Assembly: GCF_963675165.1 (NCBI RefSeq)
Contig: NC_087379.1
Coordinates: 5,349,442-5,413,441 of the forward strand
Direction: 5' to 3'
DNA length: 64,000 nucleotides
Origin: Halichondria panicea
Taxonomy: Eukaryota > Porifera > Demospongiae > Suberitida > Halichondriidae
The position numbers and the translations under genes are program-made. This document shows positions 1 through 64,000 of the stretch, one piece after another; position 1 is the first letter of the stretch, and every line of letters begins with the position of its first letter. The notes below the pieces were generated by a model, which saw nothing but the letters and a program-made list of their open reading frames with translations, had not been told where the DNA came from and did not search any database.

Positions 1-99
1 TTCCTGCTGCTGGTGTTCTTAATCATTATGTCATGTGGAAACAGATCAATGAATAAAGCTAGAGCCCCTCCCTAGCGAAAACAGGATTTGACTGCCAGC

Positions 100-1224
100 T
101 TGTACTTGTGGAGACTCCACCTGATCACCTTCTACAGACAGAGTGTCCAGTTTGTCTCCAGATCCTTCGAGAGCCCCATCAGGTTACATGCTGTGGCTAC
201 AGCTACTGTCTGTCTTGTATTGAGCACATCAGAAACAAACCTTGTCCGACCTGCAACGAAAAGAACTTCGCTGTATATCCGAACAAAGGGCTAAAACACA
301 GTCTTTACGCATTGAAGGTTCACTGTAGCTACCAGAAAGACGGGTGTAAGTGGACGGGGGAACTGGGGCAGTTTGACAAGCACCTTAATTAACTCAAATT
401 CTACACCTGCGAAACAACTGGATGGATGTCAGTTTGTTGAAATAGTTTGCCTTGATTGTGATGCCATCGTAAAACGATGCGATTTTGATCGTCGTATTTC
501 AATTGACTGCTCTGTTACTGTTCTCTGTGATTTTCACCACGTTGGATGTGCCTTAAAACTTCCTCGTAAAGACATGCCAAAACACCTGAGAGAGAACCTC
601 CTCACACACATCTCTCTATTAGCCACCAGTCATGCCAAACAACAGGATGAAATCACCAGGCACAAAGTTCAAATTGCTGAACTGACTAAGCTCACTGCAG
701 ACCAGCAAAACCAAATTGTTTCGCTACATACTGAGAATAAAAGCCTGAGAAGTGTGGACCCAGAAATTGAAATTGCTCGAGAAATAACAGTGCCAGTAGA
801 AACTTCTGAAATAGTTACCTTGACAAATTTCCAACAACAAAAGGACGAAGACACTGTGTGGTTCTCCCCTCCTCTCTCTCAGGGCTACAAGATCTGCTTT
901 GCTGTGTACCCTAATGGAGACGGCGCCGGCAAGAACACTCATATCTCTGTGTACTCATATCTCATGCCTGGGGAGTTTGATGATACACTGACGTGACCAA
1001 TTCGAGGGGAGATTCGATATCAGCTACTCAACCAAGAAGATGGAGAAGGAGTGATCGAGTACATATCATGAGAGAAGGAGTGACAAGAGTTGTGCAAGAG
1101 TTCTCTATGCTAAACGCTCTGGAGGGCTAGGGATGGGAAGGTTCCTCCTGCAAGGTCTTCTCCCAAAATACCTGCAAAAGGATTGTCTCAAGCTTCGTAT
1201 CTATGGTGGCAATGTTAGAATGTA
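100..1224 (+). pseudogene. Broken TRAF-like gene: RING, TRAF zinc finger, coiled coil, MATH remnant
   Basis: TRAF proteins are cytoplasmic adaptors and E3 ligases downstream of TNF/Toll-type receptors. The first open segment (to 392) carries a RING finger with CPVC, CCGYSYC, LSC and CPTC; tyrosine sits where most RINGs have the zinc-binding His. A stop at 390-392 follows DKHLN. The reading resumes in another frame with NSNSTPAKQLDGCQF, as if 4 bases (taac) had been inserted. A second zinc-finger-like part (VLCDFHHVGCALKLPRKDMP, about 511-575) and a heptad-like coiled coil (about 640-740) follow, then the start of a MATH domain (WFSPPLSQGYKICFAVYPNG). At 993-995 TGA stands where the family usually has Trp (FDD..[W]PxRGEI), and RGEI..QLLNQED continues in frame after it. 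Further MATH-like pieces (GRFLLQGLL, KDCLKLR) run to about 1224 with more frame breaks. The 5' exon is not identified. This is most likely a decayed member of an expanded TRAF-like family. Confidence 0.8.
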
Positions 1225-1421
1225 ATGGACCTGTGTTTTTACTTGTGAAGTGTTATCTCTCCATGAAAATTAATGGTCATCTACCTCAATAACAGGCCGC
1301 CCTTAGTATATGATATCAGCCTTGGCAAGTTGATGACCTTTACCAAGACATTGTTTCAAGAAAAGTAAGTGTGTAGATGTGCTGTATAATTTTAATATTT
1401 ATGTGTCTATCTATTCAGATA

Positions 1422-2366
1422 ATGCCCTCTGATCAACCCCAAAGTGATCTTCTGGGTGCTCTCAGACCATGGACCTTCTCAGCATCCACCACACCTGTCG
1501 TATTGGGAGCTGTCCTATCCTATCGTAGCGATGGACAGTTTCGACTAGACCTTCTCCTACTCACACTAGGCGCCGTACTCTCGGTGAATGGAGCTGGAAA
1601 CATGGTCAATAGTTACTTTGAACTCATTCGAGGCTCTCGCTCGACTGCTGTCGTGACTACAGATCCAAGAATCGATCGCAGACGACGTAGATCCAGTGAC
1701 TCTGACGATGAAATCGATCACTCTAAACTCGTTAATTTTGCGGCTTATTTGTATTTTTTTGGAATGATCTGTTTGTGGTTATTGATGATGTTCTCCCCTG
1801 CCAAGAGTCAGTTCTTGGCCGCACTATTCTTTGGAGGTCTCTCAAGTTCGTTTATATACACAGGGGGCATTGGACTCAAGTACTACATTATTGGAGACAT
1901 TTTAGTGATGTTCACATTCGGCCCCCTTGCTGTATTGTTCTCGTATGTTGTTCAAACTGGTACCGTCTCGATGGGTCCCTTACTATTGGCTCTGCCGCTA
2001 GCTATCAGCACTGAGGCCATTCTACATAGCAAACACATACGAGACTTGGAAAAAGACAAGTGTGCTAACATGGTGTCTCTAGCAGTTCTCCTCGGCAAGC
2101 AAGGCTCTTACTTCCTCTTCACCATGCTCCTGTTTCTACCCTACTTGGCATTTGTCATATTTGGCACCCAATATTCGCTATCCCTTGCACTGCCTCTACT
2201 CAGCATGCCCTATGCTTTCAGACTCGAGAGAACGCTAAGAGAAAACGGGATGTCTAGAAGCATCTCTACGAGTACTGCTAAGCTGAACCTTGTTATTAGT
2301 GTGTTATTCACAATTGGTTGTTTGTTCACTAAACAGATTCCATTCATCGATCTTTGGGTGTTTTAG
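1422..2366 (+). CDS. UBIAD1: UBIAD1-like UbiA prenyltransferase
   Basis: Membrane prenyltransferase of the UbiA superfamily. Animal UBIAD1 makes menaquinone-4 from menadione and geranylgeranyl-PP and restrains HMG-CoA reductase turnover in the ER/Golgi. The coding part is one exon of 314 aa; human UBIAD1 is 338 aa. The N-terminal LRPWTFSAS motif, GNMVNSYFEL (usual NTYYD motif, with Asp replaced by Glu here), YTGGIGLKYYIIGD and the second acidic motif KHIRDLEKDK are all in the family order, with about eight hydrophobic segments. A loop rich in Arg, Ser and Asp (RRRRRSSDSDDE, about residues 90-103) is unusual. The ATG at 1422 was preferred over 1377 because a GTAAGT donor at 1365 and a pyrimidine-rich acceptor ending at 1418 define a 54 bp intron that removes the upstream frame. 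It converges on the first sigma-1-receptor-like gene with only 82 bp between stop codons. Confidence 0.9.
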   Translation: MPSDQPQSDLLGALRPWTFSASTTPVVLGAVLSYRSDGQFRLDLLLLTLGAVLSVNGAGNMVNSYFELIRGSRSTAVVTTDPRIDRRRRRSSDSDDEIDHSKLVNFAAYLYFFGMICLWLLMMFSPAKSQFLAALFFGGLSSSFIYTGGIGLKYYIIGDILVMFTFGPLAVLFSYVVQTGTVSMGPLLLALPLAISTEAILHSKHIRDLEKDKCANMVSLAVLLGKQGSYFLFTMLLFLPYLAFVIFGTQYSLSLALPLLSMPYAFRLERTLRENGMSRSISTSTAKLNLVISVLFTIGCLFTKQIPFIDLWVF

Positions 2367-2448
2367 TTTTTAATTTCATGCAGCAATGCATAGTCATTAT
2401 TCTTGATCAATTTCAAAATATTTTATGTTCCCCAAAAAATGATTACGT

Positions 2449-4310
2449 TCAAAACATCAGCAACTGCTGTAAGCTATGAAACCATCCATGTACGATGGCT
2501 ATTGTGTAAATTTTAAAAGTTTTATAGATGATAACAAAGTCTTGTGTGCTAAACAAAGAGTCAGACAGTGCAAATCCTAGTGTGGACGGGATAAAGCCAC
2601 GCCCATATTCAACGGCCCAGAAGGGGGCGGTCCACTGTACTGCTGTGGTCTCCCCTACACCATGTAGCACTGTGTCTCCAGCGTAATATACATTCACTTC
2701 TGTAGTTCCCTCCTTCCATTGGACGAACTTGCCAGCAATGATGGTGTCGGATATCTCAGCCCAGTACCGTCCTGCACATAGAGATACAATCTAGCCACAC
2801 ATAAGAGATAATATCTTAATCGTTATCAGACGTTCTTAAAGGGCATTTTGGGACCACTTATACATTTTGCTCTTTGTAGGTGTCTTTGATTCGGAGGTTA
2901 AGTTTTTAAAATTGCGAACAAAACATTGTCCTTGAGAAAATACTCAATGGTACTAGATACCACAGGTACAATGTCTGAGGATGCGTAGCGCACTAGGAGG
3001 AGTGTGTTTAATCGCGATACATCCCTTGTGCACTGAAGTAAGTACACTATATCCATTGGCAATCATTGATGTCAAGTGCAGCAGAGGAAAGTTAGCTAGC
3101 TAACCCTAACCCTAACCCTAACCCTAACCCTAACCCTAGAGCTAACAAAACAAGTGTGTTTATAGTCATAGCTCCAAGGATATAAGGTCTTATAGGTTTG
3201 TTAGCTGTCATGTTGAAAGGTCTGCTTCCCCTGGCCCTGCTGCTCTGGCTCTCTGACTGGCTACAAAGTATCACTAGTGTATAATATGCAAGTCACAGCT
3301 CTTACCTACAAGCTCACAGAAGCAACAGCTACAAAAAAATTGATTCAATTCATACACTACATGTAGTCTACCAGGCATCTCTCAATGCAATGTATCAAAC
3401 AATGACTATTACTATTATTCGACATGGTATGTTGCTGTTGTTATTGTATTTGTGTGTGTAAATACTCGTCAATCAATCTACGGAAGTTATACTGTCTGGA
3501 AACTAGATGGGTGTGGGCGTATTGTGGCACTGGAGTGGGCGTATTTATTAGAGCACGACGCGTGGCTTTACGAATTGGTTAAAGCCCTTGCAGCCATAGG
3601 TCAGTGAGTTCTGTCTCATTTGTAGTACTCGGAAATGTTATGTCATAGAAGTGACACAGTGTCTTATTCCATATTAAGAGGTTCCGCTGCATGTGCAACT
3701 GACAATAACTAATTATTACCCTAGAAATGCACTAATCACTACATACCAACCACAAGTAATGTACTGATCTCACCCACCTGAGTGGCCTGAAGTATCTATA
3801 ACAGTCCCAAAGAAAAGCACATACTCCGTAAGGCTGGCATGGAGCAGGTACATGGCTCCCATCCATCCTCCCGCATTCACGAATATCCACTCAGTCTGAG
3901 AGGAGGGAAGGATGTGATCAGGATATCGTTCTCGTAGCAATTCCTCCACAGCCCTGAAAGTCTCATTGTGGCCTTTACCTATGTACAAAGTATAGAAGTT
4001 ATTTTTTAGTACAATAGAATATTTGGAAACTTTTCCGTAAGGATAATTATACTACTATACTGTGCGTGTGTGATTAATGTCAGGATAGTAACGTATACTC
4101 ATATATCCCAAGCCTTTATTGATCTCTAGGTGCTTGCAATGTACCTATAGAGGTATTGAGCACTTCATTGGTGAGTCTGGCCATTTTGTCAGCAGAGAAC
4201 ACATAGGACTTCTCCTCCAGCCAGAATCTGACTCCTCCAACAAACAGTGCCCCAACCACCAGTAGCACAGAGCCCCACTTGATCACCCTCTCACAGCTAC
4301 AGCACATCAC
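2449..4310 (-). CDS. SIGMAR1: Sigma-1 receptor / ERG2-family protein, copy 1
   Basis: ER membrane protein of the ERG2/sigma-1 family; animal members are ligand-regulated chaperones and fungal ERG2 is C-8 sterol isomerase. Three exons read on the minus strand: 4310-4145, 3978-3778, 2771-2449, all junctions phase 1 with GT-AG borders, giving 229 aa (human 223). Residues about 8-30 form the single N-terminal membrane segment ([19 protein letters not shown]). The cupin-like core has [28 protein letters not shown] and [19 protein letters not shown], retaining the Asp of ISDTI and the Glu of VEYGRG that are important for ligand binding in the human protein. Intron 2 (2772-3777) carries a telomere-type repeat. 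The gene is head to head with copy 2, and exons 1 and 2 are the same length in both (166 and 201 nt). Confidence 0.92.
2772..3777. other. Intron 2 of sigma-1-receptor-like copy 1
   Basis: This 1 kb non-coding stretch is bounded by the splice sites of the flanking exons. Apart from the telomere-type repeat at 3101-3138 I see AT-rich sequence without a recognisable gene. Confidence 0.7.
3101..3138. repeat. Interstitial telomere-type repeat (TAACCC)6
   Basis: Six uninterrupted TAACCC units followed by a partial unit (taga). This is the animal telomere motif read on the C-rich strand. It lies inside an intron with unrelated sequence on both sides, so it is an internal block, not a chromosome end. 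Confidence 0.95.
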
Positions 4311-4528
4311 AGCTAGCTATAGCTTTGGTAGATCTACAAACTCAAAAGGCTGACCCACTTTTTGGCAAATGTTGTTTCTATGGTTTGACAAGGGAATCCC
4401 CAAAACTAGCTTCTGGCTTTGGGGGTTCCCCTTGTGTAAAGTATGAAGGCGTGGCTTGTACTCTGTAGCTGCACTGGGAGACTCAACTCAGATCAGAGTC
4501 TACGTCTATGGTCTAACTTCCTCATCCA
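4311..4528. promoter_or_regulatory. Shared divergent promoter region of two sigma-1-receptor-like genes
   Basis: Only 218 bp separate the two divergent start codons, so the 5' UTRs and promoters of both paralogs must lie here or overlap. No TATA box or known motif is clear; the assignment rests on gene arrangement. Confidence 0.55.
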
Positions 4529-5717
4529 ATGTGTGTCTGTAACTGTGTGAGACTGATCAAATGGGCCTCCATTACGGTGGTGGTAGGGGCTCTATTTATT
4601 GCTGTGGTCAATTACTGGTTGGAAAACAAATCGTATGTCTTCCAAGCGGAGGACATCGCTCGACTCACCAATGAGGCGTTAACAGCTACAAAAGGTGGCC
4701 TCATCAATTTTTTAGATTGTAGTAGCCTTCGTTTACTACGTACAAACTTATTATAAATCAGTGACAACAGCATGCATTCCTGTGTTTTTTTGTGAGATTA
4801 CAAACAGTGTAGGGGTTACCTTGAACCTTGTAAATACAATTAATCCGCCGAGATGATTTTCTTGCGTTTGGCAGCTCTCAAAGTTCCAACGAGAGCTTCG
4901 GAAAGATTTGCAATTAATTTTTGAGCAATTCGCGAAAAGTTAGTGCCTCGAAAATAACCCGCTATACGGTATCATGTTTTAATAGTGTCAGCACATTATT
5001 TTTTTTATGCAGGGAAAGGTCACAATGAGACTTATCAAATGATGGAGAAGCTACTCCGAAAGCACTACCCCTCTCACATTCTACCCCCCTCTCAGTTGGA
5101 GTGGATTTACGTCAATGCTGGTGGATGGATGGGAGCAATGTGTGTTCTTCATGCTGGCGTGAGTGAGTACCTCATGTTTTTCGGCACAGCCATAGACACA
5201 TCTGGCCACTCAGGTGAGTACCAACAAGGTTATGTATGCTGGCTTTAATTCAGTAAACTTCATTCTTTACCTTGCTTATTCAAATTTATTAACCCATTTA
5301 CAATGAATCGACAAGTTGTGAAATCTGTACAAGTCACACTGCCTGTCATTTGCTCCTGTCAACCTTGTGAGAATAATTGTTAGCTTACAAGTATATTTTA
5401 TTCTTGTAGGGAGATATTGGGCTGAATTCACTGATACCATCATCTCTGGCGAGTTTGTTCAGTGGAAAGAGGGTACCATTCATGCTGATGTCTATCATCC
5501 CGGAGACACAGTATTTCATGGAGTAGGAGAAGCAGCTGCTGTTCAATGGACTGCCCCACTCTGGGCGGTGGAGTATGGACGTGGTTTCATACCCTCTGCT
5601 CTGGGATTTGCACTCTCAGATACTGTGTTTAGCACACAAGACTTTGTCGTTATGTATAAGACCATTAAAATGTACACTATAGCACTATTTTACGAATGGT
5701 ACAATACTCTATTCTGA
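4529..5717 (+). CDS. SIGMAR1: Sigma-1 receptor / ERG2-family protein, copy 2
   Basis: Second member of the pair. Exons 4529-4694, 5013-5213 and 5410-5717, phase 1 junctions, 224 aa. The exon 1 donor (GTGGCC) is weak but sits at the homologous position of copy 1, and the spliced frame joins perfectly (K-G|G-K-G-H-N-E-T). It has an N-terminal membrane segment ([19 protein letters not shown]), [23 protein letters not shown] core (here [11 protein letters not shown]), [18 protein letters not shown] and [19 protein letters not shown]. Intron 1 carries, near 4957-4974, a TACCGTATAGC-type terminal repeat read in the reverse sense. The stop codon lies 134 bp from the stop of the forkhead gene on the opposite strand. 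Confidence 0.92.
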
Positions 5718-5851
5718 TGTTCTTTAATCTGTAGCTCTTATGCATGATTTGTATTAAAATAGTGTTGAAAGAAAATCATAATCTTGTTGACCACCATCAA
5801 ATCAAAATGTATAATGTAATAAAAACTACATGTACGCTTTTTTTGAATGTC

Positions 5852-7968
5852 CTAGTTCATGTTCATAGCTTTTGTGATACCCACGATACTTGCATCTCCC
5901 AGATCAAGAAGGCTGTTTAGAGCTGGGATCCTGCCACCATTGGCTTTGTGTTCGCTTTCATCGGCAGAGCTCTCTTGAGGTGAGACGCAATCAAGTACAG
6001 AAACGGCCTTGAATGGTTTTCGACGGATAGCTTGAGATCTGAAAGCTGGTTTGCTGTAGGATCGAGCCCTCATTGCATCGTTTAGGCTCATGTCCGATGT
6101 GTTTCCGACCAGTCCCTCAGCTTCTTGGATTTCTTCGCTCAGTCCTTGGAAATCTCTATCATAGAAGCCAGTCGTTTTGCTTGTGCTTGACAGAGAAGAA
6201 AAATGATCAATGGAATCTTCGTTGTCACTCTCTACCTCAACATAAGAGTCTTCATTTTGCACCACAACTTTAGTTGCAGCTTTCTTTGGAGGTCGGCCTT
6301 TCTTTTTGGGTGGCCTAGATGATGACACATTGGAAGATTCTTCATTGAATTTTAATTTCCTGGTGCACTTTGTGGTTTTCGGTTTCTTGTTAGCTGTTTT
6401 TTTTGCTGTTGTTGTCTTTTTTCTCTTTGTGCCCTTGCAGCTACAGTCGCCAATAGAATTCTCCAATGGATCTTCAGTGTCACATGTGGAGCCTGGTGAT
6501 ATCATTGGACTGTTTTGATGCCCGCATTTTTGACAGGCAAACATTGCATTTGGTTGGCCATTGACATCCATAACATATGGTGGGAACATGGCTACTGGGA
6601 CCAGCGGCATGAAGGGAGGGGTCATGCATGGTGTTGCTCCTCCTGGTGATACCGGACTCACTCCATTGATAGGACTAGGTGTTCCATATCCGTAACCAAC
6701 TGTAGGGTATCCATAGATACTGTAGATTGGGGTTGTTGAGAACGGGATTATTTCTCCATGATTTGTGGTCTTATAAAGTGGACATGGAGAGTTTGTTTCG
6801 GAAGTGGAACCACTGTTGAAGAGCTCCTTGGCAGCACCAATATCATCAGTTTGGGGGGTGTGAATGCCAGCAAATTCAGATGGTTTGTTGCTCGTATCAA
6901 AAACTTTGTTTGTTTGGTCTGTCTTTGCTTTGATAAGAATTCTGCACATTTTGATCAGTTGTTTCTGTGTGTAAGTTGATAAAAGTAATGTATCAAAGTG
7001 GCACTATATATGTATATACACAGCTATACAATACGTACGTACCCGCATTTCTGGAGAATAAATTGCAACTTCGGATGGGTCTCGGAGTACCTCAGCTGGT
7101 TTCTCTCTTGATGGAGTGGCCACTTGTTTGCGTTTGTGTATTTTTGCCAACTGCGGTGATGGTTTTGCTAAAGGAACCATGTATAAAATGTTTGTTGAAC
7201 ACATAGTCTGATATCGAACGTACTCCATTTCCTCAAAAGTATGGCTCTCATTTCATCCAGTGAAAACCGCTCAGCATTCAAGTATCGAAATAGTTCTTTG
7301 TTAACCTTTTCTAAATGTTCAGGATTTATCTCCCAAAAGTACCCTTTCTTTCCTTCCCAACCTTCTTCGTGAAGCATTTTTCTGAAACATGGGTTTAGAG
7401 AGAGGTTGTGTCGTACAGAATTCTGTTGAAAAAGGAATCATGTTCTTATTAACATTAAATCAGTGAAAAACTTACCTTCCACCCCTCTACATTCTTGTAG
7501 AATGGAAATAGTTCTCTGCGGAAAAGAAACTGCTATTAAATTGCACACATTGAACCATAACTAATATCCTTGAACTCACTCGATGCAGCTGTAAATCTCC
7601 TGAACTGGCAAACAAGCGCCACTATCTGTGATCGTAGCAGCTTTAAGTGCCAATGCAGTCAGACAAGAGTAGGAGCATGTAGGTCTCTTGTTTCCATAAC
7701 TGTCTACATAGGGGCAGAGTCCCCTTTTCTTGCATTCAATGGCGATCTGATTCTGCTTTTGAAGAAGATAGTTGTCTCTTGATGAGGATGGTGGAGATAG
7801 GGAATAGTTCATGGGTGCTTCTGCTCCTGACACCCAGTTTAGATTTGTCAAATCACTGTCATCTGCAGCTCGATCCATTTTTTTTTTTAACTGTGATGAT
7901 TCAAACTTCAGAGCACTGTTGCTTGCATCCACAATGCAAAACGTGGGTGGTGGGCATTGCGTCAGCAT
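5852..7968 (-). CDS. Forkhead-box transcription factor
   Basis: Five exons read on the minus strand: 7968-7580, 7515-7476, 7422-7224, 7167-7043, 6964-5852; all GT-AG, joined length 1866 nt, 621 aa. The winged-helix domain (about residues 105-190) is split by introns: KRPTCSYSCLTALALKAA, then LPVQEIYSCIEELFPFYKN, then VEGWK|NSVRHNLSLNPCFRKM (recognition helix with the diagnostic HNLSLN), then KKGYFWEINPE. KRPTCSYS replaces the common RPPYSY at the start. The long C-terminal exon is Pro/Ser rich with an AT-hook-like KKKGRPPKK and basic stretches. NSVRHNLSLN resembles FoxN/FoxJ-type domains more than FoxA or FoxO, but I cannot assign the class. The ATG at 7968 is the most upstream in the frame; Met31 is an alternative. 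It should act in the nucleus as a DNA-binding regulator. Confidence 0.88.
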
Positions 7969-8152
7969 GGAAACCGCAAATATGCGTATGTACGTTAATA
8001 TTATAATAGAGAAGAGTAGTTTGTGTCATTAACGATCTTTACTTGTAGCCTTGAAAATTATTATTGCTCTGCTTCTCACTATAATTTATACAGCTCTAGT
8101 CTATGAAAATCATTAGTAGCACATCTACAAGTATCACAATCAACAGTCAATG

Positions 8153-9448
8153 TCATTGTTTATGCATTACATTATTCACAGTCCAAGGCCCTAAACTGTC
8201 TCTCGCATAATAGTCCATAGGGTAATCTTGCACATCCCATGTAGCTAAATTGAGGGCTACAGCAGCCTCATAAGGAGTCAGCAGAGGCTGTTCAAATGCT
8301 GTCCCCCAGTCAATCGACAATCGAGGACACGCAACTTGTATCCAGGCATCCACATTGCGAAAAAGTGTCAACTTCTTAGGAAATATTTCAGACAGCATCA
8401 CTACAATATGCTCAATCCCAGCAACTTTCATTTTCTCTTTTAGGAAATCGAGTATCTTGGGGCTCCCTTGTCTCCCAAGTGTTCCTAGGATCAGTCCGTA
8501 GCATTTAGCCGAAGCTGCTTTAGCAATGGCCTCTTTTCGTGTGCTCCTCATCCTGGCATGGTTGTATTGCTCATGAGTGAACTTCTTGGAGTACGGATCG
8601 TAGCGGTACGCCTTCACAGTAGGATTGGCAATCATAATAGACTCTAAGTGAAATCGTCCGTCTCCAATATACACCAATGCTTGTGCTTCAGAGGGTAGTT
8701 TCGGAGAGGTGCAGCCGAGAATTTCCCCGGGAGAAAGCGGCTTCGATCGAGGAATTATCACATTGTACTCTCCAAGCAGGAACTGTTGGACGCTCTGCAA
8801 AGCTGCCACAAATTGAATGGTACTGACGATCCCAATAGTTGCACCAGACGTAAAGTTGCGTCTCAGAGTAGCCAGTAGGTGCTGGTTGTCGATTTTTATG
8901 TCCACAAATACGTAAAGCATTTTGATGGAGGTGGTATCAATGGGAACAAGGCAGCTGTGTCCATAGTGTACTAGCAGGTCTGCCTCCAGGGCTCTGGCAG
9001 TATAGTCATCCACACAACAAGCACCGTACGTGACATCGCCCATGATGATAGTCTCTGCTCCACTGAACTCTTCAATGATGTCCGCAATCGTGCAAGCAAA
9101 CATGAGAAGGCCTTCCGGAAACTGTAACGCAACTTTCTTCGAGTTAGACTGCTTGATTCTCCAGATTGTTTTATGAAGCTCGAAGTTGTAGTTGCTTGGC
9201 AGAACATTAATTGCTGCATTCAAGTCGGCATTGTTCAATATTTCCTCGGGTATTTGTGATGTGTATTTTCTCGCACCACCTCTCTTAGCAATCTCTTTTC
9301 CCCCGTCTGTTCGACTCTGACTAGCTCCAACAAAACGTCTGCGCTTGCCATCTTTTGCCGACACTTGCTTCGGATGTGTGGAAGTCTCAGGTACAGGTAC
9401 AACTTCTTGTGCATCAGGTGCAGGGATTTCCAAAGCTGGCTCTGTCAT
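8153..9448 (-). CDS. DPH1: Diphthamide biosynthesis protein 1 (DPH1)
   Basis: With DPH2, DPH1 transfers the 3-amino-3-carboxypropyl group of SAM to a histidine of eEF2, the first step of diphthamide synthesis; it is a non-classical radical-SAM [4Fe-4S] enzyme. Intronless ORF of 431 aa, near the usual size (human 443). The three cluster cysteines of the family lie in [12 protein letters not shown] (residues 137-148), ILGCTSP (Cys246) and [11 protein letters not shown] (Cys374). QIPEEILNN and [12 protein letters not shown] are typical family segments. It is divergent from NTMT1 with 274 bp between start codons, so a common promoter is likely. Nothing in the ORF looks damaged. Confidence 0.96.
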
Positions 9449-9722
9449 CCTGAGTATGAAAGTGAGAGAGATTGAGTATCTCCAAGCTAAATCTATAGTA
9501 CCTTATAGTTATGCCTCAACTCACACACTCAGGATATAGGTATACGATGTGTCTTTGCCATTTGCCTTTGCTATAATTATATTGAGACTTGAAGCCAATT
9601 AACCACGTCAACACGTGGACATGATTTACTACATGTGCACTTCCTCGAGGCTAGCTGGTGAAACTGATGCTATTCTGAGCTAGCTAGAAGCCTCCCCTGC
9701 TAAGATTTGGCTGGCTGTGACC
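9449..9722. promoter_or_regulatory. Shared divergent promoter region, DPH1 and NTMT1
   Basis: The two start codons are 274 bp apart in head-to-head orientation, so transcription of both genes must start inside or very close to this interval. No core-promoter motif stands out. Confidence 0.5.
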
Positions 9723-10318
9723 ATGATGGCAACCCCTACATTTGAGGAAAGCAGTGAGAGTATGTCAGAGGATGGCATTGGCGACCAGAAGTTCTACAGT
9801 GATGCTGCGAAGTATTGGGAGGTACGTACGTGTGCTCAGTGATATCTACACTACCTCAGACGTACTTAACGTATCCCTATATTCGGTCATTTTGTATAGA
9901 CAACAGTACCTGATTATGACGAGACTAGAGTGTCTCATCCAGCATACGTACTTTACTTGTAGTGCTAGTGGCAGGGAAAACCCCTAGCTTTGGGCCAGCT
10001 GGTAACGATATCTTGTACTGGGAAAACCCCTAGCTCAGGTTTGGTTTTTAGTACGTGTTGATGTATTTGATTGTAAATAGTCACCATCATTATTTTTATC
10101 AACGCTCAATCGGAGTCAGTAATGACCCTCTTTCATACCTCATGTACGCGTGCAGGCTGTCCCGTCCACTGTGAACGGAGTGATGGGTGGTCTCGGTCGC
10201 ATCTCCTCCACTGACGTTGCTGGCTCAAGAAAGTTTTTGTTGCCATTCATACAGGTATGTGAGAGGCTGATTAGAGATTGTATGTATGAGCAACACTGGG
10301 GGGCAGCCTGCGAATGTT

Positions 10319-10384
<66 letters not shown>

Positions 10385-13300
10385 TGCACAACAAGAATGT
10401 AACTAACAGCTTTCATGGCTATTGTAGTTATCTTTGTGTGCGCGTATTAGTACTTACTACAAATATTCGAAAAACAAAGATTTTAAGTAAGTAACAGGCA
10501 CCTTTATTTTAGGGCGAAGGTGCTACAGTCTCTCCCAATAGAGCGCTGGACTGTGGGGCAGGTATTGGGAGGATATCCAAACGACTGCTAGTACCACTCT
10601 TTGCACAGGTAGACCTAGTGGAGCAGAACCCGGCTTTTCTAGAGCAGGCAAAGACCTACCTGGTGAGTCCTTTTATGCAACGTGCAGCACTGGTGTAGGT
10701 AGGCTAGGAAGTTTATGAAGTTTTATTACTTAACAGAAAAACGTGGAGCGTGTATTGTATATAATTATGTCTCAGGCATAAGCAAGCTATTAGGTGCATC
10801 TGTGTGTTGTATGGTTCTATTTATCTTCCAACAAAACGATGGGAATTCACACATTCTGTGGTGCTAGTATTCATAGCATCTAGTGGGTTGGAAACCATAA
10901 GCAAGTGAGATTGTTGTTGAGTATAAAAGGGCTACCTTGTCAAAGGATTGTTAGGACTGTACTTACTAGGATCATTTCTATAGTACATGTCAAATCCTCT
11001 GTACCAAAACAGAGGCAAACCTAAAGCCACCATGAGGACTAGCAATGGTCTCCCCTGAGCACGAAGTTTCCCTGCAGTGAGTGCCCTCTGGGCCTGTGCT
11101 GCGGGGTTGATGACTGTTCCTAACCCTCCTTGGAGGGAAGGGAGGGGGAGTGCCATATTCTGAGTGGTTTTTTGACATTAATTTTAGACAAAATCAAAGC
11201 TATGATTTTTATTCTTTTCATTTAATTAACAACAGTCATTAATTTGTTATTGGGATGCACATTGTTCAGAGGAGGTTGGACGCGCGTCATCCACCAGTCA
11301 GGTTTTATGACATGCGCTCATAAGAATCTAATTAAAATGGCCGATTAGGCACCTCGATGCTCCACTGTTTTGTAGGCTGTACAGAGACACTGCAAGTAGC
11401 CAGAAGTGGTCTAGGAGCATTCCCACCGCCCTCTCACCTTCCCTACAATGCTGAAAAGGTTCCAAGATGGATCTAGACTAGTATTTAGATTTTTCACTTT
11501 TCCAATTTTTGTTTAACAGGATTATGATCTATATGAGCAGAGGAGGTCAGAGCACCATTAATCTGTTTCTCTTTAGCGTTCTCTAGCTCTTACTTGCACT
11601 TACATTCTCACCTTTGACCTCAAAGGAATTCTATAAAGGTTTATAACTAGAGCACTAAAGTGCAAACCCTCGGCTGGTGACATGATAATAAAGAAACCAG
11701 AAGAGTGATATAATGCAGTGCATGTAGCATGTATGAGCAACTCAAAAGCAATAAAACTAAACCAGACTGGAGGCATGCTGAAACTTTGAGTGCTAGTGGT
11801 ACATGGTATGCATGTCACATTAGACATGTACTGTGGACTAGACTGGGATCACAGCAAAGAAGCCTGTAGTGTTAGACTTAGAGAGGTATGGCTCCTGCCA
11901 GGCTGGAGTATAGGATCCAGAGTCAGCCAACAACCAGTCACAATTTTAGCTTTCTACTATAATTATATCAATTGTTCCTGGTACGGATCACTTCAGCTGC
12001 AACTACGTAATCAAGGCCACGTGAGAAGAAGTAGCTAGTTATATAGCTGCTTCAAGCTTCTTAGCTTTTGCTCGACAATGAAGCTTTAACATCAAAATCT
12101 GCCACTATTTAAACCAAGATATTGTTGTGTGAAGGCTATCTATGCTGTAAACGCAGCGCTGTGGCATCCAGGTGAGTAGATATACCTGTGACAAACAAAC
12201 AAACAAACAGACCAACAGACTACTATACCCGTGGCTGCCCACGCGCCTCGGGTAATTATCACATGACTGAAGACGTCATGGTCCAACCTCCTCTGCACAT
12301 TGTTGAATGTGATTAAAACATGGCGTCATGATGATGCGTGTCCAACCTCCTCTGCACATTGTTGAATGTGATTAAAACATGTCAGCTGAATGAAAAAGCT
12401 AGACTCATAATTATTGCACAGTCAGCATATCAGATAAGATTCTAAGTGGCAGTGGTTTTCGTGACGTCATTTACTGCATGTGATACGTAGAGTTTTCTAG
12501 TGATATGTCACTATCAAAGATCTTGCAGTACATACAAATATCGTGGTAAACCTTACACGAGTCCCAACACGGAGTTTGACCAGTCTAGTCGACTGTTCGC
12601 CTGCAACAGTGACGGGCTTGCGAGTCTATGAAAAAGCAAGCTGAGGCCAAAAAAACTGAGTTAGTTTGTACATAGGAATGGTGGCAGGCCTAACACAGAG
12701 TATATGCGTGTAGTTTTGTTTGTGGAAATCCACCCTATTTAACATGAAAGAACTACGTACAGTAGACTCTCAGTTTACCCCTGGGATGGTGTAGCTACTT
12801 TGGCTGTATTAGCGAGGTGGCCGGAATTCAGAAAGTGTCCATGCATGGCTAATTTGCGGACATGCCTCGAATCTAGTGACTCATTTATTGGCTCTGTCTC
12901 TATATTTAAATTTTATTTGCCAAACTACACCCTAACGTTAAATCTGGTTTGGGGTTGTCAGAACTGACCAGGATAGTGAAGTGACTGCTTTTAAGGGCGA
13001 GTTTTGTGAAGTAATTATGATCAAGCTAGCGATGTGTGCCTAACGAAACAACCGGTATTAGTATCGAGGTGACCGTACTTCAGAGAGCCAGATTAGTGAC
13101 AAGTGTCACCTTTTCCGTTTTATCTCCACACTTAATTACACTATTACTGCAATTCAATTTACTGCAATTCAATTTTTTGCTGGAGAATAACCTTGCGATC
13201 TGGTGATGTACTGATTATTTGCAAGACCATTAATTTTATTGATACTCGTATATATCGTGTTTCCAGGGAGACCGAGCTGGCAAGATTGGTGCCTATTACC

Positions 13301-14119
13301 CAGTGGGGCTGCAAGGCTTCACTCCACAGGAGGATCACTACGATGTCATTTGGAACCAGTGGGTACTCAGTCACCTCACAGATGGTGGGTTATAGTTTGC
13401 TGCAACCAACCGATTATGTAGCTATAGATTGTGACTGCCTATAATCAGTGTTCTAAAAAGGGTTTATTTCAGTGCAGGTTAGCGGGTGATTTTCCACCCG
13501 CTTAAAATGTGTTGTCACCTTGCACCTAATTATAGCTTGAGAAAATAATTAAGTTAGACACTGTTTTTGAGGTGTCTGGGATTTAGAAGTCCAAAGGCAC
13601 TGATTTAGTATCGATCTCGAGCGTAGCGAGGGTACTACAAGTGGCTGAGGGCTTCTAAATCACATGAACACCGACAAAACAGTGTCTTAGACTAGATACT
13701 ATAGTGTGCATGCGCAAACTTTGCCCTCGAGGCTTGACTACAATGCAACAATTGCTTGACAACGGGATACTAACTTGCAGGTATACTAAGTCTCATAGTA
13801 TACCTCCTCTGAGGCACTTTTCCCATGTACTTCCCATGTAGATCTGTTAATACATTATTTGGGGGGCCAAACCAAATCTAAAAATTTGGGTTTTTATGAC
13901 CTATAGTGTACTTGAGTGCCCAGTAGAGTTAGAGTGCTCTTTATATACCACCCTCTATAAAAGGGTTGTTGTTGAGGGTAGTAGTGTTCTGTAGGGGTGG
14001 TCACTTAAATGTGTGTAAGCATGCTTTGTGGCTTTGTGATTCCCCCTCAAACGCGCGCACACACACACACACACACGCACAAACGCACACACATGCACAC
14101 ACACACACGCACACATACG

Positions 14120-14165
<46 letters not shown>

Positions 14166-14490
14166 GCACACACACACACACACACCCGCACACAGTCCCA
14201 TACACACGCACAAACACACAGACGACCTAGTGTCCTACTTTCAGCGATGCTCTCAAGGGCTTACTCCAGATCGGGGGCTGATTATTGCCAAGGAGAACAT
14301 AGCATCTGATGATGAGGATGTCCCTGATGAAGACGACTCGTCAGTGACACGCTGCAGGGAGTCCTTCCTGCGTGTGTTTGAGAGGTCGGGGCTCAGTGTT
14401 GTCAGAGAGATGGACCAGGAAGGGTTTCCCCCTGAGCTGTTTAAAGTTACAATGTATGACTTTCTTAAAATGCAGCAAAAATTCTTATAA
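9723..14490 (+). CDS. NTMT1: N-terminal Xaa-Pro-Lys alpha-N-methyltransferase
   Basis: SAM-dependent enzyme (METTL11A/NRMT family) that methylates the alpha-amino group of proteins whose exposed N-terminus is X-Pro-Lys/Arg, including ribosomal proteins and RCC1. Exons 9723-9821, 10156-10254, 10513-10662, 13267-13384 and 14222-14490 give 244 aa in an unbroken frame (human 223). The family start KFYSDAAKYWE is at about 23-33, the SAM-binding motif LDCGAGIGRISK at 78-89, VDLVEQNPAFLEQAK follows, then YYPVGLQGFTPQ and YDVIWNQWVLSHLTD, and the C-terminal DSSVTRCRESF and FKVTMYDF. Intron 3 (10663-13266) contains a foldback transposon and a possible antisense ORF. Intron 4 ends in a CA microsatellite that runs into the 3' splice site. 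Confidence 0.93.
10320..10382. repeat. CA dinucleotide microsatellite in NTMT1 intron 2
   Basis: An uninterrupted AC tract of about 62 bp. Confidence 0.97.
10932..11156 (-). CDS. Small putative single-pass membrane protein nested antisense in NTMT1 intron 3
   Basis: I do not recognise it. The 74 aa ORF starts with ATG, has no low-complexity bias, and shows a basic, Ala-rich N-terminal part followed by one clear hydrophobic helix (PLLVLMVALGLPLFWYRG, about residues 37-54) and a polar tail with several Tyr, the layout of a small mitochondrial or ER membrane protein. A good splice donor (GTAAGTA) occurs inside the 3' part near 10970, so the true C-terminus may differ. It lies outside the neighbouring transposon (which starts at 11267). 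Confidence 0.4.
   Translation of the reverse strand: MALPLPSLQGGLGTVINPAAQAQRALTAGKLRAQGRPLLVLMVALGLPLFWYRGFDMYYRNDPSKYSPNNPLTR
11258..12363. mobile_element. CAGAGGAGG-type inverted-repeat element (copy A) with 9 bp target duplication
   Basis: The left end CAGAGGAGGTTGGACGCG starts at 11267; the right end GTCCAACCTCCTCTG is present twice, ending at 12295 and 12354. The 9 bp cacattgtt precedes the left end (11258-11266) and follows both right ends (12296-12304 and 12355-12363). It encodes no recognisable protein. Inside lies an older repeat (11645-12252) that recurs at 58530-58862. It occupies NTMT1 intron 3. Confidence 0.85.
11645..12252 (+). repeat. Dispersed repeat, copy 1 (related to 58530-58862)
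   Basis: Shared segments include ACTAGAGCAC.AAGTGC.AACCCTC near the start, CTGTGGCATCCAGGTGAGTAG in the middle and CAGACTACTATACCCGTGGC plus CCTCGGGTAAT at the end, same order and orientation as in the later copy. A short (CAAA)n tract is at about 12190-12210. The nature of the element is unknown. Confidence 0.65.
12764..13095. repeat. Possible degenerate mariner/pogo-like inverted-repeat element
   Basis: It begins tacagtagactctcag and includes text like that of CAGT(A)GAACCTC elements elsewhere in the window (59891, 41289), ending near an approximate reverse match (gaccgtacttcagagagcc). The ends are poorly matched, so the boundaries are uncertain. Confidence 0.3.
13553..13692. mobile_element. 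Foldback element, GTTAGAyACTGTTT family, copy 1
   Basis: Left arm gttagacactgttttt...gggatttagaag pairs with cttctaaatcac...aaaacagtgtcttag on the right. The loop carries gagcgtagcgagggtactac. A related hairpin with the same ends and loop motif lies at 38610-38744. It is in NTMT1 intron 4. Confidence 0.7.
14058..14221. repeat. Compound CA microsatellite reaching the 3' splice site of NTMT1 exon 5
   Basis: CA runs interrupted by CG, ATA and CCCG units extend to the acceptor acacacag at 14221; the exon starts at 14222. Long CA-only ORFs here on both strands are spurious. Confidence 0.95.
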
Positions 14491-14821
14491 AGGATTCATG
14501 AAGAAAATGCTATAATTATAAAAAATTATATGCAGTAGAGAATTTTTTTATGATATTACATGCACACTGCATGTGATTTGTGATTTGAATGTGCAAATCA
14601 CATGTATTTTTTGTCATGTAGGTTTGCCCTGAGGTGATCATAATAGGTGAACTCTATAACCCCTTCAATTCCATCATGCAAGTTCAAGCTGCATGTGCAT
14701 GGATACATTGTACCTTTTCTTTTTTGTACAATTTGCAATTCAATTTTTATACATGTACTGATTGTAATTCTCACTTAAAATTTCTGAACAATAAATAAGC
14801 ATAACGACAGCTAGCTATTGA

Positions 14822-15789
14822 TTAGTTTGTTTTGTGCTTAGTTCTTTTTGACTTTAGTTTGCTCATTTTCTCTGAGAAATAGTCTGAGACTGATTGAGAT
14901 TTTGTGATGGTCGTTATACCGTGTGATGTCACCTCATTTTCTACTTGGGTGTCAACTTTCGTTGGAGCCTGCGGTGTGGGGGGGGGGGGGGGTGTAACGG
15001 TAAGCAACAAGGACTACATGCTACAGACTAGTGTAATGCTAAGCCAGCTAGTAATGATGCATTACAGACACCTACAGGATGAGCATTAAATTTTGTATCC
15101 AAACTACAATAATACATTAACAAATAAATTCTGTCACACAGGCTATAATCAGAGGAGGTACAACACGCGTGCCTCGATTAGGCTAATTGCCTCTGCAATA
15201 ATGTTGAGTGTGGGCGTAACCACGCCTCGATTATCCGCCCACGCTATTGCAGAGGCAATTAGCCTAATCGAGGCACGCGTGTCGTATATACCTCCTCTGG
15301 GCTATAACGCTTGATTTACATGTATATGTGACTACTAGACCACACCTCCTGTTTGGTCTCAGGCTCTGTGGCTTTCCTCCTCTTCCTGCCCAGCACACAG
15401 TCCATCTCCTCACTGCTAGCAGCAGACAGGTCCTTGCTCTTCAGGAAGCGCTTGTACCTGCACAGAAACGACAATACTCTAATCGTTAGCAAGAAATGAT
15501 TCATTGGGCTAGCTAGCTACGTGTATCAGGCAGTATCAATATGTGAGGAATGGTGGTGTCGGAAGAGGAAATGGATTGAGTTGGTAATGGACATACACAT
15601 TTCAAGGGGTTAAATTGTGTATCTATTTAGTGTCCTTGTAAGGTATGCAAGGTATGCACATGCATCCACACAGTAAATTTGGTAATGACGGCCGGCCGGT
15701 CTGTGACCCTTGCAGAAAAGCCAAGCTTGGAAAATAGATAAATGAAAATAGATAAATGAAAATAATATTTATGCCTTGGTGTGCATGCC

Positions 15790-15830
<41 letters not shown>

Positions 15831-18083
15831 CGTGTGTGCGTGCGTGTGTGTGGACTGCTTCAGCTGCTCATGAAGTGCAAGTACGAGTTTCTATAGGCTT
15901 CTAGTCACACTTTCTGAGTGTATACAAACGTCTAAAATTAATGGCTGCTGCATCATACAGTTCTCTTCTCACTCGTGCAGCTACCAATAGCTAGCGTTCT
16001 AGTGCAGAGCTAACTACTAAGTAGAGTACGGTGAGGAATATAACAGTCTGTCATCGGTCAAAAACCGACCAAATGGCTCGAATGACAGGCCCACCATCAG
16101 CTTGAGCGGACACTATTGACCGACCAAATATGCTGAGCTGGCTAATCTAAAGAGCATGCGCACGACATAGAATAAAAATTAATCTGCCACATGTAAGAAA
16201 AGTAATAGTTGTAAGGCTACTGGTTTGAAGCAGTGCTACTGTAGCTCTTTAATTTTAGTGCTGGTACAGAGAGAAAAATAAGTAACAGTGACTGACTACC
16301 TTCAAGCAGTGGCAGTCTCAGATCTGAATGTTGAAGGACTTGAACTCACAATAATATTATTTTTGTGCTAGTAGAAAATCGATCAGCGACACACTTCGAT
16401 GGTGTTGACCACAAAAATCAACAATAGTTTAGACCATTGGATTAACAAACGTGTTTATAACATTTTTTTCCGTTGTAATTTTGAGATGCATGTTGACCTA
16501 GCATATGAAGTTAAGGAACGATAATTTTGCAGCATGGTCTGACGAATGTCAGCTAGAAGAAAAAAATTATAATCCTCACTGGAGTAGCAGCAGCACTCCA
16601 TGGACAAGTTTTGCTACGCACTTTTCTGAAAGGCACAATGGCATTCCAAGTAGGCAACTCGAGAACCAAGTAAAATATGACTATAGAAGCTGAACTTATA
16701 TAGACAGACACAAATATACTACCGTATACCTCGCTTGCGCATGCGCACCGAGGCATAATTATGTCTTGAATGATGAACTCACATGATCCTCTTGGACTCT
16801 TTAGCATTCTCCACAATGGACTTGCTTCCTGTTGCTGTCTCCTCACCCCGCCCACTTGTCGCCACCTCCTCGCCATGACCACGGTTCAATCCGGCCAGAA
16901 GCTGGTCAAACGTGTCCTGGTGTTGGATCCAGTCTTCATCTCTCCCTCTCTTAGTACCCACCCCTGAGGACATACAGAATACTCCAATGAATAAAACCTA
17001 CCATAAAGACGGTATACCGTATAGCAGGAAATTTTCACGGTTCAGCCCTAGAGGCCTCAGCAGAAATGTTTGTGGTTTCTAATATTTGCGTTTCAATGCC
17101 AGGAAACCACACCCACCAATATATAGCTTTGCAGGTGAAAATACCAGTGCGTGGGAGATTATCCCGGTTTCATTACTGCCCTGCCCTCGAAAAATACGAA
17201 ATTTTGCACCCCACCCGCTATACGGTATGTCATTGGTTGACCATTAAAAGTCGAGACCAAAAATCACATAGATATATTTGTCATTTGTGTAACCACGTGC
17301 TAATGCAAATGATAATACTGGCAAAGCAAAATTAAGGCTACATAGCAACTGTTTTCACCTCAAGCAAGACTTGCTACATACACATTATTATACAACAACA
17401 AGCAATGTTACAACCCCTAATTACAGCAGCCAAAAAGATTTTCCAATGGCACACAATCATTGCGCTTACATGGGAGTAGCACTTTGATAGCGTTAGAACG
17501 AGTGGATCATTTGTGAGTATAGGCTCGATTTCAGGCCGTGTTTATATCAACCTACCGTAAAATTTCGATTTAAGGCAACACTTCTAAATAAATTCCTTTG
17601 CTAATTTTTAATGTGGTGCTATAATTATGGGCGAAATGTCCAAGTGTCACATATTTAGAGGGTAGACTTAAATTGAGGCTTTACGGTATAAAGCGCCAGC
17701 AAAAAATAAATTCCAGAATTTTACTTGGGCGTAAATACACTTTTTTTGGATGTGGCCTTGTAATTAGTAATTAGGATGGCGCTGTAAGATGGCAGGCAAT
17801 AAAATTCAATTGAGTGAACTAATATTTTCACCTGAGTTGTCTCTCTTTTTTTGTACCCTGATGTGGTCAGTGCGTCCGTGGCCCTCCCTCCCTAGGCCAT
17901 CGTCCTCACTCCAGCCCATTCTCTCGAGCATTCGCCAGCCAAACTTGGACTTGTCTGTGTACGTGTAGTACAATGACAAATAAAACTCATACAATACTTC
18001 GTGTAGGTGTACGTACCTCTGCTCCAGAATGTGTTTCTAGGATCTTGACTCCATTTCTCTTTGGACTTTCTTTCCGCTAACAT
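14822..18083 (-). CDS. PINX1: PINX1-like G-patch protein (telomerase inhibitor / ribosome biogenesis)
   Basis: PINX1 is a nucleolar G-patch protein that binds TERF1 and telomerase and assists rRNA processing. Exons on the minus strand: 18083-18017, 17954-17832, 16963-16783, 15457-15346, 14968-14822; all GT-AG and in frame, 209 aa (human 328, so the C-terminal tail is short). The diagnostic N-terminus MLAERKSKEKWSQDPRNT is followed by the G-patch (DKSKFGWRMLERMGW...DGLGREGHGRTDHIRV, about 23-60), then DEDWIQHQDTFDQLLAGLN and YKRFLKSKDLSAAS, all in family order. Exon 5 follows a poly-C acceptor (about 14980-14994). The exon 4 donor (GAG|GTGTGG) was chosen because it keeps phase 0 with exon 5. 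Introns 2-4 are filled with foldback elements and repeat fragments. The 3' end converges on NTMT1. Confidence 0.9.
15141..15308. mobile_element. CAGAGGAGG-type foldback element (copy B) in PINX1 intron 4
   Basis: Ends at 15150 and 15299; the outer 50 bp of each arm pair almost perfectly (CACGCGTGCCTCGATTAGGC region). The flanks ggctataat (15141-15149) and ggctataac (15300-15308) form a 9 bp target duplication with one mismatch. It is too short to code for a transposase. Confidence 0.9.
15767..16050. repeat. Rearranged fragments of the 590 bp dispersed repeat
   Basis: The first half (atgccttggtgtgcatgcc, GT microsatellite, ggactgcttcagctgctca, tttctataggcttctagtcac) matches the minus orientation of the repeat at 24612-25193. 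The second half (taaaattaatggctgc ... gcagctaccaatagctagcg ... taactactaagtagag) matches the plus orientation. So two oppositely oriented pieces are joined inside PINX1 intron 3. Confidence 0.75.
16600..16768 (+). repeat. 3' fragment of the 590 bp dispersed repeat
   Basis: It contains caagttttgctacgcac, the cactaccgtatacctcgct-type end (here tactaccgtatacctcgct) and tgcgcatgcgcaccgaggca, in the same order as 24930-25193, but decayed. It lies directly downstream of PINX1 exon 3 in intron 3. Confidence 0.75.
17015..17227. mobile_element. TACCGTATAGC-family inverted-repeat element in PINX1 intron 2
   Basis: Left end taccgtatagcagg, right end cccgctatacggta. TA borders suggest a Tc1/mariner-type non-autonomous element. 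Other copies or single ends occur at 4957-4974, 45696, 58330-58518, 62241 and 63024. Confidence 0.75.
17553..17688. mobile_element. TACCGTAA..TCGATTTAAGGC-family element, short copy
   Basis: Left end taccgtaaaatttcgattta, right end cttaaattgaggctttacgg followed by ta; 136 bp. Same family as 18378-18738. Confidence 0.75.
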
Positions 18084-18377
18084 TATTTTTGCTTTGGTTT
18101 TTTTTTACAACACATGGCATTTTGATATTGAAACTCAATGATCTTTACCATACCACAGTAAAAATTCTGAAATACTGACATGGCACTACTGCTGCATGGC
18201 GCATGCCAGGGCCTTTAATAGGCTATAGGGATGGTGACTTGAGTGCTGGAGAGCTGCCATCAAGAGAAGAGATTATGTTAACAGTTGGAATGAGGTGTAG
18301 AGCCATAGTTCAATCTATGGTAAGAGCTGAACATCTGTTTTTTTGCTAGCCTGTTTGAATGCCACTTGATTCCATGC

Positions 18378-18738
18378 TACCGTAAGACCTCGATTTAAGG
18401 CGATCCGACCCTCCAAATGTGCGACACCCAGGAGCTTTAGCAATTTTCTGACCTCTAAAAGTAGCGACAGCTGCGTTGACAATTATTTTTTGATGTCGCG
18501 TTCTAAATAGAGGTAAATGTAGCCACTCCCTAGCCTCGATCGTAGCCCACTGGAAAATCAGTGTTTTTAAGCGGCCTGAAATCGAGGCAAGTAGACTCTG
18601 TAAAGTTACCTCCAATTAGATGCGACCCTCTAAATATGCGACACCAGGACTTCAATATAATTTTTCAACCTCCAAAAGAAGCAACCTCTGGCTTCGTAAT
18701 TATTAAAAAGTGTCGCTTTAAATCGAGGTCTTACGGTA
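18378..18738. mobile_element. TACCGTAA..TCGATTTAAGGC-family element, long copy upstream of PINX1
   Basis: Left end taccgtaagacctcgattta and right end taaatcgaggtcttacggta pair perfectly over 20 bp. Internal repeats (gcgaccctc.aaatgtgcgacacc type) occur twice. No coding capacity seen. It starts about 295 bp upstream of the PINX1 start codon. Confidence 0.85.
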
Positions 18739-18883
18739 TACCGTTATCGTTCTAATTATAGAACCAGTAAAAAATAATTATTTTTCTAGAAACAATGTAA
18801 ATGATTTTATATGGTGGTATATGGGCGTTATAAAAGAGGGCGTCCTAACCGATGTTGGTTCTATAATTTGAACGCTTACGGTA
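18739..18883. mobile_element. 145 bp inverted-repeat element TACCGTTATCGTTC
   Basis: The ends taccgttatcgttctaatta and taatttgaacgcttacggta pair over about 28 bp with few mismatches (tataGAACCA inner part). It abuts the previous element directly, so that ...ACGGTA meets TACCGT.... Confidence 0.8.
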
Positions 18884-19333
18884 CTCTTGTCAGACCAAGT
18901 GGCATATACGGCACGGCCGGATGTAATTGTGGAAGGGTGGGGTTTGGGTTAGCAAAGGAAAAGTAGGGCGTTTCCACATCCGGTGCTGCAAGCGTGGGTG
19001 ATAATTCCTGTGCTAATAGTAAAATGATAATAAGCAGCGTTATTGAAGTCGCCTCGGTTGCTTCTGTATAATCAACCCGAGGTGCGTAGGCGGCATAAGA
19101 CAATCTGTGGTGTCACAGGCTGTAACACAGTACGTGTGTTGTAGCCTAATCCCACAGGGATGGGGGGCGCTCCCGAGTTTAAATAGTCTATCAATGCGTT
19201 GATCTGCCTGTCTCTGTGTTTGTGTGCTTAAAGCCGCCTCCTAACAGACAAATTGCTGCCTGTCTCTGTGTTTGTGTACTTAAAGCCGCCTCCTTAACCT
19301 TTCCTTGAATGGTGCCTACATGTGGTAGATCTA
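18884..19333. repeat. Intergenic stretch with a roughly 58 bp tandem duplication
   Basis: Between about 19204 and 19294 the text ctgcctgtctctgtgtttgt followed by g.cttaaagccgcctcc appears twice in tandem. No gene is recognisable in this stretch; an ORF on the minus strand (18876-19103) has no family resemblance. Confidence 0.5.
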
Positions 19334-20324
19334 GCCTCGTTCCCAGGCTCTCCTTTTTCTGTTCTTTCGTTAAATAAGATAAAATATGGTATTAACCCTT
19401 TAACTGTCGGATTCTTAATTAACAGTGAAGTGAAATGTCTGTAAATTCTCTATTGGGTTTCCAGAGCAATAAAATGCCTAGCAACCATATACCAATAGAA
19501 TGCCCATACAACAAGGAATAAAATGATGCAACACGTGTTGCCATAACAACCACGGTTATTACGCTCACCCGTTTTTATCAATTTAAATGCTCGGCCAGCG
19601 GTGAGATAAAATCCAAAAATTTTTTTTTATGGATCAGCCTATCATATGGTATAAAGGCTTGACTAAGCTTGATTTTCACATCATATGAATGTAACAGTGC
19701 TAAGATATATCAATTTGAAGTACAATACGTACATGTATTACTATATCGGTGAACGATCTATGAAATTTACAAGCTCACATAAAGACTGTTCATTACTGCT
19801 AATTCTATTTTAGCTATACTATACTCACTACTGATATTCTAGCTATACTATACTACTTGCCAGAGTCACACAGTGAGCCCTCTCCTGGTCTTTCACCGTC
19901 TTGGTCCATGTCATGCATGTCCTCAGTCCCAGACAGTTCATCAGCGTCTGGCATAAAGCTGGTAGCCTTTGGGAGGTATCCTACTATCCCCTCTCCTTCA
20001 TAGGCACTGTCATCACCAGAGGAGACATCGCCATTGCTGTCCTCAAGCTGTTTAGGCACATCGGAACAAGTAAACAATCTAGCCATAGCTATAAACTTCG
20101 TGCGGTAAGATGCTAATGAAATTTTAATATAGCAACGTGGCTTGGAAAATTCTAGACTAAATTGCACGTGATTCTACAGCTCTTCCTCTATACAGGGATG
20201 TGCGTAGTTCAAGCTACTTTCTATCGCAGAATTAGAGTGACGGTTAAAGGGTTAATTGGAGGAATAAAGAAAGAAATAGAGGTGAAGTTAAGAAAAAGGA
20301 GAGCCTGGTATGCGAAGTCGCGTG
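19334..20324. mobile_element. Foldback element GCCTCGTTCCCAGGCTCTCC interrupted by a piggyBac-like insertion
   Basis: Left arm gcctcgttcccaggctctcc (19334) and right arm aagaaaaaggagagcctgg...gcgaagtcgcg (to 20324) match shorter members at 51337-51474 and 51930-52094. The interior is split at a TTAA by the piggyBac-like element 19396-20251. Confidence 0.85.
19392..20255 (-). mobile_element. PiggyBac-like non-autonomous element with TTAA target duplication
   Basis: Both sides carry TTAA (19392-19395 and 20252-20255), and the ends CCCTTTAACTGTC and (reverse) CCCTTTAACCGTC pair over 13 bp, as in piggyBac elements. On the minus strand 19853-20167 encodes an acidic Asp/Glu/Ser-rich peptide (from MARLFTCSDVPKQ) like the N-terminal region that precedes the catalytic domain in many piggyBac transposases; no catalytic domain is present. 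The same site without the insertion (ggtattaattgg) is preserved in the related foldback at about 52000. Confidence 0.8.
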
Positions 20325-20493
20325 ATAGTAGAAGGGTGAAATTGAGCGTGGGCATGTAGAGATTGAGATATTGAACTGCCCAACTCGCTAATAAATTATA
20401 AACTGTGTGCAGGACTGGTAATAAGCTGAGCGGTAAATGAGTGACCGCCTTCCCCTCTAAAAGTAGATATTTCTGCATGAAGCACACATAGTT

Positions 20494-20890
20494 GCCGATA
20501 GGGGTCACCCGCCTCCGCTTGCCACCAACGTTTCATCCCTAAGCCTTGGAGAGTAGTATGGCTCTTTGTGAAGAGAGTTCTCGATCTCCTGGAACTGTTT
20601 TAAGTGAACAGCTAAACAAATACTTCCACACAGATGCTGCAGACACACAGGTGCGCTCTTTCTCTTTGGGATTGTTACAGCTGGCGGTGGTTCAAGAAGG
20701 CGGTAACTCATTTACCCCTCGCGGTATTTGAACGCTGTCACTCTTTACTGCTCGTGGTATTTTCGGGCGGGTAAAGGAGGCGGCATTTGTTTACCGCTTG
20801 CGGCTAACTGAGGCGGCAACCCTTACCGCTCGCGGGTAAATAGTTTGCCGTTCGCGGTATTAATTGGTGGAAGCGGGTGATCCCTATCGG
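20494..20890. mobile_element. Element with CCGATAGGG.TCACCCGC ends and an exon-like ORF
   Basis: Ends ccgataggggtcacccgc and gcgggtgatccctatcgg pair over 18 bp with one mismatch. The right half contains five or so variants of a GC-rich motif like TTTACCGCTCGCGGTA. At 20558-20650 an ORF starting MALCEESSRSPGTVLSEQLN ends at a good donor (CAG|GTGCGC), which looks like a first coding exon. No partner exon was found. Confidence 0.65.
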
Positions 20891-21886
20891 CCACCGTACA
20901 CCGTAGTAGTCAAGCCAGTTGCAGCAAATTGCAGTTAGCTCTCTGTTAGTGTGTATTTTTAGTGTATATACTCGTAGCTTTTACTCGCCCGTGTGAACTT
21001 TTACAACGGATATCATTTCGTCTGGCCCTCTGGAAGGTACTTAGTTACGTGTAGATACCAATAAAGCTTGCTTACTGCTCTTATAAATTGACTCAAAAAA
21101 TTGTCTATAATATAGCTATATACTTGCGGTTTTGATGCCCTCTTGTCTCATAATTATCATAATCATGGCATTCTTACACAAAACAGTATCAATTCATGCA
21201 ATATAAGCACAGCAGACTTCTTTGAACCTAGAAAAAGCTGACAAAATAACCTTAAACATGAATTGTTAATTATTGAGGCGCATGCACGTGATGCATGTCC
21301 TACCTCCACCGACTGCACGTGATGCATGTCCTACCTCCACTGACACCAGTTAAAGCGTTCAGTATTATTTGTTCCTTATACATGTAATTATGTGCATGTA
21401 CACACTGTCTGTTTTACTCACTTGCAATGAGTGTACGCAGGGCTGCATTGAGGGCGAGGGGGTATTTTGCCCCCCTAGGATCTGACAGATTCATTAATAG
21501 GCATTTGTACTGCTATAATTCTGATAACTTCGCCCCTCCTACATTTTTCATTTGCCCAATTCGCTCCCCCTGATCCAAAATCCTGGATGCAGCCCTGGTA
21601 CGTTCCATATAAGGAACGCACAATGCTCAACACTTTTATTTATGATTATGTTGCAAATATCCTGCAAACTCTAGTATAGTACAACACTCCTCTTGTATAC
21701 GTGATTGATGTAGAACCACACCTCTGGTCGAGAATTGAGCATTCAGTGATCTAGTATTCTATATGGGCGTGAATTTAATTGAGTGGATCATTAAAAATGG
21801 GTGTAACTTTGCATAATGTACATTTTTTGTTTTGCCTATTATACTATAGCTATACACACTGCACTCACTATACAAGTAAAGCTATA
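20891..21886. other. Intergenic stretch with minor repeats
   Basis: No gene recognised. At 21280-21340 gcacgtgatgcatgtcctac followed by ctccac is duplicated in tandem. At 21438-21597 a 160 bp inverted-repeat element starts CAGGGCTGCATTGAGG and ends CCTGGATGCAGCCCTG, with gtacg on both sides, which resembles a small hAT-type element. Confidence 0.55.
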
Positions 21887-23830
21887 ATGGCTATAGTTTT
21901 GAGCAAGGAACTATAGATCAAGCTTCCCTTCATGAAACTCCTGCACCAGATGTCAACAGAGATGCCACTGAATCCACACCACTCGTGACAAGTAATCATG
22001 GGAAACATGGCAAAAAGAAAAGTGTGCTGATCAAGTCAAAGGCTGCAATAATGATTCTCGTTTGGACTGCCTTAATGTCTTTCATCTATGGTAGTTTTCT
22101 AAACCCTGAAAATTATTTCTTGTTCACTTACATATTGACGAGAGTAAACCCAGTAGGGCCAGTACTTAACAGTGAGGTGATAGATAGTGGCATATACGCT
22201 GTGTTTGCTATCTGGCTTCTCTTCTATCCTCTAGCCGGATACTTGGCAGATGTTCAATATGGCAGATATAAAGTTGTGAGATGTAGTATGTGCACCATGT
22301 GGTGTGGACTCTTGACTATTGTTGTTATGCATGGGTATTGTGAACGCCATTTTTTGGCCTCTGTTATTCTTAATTTGGTCTCCCCCTTCCTTCACAGCTC
22401 TATATGCTTTTTTCGGGATAGGGATGGGTATGCTTGTACTTCTCCTACTTATCTCCCTGTTGATTGCATTTGCTGGATTTTTAGCCAATGTTATTCAGTT
22501 AGGGGTTGACCAATTAAATGAGTCTCCTTCTAGAGACAGCTTTCTTTTCATTCATTGGTTTCTCTTCACATTATACATTGGAATAAGCTTTGGGAAACTG
22601 GTATGGAGTACAATTAATGTCACTGGTCTCTCAAGCCTTTCTACATTAATTTTTGGACTTGTCCTGATAGTTGTGCTAATTTGTATGCCAGTAACTTTCT
22701 GTGTTGCTAAGCGCAGGTGGTTTGTTATTGACACTGGCATTGGTAATCCTTACAAAGAGGTTGCAAGAGTTGTCGGCTTTGCAAGAAGAAACAAGATTCC
22801 TATTCAACGCAGTGCCTTTACATTCTGGGAGGATGACATACCCACTGGACTAGATCTAGGCAAGGACAAGTATGGAGGACCATTCACTACTGAGCAGGTG
22901 GAGAATGTGAAATCATTTTTTGGAATCGTTATCTTTTATTTTCAGTAGGACCATTTTTTACGGCTGATATTGCTGCAGCACCTTTTCTCAGTATTCTTAA
23001 AGATCACATGAAGGCTGAGAACATTTCGTTTAATACTGATTCAGGCAACATAGTTGACTCGATCTTCGCTAATGGTGGCACACTGTACCCTGTCTTTCTT
23101 GTTGTTTTTGTTCCTATTTTTCTCAAGTTTATTCATCCTCTGTTTCAAAAGTTCTTCCCTGGTATTCTGAAGCAAATTGGAATTGGTCTTTGTCTTGTCA
23201 CTGTTAATCTGTTTTGCTCACTGTTTATTGAGACGTTTGCTATAATGCTAATATTTCAATGTTTACTCCTGGACATTTTATTGATTATGTATATTATGAC
23301 TCATATTATAATGTTACATATGATGTTACTTATTTTATTGCTGCTCCCTCACTTAATGTCAACCCGTACATTCTCATTATTCAGCAAATCCTTATTGCTA
23401 TGGCCTATGTCTTTATCTATGGTGGAGTGTTTGAATTCATGTGTGCTCAAAGCCCTCACTCTATGAAAGGATTTCTCATTGGAATTTTCTTTGCTATTAA
23501 AGGACTATTCCAATTGATCGGTGTTCTTGGAATTCTTTTACCTTTTAGTTTCTGGTGGCACTCCCCTTTTGTTGGACTGGTTTATTTCCTAGTGAACATT
23601 GTTATTTCAGTCGCAGGTGTTGTAGTTTTCAAAATAGCAGCAAAGAGGTATCAGTATATCGTCAACGTGATGAACTGTGCAATGAACGAAAGTACATTGA
23701 AGAGTTTTACAAGAAGGCTGTTAATCACAATCGTGAATTTGAAGATCTAGATGTTCACTTTGAGAGTGATTCTGACTCAGAGACCCAAGACTGTGTAGTG
23801 ACTGTGATACGGATAGTTATTTATACTTGA
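21887..23830 (+). pseudogene. POT/MFS-like membrane transporter, copy 1, frameshifted
   Basis: It resembles proton-coupled oligopeptide transporter (SLC15/POT) type MFS proteins: many hydrophobic helices, the cytoplasmic motif PLAGYLADVQYGRYKVVR, the loop FWEDDIPTGLDLGKDKYGGP and IYGGVFEFMCAQSPHSMKG. Compared with copy 2 it has a 2 bp gain just after the ATG, a 1 bp gain at about 22328, a 1 bp loss at about 22935, divergence with a frame change near 23235, and another frame change near 23650, so no full-length product is possible. The stretches between breaks remain well conserved, which suggests recent inactivation. Introns are absent. Confidence 0.8.
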
Positions 23831-23972
23831 GTAATTGGTTTGTATTACGTGTAATGTAAGTGGAAATTAATTGTCTATTAGTAGTAATCCACCCCCTTCC
23901 TTCTTGTAAATTTAGTAGTGAAAGTACTTTTTGTGGTATATATACTGTGCTTGCATTGGTGGCTTGTGGTCA

Positions 23973-24127
23973 CCTTGAAGCCTGGTTGTCACATTGAAGC
24001 CTGGTGGTCACATGCATTGAAGCCTGGTGGTCACATTGAAGCCTGGTGGCCACATTGAAGCCTGGTGGCCACCTTGAAGCCTGGTGGTCACATTGAAGCC
24101 TGGTGGCCACATTGAAGCCTGGTGGCC
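23973..24127. repeat. 19 bp minisatellite downstream of transporter copy 1
   Basis: About eight units of the form cattgaagcctggtggtca in direct tandem, with substitutions and one 24 bp variant. The antisense ORF across it is a product of the repeat. Confidence 0.9.
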
Positions 24128-24611
24128 ACAGGTTCCGTCCGACCACAATGCCACCTGTCGCCACAGGCTCAATAGTTACTGTACGTGCATGGCACTCCAA
24201 GTATATAGCTATACCACCCCGGTTTAAAATAACGACCTTAACACATTTCATTATTGGGAATGATAGTGAAATCTATAAAGCAACAATTAGAAGTGTTTTT
24301 TGTTGCCTTCGAAGATTGCCTACAAGTTTCAACTATAACTAGCCTAAAATACTGTCTCTCATTAACAATTAAAGCAGTCAATGAAAGTGTCTACTTCGCT
24401 CTATAACAGCTCATTTTTGTGTCACACACACACCAATCGTGCACTCTACCCCTGCTGCGCACCGCACGCACAGGGTAATGAATTTAATTTTGGTGCTTTC
24501 TGGGTGCATGTTGTAGGGCTCCTCTAAAATTCTATTATTCTTGCCACAAAAATGTTTTGATCTTCTGATTAGAGGTGGCTATACACTCTGACAGTAAGAA
24601 TACAGTCACAG

Positions 24612-25193
24612 TAAGAATGAAAGCACCGCAGGTGCTGATGCCTCGGTGGAGGTGCCAAAGCTACATAACATAAAACTACTAATAGCTAGCTTTTATTATA
24701 CACACATTGATTATGATGAATCAGTTTGCTGCATGCAATCAACCGAATAGTGGGTAATGATCGACCATGATTGTTGTTAAAAACGATCGATGCCAAAAGT
24801 TCAAGTCTAAAATTAATGGCTGCAAGTCAGCAGAGCCTTGCAGCTCTCTGCTCACTCTTGCAGCTACCAATAGCTAGCGTTCTAGTGCAGAGCTAACTAC
24901 TAAGTAGAGTAGTAACACTCGGTGAACAAGTTTTGCTACGGACTCTTCTGAAAAGGCTGCAATAGCATTCCAAGTAAGCAAAACTAGGCATAACTCGAGA
25001 ACGAAGCATTATTTTGCAAATCCACGAATTAAAATCCAAGTAAACATGACTAGAAGCCTATAGAAACTCTTACTTGCACTTGATTCATCCTTGAGCGCGA
25101 GCAGTTGTAGCGGTCTACACACACACGCAGACACACAGACACACAAACACACTACCGTATACCTCGCTTGCGCATGCGCACCGAGGCAAAACA
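24612..25193 (+). repeat. 590 bp dispersed repeat, plus-orientation full copy
   Basis: It starts gaaagcaccgcaggtgctga, contains tcgatgccaaaagttcaagt, gcagctaccaatagctagcg, taactactaagtagagtagt, a CA tract and ends ctaccgtatacctcgcttgc gcatgcgcaccgaggca. Other full copies in reverse orientation are at 39329-39865 and 52272-52855; fragments are in PINX1 intron 3. No coding region or clear terminal inverted repeat, and its class is unknown. Confidence 0.9.
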
Positions 25194-25550
25194 TAGACTC
25201 GCTGGCCACTCCCATCATCACTATCTTGAGGATTGGGACTGGTCAACTGCCAATCTGCGAGTTGTTCTTGTGGAATTTTAATTCGTTGCATGACATCATC
25301 TTGTGGTTTGTGCGGTTGACCAAAGTTGCGTAACTATCAAGTGAATGTGGGTTATGTCCCGTGGTTTATCTAACACAACATAAGACCCAGCCCAACTACA
25401 ACGAATTACGTGGGCGAAATATGTCACATGACATTGCTTCTGCACTGTGATTGGTCATTACCGATTTCGGTAATGAGAACAACTCGCAGATTGGCAGTTG
25501 ACCAGTCCCAATCCTCAAGATAGTGATGATGGGAGTGGCCAGCGAGTCTA
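25194..25550. repeat. Perfect 75 bp inverted repeat just upstream of transporter copy 2
   Basis: The arm 25194-25268 (tagactcgctggccactccc...) is the exact reverse complement of 25476-25550, with 207 bp between. The left arm starts immediately after the 590 bp repeat and the right arm ends 9 bp before the transporter ATG at 25560. Confidence 0.9.
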
Positions 25551-25559
25551 GGCATAACA

Positions 25560-27436
25560 ATGGCTAGTCGTGAGCAAGGAACTATAGAGCAAGCTTCCCT
25601 TCATGAAACTCCTGCACCAGATGCCAGCAGAGATGCCACTGAAGCCACACCACTCGTGACAAGTAATCACGGGAAATATGGCAAGAATAAAAGTGTGCTG
25701 ATCAAGTCAAAGGCTGCAATAATGATTCTTATTTGGACTGCCTTAATGTCTTTCATCTATGGTGGTTTTCTTAACCCTGAAAATTATTTCGCATGCTCCA
25801 CTTACCTATTGATGTTAATACCTATTTCATTTACCAGTGAGATGATGAATAGTTGTATTTATGCTGTATTTGCTTTCTGGCTCCTCTTTTATCCTCTAGC
25901 CGGATACTTGGCAGATGTTCGATATGGTAGATATAAAGTTGTGAGATGTAGTGTTTGTACTATGTGGTGTGTACTCTTGACAGTGGTTGTTATCGGTGTC
26001 ATTGTGAATGCCATTGTTGTACCAATCATGATTACAAATCAGAGTTACTTTGTTAGTGCCGTATCTATTTTACTAATAGTGGTGAATTGTGCACTTGCAC
26101 TTTTTCTACTCATCTCGTTGTTGGTTGTGTTTGCTGGATTTTTAGCAAACGTTATTCAGTTTGGAGTTGACCAATTAAATGAGTCTCCTTCTAAAGACAG
26201 CTTTCTTTTCATTCACTGGTTTTTCTTCACACTCTATATTGGAGTAAGCCTGGGGAAACTGATATGGAGTGCAACGTTTGCCGCTAATAATGTATTAGGC
26301 CTTTCTATTTTTGGACTTGTCATGTTAGTTGTGCTAATTTGTGTACCAGTAACTTTTTGTGTTGCTAAGCGCAGATGGTTTGTTATTGAGACTGGCATTG
26401 GTAACCCTTACAAAGAGGTTGCAAGAGTTGTTGGCTTTGCAAAAAGAAACTATTCAACGCAGTGCCTTTACATTCTGGGAGGATGACATACCCACCGGAC
26501 TGGATCTAGGCAAGGACAAGTATGGAGGACCATTCACTACCGAGCAGGTGGAGAATGTGAAATCGTTTTTTGGAATTGTTATCATTATACTTTCAATTGG
26601 ACCATTCTTTACAGCTGATATTGCTGCATCACCTTTTCTTATTATACTGACGAATCACATGGAGGTGGAAGATCCCTATTACCTACCTGATAATATGGTA
26701 AGATACATTTTTTACTCGATCTTCGCTAATGGTGGCACACTGTACCCTGTCTTTATTGTTGTTTTTGTTCCCATTTTTCTTAAATTTATTCATCCTCTGT
26801 TTCGAAAGTATTTTTCTGGTATTCTGAGGCGAATTGGAATTGGTCTTTGTCTTGTCACTGTTAGTCTGTTTTGTTCACTATTTGTTGACACCATTGGTCA
26901 CCTTCTTCCTAGTGGCCATAATGCCACTTCTGTGTTTGCTCCTGAACAGGTCAACAATAATGGTCGTGGCCTATTTGTTGTTAATCAATCCCTTAATCTT
27001 AGCCCCTACATTCTCATTATTCAACAAGTCTTTGTTGCTGTGGCCTATGTCTTTATCTATGGTGGAGTGTTTGAATTCATCTGTGCTCAAAGCCCTCACT
27101 CTATGAAAGGATTTCTCTTTGGAATTTTGTTTTCCATTAAAGGACTTTTTCAATTGATTGGTGTTCTTGGGATTCTTATACCATTCAGTTTCTGGCAGGA
27201 CTCCCCTAGAGCTGGACTGGTTTATTTCCTGGTGAACATTGTAATCTCAGTCGCAGGTGTTGTGGTTTTCATAGTGGCAGCAAAGATCGAGGTATCAGTA
27301 TCGACAACGTGATGAACTTTGTAATATAAGAAAGTACATTGAAGAAGTCTACGAGAAGGATGTAAATCACAATTGTGAATTTGAAGATCTAGATGTTCAT
27401 TTTGAGAGTGATTCTGACTCAGAGACCCATGTATAG
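25560..27436 (+). pseudogene. POT/MFS-like membrane transporter, copy 2, two frame breaks
   Basis: The best preserved member. The first 294 codons (from ATG 25560) are open: an N-terminal acidic/polar leader (MASREQGTIEQASLHETPA), helices, PLAGYLADVRYGRYKVVR and FVIETGIGNPYKEVARVVGF. At about 26449, 8 bp present in copy 1 (aagattcc) are missing, shifting the frame and giving a stop at 26486. The downstream frame (to about 27285) is open and carries FWEDDIPTGLDLGKDKYGGP and IYGGVFEFICAQSPHSMKG. A 4 bp gain (atcg) at about 27291 then breaks the conserved C-terminus (FEDLDVHFESDSDSET). Unless an unrecognised intron explains the first break, it cannot make a full transporter. Confidence 0.75.
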
Positions 27437-27504
27437 TGATATACAGATAGTTAGGTAGTCATGTTTGGTTTGCATTTGAGTGAAGACTTGATGATTATGC
27501 CTCG

Positions 27505-28545
27505 GTTACGCATGTGCAGCGAGATATATGCTGCACCTTTTCTTAGTACACTGAAATATGAAAGCGGAGACTTTTTGTAGTTCAAAAAACATTTTTTACT
27601 CCATGTTCCTAATGGTTTATACCACTTCGTTTTGGTTCCTCAAGTTGCATAACCTTACTAAGATTTACCACTATTGTGGTTAACGAGCTAGGGTCTGTAA
27701 TAGGCTCAAAGCCTTTCTAGACAGACCCCCCGGGACCTCGGCTTTACATCCCATCCGTCAGGGTGCAGTGGTAAACACCTACTCATTATTTTAGGGCAGA
27801 GCTGAGTCGACTCATGAGAAATATCTCGGTTTTGGTGAACGCAAGCCTAACTTGACCATAAACAGAAAACTTTTCTGCTACTGATGGGACTCAAACTCGA
27901 AGTTTATGTTTTTATTCATCCTCTATTTCAAAAGTCTTCCCTGGTATTCTGAGGAGAATTGGAATTGGTTTTTGTATTATCACTGTTAGTCTGTTTTGCT
28001 CACTTTTGTCGACACAATTGGGCACATTTTCCATAGTGGCCATAATGCTATACTTCTGTACTTGCTCCTCAGTTGAATTTTAACAATAATACTTGCTGAT
28101 GAATCCCTTCATCTCAGCCCAAACATTCAGCAAATCCTTGTTGCTGTGGCCATTGTATTTATCACTACTGCATGAGCAGGTGGAGAGTGTGAAGTCATTT
28201 TTTGGTCATTTTACTTTCAATTGGACCTTTCTTTACGGCTGATATTGTTGCAGTACCTTTTCTCAATATACTGGGGAGTCACATGGAGGCAGAAGATCCC
28301 CTTTTCTTACCTGATATAATAGGTTCAGATACGTTTTTTACTCGAGCTGTATAGTGTTTGAATTCATCTGTACTCAAAGCCCTCACTCTATAAAAGGATT
28401 TCTCTTTGGAATTTTGTTTTCCATTAAAGGATTTTTTCAATTGAATGTATTTTTGTACCGTTTAGTTCTGGCAAGACTCTCCTTGAGCCGGCATATAATA
28501 CATGTAGTTAATCCTCACAGAGGGTGTCATGCAGAATTTTGAAGT
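27505..28545 (+). pseudogene. POT/MFS-like transporter, copy 3, scrambled fragments
   Basis: Pieces homologous to the transporter occur in jumbled order: a short piece at about 27526, a middle piece at 27906-28160 (tattcatcctctatttcaaa), then at 28175-28340 an earlier part of the gene (gagcaggtggagagtgtgaa), then from 28350 the FEFICTQSPHSIKGFLFGI part. Many stops and gaps are present. The piece 27560-27900 is unrelated to the transporter. Confidence 0.7.
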
Positions 28546-29091
28546 AAGGCGGGAATTAAATATTGGGCACCGCCAAATAATAATAGGGAACATTAATTGT
28601 GTGTTAATTAGGTGGCCTGATTAGGTGGCCTGAGGTAGGTTTTGGGATTACCTTTGCATTACATATATTTAGGGGGGGGTATATATCCCCCTCCTCCCCT
28701 CTGGTATTGCAGTTATATTATGTGTATTGTAAGCCGTGTACTGAGCCTGTTGTTAATCTGCTATCTAGTGCTAAAATGTATGTATGATGCTAACAAATGC
28801 AATTTACATGTATGCAAGCAGCTGCCATGTCGCACAACTATTTGAGGCCTATTGAAATCGCGGTGTTATTGAGGAAATTAATTAATCATAAATTTCGTAG
28901 CCTTAAAATTAGTCAAAATGCGCATTAATCTAGCTCTACATTGTTCAATAATCCCTCCCACTTTCTCCTTGACCATGTGCTCCTGCTACAACTCATATAC
29001 AGTGTATTGTACAGTCATGTACATGCATGCAGTTCACATTACCTGTATACTCTCCGGTGTGTGCACGTGGGCGTATCATTGCTTTAACCAT
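28546..29091. other. Non-coding stretch between transporter remnants and CARD remnant
   Basis: No gene recognised. The last 130 bp (cagtgtattgtacagtcatg ... gggcgtatcattgctttaac) resemble the intron sequence that precedes the terminal exon of the ANK-ZU5 genes (47845-47885 and 63640-63665). Confidence 0.55.
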
Positions 29092-29370
29092 TTCCTCAGT
29101 GAGAAGATAGTCCAGTCACTCTCTGAGAACCTGAAGGCCTTGGCCCTCCACCTCCTGTCAGCTGGGCTCATCACTGTGTCCATTCTTGAGAAAACCAACG
29201 AGTTGAATGAGACCAAAAGAGAGAAGGCCACCAGACTGTATACTGCCCTGCTGGGTGGGGTCAAACACTACCCCCAAAAGTACCACCAGTTTGTCTCAAC
29301 TCTCAGACTCAACCCACTACATACTGACTTGGTCAAAGAATTAGACAAAAGTACAAAGTCATGCATGTAG
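29092..29370 (+). pseudogene. Orphan CARD-like exon, relic of an ANK-ZU5-CARD gene
   Basis: The translation EKIVQSLSENLKALALHLLS...ITVSILEKTNELNETKREKA...LHTDLVKEL matches the terminal CARD-like exon of the gene at 34719-48197 almost residue for residue. The part that in the intact gene supplies the acceptor and first codons (ctctcctgcag plus the following 30 or so bases) is missing, so it cannot be spliced in the same way, and no ZU5 or ANK exons precede it within the window. It is best read as a leftover of a third gene unit or a partial duplication. Confidence 0.75.
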
Positions 29371-30387
29371 TTTGTCTACACGTATACATACGTATGCATA
29401 ATAATGATTGATTGCATGTGCATACATGCATGCATGCATGCAGTCTTTTGATTTGTTTTGGATTTTATATTGAAGTTAGTATAATTATAGCATTTGCAAA
29501 CGGCCTGTATACTCGAGGCCAATGAATAAAGTCAGGTCTAAGATAACAGACTAATCTAGTTTTAGTGTTGGCATAAGGAATTTAAGTCAATGGAAAGAGT
29601 GAAAAAGATACGCTGAAAAGTCGAATTAAGAGCCTGTATTAGCAATCTACCTCTGTATTACATGCACGGGGTATCTCTATTCACTGGACTTGAATGACCT
29701 AAAACCTAAACAGTGTAGGTTATTTATATAGCATAAATTATTAGCATGTTATGTCTATATCCTTTATAGACAGCCACTTAAGTTCATCACAACATTCTTG
29801 ATACGATTTGGACCATTGCATGATACATAATTATTTTTGTCCCATTTTGCGGTAATCCATCTCGATGCTCTTTTTTGCTTAGTGCGTTGACAAGTTGCTT
29901 CTTGTACTTTGACCAAGTTGCGAGGTGACTTGCTTTTTTTAATTCAGTGAAGAGTTGGTGTTTCTTACGTTTGTGGTACGGGAGGTTGTTTGTACGCTTT
30001 ACTCGTTCCAGGCAGGGTCAATAGGTGAAGACCGCTTTTGTTCGGCTTTAACTGGGACATTTTCTGATAGGAGAAGTTCGTTTATTCACACCTGAGTGTG
30101 CGTGCATCGGAGAATTGTACACATTGTATTAGCTGTGCTTACTTAGTAAGAACAGCTTAATACAATAATAATTATTATATGATTTCTATACTCTGCCATC
30201 AGCTAGTAAGTTACTAGCTGATGGCAGATACTAGCTGATGGCAGAGCATAGAAATCATCTATAGAAATCCCCTTTAAGCTGCATATTTTAGAGTTTAGCC
30301 AGTTGCAATTGGGTCTCCATTCTTTGAGATGCATGTAGTCTAGGTAACCATAATTATAGATAGTGTATTACCATAGATAGTGTAGTA
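29371..30387. other. Non-coding stretch with small hairpin
   Basis: No gene recognised. There is an ATGC tetranucleotide run at about 29422-29442. At 30181-30257 a hairpin has arms gatttctatactctgccatc and its near reverse complement. A tandem attaccatagatagtgt motif is at about 30350-30385. Confidence 0.5.
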
Positions 30388-31041
30388 AGAGGGATTGGAA
30401 ACGGGATCACGTGGGCTTATCAATGCAATGTAATGAACTTGGGGCCTTGCGGACAATCCAGGCTGCGCGTAACGCAGCTATAAGCGCTAAATCACGCCCG
30501 TCCAGAGATACAAAGACAAGGTTTTCTCCTGTTCTAGGACAAAGGTAAAGCACTAAAACTAGTAGCAGTATTTATTAGAGCCTCTCTTACCATGTAGATA
30601 CTTATTATTTATTGGGACCTTATTTACCAGTCCTATATCAGAAATTGGCGGCATTTTCAAACTGGAATGACTTTCTGTACCTAGACTATATCTTTTTTGT
30701 TATACAAGCAATATTAAAGATTGATGATGTTGTTGATGGAGAATTAGGTAAGGAATGAAATGGTGTTTAGTTGGCCCTGCTAAGTACTAAGAAAAGTTCA
30801 CAACATGGTGATAAAATGACAAATTGACCTAAATTTATGTCCACTTTTCTGTACCTCTCTTTGGCATATAATTTGTCGTGAGTATTTCTAAATGCCTTTA
30901 TATTATAGTGAGTGCTGTATATTGTGCAATAGACACCTTCATTTGACTGAACAAAGCCTTATTTTGGCAGTAGCTGTGATGTTTGGTCCACATGTATATT
31001 TATTTGTGCCAGAATGACGTTATGAATGTTTTTATAGCAAT

Positions 31042-33812
31042 GGGACGCAAGTTTAGACTTTACCACCAAAAAAAGAAATACTCTACCTCATCGTCAGATA
31101 AGGCTCCACTCTCTCTATGTGTATCATTGCCACTGGAAGTGTACGTCTCAAGCCTTGCAAGTAGCCTTCAAGTTCTTCACAAAAGAGATTGGCCCTTGCT
31201 GATGTAAAACCTGATGGTAAGTGCAAACATTATATAACATAAAAGTCATATCTGACTCATTCTGTAGGATGGAGCTGTATCTTAGAGTCTGACGAGCTTA
31301 AGTACTACAAGCTTTCTGAAGGCATTCCTTCTGTTCAATTCAACTTGACCATTGGATCAAATTTTTCTTGGCGGCTACACTATTACAGTCTTGAAGTATT
31401 GCCGGAAAATTGCCCCCTACTTTTAACTGTGCCTCAATCTCTTTCGTGTGTTTCTCGTGTGAAAGAGGTGTTCGCCCTTCTGGTTTCTTTAACACCTTGT
31501 AGAGGTAACTCGGACGAGCGATTTCTGTCACTGTCAGCTAATAGGGACGGAGGCTTTTGGAATGCAGCAGGTATATGTGACGTTATTACATACTTATATG
31601 AACTTACCCTATATCATTCAATGCAGGTACTTCAATTGTGGCACGCAAAGAGTCCGATATAATTCCCTTTCCAACTATTCGACATGTCAGGTGTGAGCTT
31701 CTTTGTATATCACCAGCTGAGAGATGTGCTGAGTGCACACGTTACAGGAAGACATTACGAGCTAACTGCAGCAAACAGTCTCGACAGACCACCCTTCGTA
31801 TCGAATCAAGCAGTCATGTAAACCATCGATATCTCACAAAAGATGAACTTAAAGAGCGTTTACAAGAAGTGCACAGACGTGAACGAACAATTGCTAAGAA
31901 GTTCGAAAGGCTTAGTGTAAAAATTGCTGCCTCGATCGAAAAGGATGGAATCAATGTGGATAATGTGTTACACGAGGATGTAAAACAGGTTATGGAACAT
32001 TATGGTGATGAGATTCTCTCTAAACATCCTCCTGATTCGTTTCCACACATCTTTTGGAAGCAACAGCTTCAGTCTGCCTCTCTACCTAATGCTCGTCAAC
32101 GAAGATGGCATCCTCTGATGATAAAGTGGGCTTTGTACCTCCGTCATCTATCTGGAAAGGCTTATAATACCCTCCAGCAGTCTGGTGTTCTTGCCCTACC
32201 ATCCCAGCGCACACTCAGGGATTACACCTACTTTGTCGAAAGTACCCTTGGGTTTTCTAACGCTGTAGACACGCAACTAATGGAAGTTTCCAAGTTTGGT
32301 GAGCTGCAAGATTTTCAAAAGTGTGTGGCTGTAGTCCTAGATGAGATGCACATCAAGAAAGAACTGGTATTCAGCAAGCATTCTGGTGATCTCATTGGAT
32401 TCTGTAATCTTGGGCCGATAAACGACCTTCTTCTGCGACATGAGCGTTCTCTGGAGTCCGATGCTCCATCCTCTTCTCTATTGGCTATAAATCAATGCTT
32501 GTGTTTCTTGTGAGAGGATTATTCACTAGTCTGCGATTTCCGTATGTGCAATTTGCCACCCGCTCTCTTAGTTGTGATGTCATCTTCAAACCTTTTTGGG
32601 AAGTAGTCTTTCGCTTAGAAAGGATGGGGTTCAAGGTCATAGCTGCCACTGCCGATGGTGCTTCACCGAATCGCAGTTTTTTCAACTTGCATTCAAGCAC
32701 GGAGTACAAGACGCTGAATCCATACTCTGCTGATGAAAGATACGTTTATTTCTTTTCAGACCCCCCTCACCTATTGAAAACAGCGAGGAACTGCCTAGCA
32801 AGCACGAAACGTAGCTTGAAGGTACTTGTTCATGGGTGTACGTGTACATGTAATTATGCGTGCTTTTTACAGTTTGAAGATAGAGCTATTTCCTGGAGCC
32901 AAGTGGTTGACCTCTACTTCCGAAACAGTACAACAGGACTGTCAATTGTACCTAAACTCAAGTACGAGCACATTTTTTTAACATCGTTTTCAAAGATGCA
33001 TGTTGACCTTGCCGCCCAGGTGAGTGTGCTTTTTTCTGCTAGTATGCTTTTAAATATTATTTCACCCTAGGTGTTAAGTACATCAGTAGCTGAAGCTCTG
33101 CGGCTAACAGGAGGTGAAGGTGCTCGGGAGACAGCTCGATTCATTGAGATGATGGATCGTTTCTTTGACTGTATGAACGTAAACAACTTCGTTTCAGGCA
33201 AGCACAAACGAAAGCCCTTTCAATATCCTTACAGGAGTGCCAGTGACCTTAGGATAAAGGTATGATTAATTAGTGTGTTCAGATTTAACGCATGAGTGTA
33301 ATTATATATAGTGGTTGGAGAATGAGTTCCTTAAGTATCTGGATGACTGGGAGAAATCTGTTTCTAGCCATAAGGAGCTTAGGGCAATTCACCGCAACAA
33401 GATGCTATTGAGTGATGCCACAAGAACGGGACTGAGGTTCACAGGTATGCTGTGTATATTATGATAATTATAAACCTTAAAACTCTCCTCCTCCCTTGCA
33501 GTTAAATCATTCATTGAAATGGTAAAGTATCTGTTCACCCTCCCTGGCGTACAGTGCTTTTTGAGTGAGCGGATCAGCCAGGACCCTCTAGAGAAATTCT
33601 TTGGCTGCCAAAGGCAAAGAGGTGGGGTTAACGAAAACCCAACTGTCCAAGAGTTCTGCCAGAATACTCAAGCACTGAGAGTGATCAACGGCTTGTGCAG
33701 AGACGTGAGGGGTAATTGCCGTGGTAATAAAGGAGAACAACAAGTTAATGATGATACTCCACTGCACAAAAGAAAAGCCGTGTGCAGAAAGCAAAAAGAA
33801 GGGAAACATTAA
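31042..33812 (+). pseudogene. P-element/THAP9-type transposase, intron-bearing and frameshifted
   Basis: Cut-and-paste transposase of the P superfamily. Recognisable parts in order: a 5' exon from 31042 (frame uncertain), exon 31268-31569 (LESDELKYYKL...), exon from 31627 with a coiled, basic region (KDELKERLQEVHRRERTIAK), the RNase-H-like core start VVLDEMHIKKELVFSKHSGD, LIGFCNLG, then ATADGASPNRSFF and YFFSDPPHLLKTARN, and the C-terminal signature FLSERISQDPLEKFFGCQRQ followed by RGG. Small introns (about 32821-32873, 33019-33070, 33260-33310, 33445-33502) separate the later exons with good GT-AG borders. The frame breaks at about 32490, where LLAIN ends and MLVFLVRGLF continues in another frame, and a further break is likely in the 5' exon. 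It is therefore inactive as it stands. No zinc-finger THAP domain could be read. Confidence 0.75.
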
Positions 33813-34034
33813 TAACTATATTATGGCTTTGTGTTGTGCTTGATCGAAAAAATTATAAATATACCCATCAATATAAATTTGTGAAACATATATTTGTATT
33901 AATATAGGAGCATAAATAATATAAAAACGTGATCTATATAAATATACTTATAGTTAGTTCATGACAACAGAGTTTTTCTTAGTCCCTTCGTTTTTTGAGT
34001 TGCTTTCTTCATCGATTCTTTATACAATTCCATA

Positions 34035-34247
34035 TTAAAAGGATTTTGCAAAGGAGAAACCTCGAATAGTTACGTACAGATCGACTATCATTGAAAGTAG
34101 AATATTTCCAGTTTCCGTGTCGATATCAGTAGTTAGTATATACCAATAAAAGATGACATCTTCATCTTTTAGAGCGCTGTGTTTCACTTTTTCTCTTAAG
34201 CCACTAGTCACTTCATGGGCTGACTTGACATTAAAAACGCTACGCAC
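34035..34247 (-). CDS. ORF fragment, probably mobile-element derived
   Basis: The 70 aa frame contains VKHSALKDEDVIFYWYILTT and VDLYVTIRGFSFAKSF and has a non-random, protein-like composition; downstream in another frame the text reads on as ELYKESMKKATQK-like. I believe this type of C-terminal segment occurs in multicopy sponge element proteins, but I cannot name a family. It is convergent to the P-like transposase and inside the same tentative borders. Confidence 0.35.
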   Translation of the reverse strand: MRSVFNVKSAHEVTSGLREKVKHSALKDEDVIFYWYILTTDIDTETGNILLSMIVDLYVTIRGFSFAKSF

Positions 34248-34718
34248 AACAATCTCGATTTGAGCAAAAAAAACCGTCTCTCATTTATGCAACACAATCC
34301 GCCTCGGTCAATCGCACCCAGCCAGCATACCCGGTACCCATACCACACTTCTATGACCGTACAAACCCGGCCTAGCCGGACCACGCCCATCTACAGCTTT
34401 AGCTTGTTGACACAGCCTCGATTAAACCGCAGATAAAGCGGATGTTACACGAGGGTACTTCCGTTACCAATCCCTAGGCGCTAGGCCCTCTTCCTCTTCT
34501 CAGTGCAACCATAGATAATAGCTCTGGTGCAACTTACAGAGCGAAGCTCCTAAGACTTACATAGTACATGTGTAGCGTAACATAATCTGTTTTGTGATGG
34601 ATCCGTGCTGTAATTTATAGTAAATTTATAGTACAAATCTATGAGATAAGAGTACAGATCCTAACCGGTGACAGAGTAAAGGGCAAACAAAGGCCGTGCG
34701 TGTCTACTCTCGAGGAAA

Positions 34719-37700
34719 ATGGACATACACGATGCTGCCAGTGCTGGTGATTTAAGTGGTTTACAAGATGCCGTCAGGAGGGGAGATGATGTCAACAGTG
34801 TGGATGAAGTAAGCTGCATGTGGGTATGTAGAGCTGAAGCCGCTGTGAAAGTCTGTTTTTGCTAGCGCTAGCTGTTGTGCTAATCAATAATTACACGAAT
34901 TTACGAGGTCGCTTGATTTCATGCTTTAATTAGTCTTGTCCCGACATATTCTTAGACAGTGTACCTCTCATTTGAGAGGTAAAGTCGTTCGTCACCATAC
35001 AGCCGTATTTCAGGCTATATAAAATATTAAATGAGGGAGCAAACCACTTCAGAACCATACTGTGGTGATATAGTTGATGCATGTGCTCTGTCACCGGAAT
35101 AACTGTGGACAAGAAATTCCATGGAACATTGAATTGGGCGGCCATGGGACTATTATTTGTGTTCGTGTGTGGATTTAATCTGCCATCCGAGCTAAGGTTA
35201 TAGATGTGTTTTCAAAACTCTCTCACTCTTGTAGATTGGGAACACTCCACTCTTGTTGGCAGCCAGTGGAGGTCACACTGACTGTGTTACAGAGCTGCTC
35301 TCCTCAGGAGCCGTGGTGGACCTGGCTGACAAGGTGAGTATCTGATACTAAACAGATGTGTCTATAGGACTGATGTGTCTATAGGCAGCATGTTCGTGAC
35401 CATAATATCACTCATTAGGAATTATTTACTACTAGTAGCCCAGAATCCAGCAATCTGATTGGTCAGTACAGGGTTTATATTATAGTTGTGACACATGCAC
35501 GAGTGCCACATGGGATATATTGGCTCAGTATAGTGACTTAGGCCCGAGGGCCGCAGGCCTCGAGGGCAAAGGCACTACTGAGCCAATATATCCCATGTGC
35601 GCAGGAGTGAGCTGTATAACAACTGATTTGTTGCATTCCTTGTGCATTCCTTTCCGCCGTACACATCACTCCTTTTATAGGACAACTAGTTTCAACTACT
35701 TGTGGTGGCTGTGGAATGCACCAGACGCATGAAAAACGTTTTCTGCCTACCACTGAATCTGTTTAACAGTGTTATACTTATAAAAGGGACCGTTTCAGGT
35801 TACTGGGTGGAGGATGGGCACTTTAGTCATACTATGCCAGTATCTAGATAGTGGCATAGTTCAAGGCTTGACCTGTGCCATAATTATGGCAGATATTTAT
35901 GGAACGCCGTTTGCAACAAAATTCAGGCAGAATGTGAGGCGTGTGCATCCAATATAAAATCGATTTTTGAAGATTGATTTTTAATAATCGATTTTTTACA
36001 GTTGATTTTCGATTTACACGTGAACGATCTTTGACAATCGATCTGATAATCGATTTTTGAAATTCGATTTTTGATAATCGATTTTTGATAATCGATTATT
36101 GAAATTCGATTTTTGATAATCGATTTTAGAACTGCTCTGAAGGTGGGCTGGGGGGGCCCCTGTCTAAAGCTGTATCACATGATACTATCCTTAGAGAAAT
36201 TTTGCATTGAAGAAGCCACTATTCATGACTTCTATTCTATCTGGAATCACCAAACTCTTTCTCAGCTCTTTCTCTAAGCAAGCTCTTTCTCTAAGCACAC
36301 ACAAGATGGCCAAATAAAACAGTGCTGGCGAGAAAGCATACAAAAATGGGTGCACAAAGAAACTAAATAAGTAGCACCAACTGAACAGTTCTGATTTTTA
36401 CTGTGACTTATGGCCCTCCTTTTTAATGGTTCCAAAAACAATAATGTTTCGCTCTTGCGTTATAGTCTATCATGTGAGATAGCTAACCAAGCCAAGCTTT
36501 GATTCCAGGCCGCGGAGAAGGAGTTTGTGCATGTTCTGAGTTTCAAGGGCGGCCTAACTGTAGCCTTGAATCCATAATCGGCCTGGATTCGAGACTAGTA
36601 TCAATCAATTGCGATTTTTGTAATCGATTTTTAAAAATCGATTATCAAAAATCGAATTTCAATAATCGATTATCAAAAATCGAATTTCAAAAATCTATTA
36701 TCAGATCAATTGTCAAAGATCGTTCACGTGTAAATTGAAAAAATCAACTGTAAAAAATCGATTATTAAAAATCGATCTTCAAAAATCGATTTTATATTGG
36801 ATGCACACGCCTATCACATTCTGCCTGAATTTTGTCGCAAACGGCGTTCCATAGATATTGGCACAGTGTTTCCTTTGATCTGCCCACTCAAAATGCAACA
36901 AATTTCCCATATTAACCTGTAAATTCTCATATGAACCTGTAATTTTCATGTTCACAACAACCATTCATTATTTTGTGTTTTTCAAACATGTTTTTTGTAG
37001 ATTGTATTATAAAAAACAATGAGAAGTAACTGTTCTGTTTTTGGTAATGACATAAAATTATAATGTTCAGTCGCTGTTAATACGTTGGTTGTTGGATGTA
37101 GGCATAGAGAGATTGATGGTAACGTTGCAGGTACTAAAGGTAAAGTTTGGAGGCATAAATTGACAGCAGTTGGTTTGTGAGTTCTGTTGCACTGCCATCT
37201 GTGAGTGATCAGTGTGTGCCAGTATGTTAATTGGCTTTACGTTGAGGATGTCTGAAACTGACTTCTTTTGACACTCAGAAGTTCTCTTGTAGCTGCGAAC
37301 TCCTTCCAAGCTTCGGTGTCCAGTTGTTTCCATTGTCATTTGTTCGTCCACTCCAGCGTTGTAGAGTCTAGTAGAAGCAGTTGCACGGAGAGAATGATTC
37401 GTTAGGTATTCCTTAATACTAGCTGCAGAGCATATAGTCGAGCCACTGTTTGGTCCAGTGTATTGTGGCCAATTGGTTTGTTCGAAAACCAAGTAGTTAG
37501 TAGGTGTTGGGTTTTTCAAGGCTCGAGAATTTTTAGGACAATCTTTTGGCAGGAGCTGCATGTTGGTAAAGCTGGAATAGCCGAACGAAGCATCTTTCAG
37601 GGTTTTCAGGATTGTTGTAGTGAGACACTACTTTTGGCTTGAGTTTCTTGCCTTTCAAGCCTCCTGCATGGTCGATTTTTAGATACGTCTTCTGTGTATT

Positions 37701-40700
37701 TCAAATACGACCGCTGTCCTTTTCAACTTCAATTACTTGAATTTGGCATGTTTCTGACCTCAATTGACGATGTTCGCTACCACTTCGTAGAGCAAAGTAG
37801 ACACCATTCATAAAAAGTACCGTATCAACCAGTGCTTGTGGAGTTTTGCATCCAAAAAGACCTTTGTTCCATAGAAGTTCTTCTTCTTCTTCTGTTAGAG
37901 GTTCAGCCTTCTTCTTTTGTGACCCTAGTCCAGCTCTCTGCAAGCGCTTCATTTCGGAGTCTAGGCACATTCGAAAGTCAGCAAAACAAGCATCCTTGAA
38001 CAGGTCAATCCCGGGATTTCCATTCCATCGCATATACCTCTGTATGCATGCCACTCACAATGTGGTGCAGTGTGTCAGGGGGAAATTCTGAGCCATCGTT
38101 CTTCCGAATCTGAAAAATGAAGCATTTCAGGTTCTCGGATAGTTCCTCGGATTTCAGGTCACTCAATAGTGGAATAACATCCCCATGGCACTTTAATCGG
38201 TACTCACACCAGTCATTCCATAGCTTGAAGCAGTACTTTGTATCTGAAGTTGTGCTATTAGGAATAGCACTCTTCTTCAATTTTTCCATCTCATTTTTTG
38301 TTAACTGAAGTGCAAATGCACGCACTTGCTTGGAGGTAGAGGCACTGCTTGAAGAAAGCTTCATTCACTTTGAGTTAGGTAGAGAAGATTGTGTAGGTTC
38401 TGTTGGCTTGTCCAGCTCCTCCTTCTTTCTTTGTTCTGTAGAAAGAGTAGCCAGCTCCGCCTCCACATTTATGTCGTAGAGGGCAGGGTCTATGGGCTCG
38501 GTCATTATTATGCCAAGTACTTCTTCAGAAAAGAGCTTGTCTAGGCCTAGGTCTTCGTCCGCGTCCATTCTTTCGGTTAGTTTTTGAAATGAACCTAGCA
38601 ACTAAACTCGTTAGATACTGTTTATCGGTTATCTATGGGAATTATAAGCCCGCAGGCACTCGTAGTACCCTCGCTTTGCTCGAGATACTACAGCAGGCCT
38701 TTGGGCTTATAATTCCCATAGATATCTCCTAAACAGTATCTAACTATTATGTACCGTACTCACCTGAAAATACGCTCCCTTAAAATTTACCCCCCCCTAG
38801 CCAGAGCAGGAAATGTATTGCAGATCTAACAGGAGCTATATTATTGGTTAGGGGGGCGTATTATAGATAGAAAATACCTCTGTTTTATCAGAGGAGGTTG
38901 GCCACGCGTCATCATTCATGTGACGTCTCTTCTCACGTTACCATAGATACTGAACAACTGTAAAGAAAGTTATGACTTCTCTTACTTCGCTGAATTTATA
39001 ACACCTGACTAGTTGTCTAGTTGGTCCAGAATTAGCTAGGCTTCAGCGATGCTGTATATGTAGCTTGCACTGTACTGACTCACAAGAATCTAGTAATTTA
39101 ACACTGTATGCACTGATAACTTGTCAGAATTAATGGAGGGGATCGCTGGGGATCAGGTTAGTTAATGAAAGTTTTATATTCAAAGTAGCCAGAGAGACAC
39201 ATACATTTTTCCACGTGTATGTGATGGAGACAGAATATAACATCTTTTCATGAGGTCCAGGACTAAAGTAAGCCATGAAACACTACAATGCAGACTATGC
39301 TATTTTTCTAAACACAATTTGTATAATTATTATGCCTCGGTGCGCATGAGGTATATACGGTAGTGTGTTTGTGTGTGTGTGTCTGTGTGTCTGTGTGTGT
39401 AGACTGCTACAGCTGCTCAAGGATCAATGAATTTAAGAGTTTCTATAGGCTTCTAGTCATGTTTTCTTGGAATTTAAATTGTGGATTTGCAAAATACTTA
39501 GTTCTCGAGTTATGCCTAGTTTTGCTTACTTGGAATGCCATTGCAGCCTTTTCAGAAGAGCACGTAGCCAAACTTGTTTACCGAGTGTTACTACTCTACT
39601 TAGTAGTTAGCTCTGCACTAGAACGCTAGCTATTCGTAGCTGTAAGAGTGAGAAGAGAGCTGCAAGGCTCTGCTGATGGCAGCCATTAATTTTAGACTTG
39701 AAATTTGGCATCGATCGTTTTTAACAACAATCATGGTCGATCATTGCAGCATGCAAATTAAAAAAATGTTCATCATGTGTATAAAATTAAGCTATTAGTA
39801 TGTATGCTATGTAGTTTTGGCATCTCCACCGCGAGGCATCAGCACCTGCGGTGCTTTCATTAATATTATTATTCATTTGGCAGGAAATGCAAAATACTGA
39901 AACTTCTACATTAATTGTACATCTACAAAAACATGCAGTTGCTTCTATCCTTGAAGATCATTCAACAAGCCATCTGATAGACTTCTGTTTCCATTCAGCT
40001 CCTCGACGGTGTGGAATTTCACTCATTCATTGTCAACAATTGCAATCAACAATAATAACATCATTATACGAAGCAAACTATAATAACTACCTCTTCTAAT
40101 AGATTTTGAGCGAAACAAAACATGGCGAGAGGCATTAGCACAGCGCAGCTTGCAATTAACACTCGTTTTGTATGGACAAGCAAGAGTTAGCTAGCTACAG
40201 ACAGATCTACCGGCAGTTAGTCGTTACGGTGGCCGAGAAGAGTCACCTGCCTTCGCCTACCACCACAATTAGTTGCGCGCGCTTAAAACTAATTTAATCT
40301 GCACACGGTCAAAGGTCAACGAATCATTCTACATTATAATTAACGCAACTTGTTGAAGTGTCCATTGATGCAGGTGGGTTGGTCCTACTACTATCCTATA
40401 TTATAGTGATTCATTTATTTAGACACTCTTCAAGAGTAGCTCTAGGACCAAATCCAACCTACCTGCACTGTGGCCATTTCAGCAAAAGGAATACGTTGCG
40501 TTAATTAGAATGCAGACAAGATTCTTTGACCTTGTGCAGACTGACCTGAACATTTGTTGGTTGTTCTTTTACTTTATTTGTGTTGTTAAAAGTTACTCTC
40601 ACTCTTGTAGAATGGGCGTACTCCACTCTATTGGGCAGCCTGGGGAGGTCACACTGACTGTGTTAGAGAGCTGCTCTCCTCAGGCGCCGTGGTGGACTTG

Positions 40701-43700
40701 GCTAACAAGGTGAGTGTCTGATACTGAACTGATGTGTCTATAGGCAGCATGTTCGTGACTATTTACATGTATTGCACTCACCTAAAAATACGCCACCTTC
40801 GAATTTAGACGGAACAAACTAGCTAGCTAGCTACAGATCTAGATTTACCTTAGAGTTAATGTTCCAGTATTTCCTTTGAAGATGTGTTTTGTAGTACACT
40901 GATGTGATAATTTTACTTGTGTCTTGCACTGCACTGGAGGTCTGAGAATGTTTTTGCGAGGAGTAAAGGAGGGCGTCTTTTCGAAACAGTTTTCTTAATT
41001 ATGATTGCGCATCACAGATAGCTGCATTTTTTGCTCGTTGCCAATCCTCTTCCTTTACTTTATTTATTCTATCACACAGATGTGCATGTTGTTAAAAGTT
41101 ACTGTATATGCTCTCACTCTTGTAGGATGGGTACACTCCACTCTTGTTGGCAGCCATGGGAGGTCACACTAATTGTGTTAGAGAGCTGCTCTCCTCAGGA
41201 GCCATGGTGGACCTGGCTAACAAGGTGAGTATCTGATACTAAACTGATGTGTCTATAGGCAGCGGACTTTAGGAAAGGCAATACAGTGGAACCTCCATAA
41301 AACGGACACCATTGGGGAACAGCCTTTTTTGGCCGTTATAAAGATGTGTCTTCCTTGGGAGGTTTCAATTGCCAGCTATGTATGCTCTATGAGCCATTTC
41401 TTGCTGCAAATAGATCTTGGAGCTTTGCTAACTGCTTCTTTAGTAGCTCATATAAGCTTTGAAAAGGCTGTAGGGACAAGCTACAGCTAAGTTTTCACAA
41501 TAATTACTATATCTCAGCTGTTCCTAATAAACTTTTGATACTGTGTAATGAATAACATCTATCACTATAATTATTACCAAGAGTGCATAAGAAGAGAAGA
41601 GTATCGAACTACTGATACCTCTACACAAACACTGTGCATAAAGTAACGTGACATCCTGTCAATTGCACGTGAGCAACTCGCAATTGATGACGTTTACGCA
41701 ACGCACAGAATTTGTTAATAGTGAATGAAGAGAAGAGGATCAGCTCGACTATATTGTCTCTATTTAGATGATTTTTGTGAAGAGATCGTCTCCTATCAGT
41801 GTGCAGTGAGCGCTCCATGAGCTCTGAACGTTAAACGCGAACAACTAGCTAGATTTGTTCGACACCACACCCCTAAAAACGTCACGGTTAACATTTACTA
41901 GGAGATTACTAGTAAGTTTACGATATACTTTATCACGTGCGAGTCATGTTACTTTGTGCACAGTGTTTGTGTAGAAGTATCAGTAGTTCGACACTCTTCT
42001 CTTCTTATGCACTCTTGATGTTATTCATTGTAAATTTGATTCACAGTTTATACAACAGCATGTGGTTTTAAGTGGAGTAGCGTACTCTTCCTAATGAACT
42101 CTTAACAGTATAATTATACATGCAGTTGTATAGGTGTACAATGATTAGTACATTCATGTGCTGAAAAAATTATATGTACATTAATTGATTCATAATTCTC
42201 TGTGAATTTTTAATTGTTTAATTTAAACTGCGTACTAGCCATTTATGTGTACTGCATTAGCTGGCTTAATACGTATGACTGTTGCGCTTTGGAAATGTAG
42301 AGCATGCAGTGAATGTCTGTATTGTTCAATGTACATTCATATTGTGTTGTCACTGTCTCCACTCTTGCAGGGTGGGGACACTCCACTCATGCTGGCAGCC
42401 CTCTGGGGTCAGAAAGATGCAGTAAAGGAGCTTCTCTCATCAGGGGCTCCCGTTCTCTGCACTAATAATGTGAGCACATTTACTTTATAGAGTACATAGT
42501 TACGTAGCAAACAGCTTTACATGTACTGTACACCTATACCTCTTACAGTAGTTAATGACTGAATAGAACTGTCATTTGTACCTAAATAGAAATAACCAAC
42601 TTCTTAACATGCAATTACCGTTGCCAGTATTGCTCTGTCAGCAAAGTACATGTTATATGCATTAGACCACTTTACCTCTTACAATGTATGATCACCATCA
42701 CAGGATGGAGACACTGCTCTGATGAGAGCCAAGGAATCACATCACCCTAATCCTTCAATAATAAAGTTGCTTGAGGAAGCTGCTGAATCACATGTGAGTC
42801 CGTACCTCAATAATGTATACACTGATCATGATCGAGTGTTTTAGTTTAAGAGCTTTTTCGTGTGGAATAAGTATAGGATAGACTACACCTAAGAGTAGAA
42901 TATGCGTCTACGTAACCTCCGCGGTTGCGGTTAGCCCGAGGCGCAAAGCCGAGGGAATCTAACCGTAACCAAGGCGGTTACTAAGACGCATATTCTACGA
43001 GTGGGTGTGGTCTATCTAACTTGGACTTCATTGCGCATGCGCGAGGCGTGGTTATAAAAAAATAAAAAAAAAAAAAAAAAAAATGGTTATAAAAAGCCAT
43101 GTTTGGTGCGTAGCAACAGAAATTGAATTTGTGCGAGCTGGACGAGCTGGAGAGCTGTGAGAGACACCAGTTGACAGAAAAAGACGGCTTCAAAACAATG
43201 AAAAACTACAGTAAAGCTTGTGAAACGCTTCTTGAAGATAACTGGAAAGAACAGACAAGTAAAAAGAACCTAGAACTATGCTAGAACTGACTGCAACACT
43301 ACAAGAAGAAGAATGAAGCTCTGTGGTGGAGTGGAGGGGGGTATAGAGCAGACTGGACCGGCATGGAACCTTAAAAAACTCAATAGAAAGTGTCAAGCGA
43401 CTGCTAAAGTGTTTTTGATGCTTCCTGGCCCCCCTTGCCCATGCCCAACTAGAAAAAGCAATACAAAGCAACAGTGGACATGGATATTGACTGAACAGAC
43501 TATTGCATTCTGTGTTTTTTATAATGTTTTTGTTATCTTCTTGTCACTTTCACTAAAAATTTCATTCCAACTTTTGAGAACTTCCTGCAAATTATTTGTT
43601 ACTTCCTGTAGAATATGCGTCCATTTCCTGTAGAATATGTGTCCACTTCCTGTAGAATAAGTACCTTCCTGTAGATTATGCTTCCATGTAATCTACTGTT

Positions 43701-43982
43701 TTTAGCCAATCAGATCAATTACAGATGATGTAATGTAGTCTAAATTAAATATACAGTATACATACATGTACACTATATAAGTGTCTTACATGTGTTTACT
43801 TTTATTTAAGCACTGATAACCTCAGTACTTTTCTATGGGAACAAACTGATACATTAATACTGTCAATGATGTAATTTAGTGGTCTTAACTGTATGGAGTG
43901 CAAACTACAGTTCCAATATTACACACACCCGAATAAACATGAAACCATTACATGTGCTCACCCCCCCACACACTCACACACA

Positions 43983-44048
<66 letters not shown>

Positions 44049-47000
44049 CACAGTCACGTGTACCAGTCCTTCCCAAGAACTGGACTGTTGTCACTGACAC
44101 AGAAACGTGAGTGACGATTGCACAGTTGAGTCACTAACTTTATGAATGTGAGTCAACTTTAGGAAGAAGCCAGTCTACCAGAACAAGGCAGCAGGGGAAA
44201 CCCTTTCCACACCACCTGGATGTAAGTGTGTGCTTGTGCTGTATCTAGCACATGGTTCTGTGTGTTTATCTCCTGTGTATAGATCCCCTGCACCAAACCT
44301 CTGCACACCCTGATGTCACTTTCTATGGCGTGCCTCAAGAGAAGGAGTTCACCTCCAGTGGTGGCCATGCTGACTTTGATAGTGGAGTGCAAGTGACTGT
44401 TCCAGCTAATGCTGTCCCATCAGGGACCTCTGTGAGCATTAAGGTACAACCCAGTCTCGCTCCCAAGGATGTGTTTGTGATGCCTGAGGGCATTCAGTCT
44501 GCCAGTCCGTCCTACTTGATCTCTGGTGAAGGTCTAAACGGAGAGGTGACCCTGAGCATGGAGCATCATGTACGAGTGTCCACCCATCAAGAAGCTGATG
44601 ACCTCCTTTTTCTCCAAGCTGACTCGTCTCCCAAGAGATCTGGTACAAAAAATGTGTACGAGTACCAGGAGATACAAGAGGCAAGGTCAGTGTTCACTCC
44701 TGGAGGGAATACCGGGAGACTGACACTGGGCACACGACTGAAGAAGTTCTTTAAAATTGGCCAGAGGAGGAAAAAAGGTAAGTATTTGGAAATGTGAATC
44801 ACTTCCAATTCAACAAAATGCATGTACATGCAGGCAAGACCGACAGTAATCTCTACACTGTCAGAGTCTACCGGTCTCCTCCACACACAACTGGTGACAG
44901 GATGGCTCTTGTCATTGTCAGCTACTTTAACCGTCTGTTTCTTGATGTACGTACATTGCAGTTTTGTGATTGTACGTGAATAACTGTTTACCTCCATGTG
45001 CAGTTCTTGCAGAGGTTTGAGGTTGACATCATTCCCCGAGAGTATCCACACTTGTCAAGTAGCCCTGCTGATAAGACAATTAAACAACCTCTTTGCTTTG
45101 TCCAAGTTGATGCAGTACTGGAGCTAGTCTGTGATCCAGCCTGGAGGAGTGTGCCTGACCAGAGAATGGTGAGTGCTTTCAATAGTTAGAAGAAAAACCC
45201 TTATATCGTATGTGACTTTTCCACACTTTTTTGTGTCTCCTATTAATTCATTTTGCCGTGTTTGCAGATTTCCCAAGAAGAAGTGGACCTGCCAGTGATT
45301 GGTAAGTTCTCGCCAGAGGAGCTTCAGTGCTACCCACCCAGGATAGTGTGTCGGTTCTTCCCTGAGCAAGGAGCTGCCTCCTGCACCACATGCACTCTCT
45401 CACTGTATGGCTTTGACAAGCCAGTCAGTATGGACATGGCACTGCTCACTCCTCAGAGATCAGTGGACACTAAACAACTCAAGGTGTCTCACTCAACCTC
45501 TGTTAAAGTCAATATATGAATGTTAGATACACTTCACTTGTGCCATCAACCCAATGTTCTGCATCATCCTACACTTGTTAAATTTTGGCTAATGGATGTC
45601 TGTAAAATGTCCTTTACAGTATATGTTGCTTCCTTGAGACCTACGTCTGTACTGTGTGTACTGCATGTGGACATTCTCAATTCGTTATAATGCATGTACC
45701 GTATAGCAGGTTATTTTCGTACGGTAGAAGTTTTCGTATTTTTCATATTGTATACATGTACATAATAACATTATCATTCGAAATTAAAACTGAGCTACCG
45801 CGATAGGTTCAACGTCACTATCCTGAGCTGTACGAGTATTTAGAATACGAAATATTTGATTGGGCAGTTCATACGAACATTTACCCGTATGTATGTGATT
45901 GTAGGAAGCCACTGAAGTACTGAGGAGAACAGTTGGGGAGATGACCACCTCACAGCTTGGCTCTACTGTGGAGACTGTACTGTCACTAATGGAGAAAATG
46001 ACAACTGCGCTTCAGTGAGATGTCTACTATCTTAATGTAGCACTGTATTTACAATATCTCCCACCTCAGGTCATCTTCTCTGAGTGAGCTGACAGCCCAC
46101 ACTGACTCCATACGGACAGAGATAAAGGCTGTCCTTGTAGTGACCAGGAGGGTTGTCCAGGAGTGCACAGTACAGAGCATCAGTGAGAACATTGAAGCCA
46201 GTCTCTCTAAGATGGAGACTTTATCTCACCAGCTTTGTAAGGTTGCCAAGGTCAAACTCAGATACTGTCAAGAAGGTGAGAACGTGTGTTTATGATATCA
46301 AGTGTTAGCTCTCATTCTCAATGGTACAGACCAGTCAGAGGAGACAGCTGCTCTTGTTGACCTGGTGGAGAATGGAGCTAATCTGTTGAGAGCTGTGGAC
46401 TGTCTACTCAGGGACATCCACACGCTCAGTGGAGTCAGTGGTGAGTGTATTTCAAAAGGGGCAAACCAAACCCAAAGAGTGGGCGGGGAGGAAAAAACTT
46501 AATTCTGTAATGGCAGTTTTTTGCTCTTCCCAAAACTTTGCTTTATCTAGAGGTAATGACGTCCTGAAAGAATTTAAATGCACAATGCTAATAATTATAG
46601 CCCATGGTATTTTGTCGAAATCGACAGTTTTTTGGCTACTCCCAGAACTTTACCAAGACGAAGTGATACGCCTTGAATGTTTTAGTTTTGATATTGATTG
46701 TGAAGTTATGTATGACCTCCCAAAAGAAGCTTGCTTAACTGGAAAATATACATTCAGAGGCGGCACAATGCCAACCTTCAAATTTAGATATCATAATTAT
46801 TTGAATTTCTAAGAGGGAGCCACATCCAAGGGGGGGGAGCAAAAGTCTAACTTCCTCCTGGCTGTATTATAATTATGTTCCATAATCCTTTCCACTTCCT
46901 CCTATTGTGTACTACCAGCCATATACAGTGTATTGTACATGTATTGAGTCTATTTGTTCACATTACATGTACTTAGTGCTGATCACATGATCTCCAGCCA

Positions 47001-48197
47001 ATCAGCTTATCTGAAAGTAGTCAGGTGACCATGGATTAAATAACTTAATTCACACTTAAGTGTGCTTTAAGTTGGTTTGTTAATGCACACTTTTATCAAA
47101 CAATCATAATACAAGCAGATTGAATCTGAATGTCATCATAATAATACAAGCAGATTGAATGTGTACATACAAGCAAAGCTGAAAAGTATTAGAAAGTTGA
47201 ATGTTATTGTTTCGACTTGTTTCATGTGTAGTAAGTGTACCGAATTGCTGACTTGACCATAGCATCGCTTTTTCGTCTGGAGAAATAGGCTCAGCTTGCT
47301 TCGAAGATGTACATACCTGTACCTAAGCCAGATCCATATAATCGTTTCATCAAAGCTTCGAATATCATAGCTTTCCAAAAGAGCAAACCAGATACTCATT
47401 GCCATATAGTTTGCGCACAAAGTTTCCCATCCAGTAAGCCAGATCAGCTGGAGGCATATCCAGTAGTGGGATCGGGACTGTTGGTCAGCAAGAGAAATAA
47501 GTCGAGAACATGCCCAGTCAGTCCAGATAGCTTTAGATCGTATCTCCTTCTTCTTTGCATCAGTTACTGGATCTACAAACCTACTAAAACTTACTATTAC
47601 GTCTAGCTAGCTAGCTAGCCACCAGCAACTGATTTAAAATGTAGCTAGATCTAGCTGCCACGAGGCTAGAGCTCACGTGACAGCACTAAATCCTTTAGAA
47701 CACACCTAGCCAAGTCACGTGTTTTAATGCTGGTGCACTCGGATGGCCTCTCGGTTACGTAATGCACTCGGCTGCGCCTCGAGCACCATCCTCGGCACGC
47801 AGATTAAAACACTTAATCTTGGCTAGGTGTGTTCTAAATAATACTTAGTCTCCAGTGTGTGGGCGTATCATGCTCTAACCATTTCCTCTCTCCTGCAGGT
47901 AACGCTGGCTACAGTGTGCTTATGAGCTGCAGTGAGAAGATAGTCCAGTCACTCTCTGAGGACCCGAAGGCCTTGGCCCTCCACTTCCTGTCAGCTGGGC
48001 TCATCACTGTGTCCATTCTTGAGAAAACCAACGAGTATGTGAATGAGACCAAGAGAGAGAAGGCCACCAGACTGTACACTGCCCTGCTGCGTGTGGTCAA
48101 ACACCACCCCCACAAGTACCACGAGTTTGTCTCCACTCTCAGACTCAACCCACTACACACTGACTTGGTCACACAATTAGATAGCAAGTACATGTAG
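34719..48197 (+). CDS. ANK-ZU5-UPA-CARD protein, 16 exons
   Basis: Predicted cytoplasmic adaptor or sensor. Exons: 34719-34808, 35235-35333, 40611-40709, 41126-41224, 42371-42469, 42704-42793, 44054-44106, 44163-44221, 44283-44777, 44834-44946, 45004-45168, 45268-45483, 45905-46014, 46070-46275, 46309-46440, 47899-48197. The joined length is 2424 nt, 807 aa, with every phase consistent. Exons 1-6 encode ankyrin repeats (about 1-192), mostly one 33-residue repeat per 99 nt exon (TPLLLAASGGHTDCVTELLS type). Exon 9 holds the ZU5 domain (TSSGGHADFDSGVQVTVPAN, about 235-390). Exons 10-12 look like a UPA domain. Exons 13-15 are helical. The last exon is CARD-like (EKIVQSLSEDPKALALHFLS ... KREKATRLYTALL). 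ANK-ZU5-UPA plus a death-fold resembles ankyrin, UNC5 and PIDD-type layouts. The exon 7 acceptor is preceded by a CA microsatellite. Introns 2, 4, 6 and 15 are loaded with mobile elements. Confidence 0.87.
35481..35634. mobile_element. Foldback element in intron 2 of the first ANK-ZU5 gene
   Basis: cacatgggatatattggctc followed by agta pairs exactly with tactgagccaatatatccca followed by tgtg; a weaker pairing extends each arm to about 50 bp. The loop is GC-rich (cccgagggccgcaggcctcg). Confidence 0.75.
35892..36859. mobile_element. 956 bp foldback element with arms made of ATCGATTTTT motifs
   Basis: The element spans 35898-36853 with gatatt on both sides (35892-35897 and 36854-36859). Arms of about 250 bp are reverse complements: tatggaacgccgtttgc.acaaaattcaggcagaatgtga, then ggcgtgtgcatcc, then many copies of taatcgatttttga. 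The 450 bp centre has no coding region seen. Confidence 0.88.
37067..38601 (-). pseudogene. Tyrosine-recombinase (Crypton/DUF3504-like) gene, broken
   Basis: Read on the minus strand it starts with an acidic leader (38601-38365, ending in an in-frame stop), then KLSSSSASTSKQVRAFAL and an N-terminal SAM-like/core-binding region (YCFKLWNDWCEYRLK ... SEFPPDTLHHIVSG), a frame change near 38045 leading to IQRYMRWNGNPGIDLFKD, an in-frame TGA near 37697, the conserved GGLKGKKLKPKVV and NPERCFVRLFQLYQ, another frame change near 37565, and the catalytic part NHSLRATASTRLYNAGVDEQ followed by TGHRSLEGVRSYKR with the His-x-x-Arg, His and Tyr of tyrosine recombinases. At least four lesions make it a fossil. 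It lies in reverse orientation within intron 2 of the ANK-ZU5-CARD gene. Confidence 0.82.
38610..38744. mobile_element. Foldback element, GTTAGAyACTGTTT family, copy 2
   Basis: gttagatactgttt plus atctatgggaattataagcc pairs with ggcttataattcccatagat plus aaacagtatctaac. The loop has gtagtaccctcgctttgctcg, as in copy 1 at 13553-13692. Confidence 0.85.
38889..38940. mobile_element. Solo CAGAGGAGG-type terminus (copy C)
   Basis: cagaggaggttggccacgcg and the following tcatcatt match the outer end of copy A. No partner end was found nearby, so it looks truncated. Another isolated end (agtatacctcctctg) is at 13797-13811. Confidence 0.6.
39329..39865 (-). repeat. 590 bp dispersed repeat, reverse-orientation copy in ANK-ZU5-CARD intron 2
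   Basis: It reads from attatgcctcggtgcgcatg through a GT tract, tttctataggcttctagtca, cactagaacgctagctatt and ggcatcgatcgtttttaaca to cagcacctgcggtgctttca. Same order as the reverse of 24612-25193. Confidence 0.9.
41289..41370. repeat. Short CAGTGGAACCTCC-type (pogo/Tigger-like) element
   Basis: cagtggaacctccataaaac plus ggacacc at the left and ccttgggaggtttc at the right resemble tiny members of mariner/pogo-type families. The right end is imperfect. Confidence 0.4.
41547..42029. mobile_element. Foldback element AATGAATAACATCAAGAGTGC in ANK-ZU5-CARD intron 4
   Basis: Arms of about 75-90 bp pair (caagagtgcataagaagaga, tactgatac, cacaaacactgtgcataaag with their complements at 41945-42017). 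The left arm has a 19 bp insertion (ctatcactataattattac) relative to the right arm. Confidence 0.8.
42879..43740 (+). repeat. Dispersed element, long plus copy in ANK-ZU5-CARD intron 6
   Basis: It begins with a hairpin (gtagaatatgcgtctacgta paired with its complement ending gacgcatattctac), then an A-rich tract, an ORF-like stretch (LNLCELDELESCERHQLTEK, about 43116-43290), and a 3' minisatellite of cttcctgtagaatatgcgtc-type units (43595-43690). The reverse copy at 53379-54036 lacks about 230 bp of the middle. Confidence 0.85.
43971..44053. repeat. CA microsatellite leading into the exon 7 acceptor
   Basis: A CA tract of about 75 bp ends in cacagtcacag at 44053; the homologous site in the second gene (about 60577-60601) is also a CA tract ending in cattcag. 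Confidence 0.92.
47190..47600 (-). pseudogene. Second tyrosine-recombinase (Crypton-like) fossil, N-terminal part
   Basis: Read on the minus strand, KKKEIRSKAIWTDWACSRL, then in another frame PPADLAYWMGNFVRKLYGNE, corresponds to the core-binding region that precedes the catalytic domain in Crypton/DUF3504 proteins. Stops and frame changes are frequent, and no catalytic part was found. It sits in intron 15 of the ANK-ZU5-CARD gene. Confidence 0.55.
47694..47838. mobile_element. Foldback element TTTAGAACACACCTAGCCAAG
   Basis: tttagaacacacctagccaa plus g.cacgtgttttaa pairs with ttaaaacacttaatcttggc plus taggtgtgttctaaa. It lies about 60 bp upstream of the CARD exon. Confidence 0.85.
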
Positions 48198-48366
48198 TTT
48201 TTCTACACGTAACGTACATGCAAAATTATAATTGTGCATACCATCATTCTTTTTTTGTACTTAAGATTGAACAAAAAATTCTTATCTCATAACATTTTGC
48301 ATGCATGCTGGATGTCATTAAGGAGGGGTCCAAATCAAAGGGGTGTGGCTAGTATCAAACTTGAAA

Positions 48367-51300
48367 ATGGACATACACAAGGCTGCCAGGGCTGGTGACT
48401 TGACTGCTTTACAAGATGGCATCAAAGGGGGAGATGATATCAACAGTGTGGATGAAGTAAGCTAGTTTGTGGGTATGTAGAGCTGAAGCTGTGAAAGTCT
48501 GTTTTTGCTAATTAAAGTAATAATATTATTTATACCAATTTACGATGTCGCTTGACTTGATTCCATGCATTATTCTTGTCCCCAAATATTGTGTGTCTAC
48601 CTCTCCAAGACCATACTGCCGTACGTATTTCAGGTGACATAAAACCACTTCTTGGTTGATGCGTGTATTCTGATGTAGACATGGAATATTTGGTGGGACT
48701 ATATTAATTTTTGTTCGTGTGTGGATTTTAATCGGCTGTCACTCAATTACGAGCTAGCTAGCTTGCTGAATGGTTTCGGTTACATGCGTGGGTGGATGAT
48801 GTCAGATGCACTCTCTATTATGTCAATCATGTGTCTTTACTATTATTATTTATGTTCTATCATACAGATGTGTTGTCAAAAGTTACTGTATGCTCTCACT
48901 TTTGTAGGGTAGGTGTACTCCACTCTATGTGGCAGCCAGGGAAGGTCACACTAACAGTGTTAGAGAGCTGCTCTCTTCAGGAGCCATGGTGGACCTGGCT
49001 AACAAGGTGAGTTCTGATACTAAACTGATGTGTCTATAGGCAGCATGTTCGTGACCATCACATCATTAGGAATTATAACTCACCCGAATTTACGTCCCCC
49101 CTAGCCAGAGCAGGAAATGTATTGCAGAGGTATTTTCTATCTCAATAATACGGCCCCTAACCCCATCTAATTATGGCAGGTTCAATAATAGCTCCTGTTA
49201 TAGTTTTTATATACTGTCTAAATAAGGCGCCGCTTTTTACTTGTCAAAACACGCGGGAAATTTGAGGGAGCAAAACGGATGGTTTTTAGCAAGTCTATGC
49301 CTATATATAGAGTTTATATAGAGTTAGTATTTTCTTCGAAGATGTATGTGTTTTGTAGTACACTTTTGTCATAATTTTACTTGTGTCTTGCACTGCACTG
49401 AATGTCTGAGAATGTTTTTTGTACGTCAGCACTAAAGTAGAGCGTCTTTTTGTAATAATACAATAGCGCATCACGGATAGTTGCATTTTATGGTTTGTCA
49501 CAAGTTACTTATGCTCTCATTCTTGTAGGATCGATGGACTCCACTTTATGTGGCAGCCAGGGAAGGTCACACTGACTGTGTTAGGGAGTTGCTCTCCTCG
49601 GGAGCCGTGGTGGATCTGGCTGACAAGGTGAGTATCTGATACTAGGGTCATTCCATATCAATTCAACGAAATTTAAAACGTGACGTCTTCAGAATTGCAC
49701 GAAACTTGGTATATGTATCTCAGAAAAATTTTGGGTTTGTAAACAATAATGGCTTCTGAGATTGAAAAAATGCACCCACTTTTAGAAACTGGCTGCTGTT
49801 AGTTAAACTGTAACTTTCTAACCATTAACATTCAAAACTAAAAATGTATATCATCTTGTTGCCTAAGAAATTCCGCATCATTTGGTATAGTTAATTGCAT
49901 GTACACGTACAATTATGGACATCACCGGGATTTTATGTTTTGGTATGTAACAATGTTAATTGTACACTAAAGCTAGTGCTTATAAATTTGTTAAATGGAG
50001 GCTGCAAAAACTAAAAATGAAGTTGTACAGTTTATAATAATTATAACAATAATTATGTAGCACATCGCAGATATCCCTTTATTTATGGTCTATAGCACAC
50101 AGATGTGTTATCAAAAGTTTTTGTATGCTCTCACTTTGTAGCGTGGGTGGACTCCACTCATGAAGGCAGCCAGGGGAGGTCGCACTGACTGTGTTAGGGA
50201 GCTGCTCTCCTCAGGAGCCGTGGTGGACCTGGCTGACAAGGTGAGTTATCTGATACTGATGTATCTATATAGGCAACATACTGGAATTATTATTCATTTA
50301 AGAATTTGTTGCATATACATACAATTATGCATGGACATGGCCGTCATTTCCACCTATAATTATGTGTGGACAAGAATTCCATTATGAAAATTAATTGGGT
50401 GGGACTATTATAATGTTTATGTGTGCATTTTAATTTGCCGTCGCTCAACGACATGTAACGAGCTAGCTTGCTGAAAGGTTAGGTTAGGTTTAGATCGAGT
50501 TAGTGTTATGTATACTTTCGTATGTGGGTGGATGAGGTCAGATATAATGCCAATCCCGTTCCTTTATTTTTATTAACGGTCTATCTGTGTTAGCAAAAGT
50601 TACTGTATGCTCTCCCTCTTGTAGAATGGGTGTACTCCACTCTATTGGGCAGCCAGTGGAGGTCACACTGACTGTGTTAGACAGCTGCTCTCCTCAGGAG
50701 CCGTGGTAGACCTGGCTAACATGGTGAGTATCTGATACTAAACTGATGTGCCTATTATATATCAAAACTAAAAAACATTTGCAATGTGAACGTTGCTAGG
50801 ATTGCCAGGAAAAGGAAAGCGCGAAAAAGCGAAGAAACAAGAAATTCGGCAAGTGCATAACTCCAATCCGTTACAACTTCATTCACATGTACTGTTTTAA
50901 GCAATATTTTTTTGTTTGTTTTTGTGCTTTTCCTGGCAAATCCTTTAGTAATTTTTATGAATCTTTTGCAAGGTATATATGTAATGTGTTTGTGATGTTT
51001 TCCCTTACAGTGTTGAGCAAACATGCAAGTGTTGGATGTGTGGGTGGATGATTGTGAATTCTTATTTCTTATTCTCGGTTTATTTTTACCTAACTTGTGT
51101 TTTGATTCTAAAATTGTTATCAACAGTAGGCCACTCGACTGTACATGTTCATGACATTGTAACGGATTGGAGTTATGCACTCGCTGAATTTCTTGTTTCC
51201 TCGCTTTTTCGCGCTTTTCTTTTCCTGGCAATCCTAGCAACGTTCACATTGCAAATGTTTTTTAGTTTTGATTCCCTTTCTTTTTCATTACAGTAGTACA

Positions 51301-54300
51301 TTAATGATAAGATAAATGTGACGTTGATTAATTTTAGCCTCGTTCCCAGGCCTTACTTTTTCTTGCTGTTGTCACTGTTCATCCATAAACATAAGAAAGA
51401 CATAGTGAGGCAGCAAAGAAAGAAATGGGCGTACAGTTAAGAAAAAGTAAGGCCTGGTTTGGGAAATCGCGTGATCCACAAGGATTTTTATGAACGTGGG
51501 CGATATGTAGCCCACAATCGTGACGTAAGGTATTCTCCCACGCATTCAGAGTAAGACTGTACTGCACTGTACTGCACTGTACTGAGACAACCACCAAGCT
51601 GTGCTGCAAGTCAGATCAGAGAACCAGCGTGGCCAGCTCTGGTGGCAGTAGCTACCTGCTATATGATAATGATGACTAAGCTATTCTACTAGAAAGACAC
51701 AAGAAAAGGTAATAGTGATAGAATCTAAACACACAATCTAGACTAGTAGATCATCTAGCTAAGCCTAAGGTATAGCTAGCTTAGTGCTTGCAAACTTCCA
51801 GTTCCAAGTCCATGTCCAGCTTGCTGCAGGCAAAGTTTTATTAGTCGTAGACCTCTGCGTGGGCAGTCCAACATCTCTAGCTCAGTATGCCCACGCTCAT
51901 TTTCACCCTTCTACCACCCTTCTACCCTCACGCGACTTCCCGATACAGGCTCTCCTTTTTCCTAACTCTACGTCTATTTCTTTCTTTATTCCTCCAATTA
52001 ATACCGTATTTTATCTCATTGAACGAATAATACAGTATTTTATCTTATTGAACCATTGTGATAAAGAACAGAAAAAGGAGAGCCTGTGTAGAGGCTAGAT
52101 TAATTTGTCATCGTCCTGTAATCAGTCTTAATAAAGTTGAAGATAATATAATTATAAAAGTGGTCGTTGGACAGAAGTAATAAATCGAAAGTGCAATACC
52201 TAAGAGGAACAAGAGGAACATCAAGAAGCAAGAGAAGTTCAAAAAGTACTGGAATAAACATTATTATAATATTTATGCCTGGGTGCGCATGCGCAAGCGA
52301 GGTATACGGTATAGTGTGTTTGTGTGTCTGTCTGCGTGTGTGTGTGTGTGTGTGTAGACTGTTTCAGCTGCTCAAGGATCATTGAAGTGCAAGTAAGAGT
52401 TTCTATAGGCTTCTAGTCATGTTTTCTTGGCTTGGTATTTGTGGATTTGCAAAATAAAGCTTCGTTCTCGAGTTATGCCTAGTTTTGTACTTGGAATGCC
52501 ATTGCAGCCTTTTCAGAAGAGTCCGTAGCAAAACTTGTTCACCGAGTGTTGATACTCTACTTAGTAGTTAACTCTGCACTAGAACGCTAGCTATTGGTAG
52601 CTGCAAGAGTGAGAAGAGAGCTGCAAGGCTCTGCTGACTTGCAGCCAGACTTGAACCTTTGGCATCGATCGTTATTAACAACGATCATCGTCGATCATTA
52701 CCCACTCTTTGAGTTTTCCTGGATTCTGCATGCAGCAAAATTAAAAATGTTCATCATGATAATTAATCAATGTGTGTATAAAAGCTAGCTATTAGTAGCT
52801 TTATGTTATGTAACTTTGGCACCTCCACCGAGGCATCAGCACCCGCGGTGCTTTCATTTATTCATTTATCGATGTGGATAATAATTATGGCAGCCATGTT
52901 TATACTGTACTATACTGTAGATATGTGGTAGTCAGTGCATACGTCTATAGCATAAATAGCATACCTGAAGTGAGAGAATGGAGAGCTGAGCTGAAGAAAG
53001 TGTTTATTGATGTCACAGCCACGCCCACCTCATAAGTTGCCATGTGCGTTGCTGTGGCAGTCATTTAAAGATGCGGAATTGCGTAGGTAAGAAAAGTGGA
53101 GCCTGAGAGGTCATCTGCCTCTTGGAAGCGAACGCAATTCTGAGAAAAACGCCCACGGTCCGGGTTCTAGTCGACTAGAGGCTGTATCTAGAATCTTCTG
53201 AACATGTCTGTACAAGGAGGAAATGCTTTCCAAGAATGTTACTTACTTACTTACTTACTTAGTCAGTCAGACGAAACACGGTGAAATATGAAAATAGTGC
53301 AATTTTTCAAATATCAATATTAATGCATGTGAATATTCATTGACTATAATATCACACATTACACAGATAAAAGCTTTTGACTACATTACATCATCTATAA
53401 TTGATCTGATTGGCTAAAAACATTAGATTACATGGAAGCATAATCTACAAGAAGGTACTTATTCTACAGGAAGTGGTACAGGAAATGGGTGCCTATTCTA
53501 CAGGAAGTGGACACATTCTACAGGAAATGGGCGCATATTCTACAGGAAGTGACAAATAATTTGCAGGAAGTTCTCAAAAGTTGGAATGAAATTTTTAGTG
53601 AAAGTGACAAGAAGATGACAAAAACATTATAAAAAACACAGAATGCAATAGTTTGTTCAGTCACTATCCATTCTTTCCATGTCCACTGTTGCTTTGTATT
53701 GCTTTTTCAAGCGTTTCACAAGCTCTACTAAGTTTTACTGTAGTTTTTTGTTGTTTTGAAGCCGTCTTCTTGTCTTTTTCTGTCAACTGGTGTCTCTCAC
53801 AGCTTTCCAGCTCCGTCCAGCTCGCACAAATTCAATTTCTGTTGCTACACACCAAACCTGGTTTTTATAACCGCGCATGCGCATTGAAGTCCAAGTTAGA
53901 TAGACCACACCCACTCGTAGAATATGCGTCTTAGTAACCACCTTGGTTACGGTTAGATTCCCTCGGCTTTGCGCCTCGGGCTAACCGCACCGCGGAGGTT
54001 ACATAGACGCATATTCTACTCTTAGGTGTAGTCTATATTCTATACATCTATCCAGTTAGTTTCTTGATGTGGCCTTTCCCTGCAGAAATAGAGCAGTCTA
54101 AACACGAGTCAAAATTTGTGCAATAATTGAAAACACACACTACTGCACTGTCAATCCTATGTACAACCTACTGGTTGTACTAATGTTCGTGACATTAATT
54201 TTAAGGAATTGTTTGCATGTATGTATAGTCGACATTTTATCTTGCTGAGCTGCATACATTTTCTATGTGTTGTACACTAAATGAATATACATGTATTAAA

Positions 54301-57300
54301 AAGAATTACTTGTTAAACGAGGCCTACAAAAAATTTGTGCAGTTTAATAGCATAGTAAATCACAGATACTGTATATATATGCTTGATCAGAGGCCGTGGC
54401 TACTAAATTTTTGCTGGCAGAGGAGGTTACAATTCAAGAGAGGCATTTATTAGGCTTACTAACACCCCATGCAGCTAATTCAGTTTGTCATCAAAACTTA
54501 CTCCAACTCTGCCATGAGACTAACCAGCTGCTACTGTATGACTGCCACCAGAGGATGCGTGCACGAATCACCACAAGTTCAGTGCATTGATGTCATTGGG
54601 GTCACATCATAATGTCCTGGCCAATATTACACTAAGTACTTGTAGTGATTCGTGCACGTATGTCGGACCTACTGTGGGCTGCCACATGCAGAGACATAGC
54701 CTCAAAGTTCACTGAGGCTATACTATTTGAGCGATTACTATTGCACTGAAGATGGGCTGTAGAGAGAGGCTATACTATTTGAATGCGGAAAAAGCGGCCT
54801 CTGATCAAGCATATATGGTTGTTGCATTTTTTGCTCGTTGCCAATTCCCTTCCTTTACTTTATTTATTGTCTATCACCAGAGGAGGTCCGACATGCGTGT
54901 ACGAATCACTAAAAGTTCAGTGCAATGTGGCCAGGACGTTATCACGTGACCGCAATGACATCAATGCACTTAACTTGTAGTGATTCGTGCACGCATGTCG
55001 GACCTCCTCTGTCTACCACACAGATGTTAGGGTCTCACTCTTGTAGGATGGGTGGACTCCACTTTGCTTGGCAGCCAGGGAAGGTCGCACTGACTGTGTT
55101 AGACAGCTGCTCTCCTCAGGAGCCGTGGTGAACCTGGCTGACAAGGTGAATATCTAATACTAAACTGATGTGTCTATAGGCAGCATGCTGGAATTATTTG
55201 CATGCACGTACAATTATGCATGAATGGACATTAATTGCCTTCATTTTCATAAAATTCTGTGGACAAGAATTCGGTGTGACTATTATTTGCTTGTAACAAT
55301 CTGCTGTCGCTTAATAACTACGAGCTACATGTACGTAGCTTGCTGAAAAGTAGGGTTAGTGTTATGTATACTTTCGTATGTGACGTCAGATGCAACCACT
55401 CTATGAAAGTAAAAAATACCAATCCCCTCCTTTACCGTATTTAAATGTCAGATGTGTTGACAATAGTTACTGTATGCTCTCACTCTTATAGGGTGATGGT
55501 ACTCCACTCTATTGGGCAGTCAGGGGAGGTTACACTGACTGTGTTAGAGTGCTGCTCTCCTCAGGACCCGTGGTTGACCTGGCTGACAAGGTGAGTATCT
55601 GATACTAACTGAGCGGTCTATAGGTAGTATTTTCGTGACCATCACATCATAATTATGCTACATGTAGTGATGGTTGTGGGTGGTCCCTATGAGATTCCTA
55701 AGGCACTAACATTGACATTATACGTACAAATACAGCATTTTCAGTATAGGTTAATTACCAAAAAAAAAAAAAAAAAAAAATTACGTAACCTACATATAGC
55801 TGCGGAGAATTCTTTCAGCGTAATACCTAATTTGATACTGTAAATAACCACAAATACCGTATCGGATGCAAAACTCCAATGGTACATGTACATGTATAGT
55901 GTGGTGCTTTAGGTGAAAATCGCCTCCTGCATGGGTGTAGACTCGCAAGCCACTTTGCTCATCATTGAACAGGGGCGGGAGAAAAAGGACTGCCTGGTGA
56001 CTCTGGGACAGCTTGTGTATCTCAAAAATGCTATTACGTAATAATGTCACATGCAAATGATGCGGAGTTATAGTCAAGAGTTCAGAGTCAAATTTAGTTA
56101 AAGACATGCATACAGATCTATCTATAGCTAGCCAACAATGTAGGTTTTTTATGAGTATGCTCTGTGAGGAAACAATCCTCCTCAAAGTTTCGGAAGCACC
56201 GACTAGTTTTATATCATTTCTTGAGCTTGAGCATGTCATTTCTTTCACACAATGTGCTATCTTACCCTTATAGGTAAATTTGCTCGATCCTTGTGCCACA
56301 ACTTGTGGATTAGCATGCATGGAACAGCTGATGGACGTAGAAATCTTGGCAGCCCTTCTTTGAACCGAGTGACAGCAATTTGAGACAGCTTGTGTCTGAC
56401 AACTACTGTATGACTGTAGCAATTCAACTGCATGCTGCCCTCTGCTGGTCTCTTATATGACTATTATATCCTATATAATTATAGCTGAATGCCTGATGTT
56501 GTCATCAATCTTCCCTTTTCTAGCACTAGCATCCATTCTCAATCTGTATAGCTAAGAATCCCGCGAGCACTTGTACATGTTGTAGGCTACGCAATTCTAC
56601 TACTTTACACTATGTTTGGATCAGATAAGGTAGAAAAACAACAGAAGTGGTTCATGTGATTTCTACATTGAAGTCAATCTATACATATACTGGCTCTGAA
56701 GCAATCTTGTGTTTCGCTCTGAAACTCCCGTGAAACCCGGAAACTTATTGTATCCAATGCATGCTTCTTAAAGACCCCTCCAATTAACACTTAACCTAGT
56801 GCCCCCTGATGGTGAGTATCATTTGGAAAATGTTATCGTGAAGTACATAAACATGTAGCTAGAGGTGTACACACAGAATCCTTGTGTACAGAGCAGATTA
56901 CAAAAGGACCGTCTTACGCTGGGAATCACATCTCGTGCAAGTTTGCAAAGCATGACCTTATATGCAAAACCGATAAAGTGGGTCTGCGGGCGAGTGTTAA
57001 TTGAGCTGACGGTGCACTTTTACTAGCACATAGGTGAATAATTAAGATTTAAAAGCTACAGCTAGCTAGTTAGCTATAGGCCTGGTAATAAGCTCTCTCT
57101 TCTAAGAACCCCAGTAAGACTCCCTATATTGCAAAAACAGAACGCCTAGTATGTTTTAGTGTAAATTTGCAAACTTTCTCCGTACAAAGTGACTGGATAT
57201 GCTCCATGGAGCTATAGTAGGGGATATCCCCCTTTCCTGTATGACACCCTGCTGTTGTGCTTGTGTTCTCACTATTGGATGTGGTTGAAAATGTAGAGCA

Positions 57301-60300
57301 GTAAATGTCTGTATTGTGCAATGTACATTCATATTGTGTTGTCACTGTCTCCACTCTTGCAGGATGGGGACACTCCACTCATGGAGGCAGCCTACGCTGG
57401 ACAGGAAGATACAGTAAAAAAGCTTCTCTCATCAGGGGCTTCCGTTCTCTGCACTAATGAAGTGAGCACATGTACTTTATAGACTACATAATTATTGCAG
57501 TACCCATGAATAAAAAGTTCCCGTTCCTGTTTAATCGCATAAAAAAACCAATGAACTCATTGTTGTATTATGCAAAAACGCTACCATTTCCACGCATGTG
57601 CAGAAAAATTGCTGAGTAAGCAGAATCGTTAATTTGTGATTGTGCATGCGTGTGTACAGTGTCGTTAGCTTGTGTATACTACAGTATAGCTGATTGTGTA
57701 GTGCTTTAATCCTCTTAGTTAGCCGTTTCCCCAGTTGTTCTCGGTCTCGCATCAGAGGAGGAATGCCAGGGTCAAAAGGTCACTAATTAAAACACCACGT
57801 GGCCCTATGTTTTATATGTAAAACTGAGTTACCCTCGCGCCACTGAGTTTATACACCACCAATAGCTTGATCCTCTTTATAATCACAACAGAAATCGGTT
57901 GAGCTATCGCGCCCCAGAGGAATCAGCTTGAGAGAGGATATCCGGCCAGGATTTAATTGCAACCTTTGACCTTTTATTACATCCTTCGAAACCACAAGAT
58001 ATGGAAATTAGCCTTCCATGGCTAGGGTATAAATTTTGATGTACTGGCTTGCTGCACTTGATAGATCTAGGTATGATAAGCTTTCCAAGCAGACAAATAA
58101 AGAACAGAAGCGCTAAGCTGCTATATGCAGCAAAGGTCAAGAACCCAGAACAAGAATGTGTAATCTTTCATTAAATGTGACCCTATTGACCCTGGCGTTC
58201 CTCCTCTGGTCTCGCATCAGCTTCAAGACTAAGTTGCCTTCATGCAAGTCATCTGTGACCTGGAATGACCGTTTTTGAAGACCATGCATCGTCAGTTACT
58301 GACTGTCTGTGTACATTATACTATAATAGTACCGTATAGCGGGTATATTTGGAGGGTAAAAATGTTCATGGTTTTCGTGGATTAGACATGTACCCAAATT
58401 TAATATTGCAATACTGTGCAAAAAGGCACTATATTCCACGAAAATTAAATCCGCGAAAACCTTTCTTAAGGCATTTCCGCGAAAATTTTTACCCTTGAAA
58501 TATATCCGCTATACGGTAGCTAGCTCATTGTACAAAACTAGAGCACTGAAGTGCTAACCCTCAGCTGTTGACATGAATCTACAGTAGCAACAGACTATTA
58601 TAGGATCACTTCAGCTGTAAATATGTAGAGTTACCTTGAATAAAGGTCGCGTGTACTAGCTGTGCAAGTTTAGCTTTGCTCGCTTTTTTTTTGACAACGA
58701 AGCTTTAACATCGAAAGCTGCCACTATTAAAAGTAATAACTTGTTGTGTGTGGAGGCTATCCATGCTGTAAACGCAATGCTGTGGCATCCAGGTGAGTAG
58801 ATTCACCTGTAACACCAACAGACTACTATACCCGTGGCCGCCCACGCACACCTCGGGTAATAATCATACAGTTATTGTATCATTGTGTAAATAATTTCAA
58901 TTTTTCATGATGACGTCACCGTTTTATTCTATAACGAAGGAAGTGGCCGTTTGCATCCGGTTTAACGTTACTGTTTAATACATGCATTTTAAGGAACAGG
59001 AACGTTTTATTGATGGGTACTGTAGTTGCGTGACAAACAGCTTTACTACCTTTTACAGTAGTTAATGACTGAACAGAGCTGTCATTTGTACCTAAACCTA
59101 AACCTGTGTTGCCATGCAGTATTGCTGACAGAGCAATTAAAGTACACACGCCATACGCATTAGACCACTTTACCTCTTACAATATGTACGTCTCATCCCT
59201 TCATATGATCATCATCACAGGATGGACAGACTGCTCTGATGAGAGCCAAGAGATCATATCGCCCTGACCCTTCAGTAATAAAGCTGTTGGAGGAAGCTGC
59301 TGAATCACATGTGAGTCCATACCTCAATAATGCACACATGCACTGCATGATCATGCATGATGGTGTTTTAGTTTATTGTGCCGAATAATTAAATAGTGCA
59401 TACATTATTATGTACATCGAATAAACAAGATTTCCGAGCATTTTGCTATTTTGACAATTTAAGATCATAATTATAAGCTCATACGTACTTTCAAATACGA
59501 TTATTTTGTAGATTATTTAGTAGATTATTTAGTGCAAACTACAGTTCCAATACCTTATAGCTAGTAATTTCATAGCAGTTTTAATAAAATAACACAGACA
59601 TTTGCAACATTTACCTAGACAGTGAATTGCTTCTACTTCTCTTCTGCTCTTGCTCATGCACGCTCTCTCCAGTGTTGAAAAGTCAGGTTTTGTCTTCTTT
59701 TGTACTGTGGTAGAGTGGTGGGCGTTTTCTGTCAGTACCGACAGGCTCTGGTAAGTCTACTTGCTTCCAGACGCTTGTTTGATGCCATCTCATGCAGTAA
59801 AATCAGTGCTCCTCGTATGAGCCTAGAGTTGTGATGGCGATTTCTGTCTCTTGACACTAAAAGTTTAATCAACCACGTGGGTGATCGTAGTACAGTAATG
59901 AACCTCGATTATCCGGCTTGGCAGTTTTCTTTTTAGAAAATGGGCATGTCCCTCAAATGCGCGTGCGCGGTACAGCTGTTACCATGGATACATGCCTGCT
60001 TATCTTCTGCGCATGTGCAGACAATCATGTGGCACTGCTGTTTATCAATAAAGTGGATGATTCAAGGCGTGGTTTATCTATTAGATTATCCGGCATATTC
60101 ACTTATCCGGCCTGCTTCTGGAACCAATTAAGGTGTCCGGATAATTGAGGTTCTACTATACTGATAAATTACAAAGAGTTTTACTAACAAATTTACTATT
60201 GAATCCACCCACGCACAAATTGTGGTTACCAGGCCCTCTAGTGAGAGGGGCTGGGATCGAGGCTACATGGATATCTGCGTGTGTATTGTTATTGTACTAC

Positions 60301-63300
60301 CGAGGGCAGTTCTATGTATTCCCTCGAGTTCTATGTATTCCCCGAGGGAATACATAGAACTGCCCTCGGTAGTACAAATCCAATATACACCCTTGATAGC
60401 CATGGTACAACTATTGTATGTACATCAAATAAACCTTACGATAATTTTTTGCTATTTTGATAATTTCAGATCATAAACTCATATGTACTTTTAAATAGTG
60501 TCAATTAACTGCAAACTACAGTTCCAATGTTACACAAATCCAAACAAGCATGAATACCATTACATGTGCCCCCCCACACACACACACACACACACATTCA
60601 GTCACGTCCGCAGTCTGTGCAGGTCCTACCCAAGAACTGGACTGTTATCACTGACACAGAAACGTGAGTGACTATTGCACAGTTGAGTCACTAGCTTTAT
60701 GAATGTGAGTCAACTTTAGGAAGAAGCCAGTCTACCAGAACAAGGCAGCAGGGGAAACCCTCTCCACACCACCTGGATGTAAGTGTGTGCTTGTCCTGTA
60801 TCCAGCACATGGTTCTGTGTGTTTATCTCCTGTGTAGATCCCCTGCACCAAACCTCCGCACACCCTGATGTCACTTTCTACGACGTGCCTCAAGAGAAGG
60901 AGTTCACCTCCAGTGGTGGCCATGCTGACTTTGATAATGGAGTGCAAGTGGCTGTTCCACCTAATGTTGTCCCAGCAGGGACCTCTGTGAGCATTAAAGT
61001 CCAACCCAGCCTTGCCTCCAAGGATGTGTTTGTGATGCCTGAGGGCATTCAGTCTGCTAGTCCGTCCTACTTGATCTCTGGTGAAGGTCTAAACGGAGAG
61101 GTGACCCTGAGCATGGAGCATCATGTACGTGTGTCCACCCATCAAGAAGCTGATGACCTCCTCTTTCTCCAAGCTGACTCGTCTCCCAAGAGATCTGGTT
61201 CAAAAAGTATGTACGAGTACCAGGAGGTACAAGAGGGGAGGTCAGAGTTCACTCCTGGAGGGAACACCGGGAGACTGACGCTGGGCACACGACTGAAGAA
61301 CTTCTTTAAAATTGGCCGGAGGGGGAAAAAAGGTGAGTATTTGGAAATGTGAATTACTTCCAATTCAGCAAAATGCATGTACATGCAGGCAATACTGACA
61401 GTAACCTCTACACTGTCAGAGTCTACCGGTCTCCTCCACACACAACTGGGGACAGAATGGCTCTTGTCATTGTCAGCTACTTTAACCGTCTGTTTCTCGA
61501 TGTACGTATATTGCAGTTTTGTGATTGTACGTAAATAACTGTTTACCTCCATGTGCAGTTCTTGCGGAGGTTTGAGGTTGACATCATTCCCCGAGAGTAT
61601 CCACACTTGTCAAGTAGCCCTGCTGATAAGACAATCAAACAACCTCTTTGCTTTGTCCAAGTTGATGCAGTACTGGAGCTAGTCTGTGACCCAGCCTGGA
61701 GGAGTGTGCCTGACCAGAGAATGGTGAGTGCTTGATTTTGATCAATAGTTAGAAAAAAACAACGTTATATCGTAAGTGACTTTTCCGCACTTTTTTGTGT
61801 CTCCTATTTGCCATGTTTGCAGATTTCCCAAGAAGAAGTTGACCTGCCAGTGATTGGTAAGTTCTCACCAGAGGAGCTTCAGTGCTACCCACCCAGGATA
61901 GTGTGTCGGTTCTTCCCTGAGCAAGGAGCTGTCTCCTGCACCACATGCACTCTCTCACTGTATGGCTTTGACAAGCCAGTCAGTGTGGACATGGCACTGC
62001 TCACTCCTCAGAGATCAGTGGACACTAAACAACTCAAGGTGTCTCACTCAACCTCTGTTAAAGTCAATATATGAATGTTAGATACACTTCACTTGTGCCA
62101 TCAACCCATTATCCTACACTTGTTAAATTTTGGCTAATGAATGTCCGTAAAATGTCCTTTACAGTATATGTTGCTTCCTTGAGACCTACGTCTGTACTGT
62201 GTGTACTGCATGTGGACATTCTCAATTCGTTATAATGCATGTACCGTATAGCAGGTTATTTTCGTACTGTAGAAGTTTTTGTATTTTTCGTATTGTACAT
62301 AATAACATTATCATTCGAAAATTAAAACTGAGCGATAGGTTCAACGTCACTATCCTGAGCTGTACGAGTATTTAGAATACGAAATATTTGATTGGGCAGT
62401 TCATAAGAACATTTACCAGTATGTATGTGATTGTAGGAAGCCACTGAAGTACTGAGGAGAACAGTTGGTGAGATGACCACCTCACAGCTTGGCTCTACTG
62501 TGGAGAGTGTACTGTCACTAATGGAGAAAATGACAACTGCACTTCAGTGAGCTGTCTACTATTTTAATGGTAGCACTGTATTCACAATATCTCCCACCTC
62601 AGGTCATCTTCTCTGAGTGAGCTGACAGGCCACACTGACTCCATACGGACAGAGATAGCGTCTGTCCTTGTAGTGACCAGGAGGGTTGTCCAGGAGTGCA
62701 CAGTACAGAGCATCAGTGAGAACATGGGAGCCAGTCTCTCTAAGATGGAGACTTTATCTCACCAGCTTTGTATGGTGGCTAAGGTCAAACTGAGAAACTG
62801 TCATGAAGGTGAGAACGTGTGTTTATGATATCAAGTGTTAGCTCTCATTCTCAATGGTACAGACCAGTCAGAGGAGACAGCTGCTCTTGTTGACTTGGTG
62901 GAGAATGGAGCTAATCTGTTGAGAGCTGTGGACTGTCTACTCAGGGACATCCACACACTCAGTGCAGTCAGTGGTAAGTGTACATTATTGTCAGAGTCTG
63001 TGCATGTATTGAGTATCTACCTATACCGTATAGCGGGTATATTTCGAGGGTATAAATTTTCGCGGAAATGCCTTTAGAAATTAAGGTTTTTGCAGATTTG
63101 ATTTTCGTGGAATAGCAGCCTTTTTTCAGCATGCATGCATGCGATATTAAATTCGCGGTACATGCTTAATCCGTGACAACCATGAACATGTATACCCTCT
63201 ATAGAGGGTATAAAATCAAAACATAATACCGTATAGATACGGTATTATGTTTTGATTTTAGATCAATGATCTCTGCTGCTCAACTGCAACCCCCCTCCCT

Positions 63301-64000
63301 CCGTTTCTTTTAGCTTCCATAACATGGCAGTTACAGTAGGATAACATGTTTGAATTTTAAATTTCAACAGGGGCAAACCAAATCCAAAAGGAGGGTGGCA
63401 ATTAAAAGCCTCCCTAATTTCCCCCTGAGATTAATGAGATTAATATCCACGTACAGTCTTTTGTCGAAATTTGCTGTTTTTTTTCTTCCTCCCAGAACTT
63501 ATAGCCAATGTATGTAGAGCTACAAAATGCATTTTTTTGTTTTGAGTTATGACCTCCTGAAAGAAGCTAGTGCCATATTCCTTTCCACTTCCACTGTATT
63601 GTACATAGGGTTCACATTACATGTACTGTACTTAGTGCTTCAGTGTGTGGTCGTATCATGCTCTAACTTTCTCTATTGTCATTGTATTGAACTGCATGCA
63701 ATCCACGTACACCATTTCCTTTGCTGACCCTCACCCTATCCACACTACAGGCCTGGCAGAGAGGATAGACATTGAACACCCTCTACTCAACAACGAGATT
63801 GAGACAACAGAGTTCGTATATTTGGCGGCTCATTTTGACAACGTGATAATGTACTCTCAGATGTTGGGCCTCAATCGTTCTCAGCAAGCTAGTGTGAGGC
63901 AGCTCCTAGTTTTATATGACATGCAAACGGCCATGATGGAGTGCTTATCTCTGTGGCAGAGGAGTAACCCAGCTGCTGCAACTTATAGAACTCTTCTGAA
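48367..64000 (+). CDS. ANK-ZU5-UPA-DEATH protein, 19 exons seen, 3' end outside the window
   Basis: Head-to-tail paralog of the preceding gene, starting 169 bp after its stop. Exons: 48367-48456, 48908-49006, 49529-49627, 50142-50240, 50625-50723, 55047-55145, 55492-55590, 57363-57461, 59221-59310, 60602-60663, 60720-60778, 60838-61332, 61389-61501, 61559-61723, 61823-62038, 62437-62546, 62603-62808, 62842-62973, 63751 to the window end. All phases agree. Exons 12-18 have exactly the lengths of the paralog. Exons 2-7 are six 99 nt ankyrin-repeat exons (TPLYVAAREGHTNSVRELLS type), against three of that type in the first gene; two ANK exons of another type follow in both. ZU5 (TSSGGHADFDNGVQVAVPPN), UPA-like and helical parts are nearly identical to the paralog. 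The last exon seen is different: VYLAAHFDNVIMYSQMLGLN ... LSLWQRSNPAAATYRTLL, a DEATH domain. Whether a CARD exon follows cannot be seen. Confidence 0.85.
49650..49960. other. Possible repeat end in intron 3 of the second ANK-ZU5 gene
   Basis: The stretch starts with agggtcattccatatcaatt and differs from the matching intron text around the other ANK exons, so it looks inserted. No partner end or ORF was found. Confidence 0.3.
50758..51277. mobile_element. Foldback element ATCAAAACTAAAAAACATTTGC
   Basis: Arms of about 115 bp pair (caatgtgaacgttgctagga, gaaaagcgcgaaaaagcgag-type text, gagttatgcactcg). ORFs containing the peptide AEFLVSSLFRAFLFLAILA appear on both strands only because the arms are complementary. 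Confidence 0.88.
51337..51474. mobile_element. Foldback element GCCTCGTTCCCAGGC, short copy
   Basis: gcctcgttcccaggccttac plus tttttctt pairs with aagaaaaagtaaggcctggt plus ttgggaaatcgcg. Related to 19334-20324 and 51930-52094. Confidence 0.82.
51930..52094. mobile_element. Foldback element GCCTCGTTCCCAGGC family, copy with the uninterrupted TTAA site
   Basis: caggctctcctttttc pairs with gaaaaaggagagcctg. The interior (cctccaattaataccgtatt) is the reverse complement of the empty site of the piggyBac-like insertion at 19392-20255. Confidence 0.85.
52272..52855 (-). repeat. 590 bp dispersed repeat, second reverse-orientation copy
   Basis: It runs from tatgcctgggtgcgcatgcg caagcgaggtatacggta through a GT tract and the same internal landmarks as 39329-39865 to cagcacccgcggtgctttca. 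In intron 5 of the second ANK-ZU5 gene. Confidence 0.9.
53379..54036 (-). repeat. Dispersed element, short minus copy
   Basis: Reverse complement of 42879-43740 with about 230 bp missing from the middle. It keeps the tgtagaata-type minisatellite and the terminal hairpin (cgtagaatatgcgtcttagt paired with cagacgcatattctact-type text). A TTAC tetranucleotide run lies just upstream at about 53237-53262. Confidence 0.85.
54540..54685. mobile_element. CAGAGGAGG-type foldback element (copy D, degraded)
   Basis: Left end cagaggatgcgtgcacgaat at 54549, right end cgtatgtcggacctactgtg at 54676. Flanks gactgccac and ggctgccac form a 9 bp duplication with one mismatch. The arms match copy E 200 bp downstream. 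Confidence 0.75.
54869..55019. mobile_element. CAGAGGAGG-type foldback element (copy E) just upstream of an ANK exon
   Basis: Ends at 54878 and 55011 with arms cagaggaggtccgacatgcg / cgcatgtcggacctcctctg. Flanks tctatcac and tctaccac form a duplication of at least 8 bp. The same intron position without insertion (ctatcacacagatg) is visible at about 41066-41082 beside a paralogous ANK exon. Confidence 0.88.
55790..56422 (-). CDS. 210-codon ORF in an intron, unknown
   Basis: I do not recognise it. It begins with ATG and is open for 633 nt antisense inside intron 7 of the second ANK-ZU5 gene. The sequence is rich in Ser, His, Cys and Leu with no clear domain, signal peptide or membrane helix. 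A 20 bp poly-A lies beside its 3' end (about 55760-55779, plus strand), so it could belong to a retro-copied or mobile sequence, or be open by chance. Confidence 0.25.
   Translation of the reverse strand: MLQSYSSCQTQAVSNCCHSVQRRAAKISTSISCSMHANPQVVAQGSSKFTYKGKIAHCVKEMTCSSSRNDIKLVGASETLRRIVSSQSILIKNLHCWLAIDRSVCMSLTKFDSELLTITPHHLHVTLLRNSIFEIHKLSQSHQAVLFLPPLFNDEQSGLRVYTHAGGDFHLKHHTIHVHVPLEFCIRYGICGYLQYQIRYYAERILRSYM
57744..58217. mobile_element. CAGAGGAGG-type element (copy F) with perfect 9 bp target duplication
   Basis: Ends at 57753 (cagaggaggaatgccagggt) and 58208 (ccctggcgttcctcctctg). gtctcgcat precedes (57744-57752) and follows (58209-58217) without mismatch. The 456 bp element has no coding domain that I recognise. 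Confidence 0.92.
58330..58518. mobile_element. TACCGTATAGCGGGTATATTT element, full copy
   Basis: Left taccgtatagcgggtatatt, right aatatatccgctatacggta, inner arms cgcggaaa/ttttcgtgg-like. 189 bp with TA at both borders. Confidence 0.88.
58530..58862 (+). repeat. Dispersed repeat, copy 2 (related to 11645-12252)
   Basis: Same start (actagagcactgaagtgcta), middle (ctgtggcatccaggtgagta) and end (cagactactatacccgtggc) as the earlier copy, about 270 bp shorter. Confidence 0.65.
59891..60163. mobile_element. Pogo/Tigger-like non-autonomous element CAGTA.TGAACCTCGATTATCCGG
   Basis: tacagtaatgaacctcgatt plus atccgg pairs with ccggataattgaggttctac plus tatactg. Such ends are typical of mariner/pogo-type elements; about 270 bp, no transposase. 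Confidence 0.8.
60291..60378. mobile_element. Short foldback TTGTACTACCGAGGGCAG
   Basis: ttgtactaccgagggcagtt plus ctatgtattccc pairs exactly with gggaatacatagaactgccc plus tcggtagtacaa; a second ctatgtattccc lies in the loop. Confidence 0.85.
63024..63210. mobile_element. TACCGTATAGCGGGTATATTT element, decayed copy
   Basis: The left end taccgtatagcgggtatatt is intact; the right half (aaattcgcggtacatg ... catgaacatgtataccctct) is degenerate. It lies in intron 18 of the second ANK-ZU5 gene. Confidence 0.65.
63190..63260. repeat. Two adjacent perfect palindromes
   Basis: tataccctctatagagggta closing with ta (63190-63212) is followed, sharing the junction, by a 50 bp palindrome (63211-63260) with 24 bp arms taaaatcaaaacataatacc plus gtat around a 2 bp centre. 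Confidence 0.92.

Follow-up and report, generated by a model that had tools for sequence, protein, structure and literature searches.

Closely related genes of the breadcrumb sponge Halichondria panicea, a demosponge with a 131-Mb genome, join a common sensor-like body to different terminal death-fold exons. We consider it probable (about 0.7) that bodies and ends reassort within this family, that one end, DEATH-A, was first placed at a former CARD acceptor and later spread, and that an end swap rewires the sensor. The window analyzed is a stretch of 64,000 nucleotides (C3:5349442-5413441), and the pattern found in it is real and larger than is visible from the window alone. At the DNA level, the analysis demonstrates a shared body with unrelated ends, a phase fit between them, six of six body-end combinations, a scar of the CARD acceptor, and non-monophyly of the DEATH-A genes.

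Two tandem genes in the window are confirmed to consist of an ANK-ZU5-UPA-like-helical body followed by a CARD end (gene 1) or a DEATH-A end (gene 2), with the coordinates summarized in Table 1. The gene 1 model has 16 exons (34719-48197) encoding 797 aa, or 800 aa if exon 11 uses an upstream acceptor; its 15/15 acceptors are AG, its 15/15 donors are GT, and its phases are consistent. The 19-exon model of gene 2 (48367-64079) reaches 79 bp beyond the window and encodes 905 or 908 aa; the acceptor of its exon 14 (61568) is GG, with an in-frame AG 9 nt upstream. In both genes, each ANK repeat is encoded by one 99-bp exon of phase 0-0. The linker exons of gene 1 appear WW-like by eye, and a Pfam search returned no match for them. 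A perfect inverted repeat of 21 bp (47694-47714 / 47818-47838) lies within the 865-bp insertion in the last intron of gene 1.

Table 1. Coordinates of gene 1 and gene 2 features, in window positions
Feature	Position	Strand	Basis
Gene 1 exon 1, start codon	34719..34808	+	exon model
Gene 1 exons 2-6, ANK array	35235..42793	+	exon model, Pfam Ank
Gene 1 four 99-bp ANK exons, phase 0-0	35235-35333, 40611-40709, 41126-41224, 42371-42469	+	
Gene 1 ANK-like 90-bp exon	42704-42793	+	
Gene 1 exons 7-8, linker	44054..44221 (44054-44106, 44163-44221)	+	exon model
Gene 1 exon 9, ZU5	44283..44777	+	Pfam ZU5 23.6 bits, cut-off 21
Gene 1 exons 10-12, UPA-like region	44834..45483 (44834-44946, 45013-45168, 45268-45483)	+	exon model
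Gene 1 exons 13-15, helical linker, final donor phase 1	45905..46440 (45905-46014, 46070-46275, 46330-46440)	+	
Gene 1 CARD-linked intron tract, upstream half	46920..46976	+	98% identity
Gene 1 insertion splitting the CARD-linked tract, 865 bp	46977..47841	+	
Gene 1 CARD-linked tract, downstream half, reaching the acceptor	47842..47898	+	98% identity
Gene 1 exon 16, CARD and stop	47899..48197	+	exon model, predicted fold, homologs above Pfam CARD cut-off
Gene 2 exon 1	48367..48456	+	exon model
Gene 2 exons 2-9, ANK array	48908..59310	+	exon model, Pfam Ank
Gene 2 seven 99-bp ANK exons	starts 48908, 49529, 50142, 50625, 55047, 55492, 57363	+	
Gene 2 ANK-like exon	59221-59310	+	
Gene 2 exons 10-11, linker	60614..60778	+	exon model
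Gene 2 exon 12, ZU5	60838..61332	+	Pfam 20.9 bits, cut-off 21
Gene 2 exons 13-15, UPA-like region	61389..62038	+	exon model
Gene 2 exons 16-18, helical linker, final donor phase 1	62437..62973	+	
Gene 2 last intron, scar of CARD acceptor tract	63610..63667	+	84% identity
Gene 2 DEATH-A-linked acceptor tract	63674..63750	+	100% to query tract
Gene 2 exon 19, DEATH-A	63751..64000, stop at 64079 outside window	+	exon model, Pfam Death

A third gene starts at 64586, about 500 bp past the end of gene 2, with the order ANK exons, short linker, DEATH-B and CARD; no ZU5 was found in it. Its array comprises 21 ANK exon matches on one strand (68226-87226 in window coordinates, L009-L011), where near-identical units repeat at intervals of ~3.88 kb, indicating that the sensor array has recently grown in tandem. 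Transposase-like and tyrosine-recombinase-like frames, labeled by eye (31602-33812 on the plus strand and 37067-38601 on the minus strand), flank and invade gene 1. Further upstream lie two tandem, related multi-pass transporter-like genes (21880-27460; label by eye) and a decayed third copy of them (~27900-28540).

The original prediction paired exons 9-15 of gene 1 with exons 12-18 of gene 2, and this numbering proved exact: the exons correspond one to one in equal lengths. The near-identity claimed for the bodies likewise holds, at 94.1% DNA identity over 2,221 aligned columns (44240-46449 vs 60797-62982), with introns as similar as exons. The HEL2 bases that tell the genes apart read ..CAGTGCAGTCAGTG in gene 2 and ..CAGTGGAGTCAGTG in gene 1. 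Identity breaks ~9 bp past the shared 5′ splice site and is then patchy up to a 39-bp block of 92% identity at the gtgtgtgg(g/t)cgtatcatgctctaac text, where the homology of the last introns ends, as had been noticed. The terminal coding exons, CARD in gene 1 vs DEATH-A in gene 2, are indeed different and unrelated in sequence. The missing end module was sought in the last intron of gene 1 and between the DEATH exon of gene 2 and gene 3, and nothing in either interval scored better than E 0.15; extension past 64000 revealed no CARD exon after the DEATH exon within gene 2.

Profile and structure searches bore out the domain labels to different degrees. Pfam CARD matches 0/26 members of the gene 1 end exon, whereas homologs and predicted fold support the CARD label: distant paralogs of the exon score above the Pfam CARD cut-off, and the confidently predicted fold is the six-helix bundle with a broken first helix expected of a CARD, with CARDs making up 42 of its 47 best structural matches. 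Three intermediate paralogs meant to bridge the exon to Pfam CARD gave no match, and a PDB sequence search with the exon placed a weak match to the Dronc CARD (E 0.71) behind an unrelated protein. In 2/14 control genomes, the Pfam CARD search gave sub-cut-off matches too. The DEATH label of gene 2 likewise stands through its family, since the exon itself scores 19.4 bits against a Pfam Death cut-off of 22.6, while Pfam Death picks up 23/24 DEATH-A members at E<=0.1, the best at 2e-7; a DEATH-A profile run against the PDB matched designed repeat proteins and no death domain. The ZU5 profile places gene 1 above its cut-off and gene 2 just below it, and the UPA label is tentative, with no match in Pfam or in a PDB sequence search. 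A whole-protein structure model (P0001, 17 rows) has a mean pLDDT of 49.7 and is poor outside the ANK repeats; its residues 229-556 fall under 50 and are unreliable for the UPA-like region. An NCBIfam search returned only generic ANK matches, far below cut-offs. The HF/S or SF/S cleavage motif ([HS]F[ST]) is absent from 22/22 family proteins.

In a protein search with the gene 1 body, 18/20 matches belonged to H. panicea and no other species was represented at the sensitivity used (7,991 candidates scored). The family appears to number several dozen sensor-like genes, all of them close relatives with interchangeable ends: at least 38 close ZU5 exon copies at >=72% identity (including one on C27 that repeats C6), at least 23 DEATH-A exons at >=63% identity (fragments excluded), at least 18 DEATH-B exons at >=81% identity, and, as a lower bound, more than 30 CARD exons at >=67% identity, some of them broken. 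The DEATH-A of gene 2 is 39% identical to DEATH-B. All three ends are entered in phase 1 from the phase-1 HEL2 donor. DEATH-B, which often has CARD behind it, is internal, and its acceptor and GT donor are both in phase 1. Because the donor phase is conserved and the end exons share it, CARD, DEATH-A and DEATH-B are exchangeable without a frame break, and their boundaries show the phase compatibility expected under exon shuffling. A second partial DEATH-A piece (the last ~35 residues) recurs as a remnant at nine loci (L046, L048, L061, L062, L063, L064, L066, L075 and L076), where it lies 3′ of either the full exon or its shortened relic. The reading of a second helical exon after DEATH-B as a relic, proposed from a phase misfit, was dropped because NCBI models P0010 and P0012 use this exon with an extra linker exon.

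The UPA-like exons fall into two types that are ~37% identical to each other (12 alpha and 25 beta places). Each body was assigned the nearest end exon that follows on its strand, provided that this exon lies within 20 kb and ahead of the next ZU5; 37 bodies were typed in this way. The count covers neither C14:4210463, which is 38% identical to the nearer of the two types, nor ZU5 places lacking a typed UPA exon, such as C3:5637276. Alpha bodies carry 6 CARD, 4 DEATH-A and 2 DEATH-B ends, and beta bodies 10 CARD, 11 DEATH-A and 4 DEATH-B ends, so that 6/6 combinations are present; across these 37 bodies, UPA type shows no association with CARD or DEATH-A (Fisher p=0.70). UPA types and ends are mixed in the same way among the NCBI proteins and the two genes of the window. 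One NCBI model (P0011, at C6:6137576-6133909 as placed by a near match of its end) has a PH domain (60.3 bits) instead of the ANK array, a predicted architecture suggesting that the sensor end can be exchanged as well.

A body tree built from HEL to HEL2 (27 genes, 366 columns) places the ends on their bodies; loci with helical exons beyond 1.5 kb lie outside it (for example L015, L016, L029 and L036), and so does L045, which is gene 2. The DEATH-A label needs 7 changes on this tree, and DEATH-A bodies as one clade are rejected (AU p=0.003). Shuffled labels average 9.1 changes, so the DEATH-A label is hardly clustered. As the marker is short, the strongly supported branches alone force at least 2 changes, and 62/500 shuffles are as low as 7, the value of 7 is no firm count of exchanges. 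CARD exons directly after HEL2 are also mixed among other bodies, with 7 changes. The clearest pair is C3:7787908 (CARD) and C3:7740363 (DEATH-A), which are identical in the 366-bp tree region and 95.7% identical over 1.4 kb to the end of the last intron, then divergent.

Positive selection on the end exons, evaluated by dN vs dS, is not supported overall: DEATH-A pairs (n=231) have a median dN of 0.158 and dS of 0.242, with dN > dS in 10, and CARD pairs (n=351; L031, L033 and L043 excluded) a median dN of 0.066 and dS of 0.198, with dN > dS in 26. The tract flanking DEATH-A has a median divergence of 0.10, lower than at synonymous sites, which fits conversion or constraint.

The intron sequence ahead of the ends records the junction. 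A ~108-bp tract lies 5′ of the CARD exon in 28/30 loci, regardless of upstream content and often at 97-100% identity. A scar of this tract, a piece cut off near the CARD acceptor, precedes DEATH-A by 79-140 bp in 18/23 loci, including all 15 loci with helical exons within 1.5 kb, and it is followed in position by DEATH-A's own tract, which is present in 23/23 loci. Four of the five scar-less DEATH-A loci have a DEATH-B exon ~5.5-6.5 kb upstream. In a genome-wide search with the CARD tract, 40 matches were scored among 51 candidates; as assigned from their coordinates, 31 of them lie at CARD exons and the other 9 ahead of DEATH-A. With all 40 at one of these two exons, the tract as a dispersed repeat was ruled out. 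As read from these intron remnants, the scar suggests that DEATH-A took the former position of a CARD exon. An isolated CARD exon relic also occurs in the window far from ANK-ZU5 bodies (29098..29374, plus strand; 85% identical, first codons lost), with a linked intron tract at 76% identity and a transporter-like gene upstream.

In the simplest history, DEATH-A would have been set once, with ~80 bp of its own intron, at the CARD acceptor, and the product would have spread by crossing-over or gene conversion within the near-identical bodies and last introns; the direction and number of later exchanges can only be inferred. Gene conversion of bodies would leave the same pattern as repeated end swaps. 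The original prediction offered a swapped terminal exon or an ancestral gene with both ends. The swap is supported in the form of an exchangeable module, by the phase-1 entry, the lack of association between UPA type and end, and the scar in 18/23 loci. The other history, in which DEATH and CARD stood in series and each copy lost one with no exchange, finds its precedents in long forms running from DEATH-B to CARD (C3:8220999/8220468, with a short intron, and C3:7063909/7071163), in NCBI model P0004, which splices HEL2, DEATH-B and CARD in series and reads ZU5-UPA-HEL-DEATH-B-CARD, and in two long loci in which DEATH-B and CARD still enclose a truncated DEATH-A exon. These forms are set against the DEATH-A of gene 2, which is distinct from the DEATH-B found in them, against the remnant of a CARD acceptor on the upstream side of DEATH-A, an order that loss from a gene with DEATH ahead of CARD would not leave, and against ends that are unassociated with UPA type; serial loss is an unlikely account. 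An assembly error or a haplotype mix, in which the two ends would be allelic or misjoined, is very improbable. The copies are very close, and the end of gene 1 (C3:5397339) matches one 168 kb away (C3:5565685; L015/L016) at 100% over 3,297 bp, but each arrangement is found at many loci and on several contigs, the duplicated pair at 5.56-5.58 Mb has the same order of CARD and DEATH-A, and each end is carried by independent NCBI models. Next to gene 1 and its distant copy, the copies of gene 2 are 96.9% identical, indicating a recent duplication or conversion.

Splicing might instead pick the end, with proximal DEATH-A and distal CARD as alternative last exons of one locus, and all donors and acceptors are in phase 1. 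Among the 14 NCBI models with body and end both placed exactly, all of them predictions, 11 use the adjacent end and three join a non-adjacent one; some of the end diversity may therefore come from splicing. P0005 (LOC135337740 X2) skips the proximal DEATH-A for a CARD 22 kb off, P0019 skips one DEATH-A exon for another ~6 kb further, and P0002 (LOC135333670 X2) joins the gene 2 body, over 797 residues without mismatch, to a CARD exon at C3:5496585, directly behind a retroelement-like stretch (label by eye). The original prediction had named a gene 2 transcript ending in the CARD of gene 1 as evidence against an effector switch; this predicted isoform does end in a CARD, which lies 83 kb downstream and is not that of gene 1. 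Such a join would have to bypass gene 3 as well as two CARD exons that lie closer, reads are easily mis-mapped among near-identical paralogs, and the modeled connection may reflect inter-gene splicing or a modelling artefact. With the adjacent end prevailing, we regard splicing as an unlikely explanation of which end is used. In protocadherin-like systems, exons are chosen by splicing and transcripts join one body to several ends; the three non-adjacent predictions suggest similar joins. It is an unlikely idea that DNA and RNA both mix sensors with outputs, with tandem ANK-ZU5 bodies splicing past a proximal DEATH and over gene boundaries to shared distal CARD exons, through the conserved phase-1 donor and a strongly conserved acceptor tract, while germline recombination reshuffles the modules. 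If true, an animal that lacks adaptive immunity would combine sensors and effectors in this way.

Returning to reassortment of bodies and ends, its functional consequences are drawn from known families. The ANK repeats would bind a partner, and the ZU5/UPA-like region would keep the protein inactive or aid its assembly. The CARD end would recruit CARD-bearing caspases or adaptors, and the DEATH end death-domain adaptors; by analogy with NLRP1/CARD8 (PMC7794386, PMC3210808) and PIDD, the end exon should decide the signalling partner, and an end swap would rewire one sensor to another output, as may have happened repeatedly in this family with different cell-death or immune outputs. Since the 22 proteins lack an HF/S or SF/S motif, release by self-cleavage is not expected, and ligand-induced assembly via the ANK and ZU5 parts is probably the more likely trigger. 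The family may have an innate-immune or cell-death role. One study of H. panicea describes most immune receptors as expressed individual-specifically, and ankyrin-repeat proteins as part of LPS-responding networks (PMC8242945).

The phenomenon belongs to a familiar class, domain shuffling in immune-like families that have expanded, and the DNA evidence for it is unusually clear here. In such families, domain shuffling has mostly been inferred from architecture lists; in Halichondria, the exchange is legible in the DNA through the same bodies, the same donor, a datable junction scar and end types that show no association with body type within one genome. Vertebrates have ZU5-to-CARD wiring in NLRP1/CARD8 and ZU5-to-DEATH wiring in PIDD, and both coexist on one recent body in Halichondria, which makes the family a test bed for the origin of new sensor-to-output wirings and for why a sponge retains both ends. 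A literature search of the main texts of one open collection returned no description of a Halichondria ANK-ZU5 family with exchangeable ends.

Ankyrins, with the architecture ANK-ZU5-ZU5-UPA-DEATH, share with gene 2 the sequence of ANK repeats, then ZU5, then a death domain, whereas the Halichondria family has few ANK repeats, each on its own 99-bp exon, a single ZU5, many copies and CARD ends. PIDD and UNC5, described as ZU5-UPA-DEATH in PMC3210808, resemble gene 2 in having ZU5, another region and a C-terminal death domain; the sponge genes differ in an ANK array in front, one ZU5, a UPA-like region, the missing HF/S motif and DEATH ends that exchange with CARD. In NLRP1/CARD8, where FIIND (ZU5-UPA) precedes CARD, the UPA promotes CARD filaments according to PMC7794386, and these filaments may serve as a working model for the gene 1 type, likewise a ZU5-bearing body with a C-terminal CARD, although the Halichondria proteins are without SF/S (22/22), NACHT or LRR and have ANK or PH in front. 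In amphioxus and Amphimedon, death-like domains occur in many architectures particular to the lineage, UPA-ZU5 fusions among them (PMC2575513, PMC8195603); the sections consulted are architecture catalogues and describe no CARD/DEATH exchange on one ANK-ZU5 body. A parallel in family history is zebrafish NLR-B30.2, a large clustered family whose N- and C-terminal domains have different histories, attributed to exon shuffling and gene conversion (PMC4852459): the domains are others, and it is the recognition domain, B30.2, that reassorts there, whereas in Halichondria it is the signalling end.
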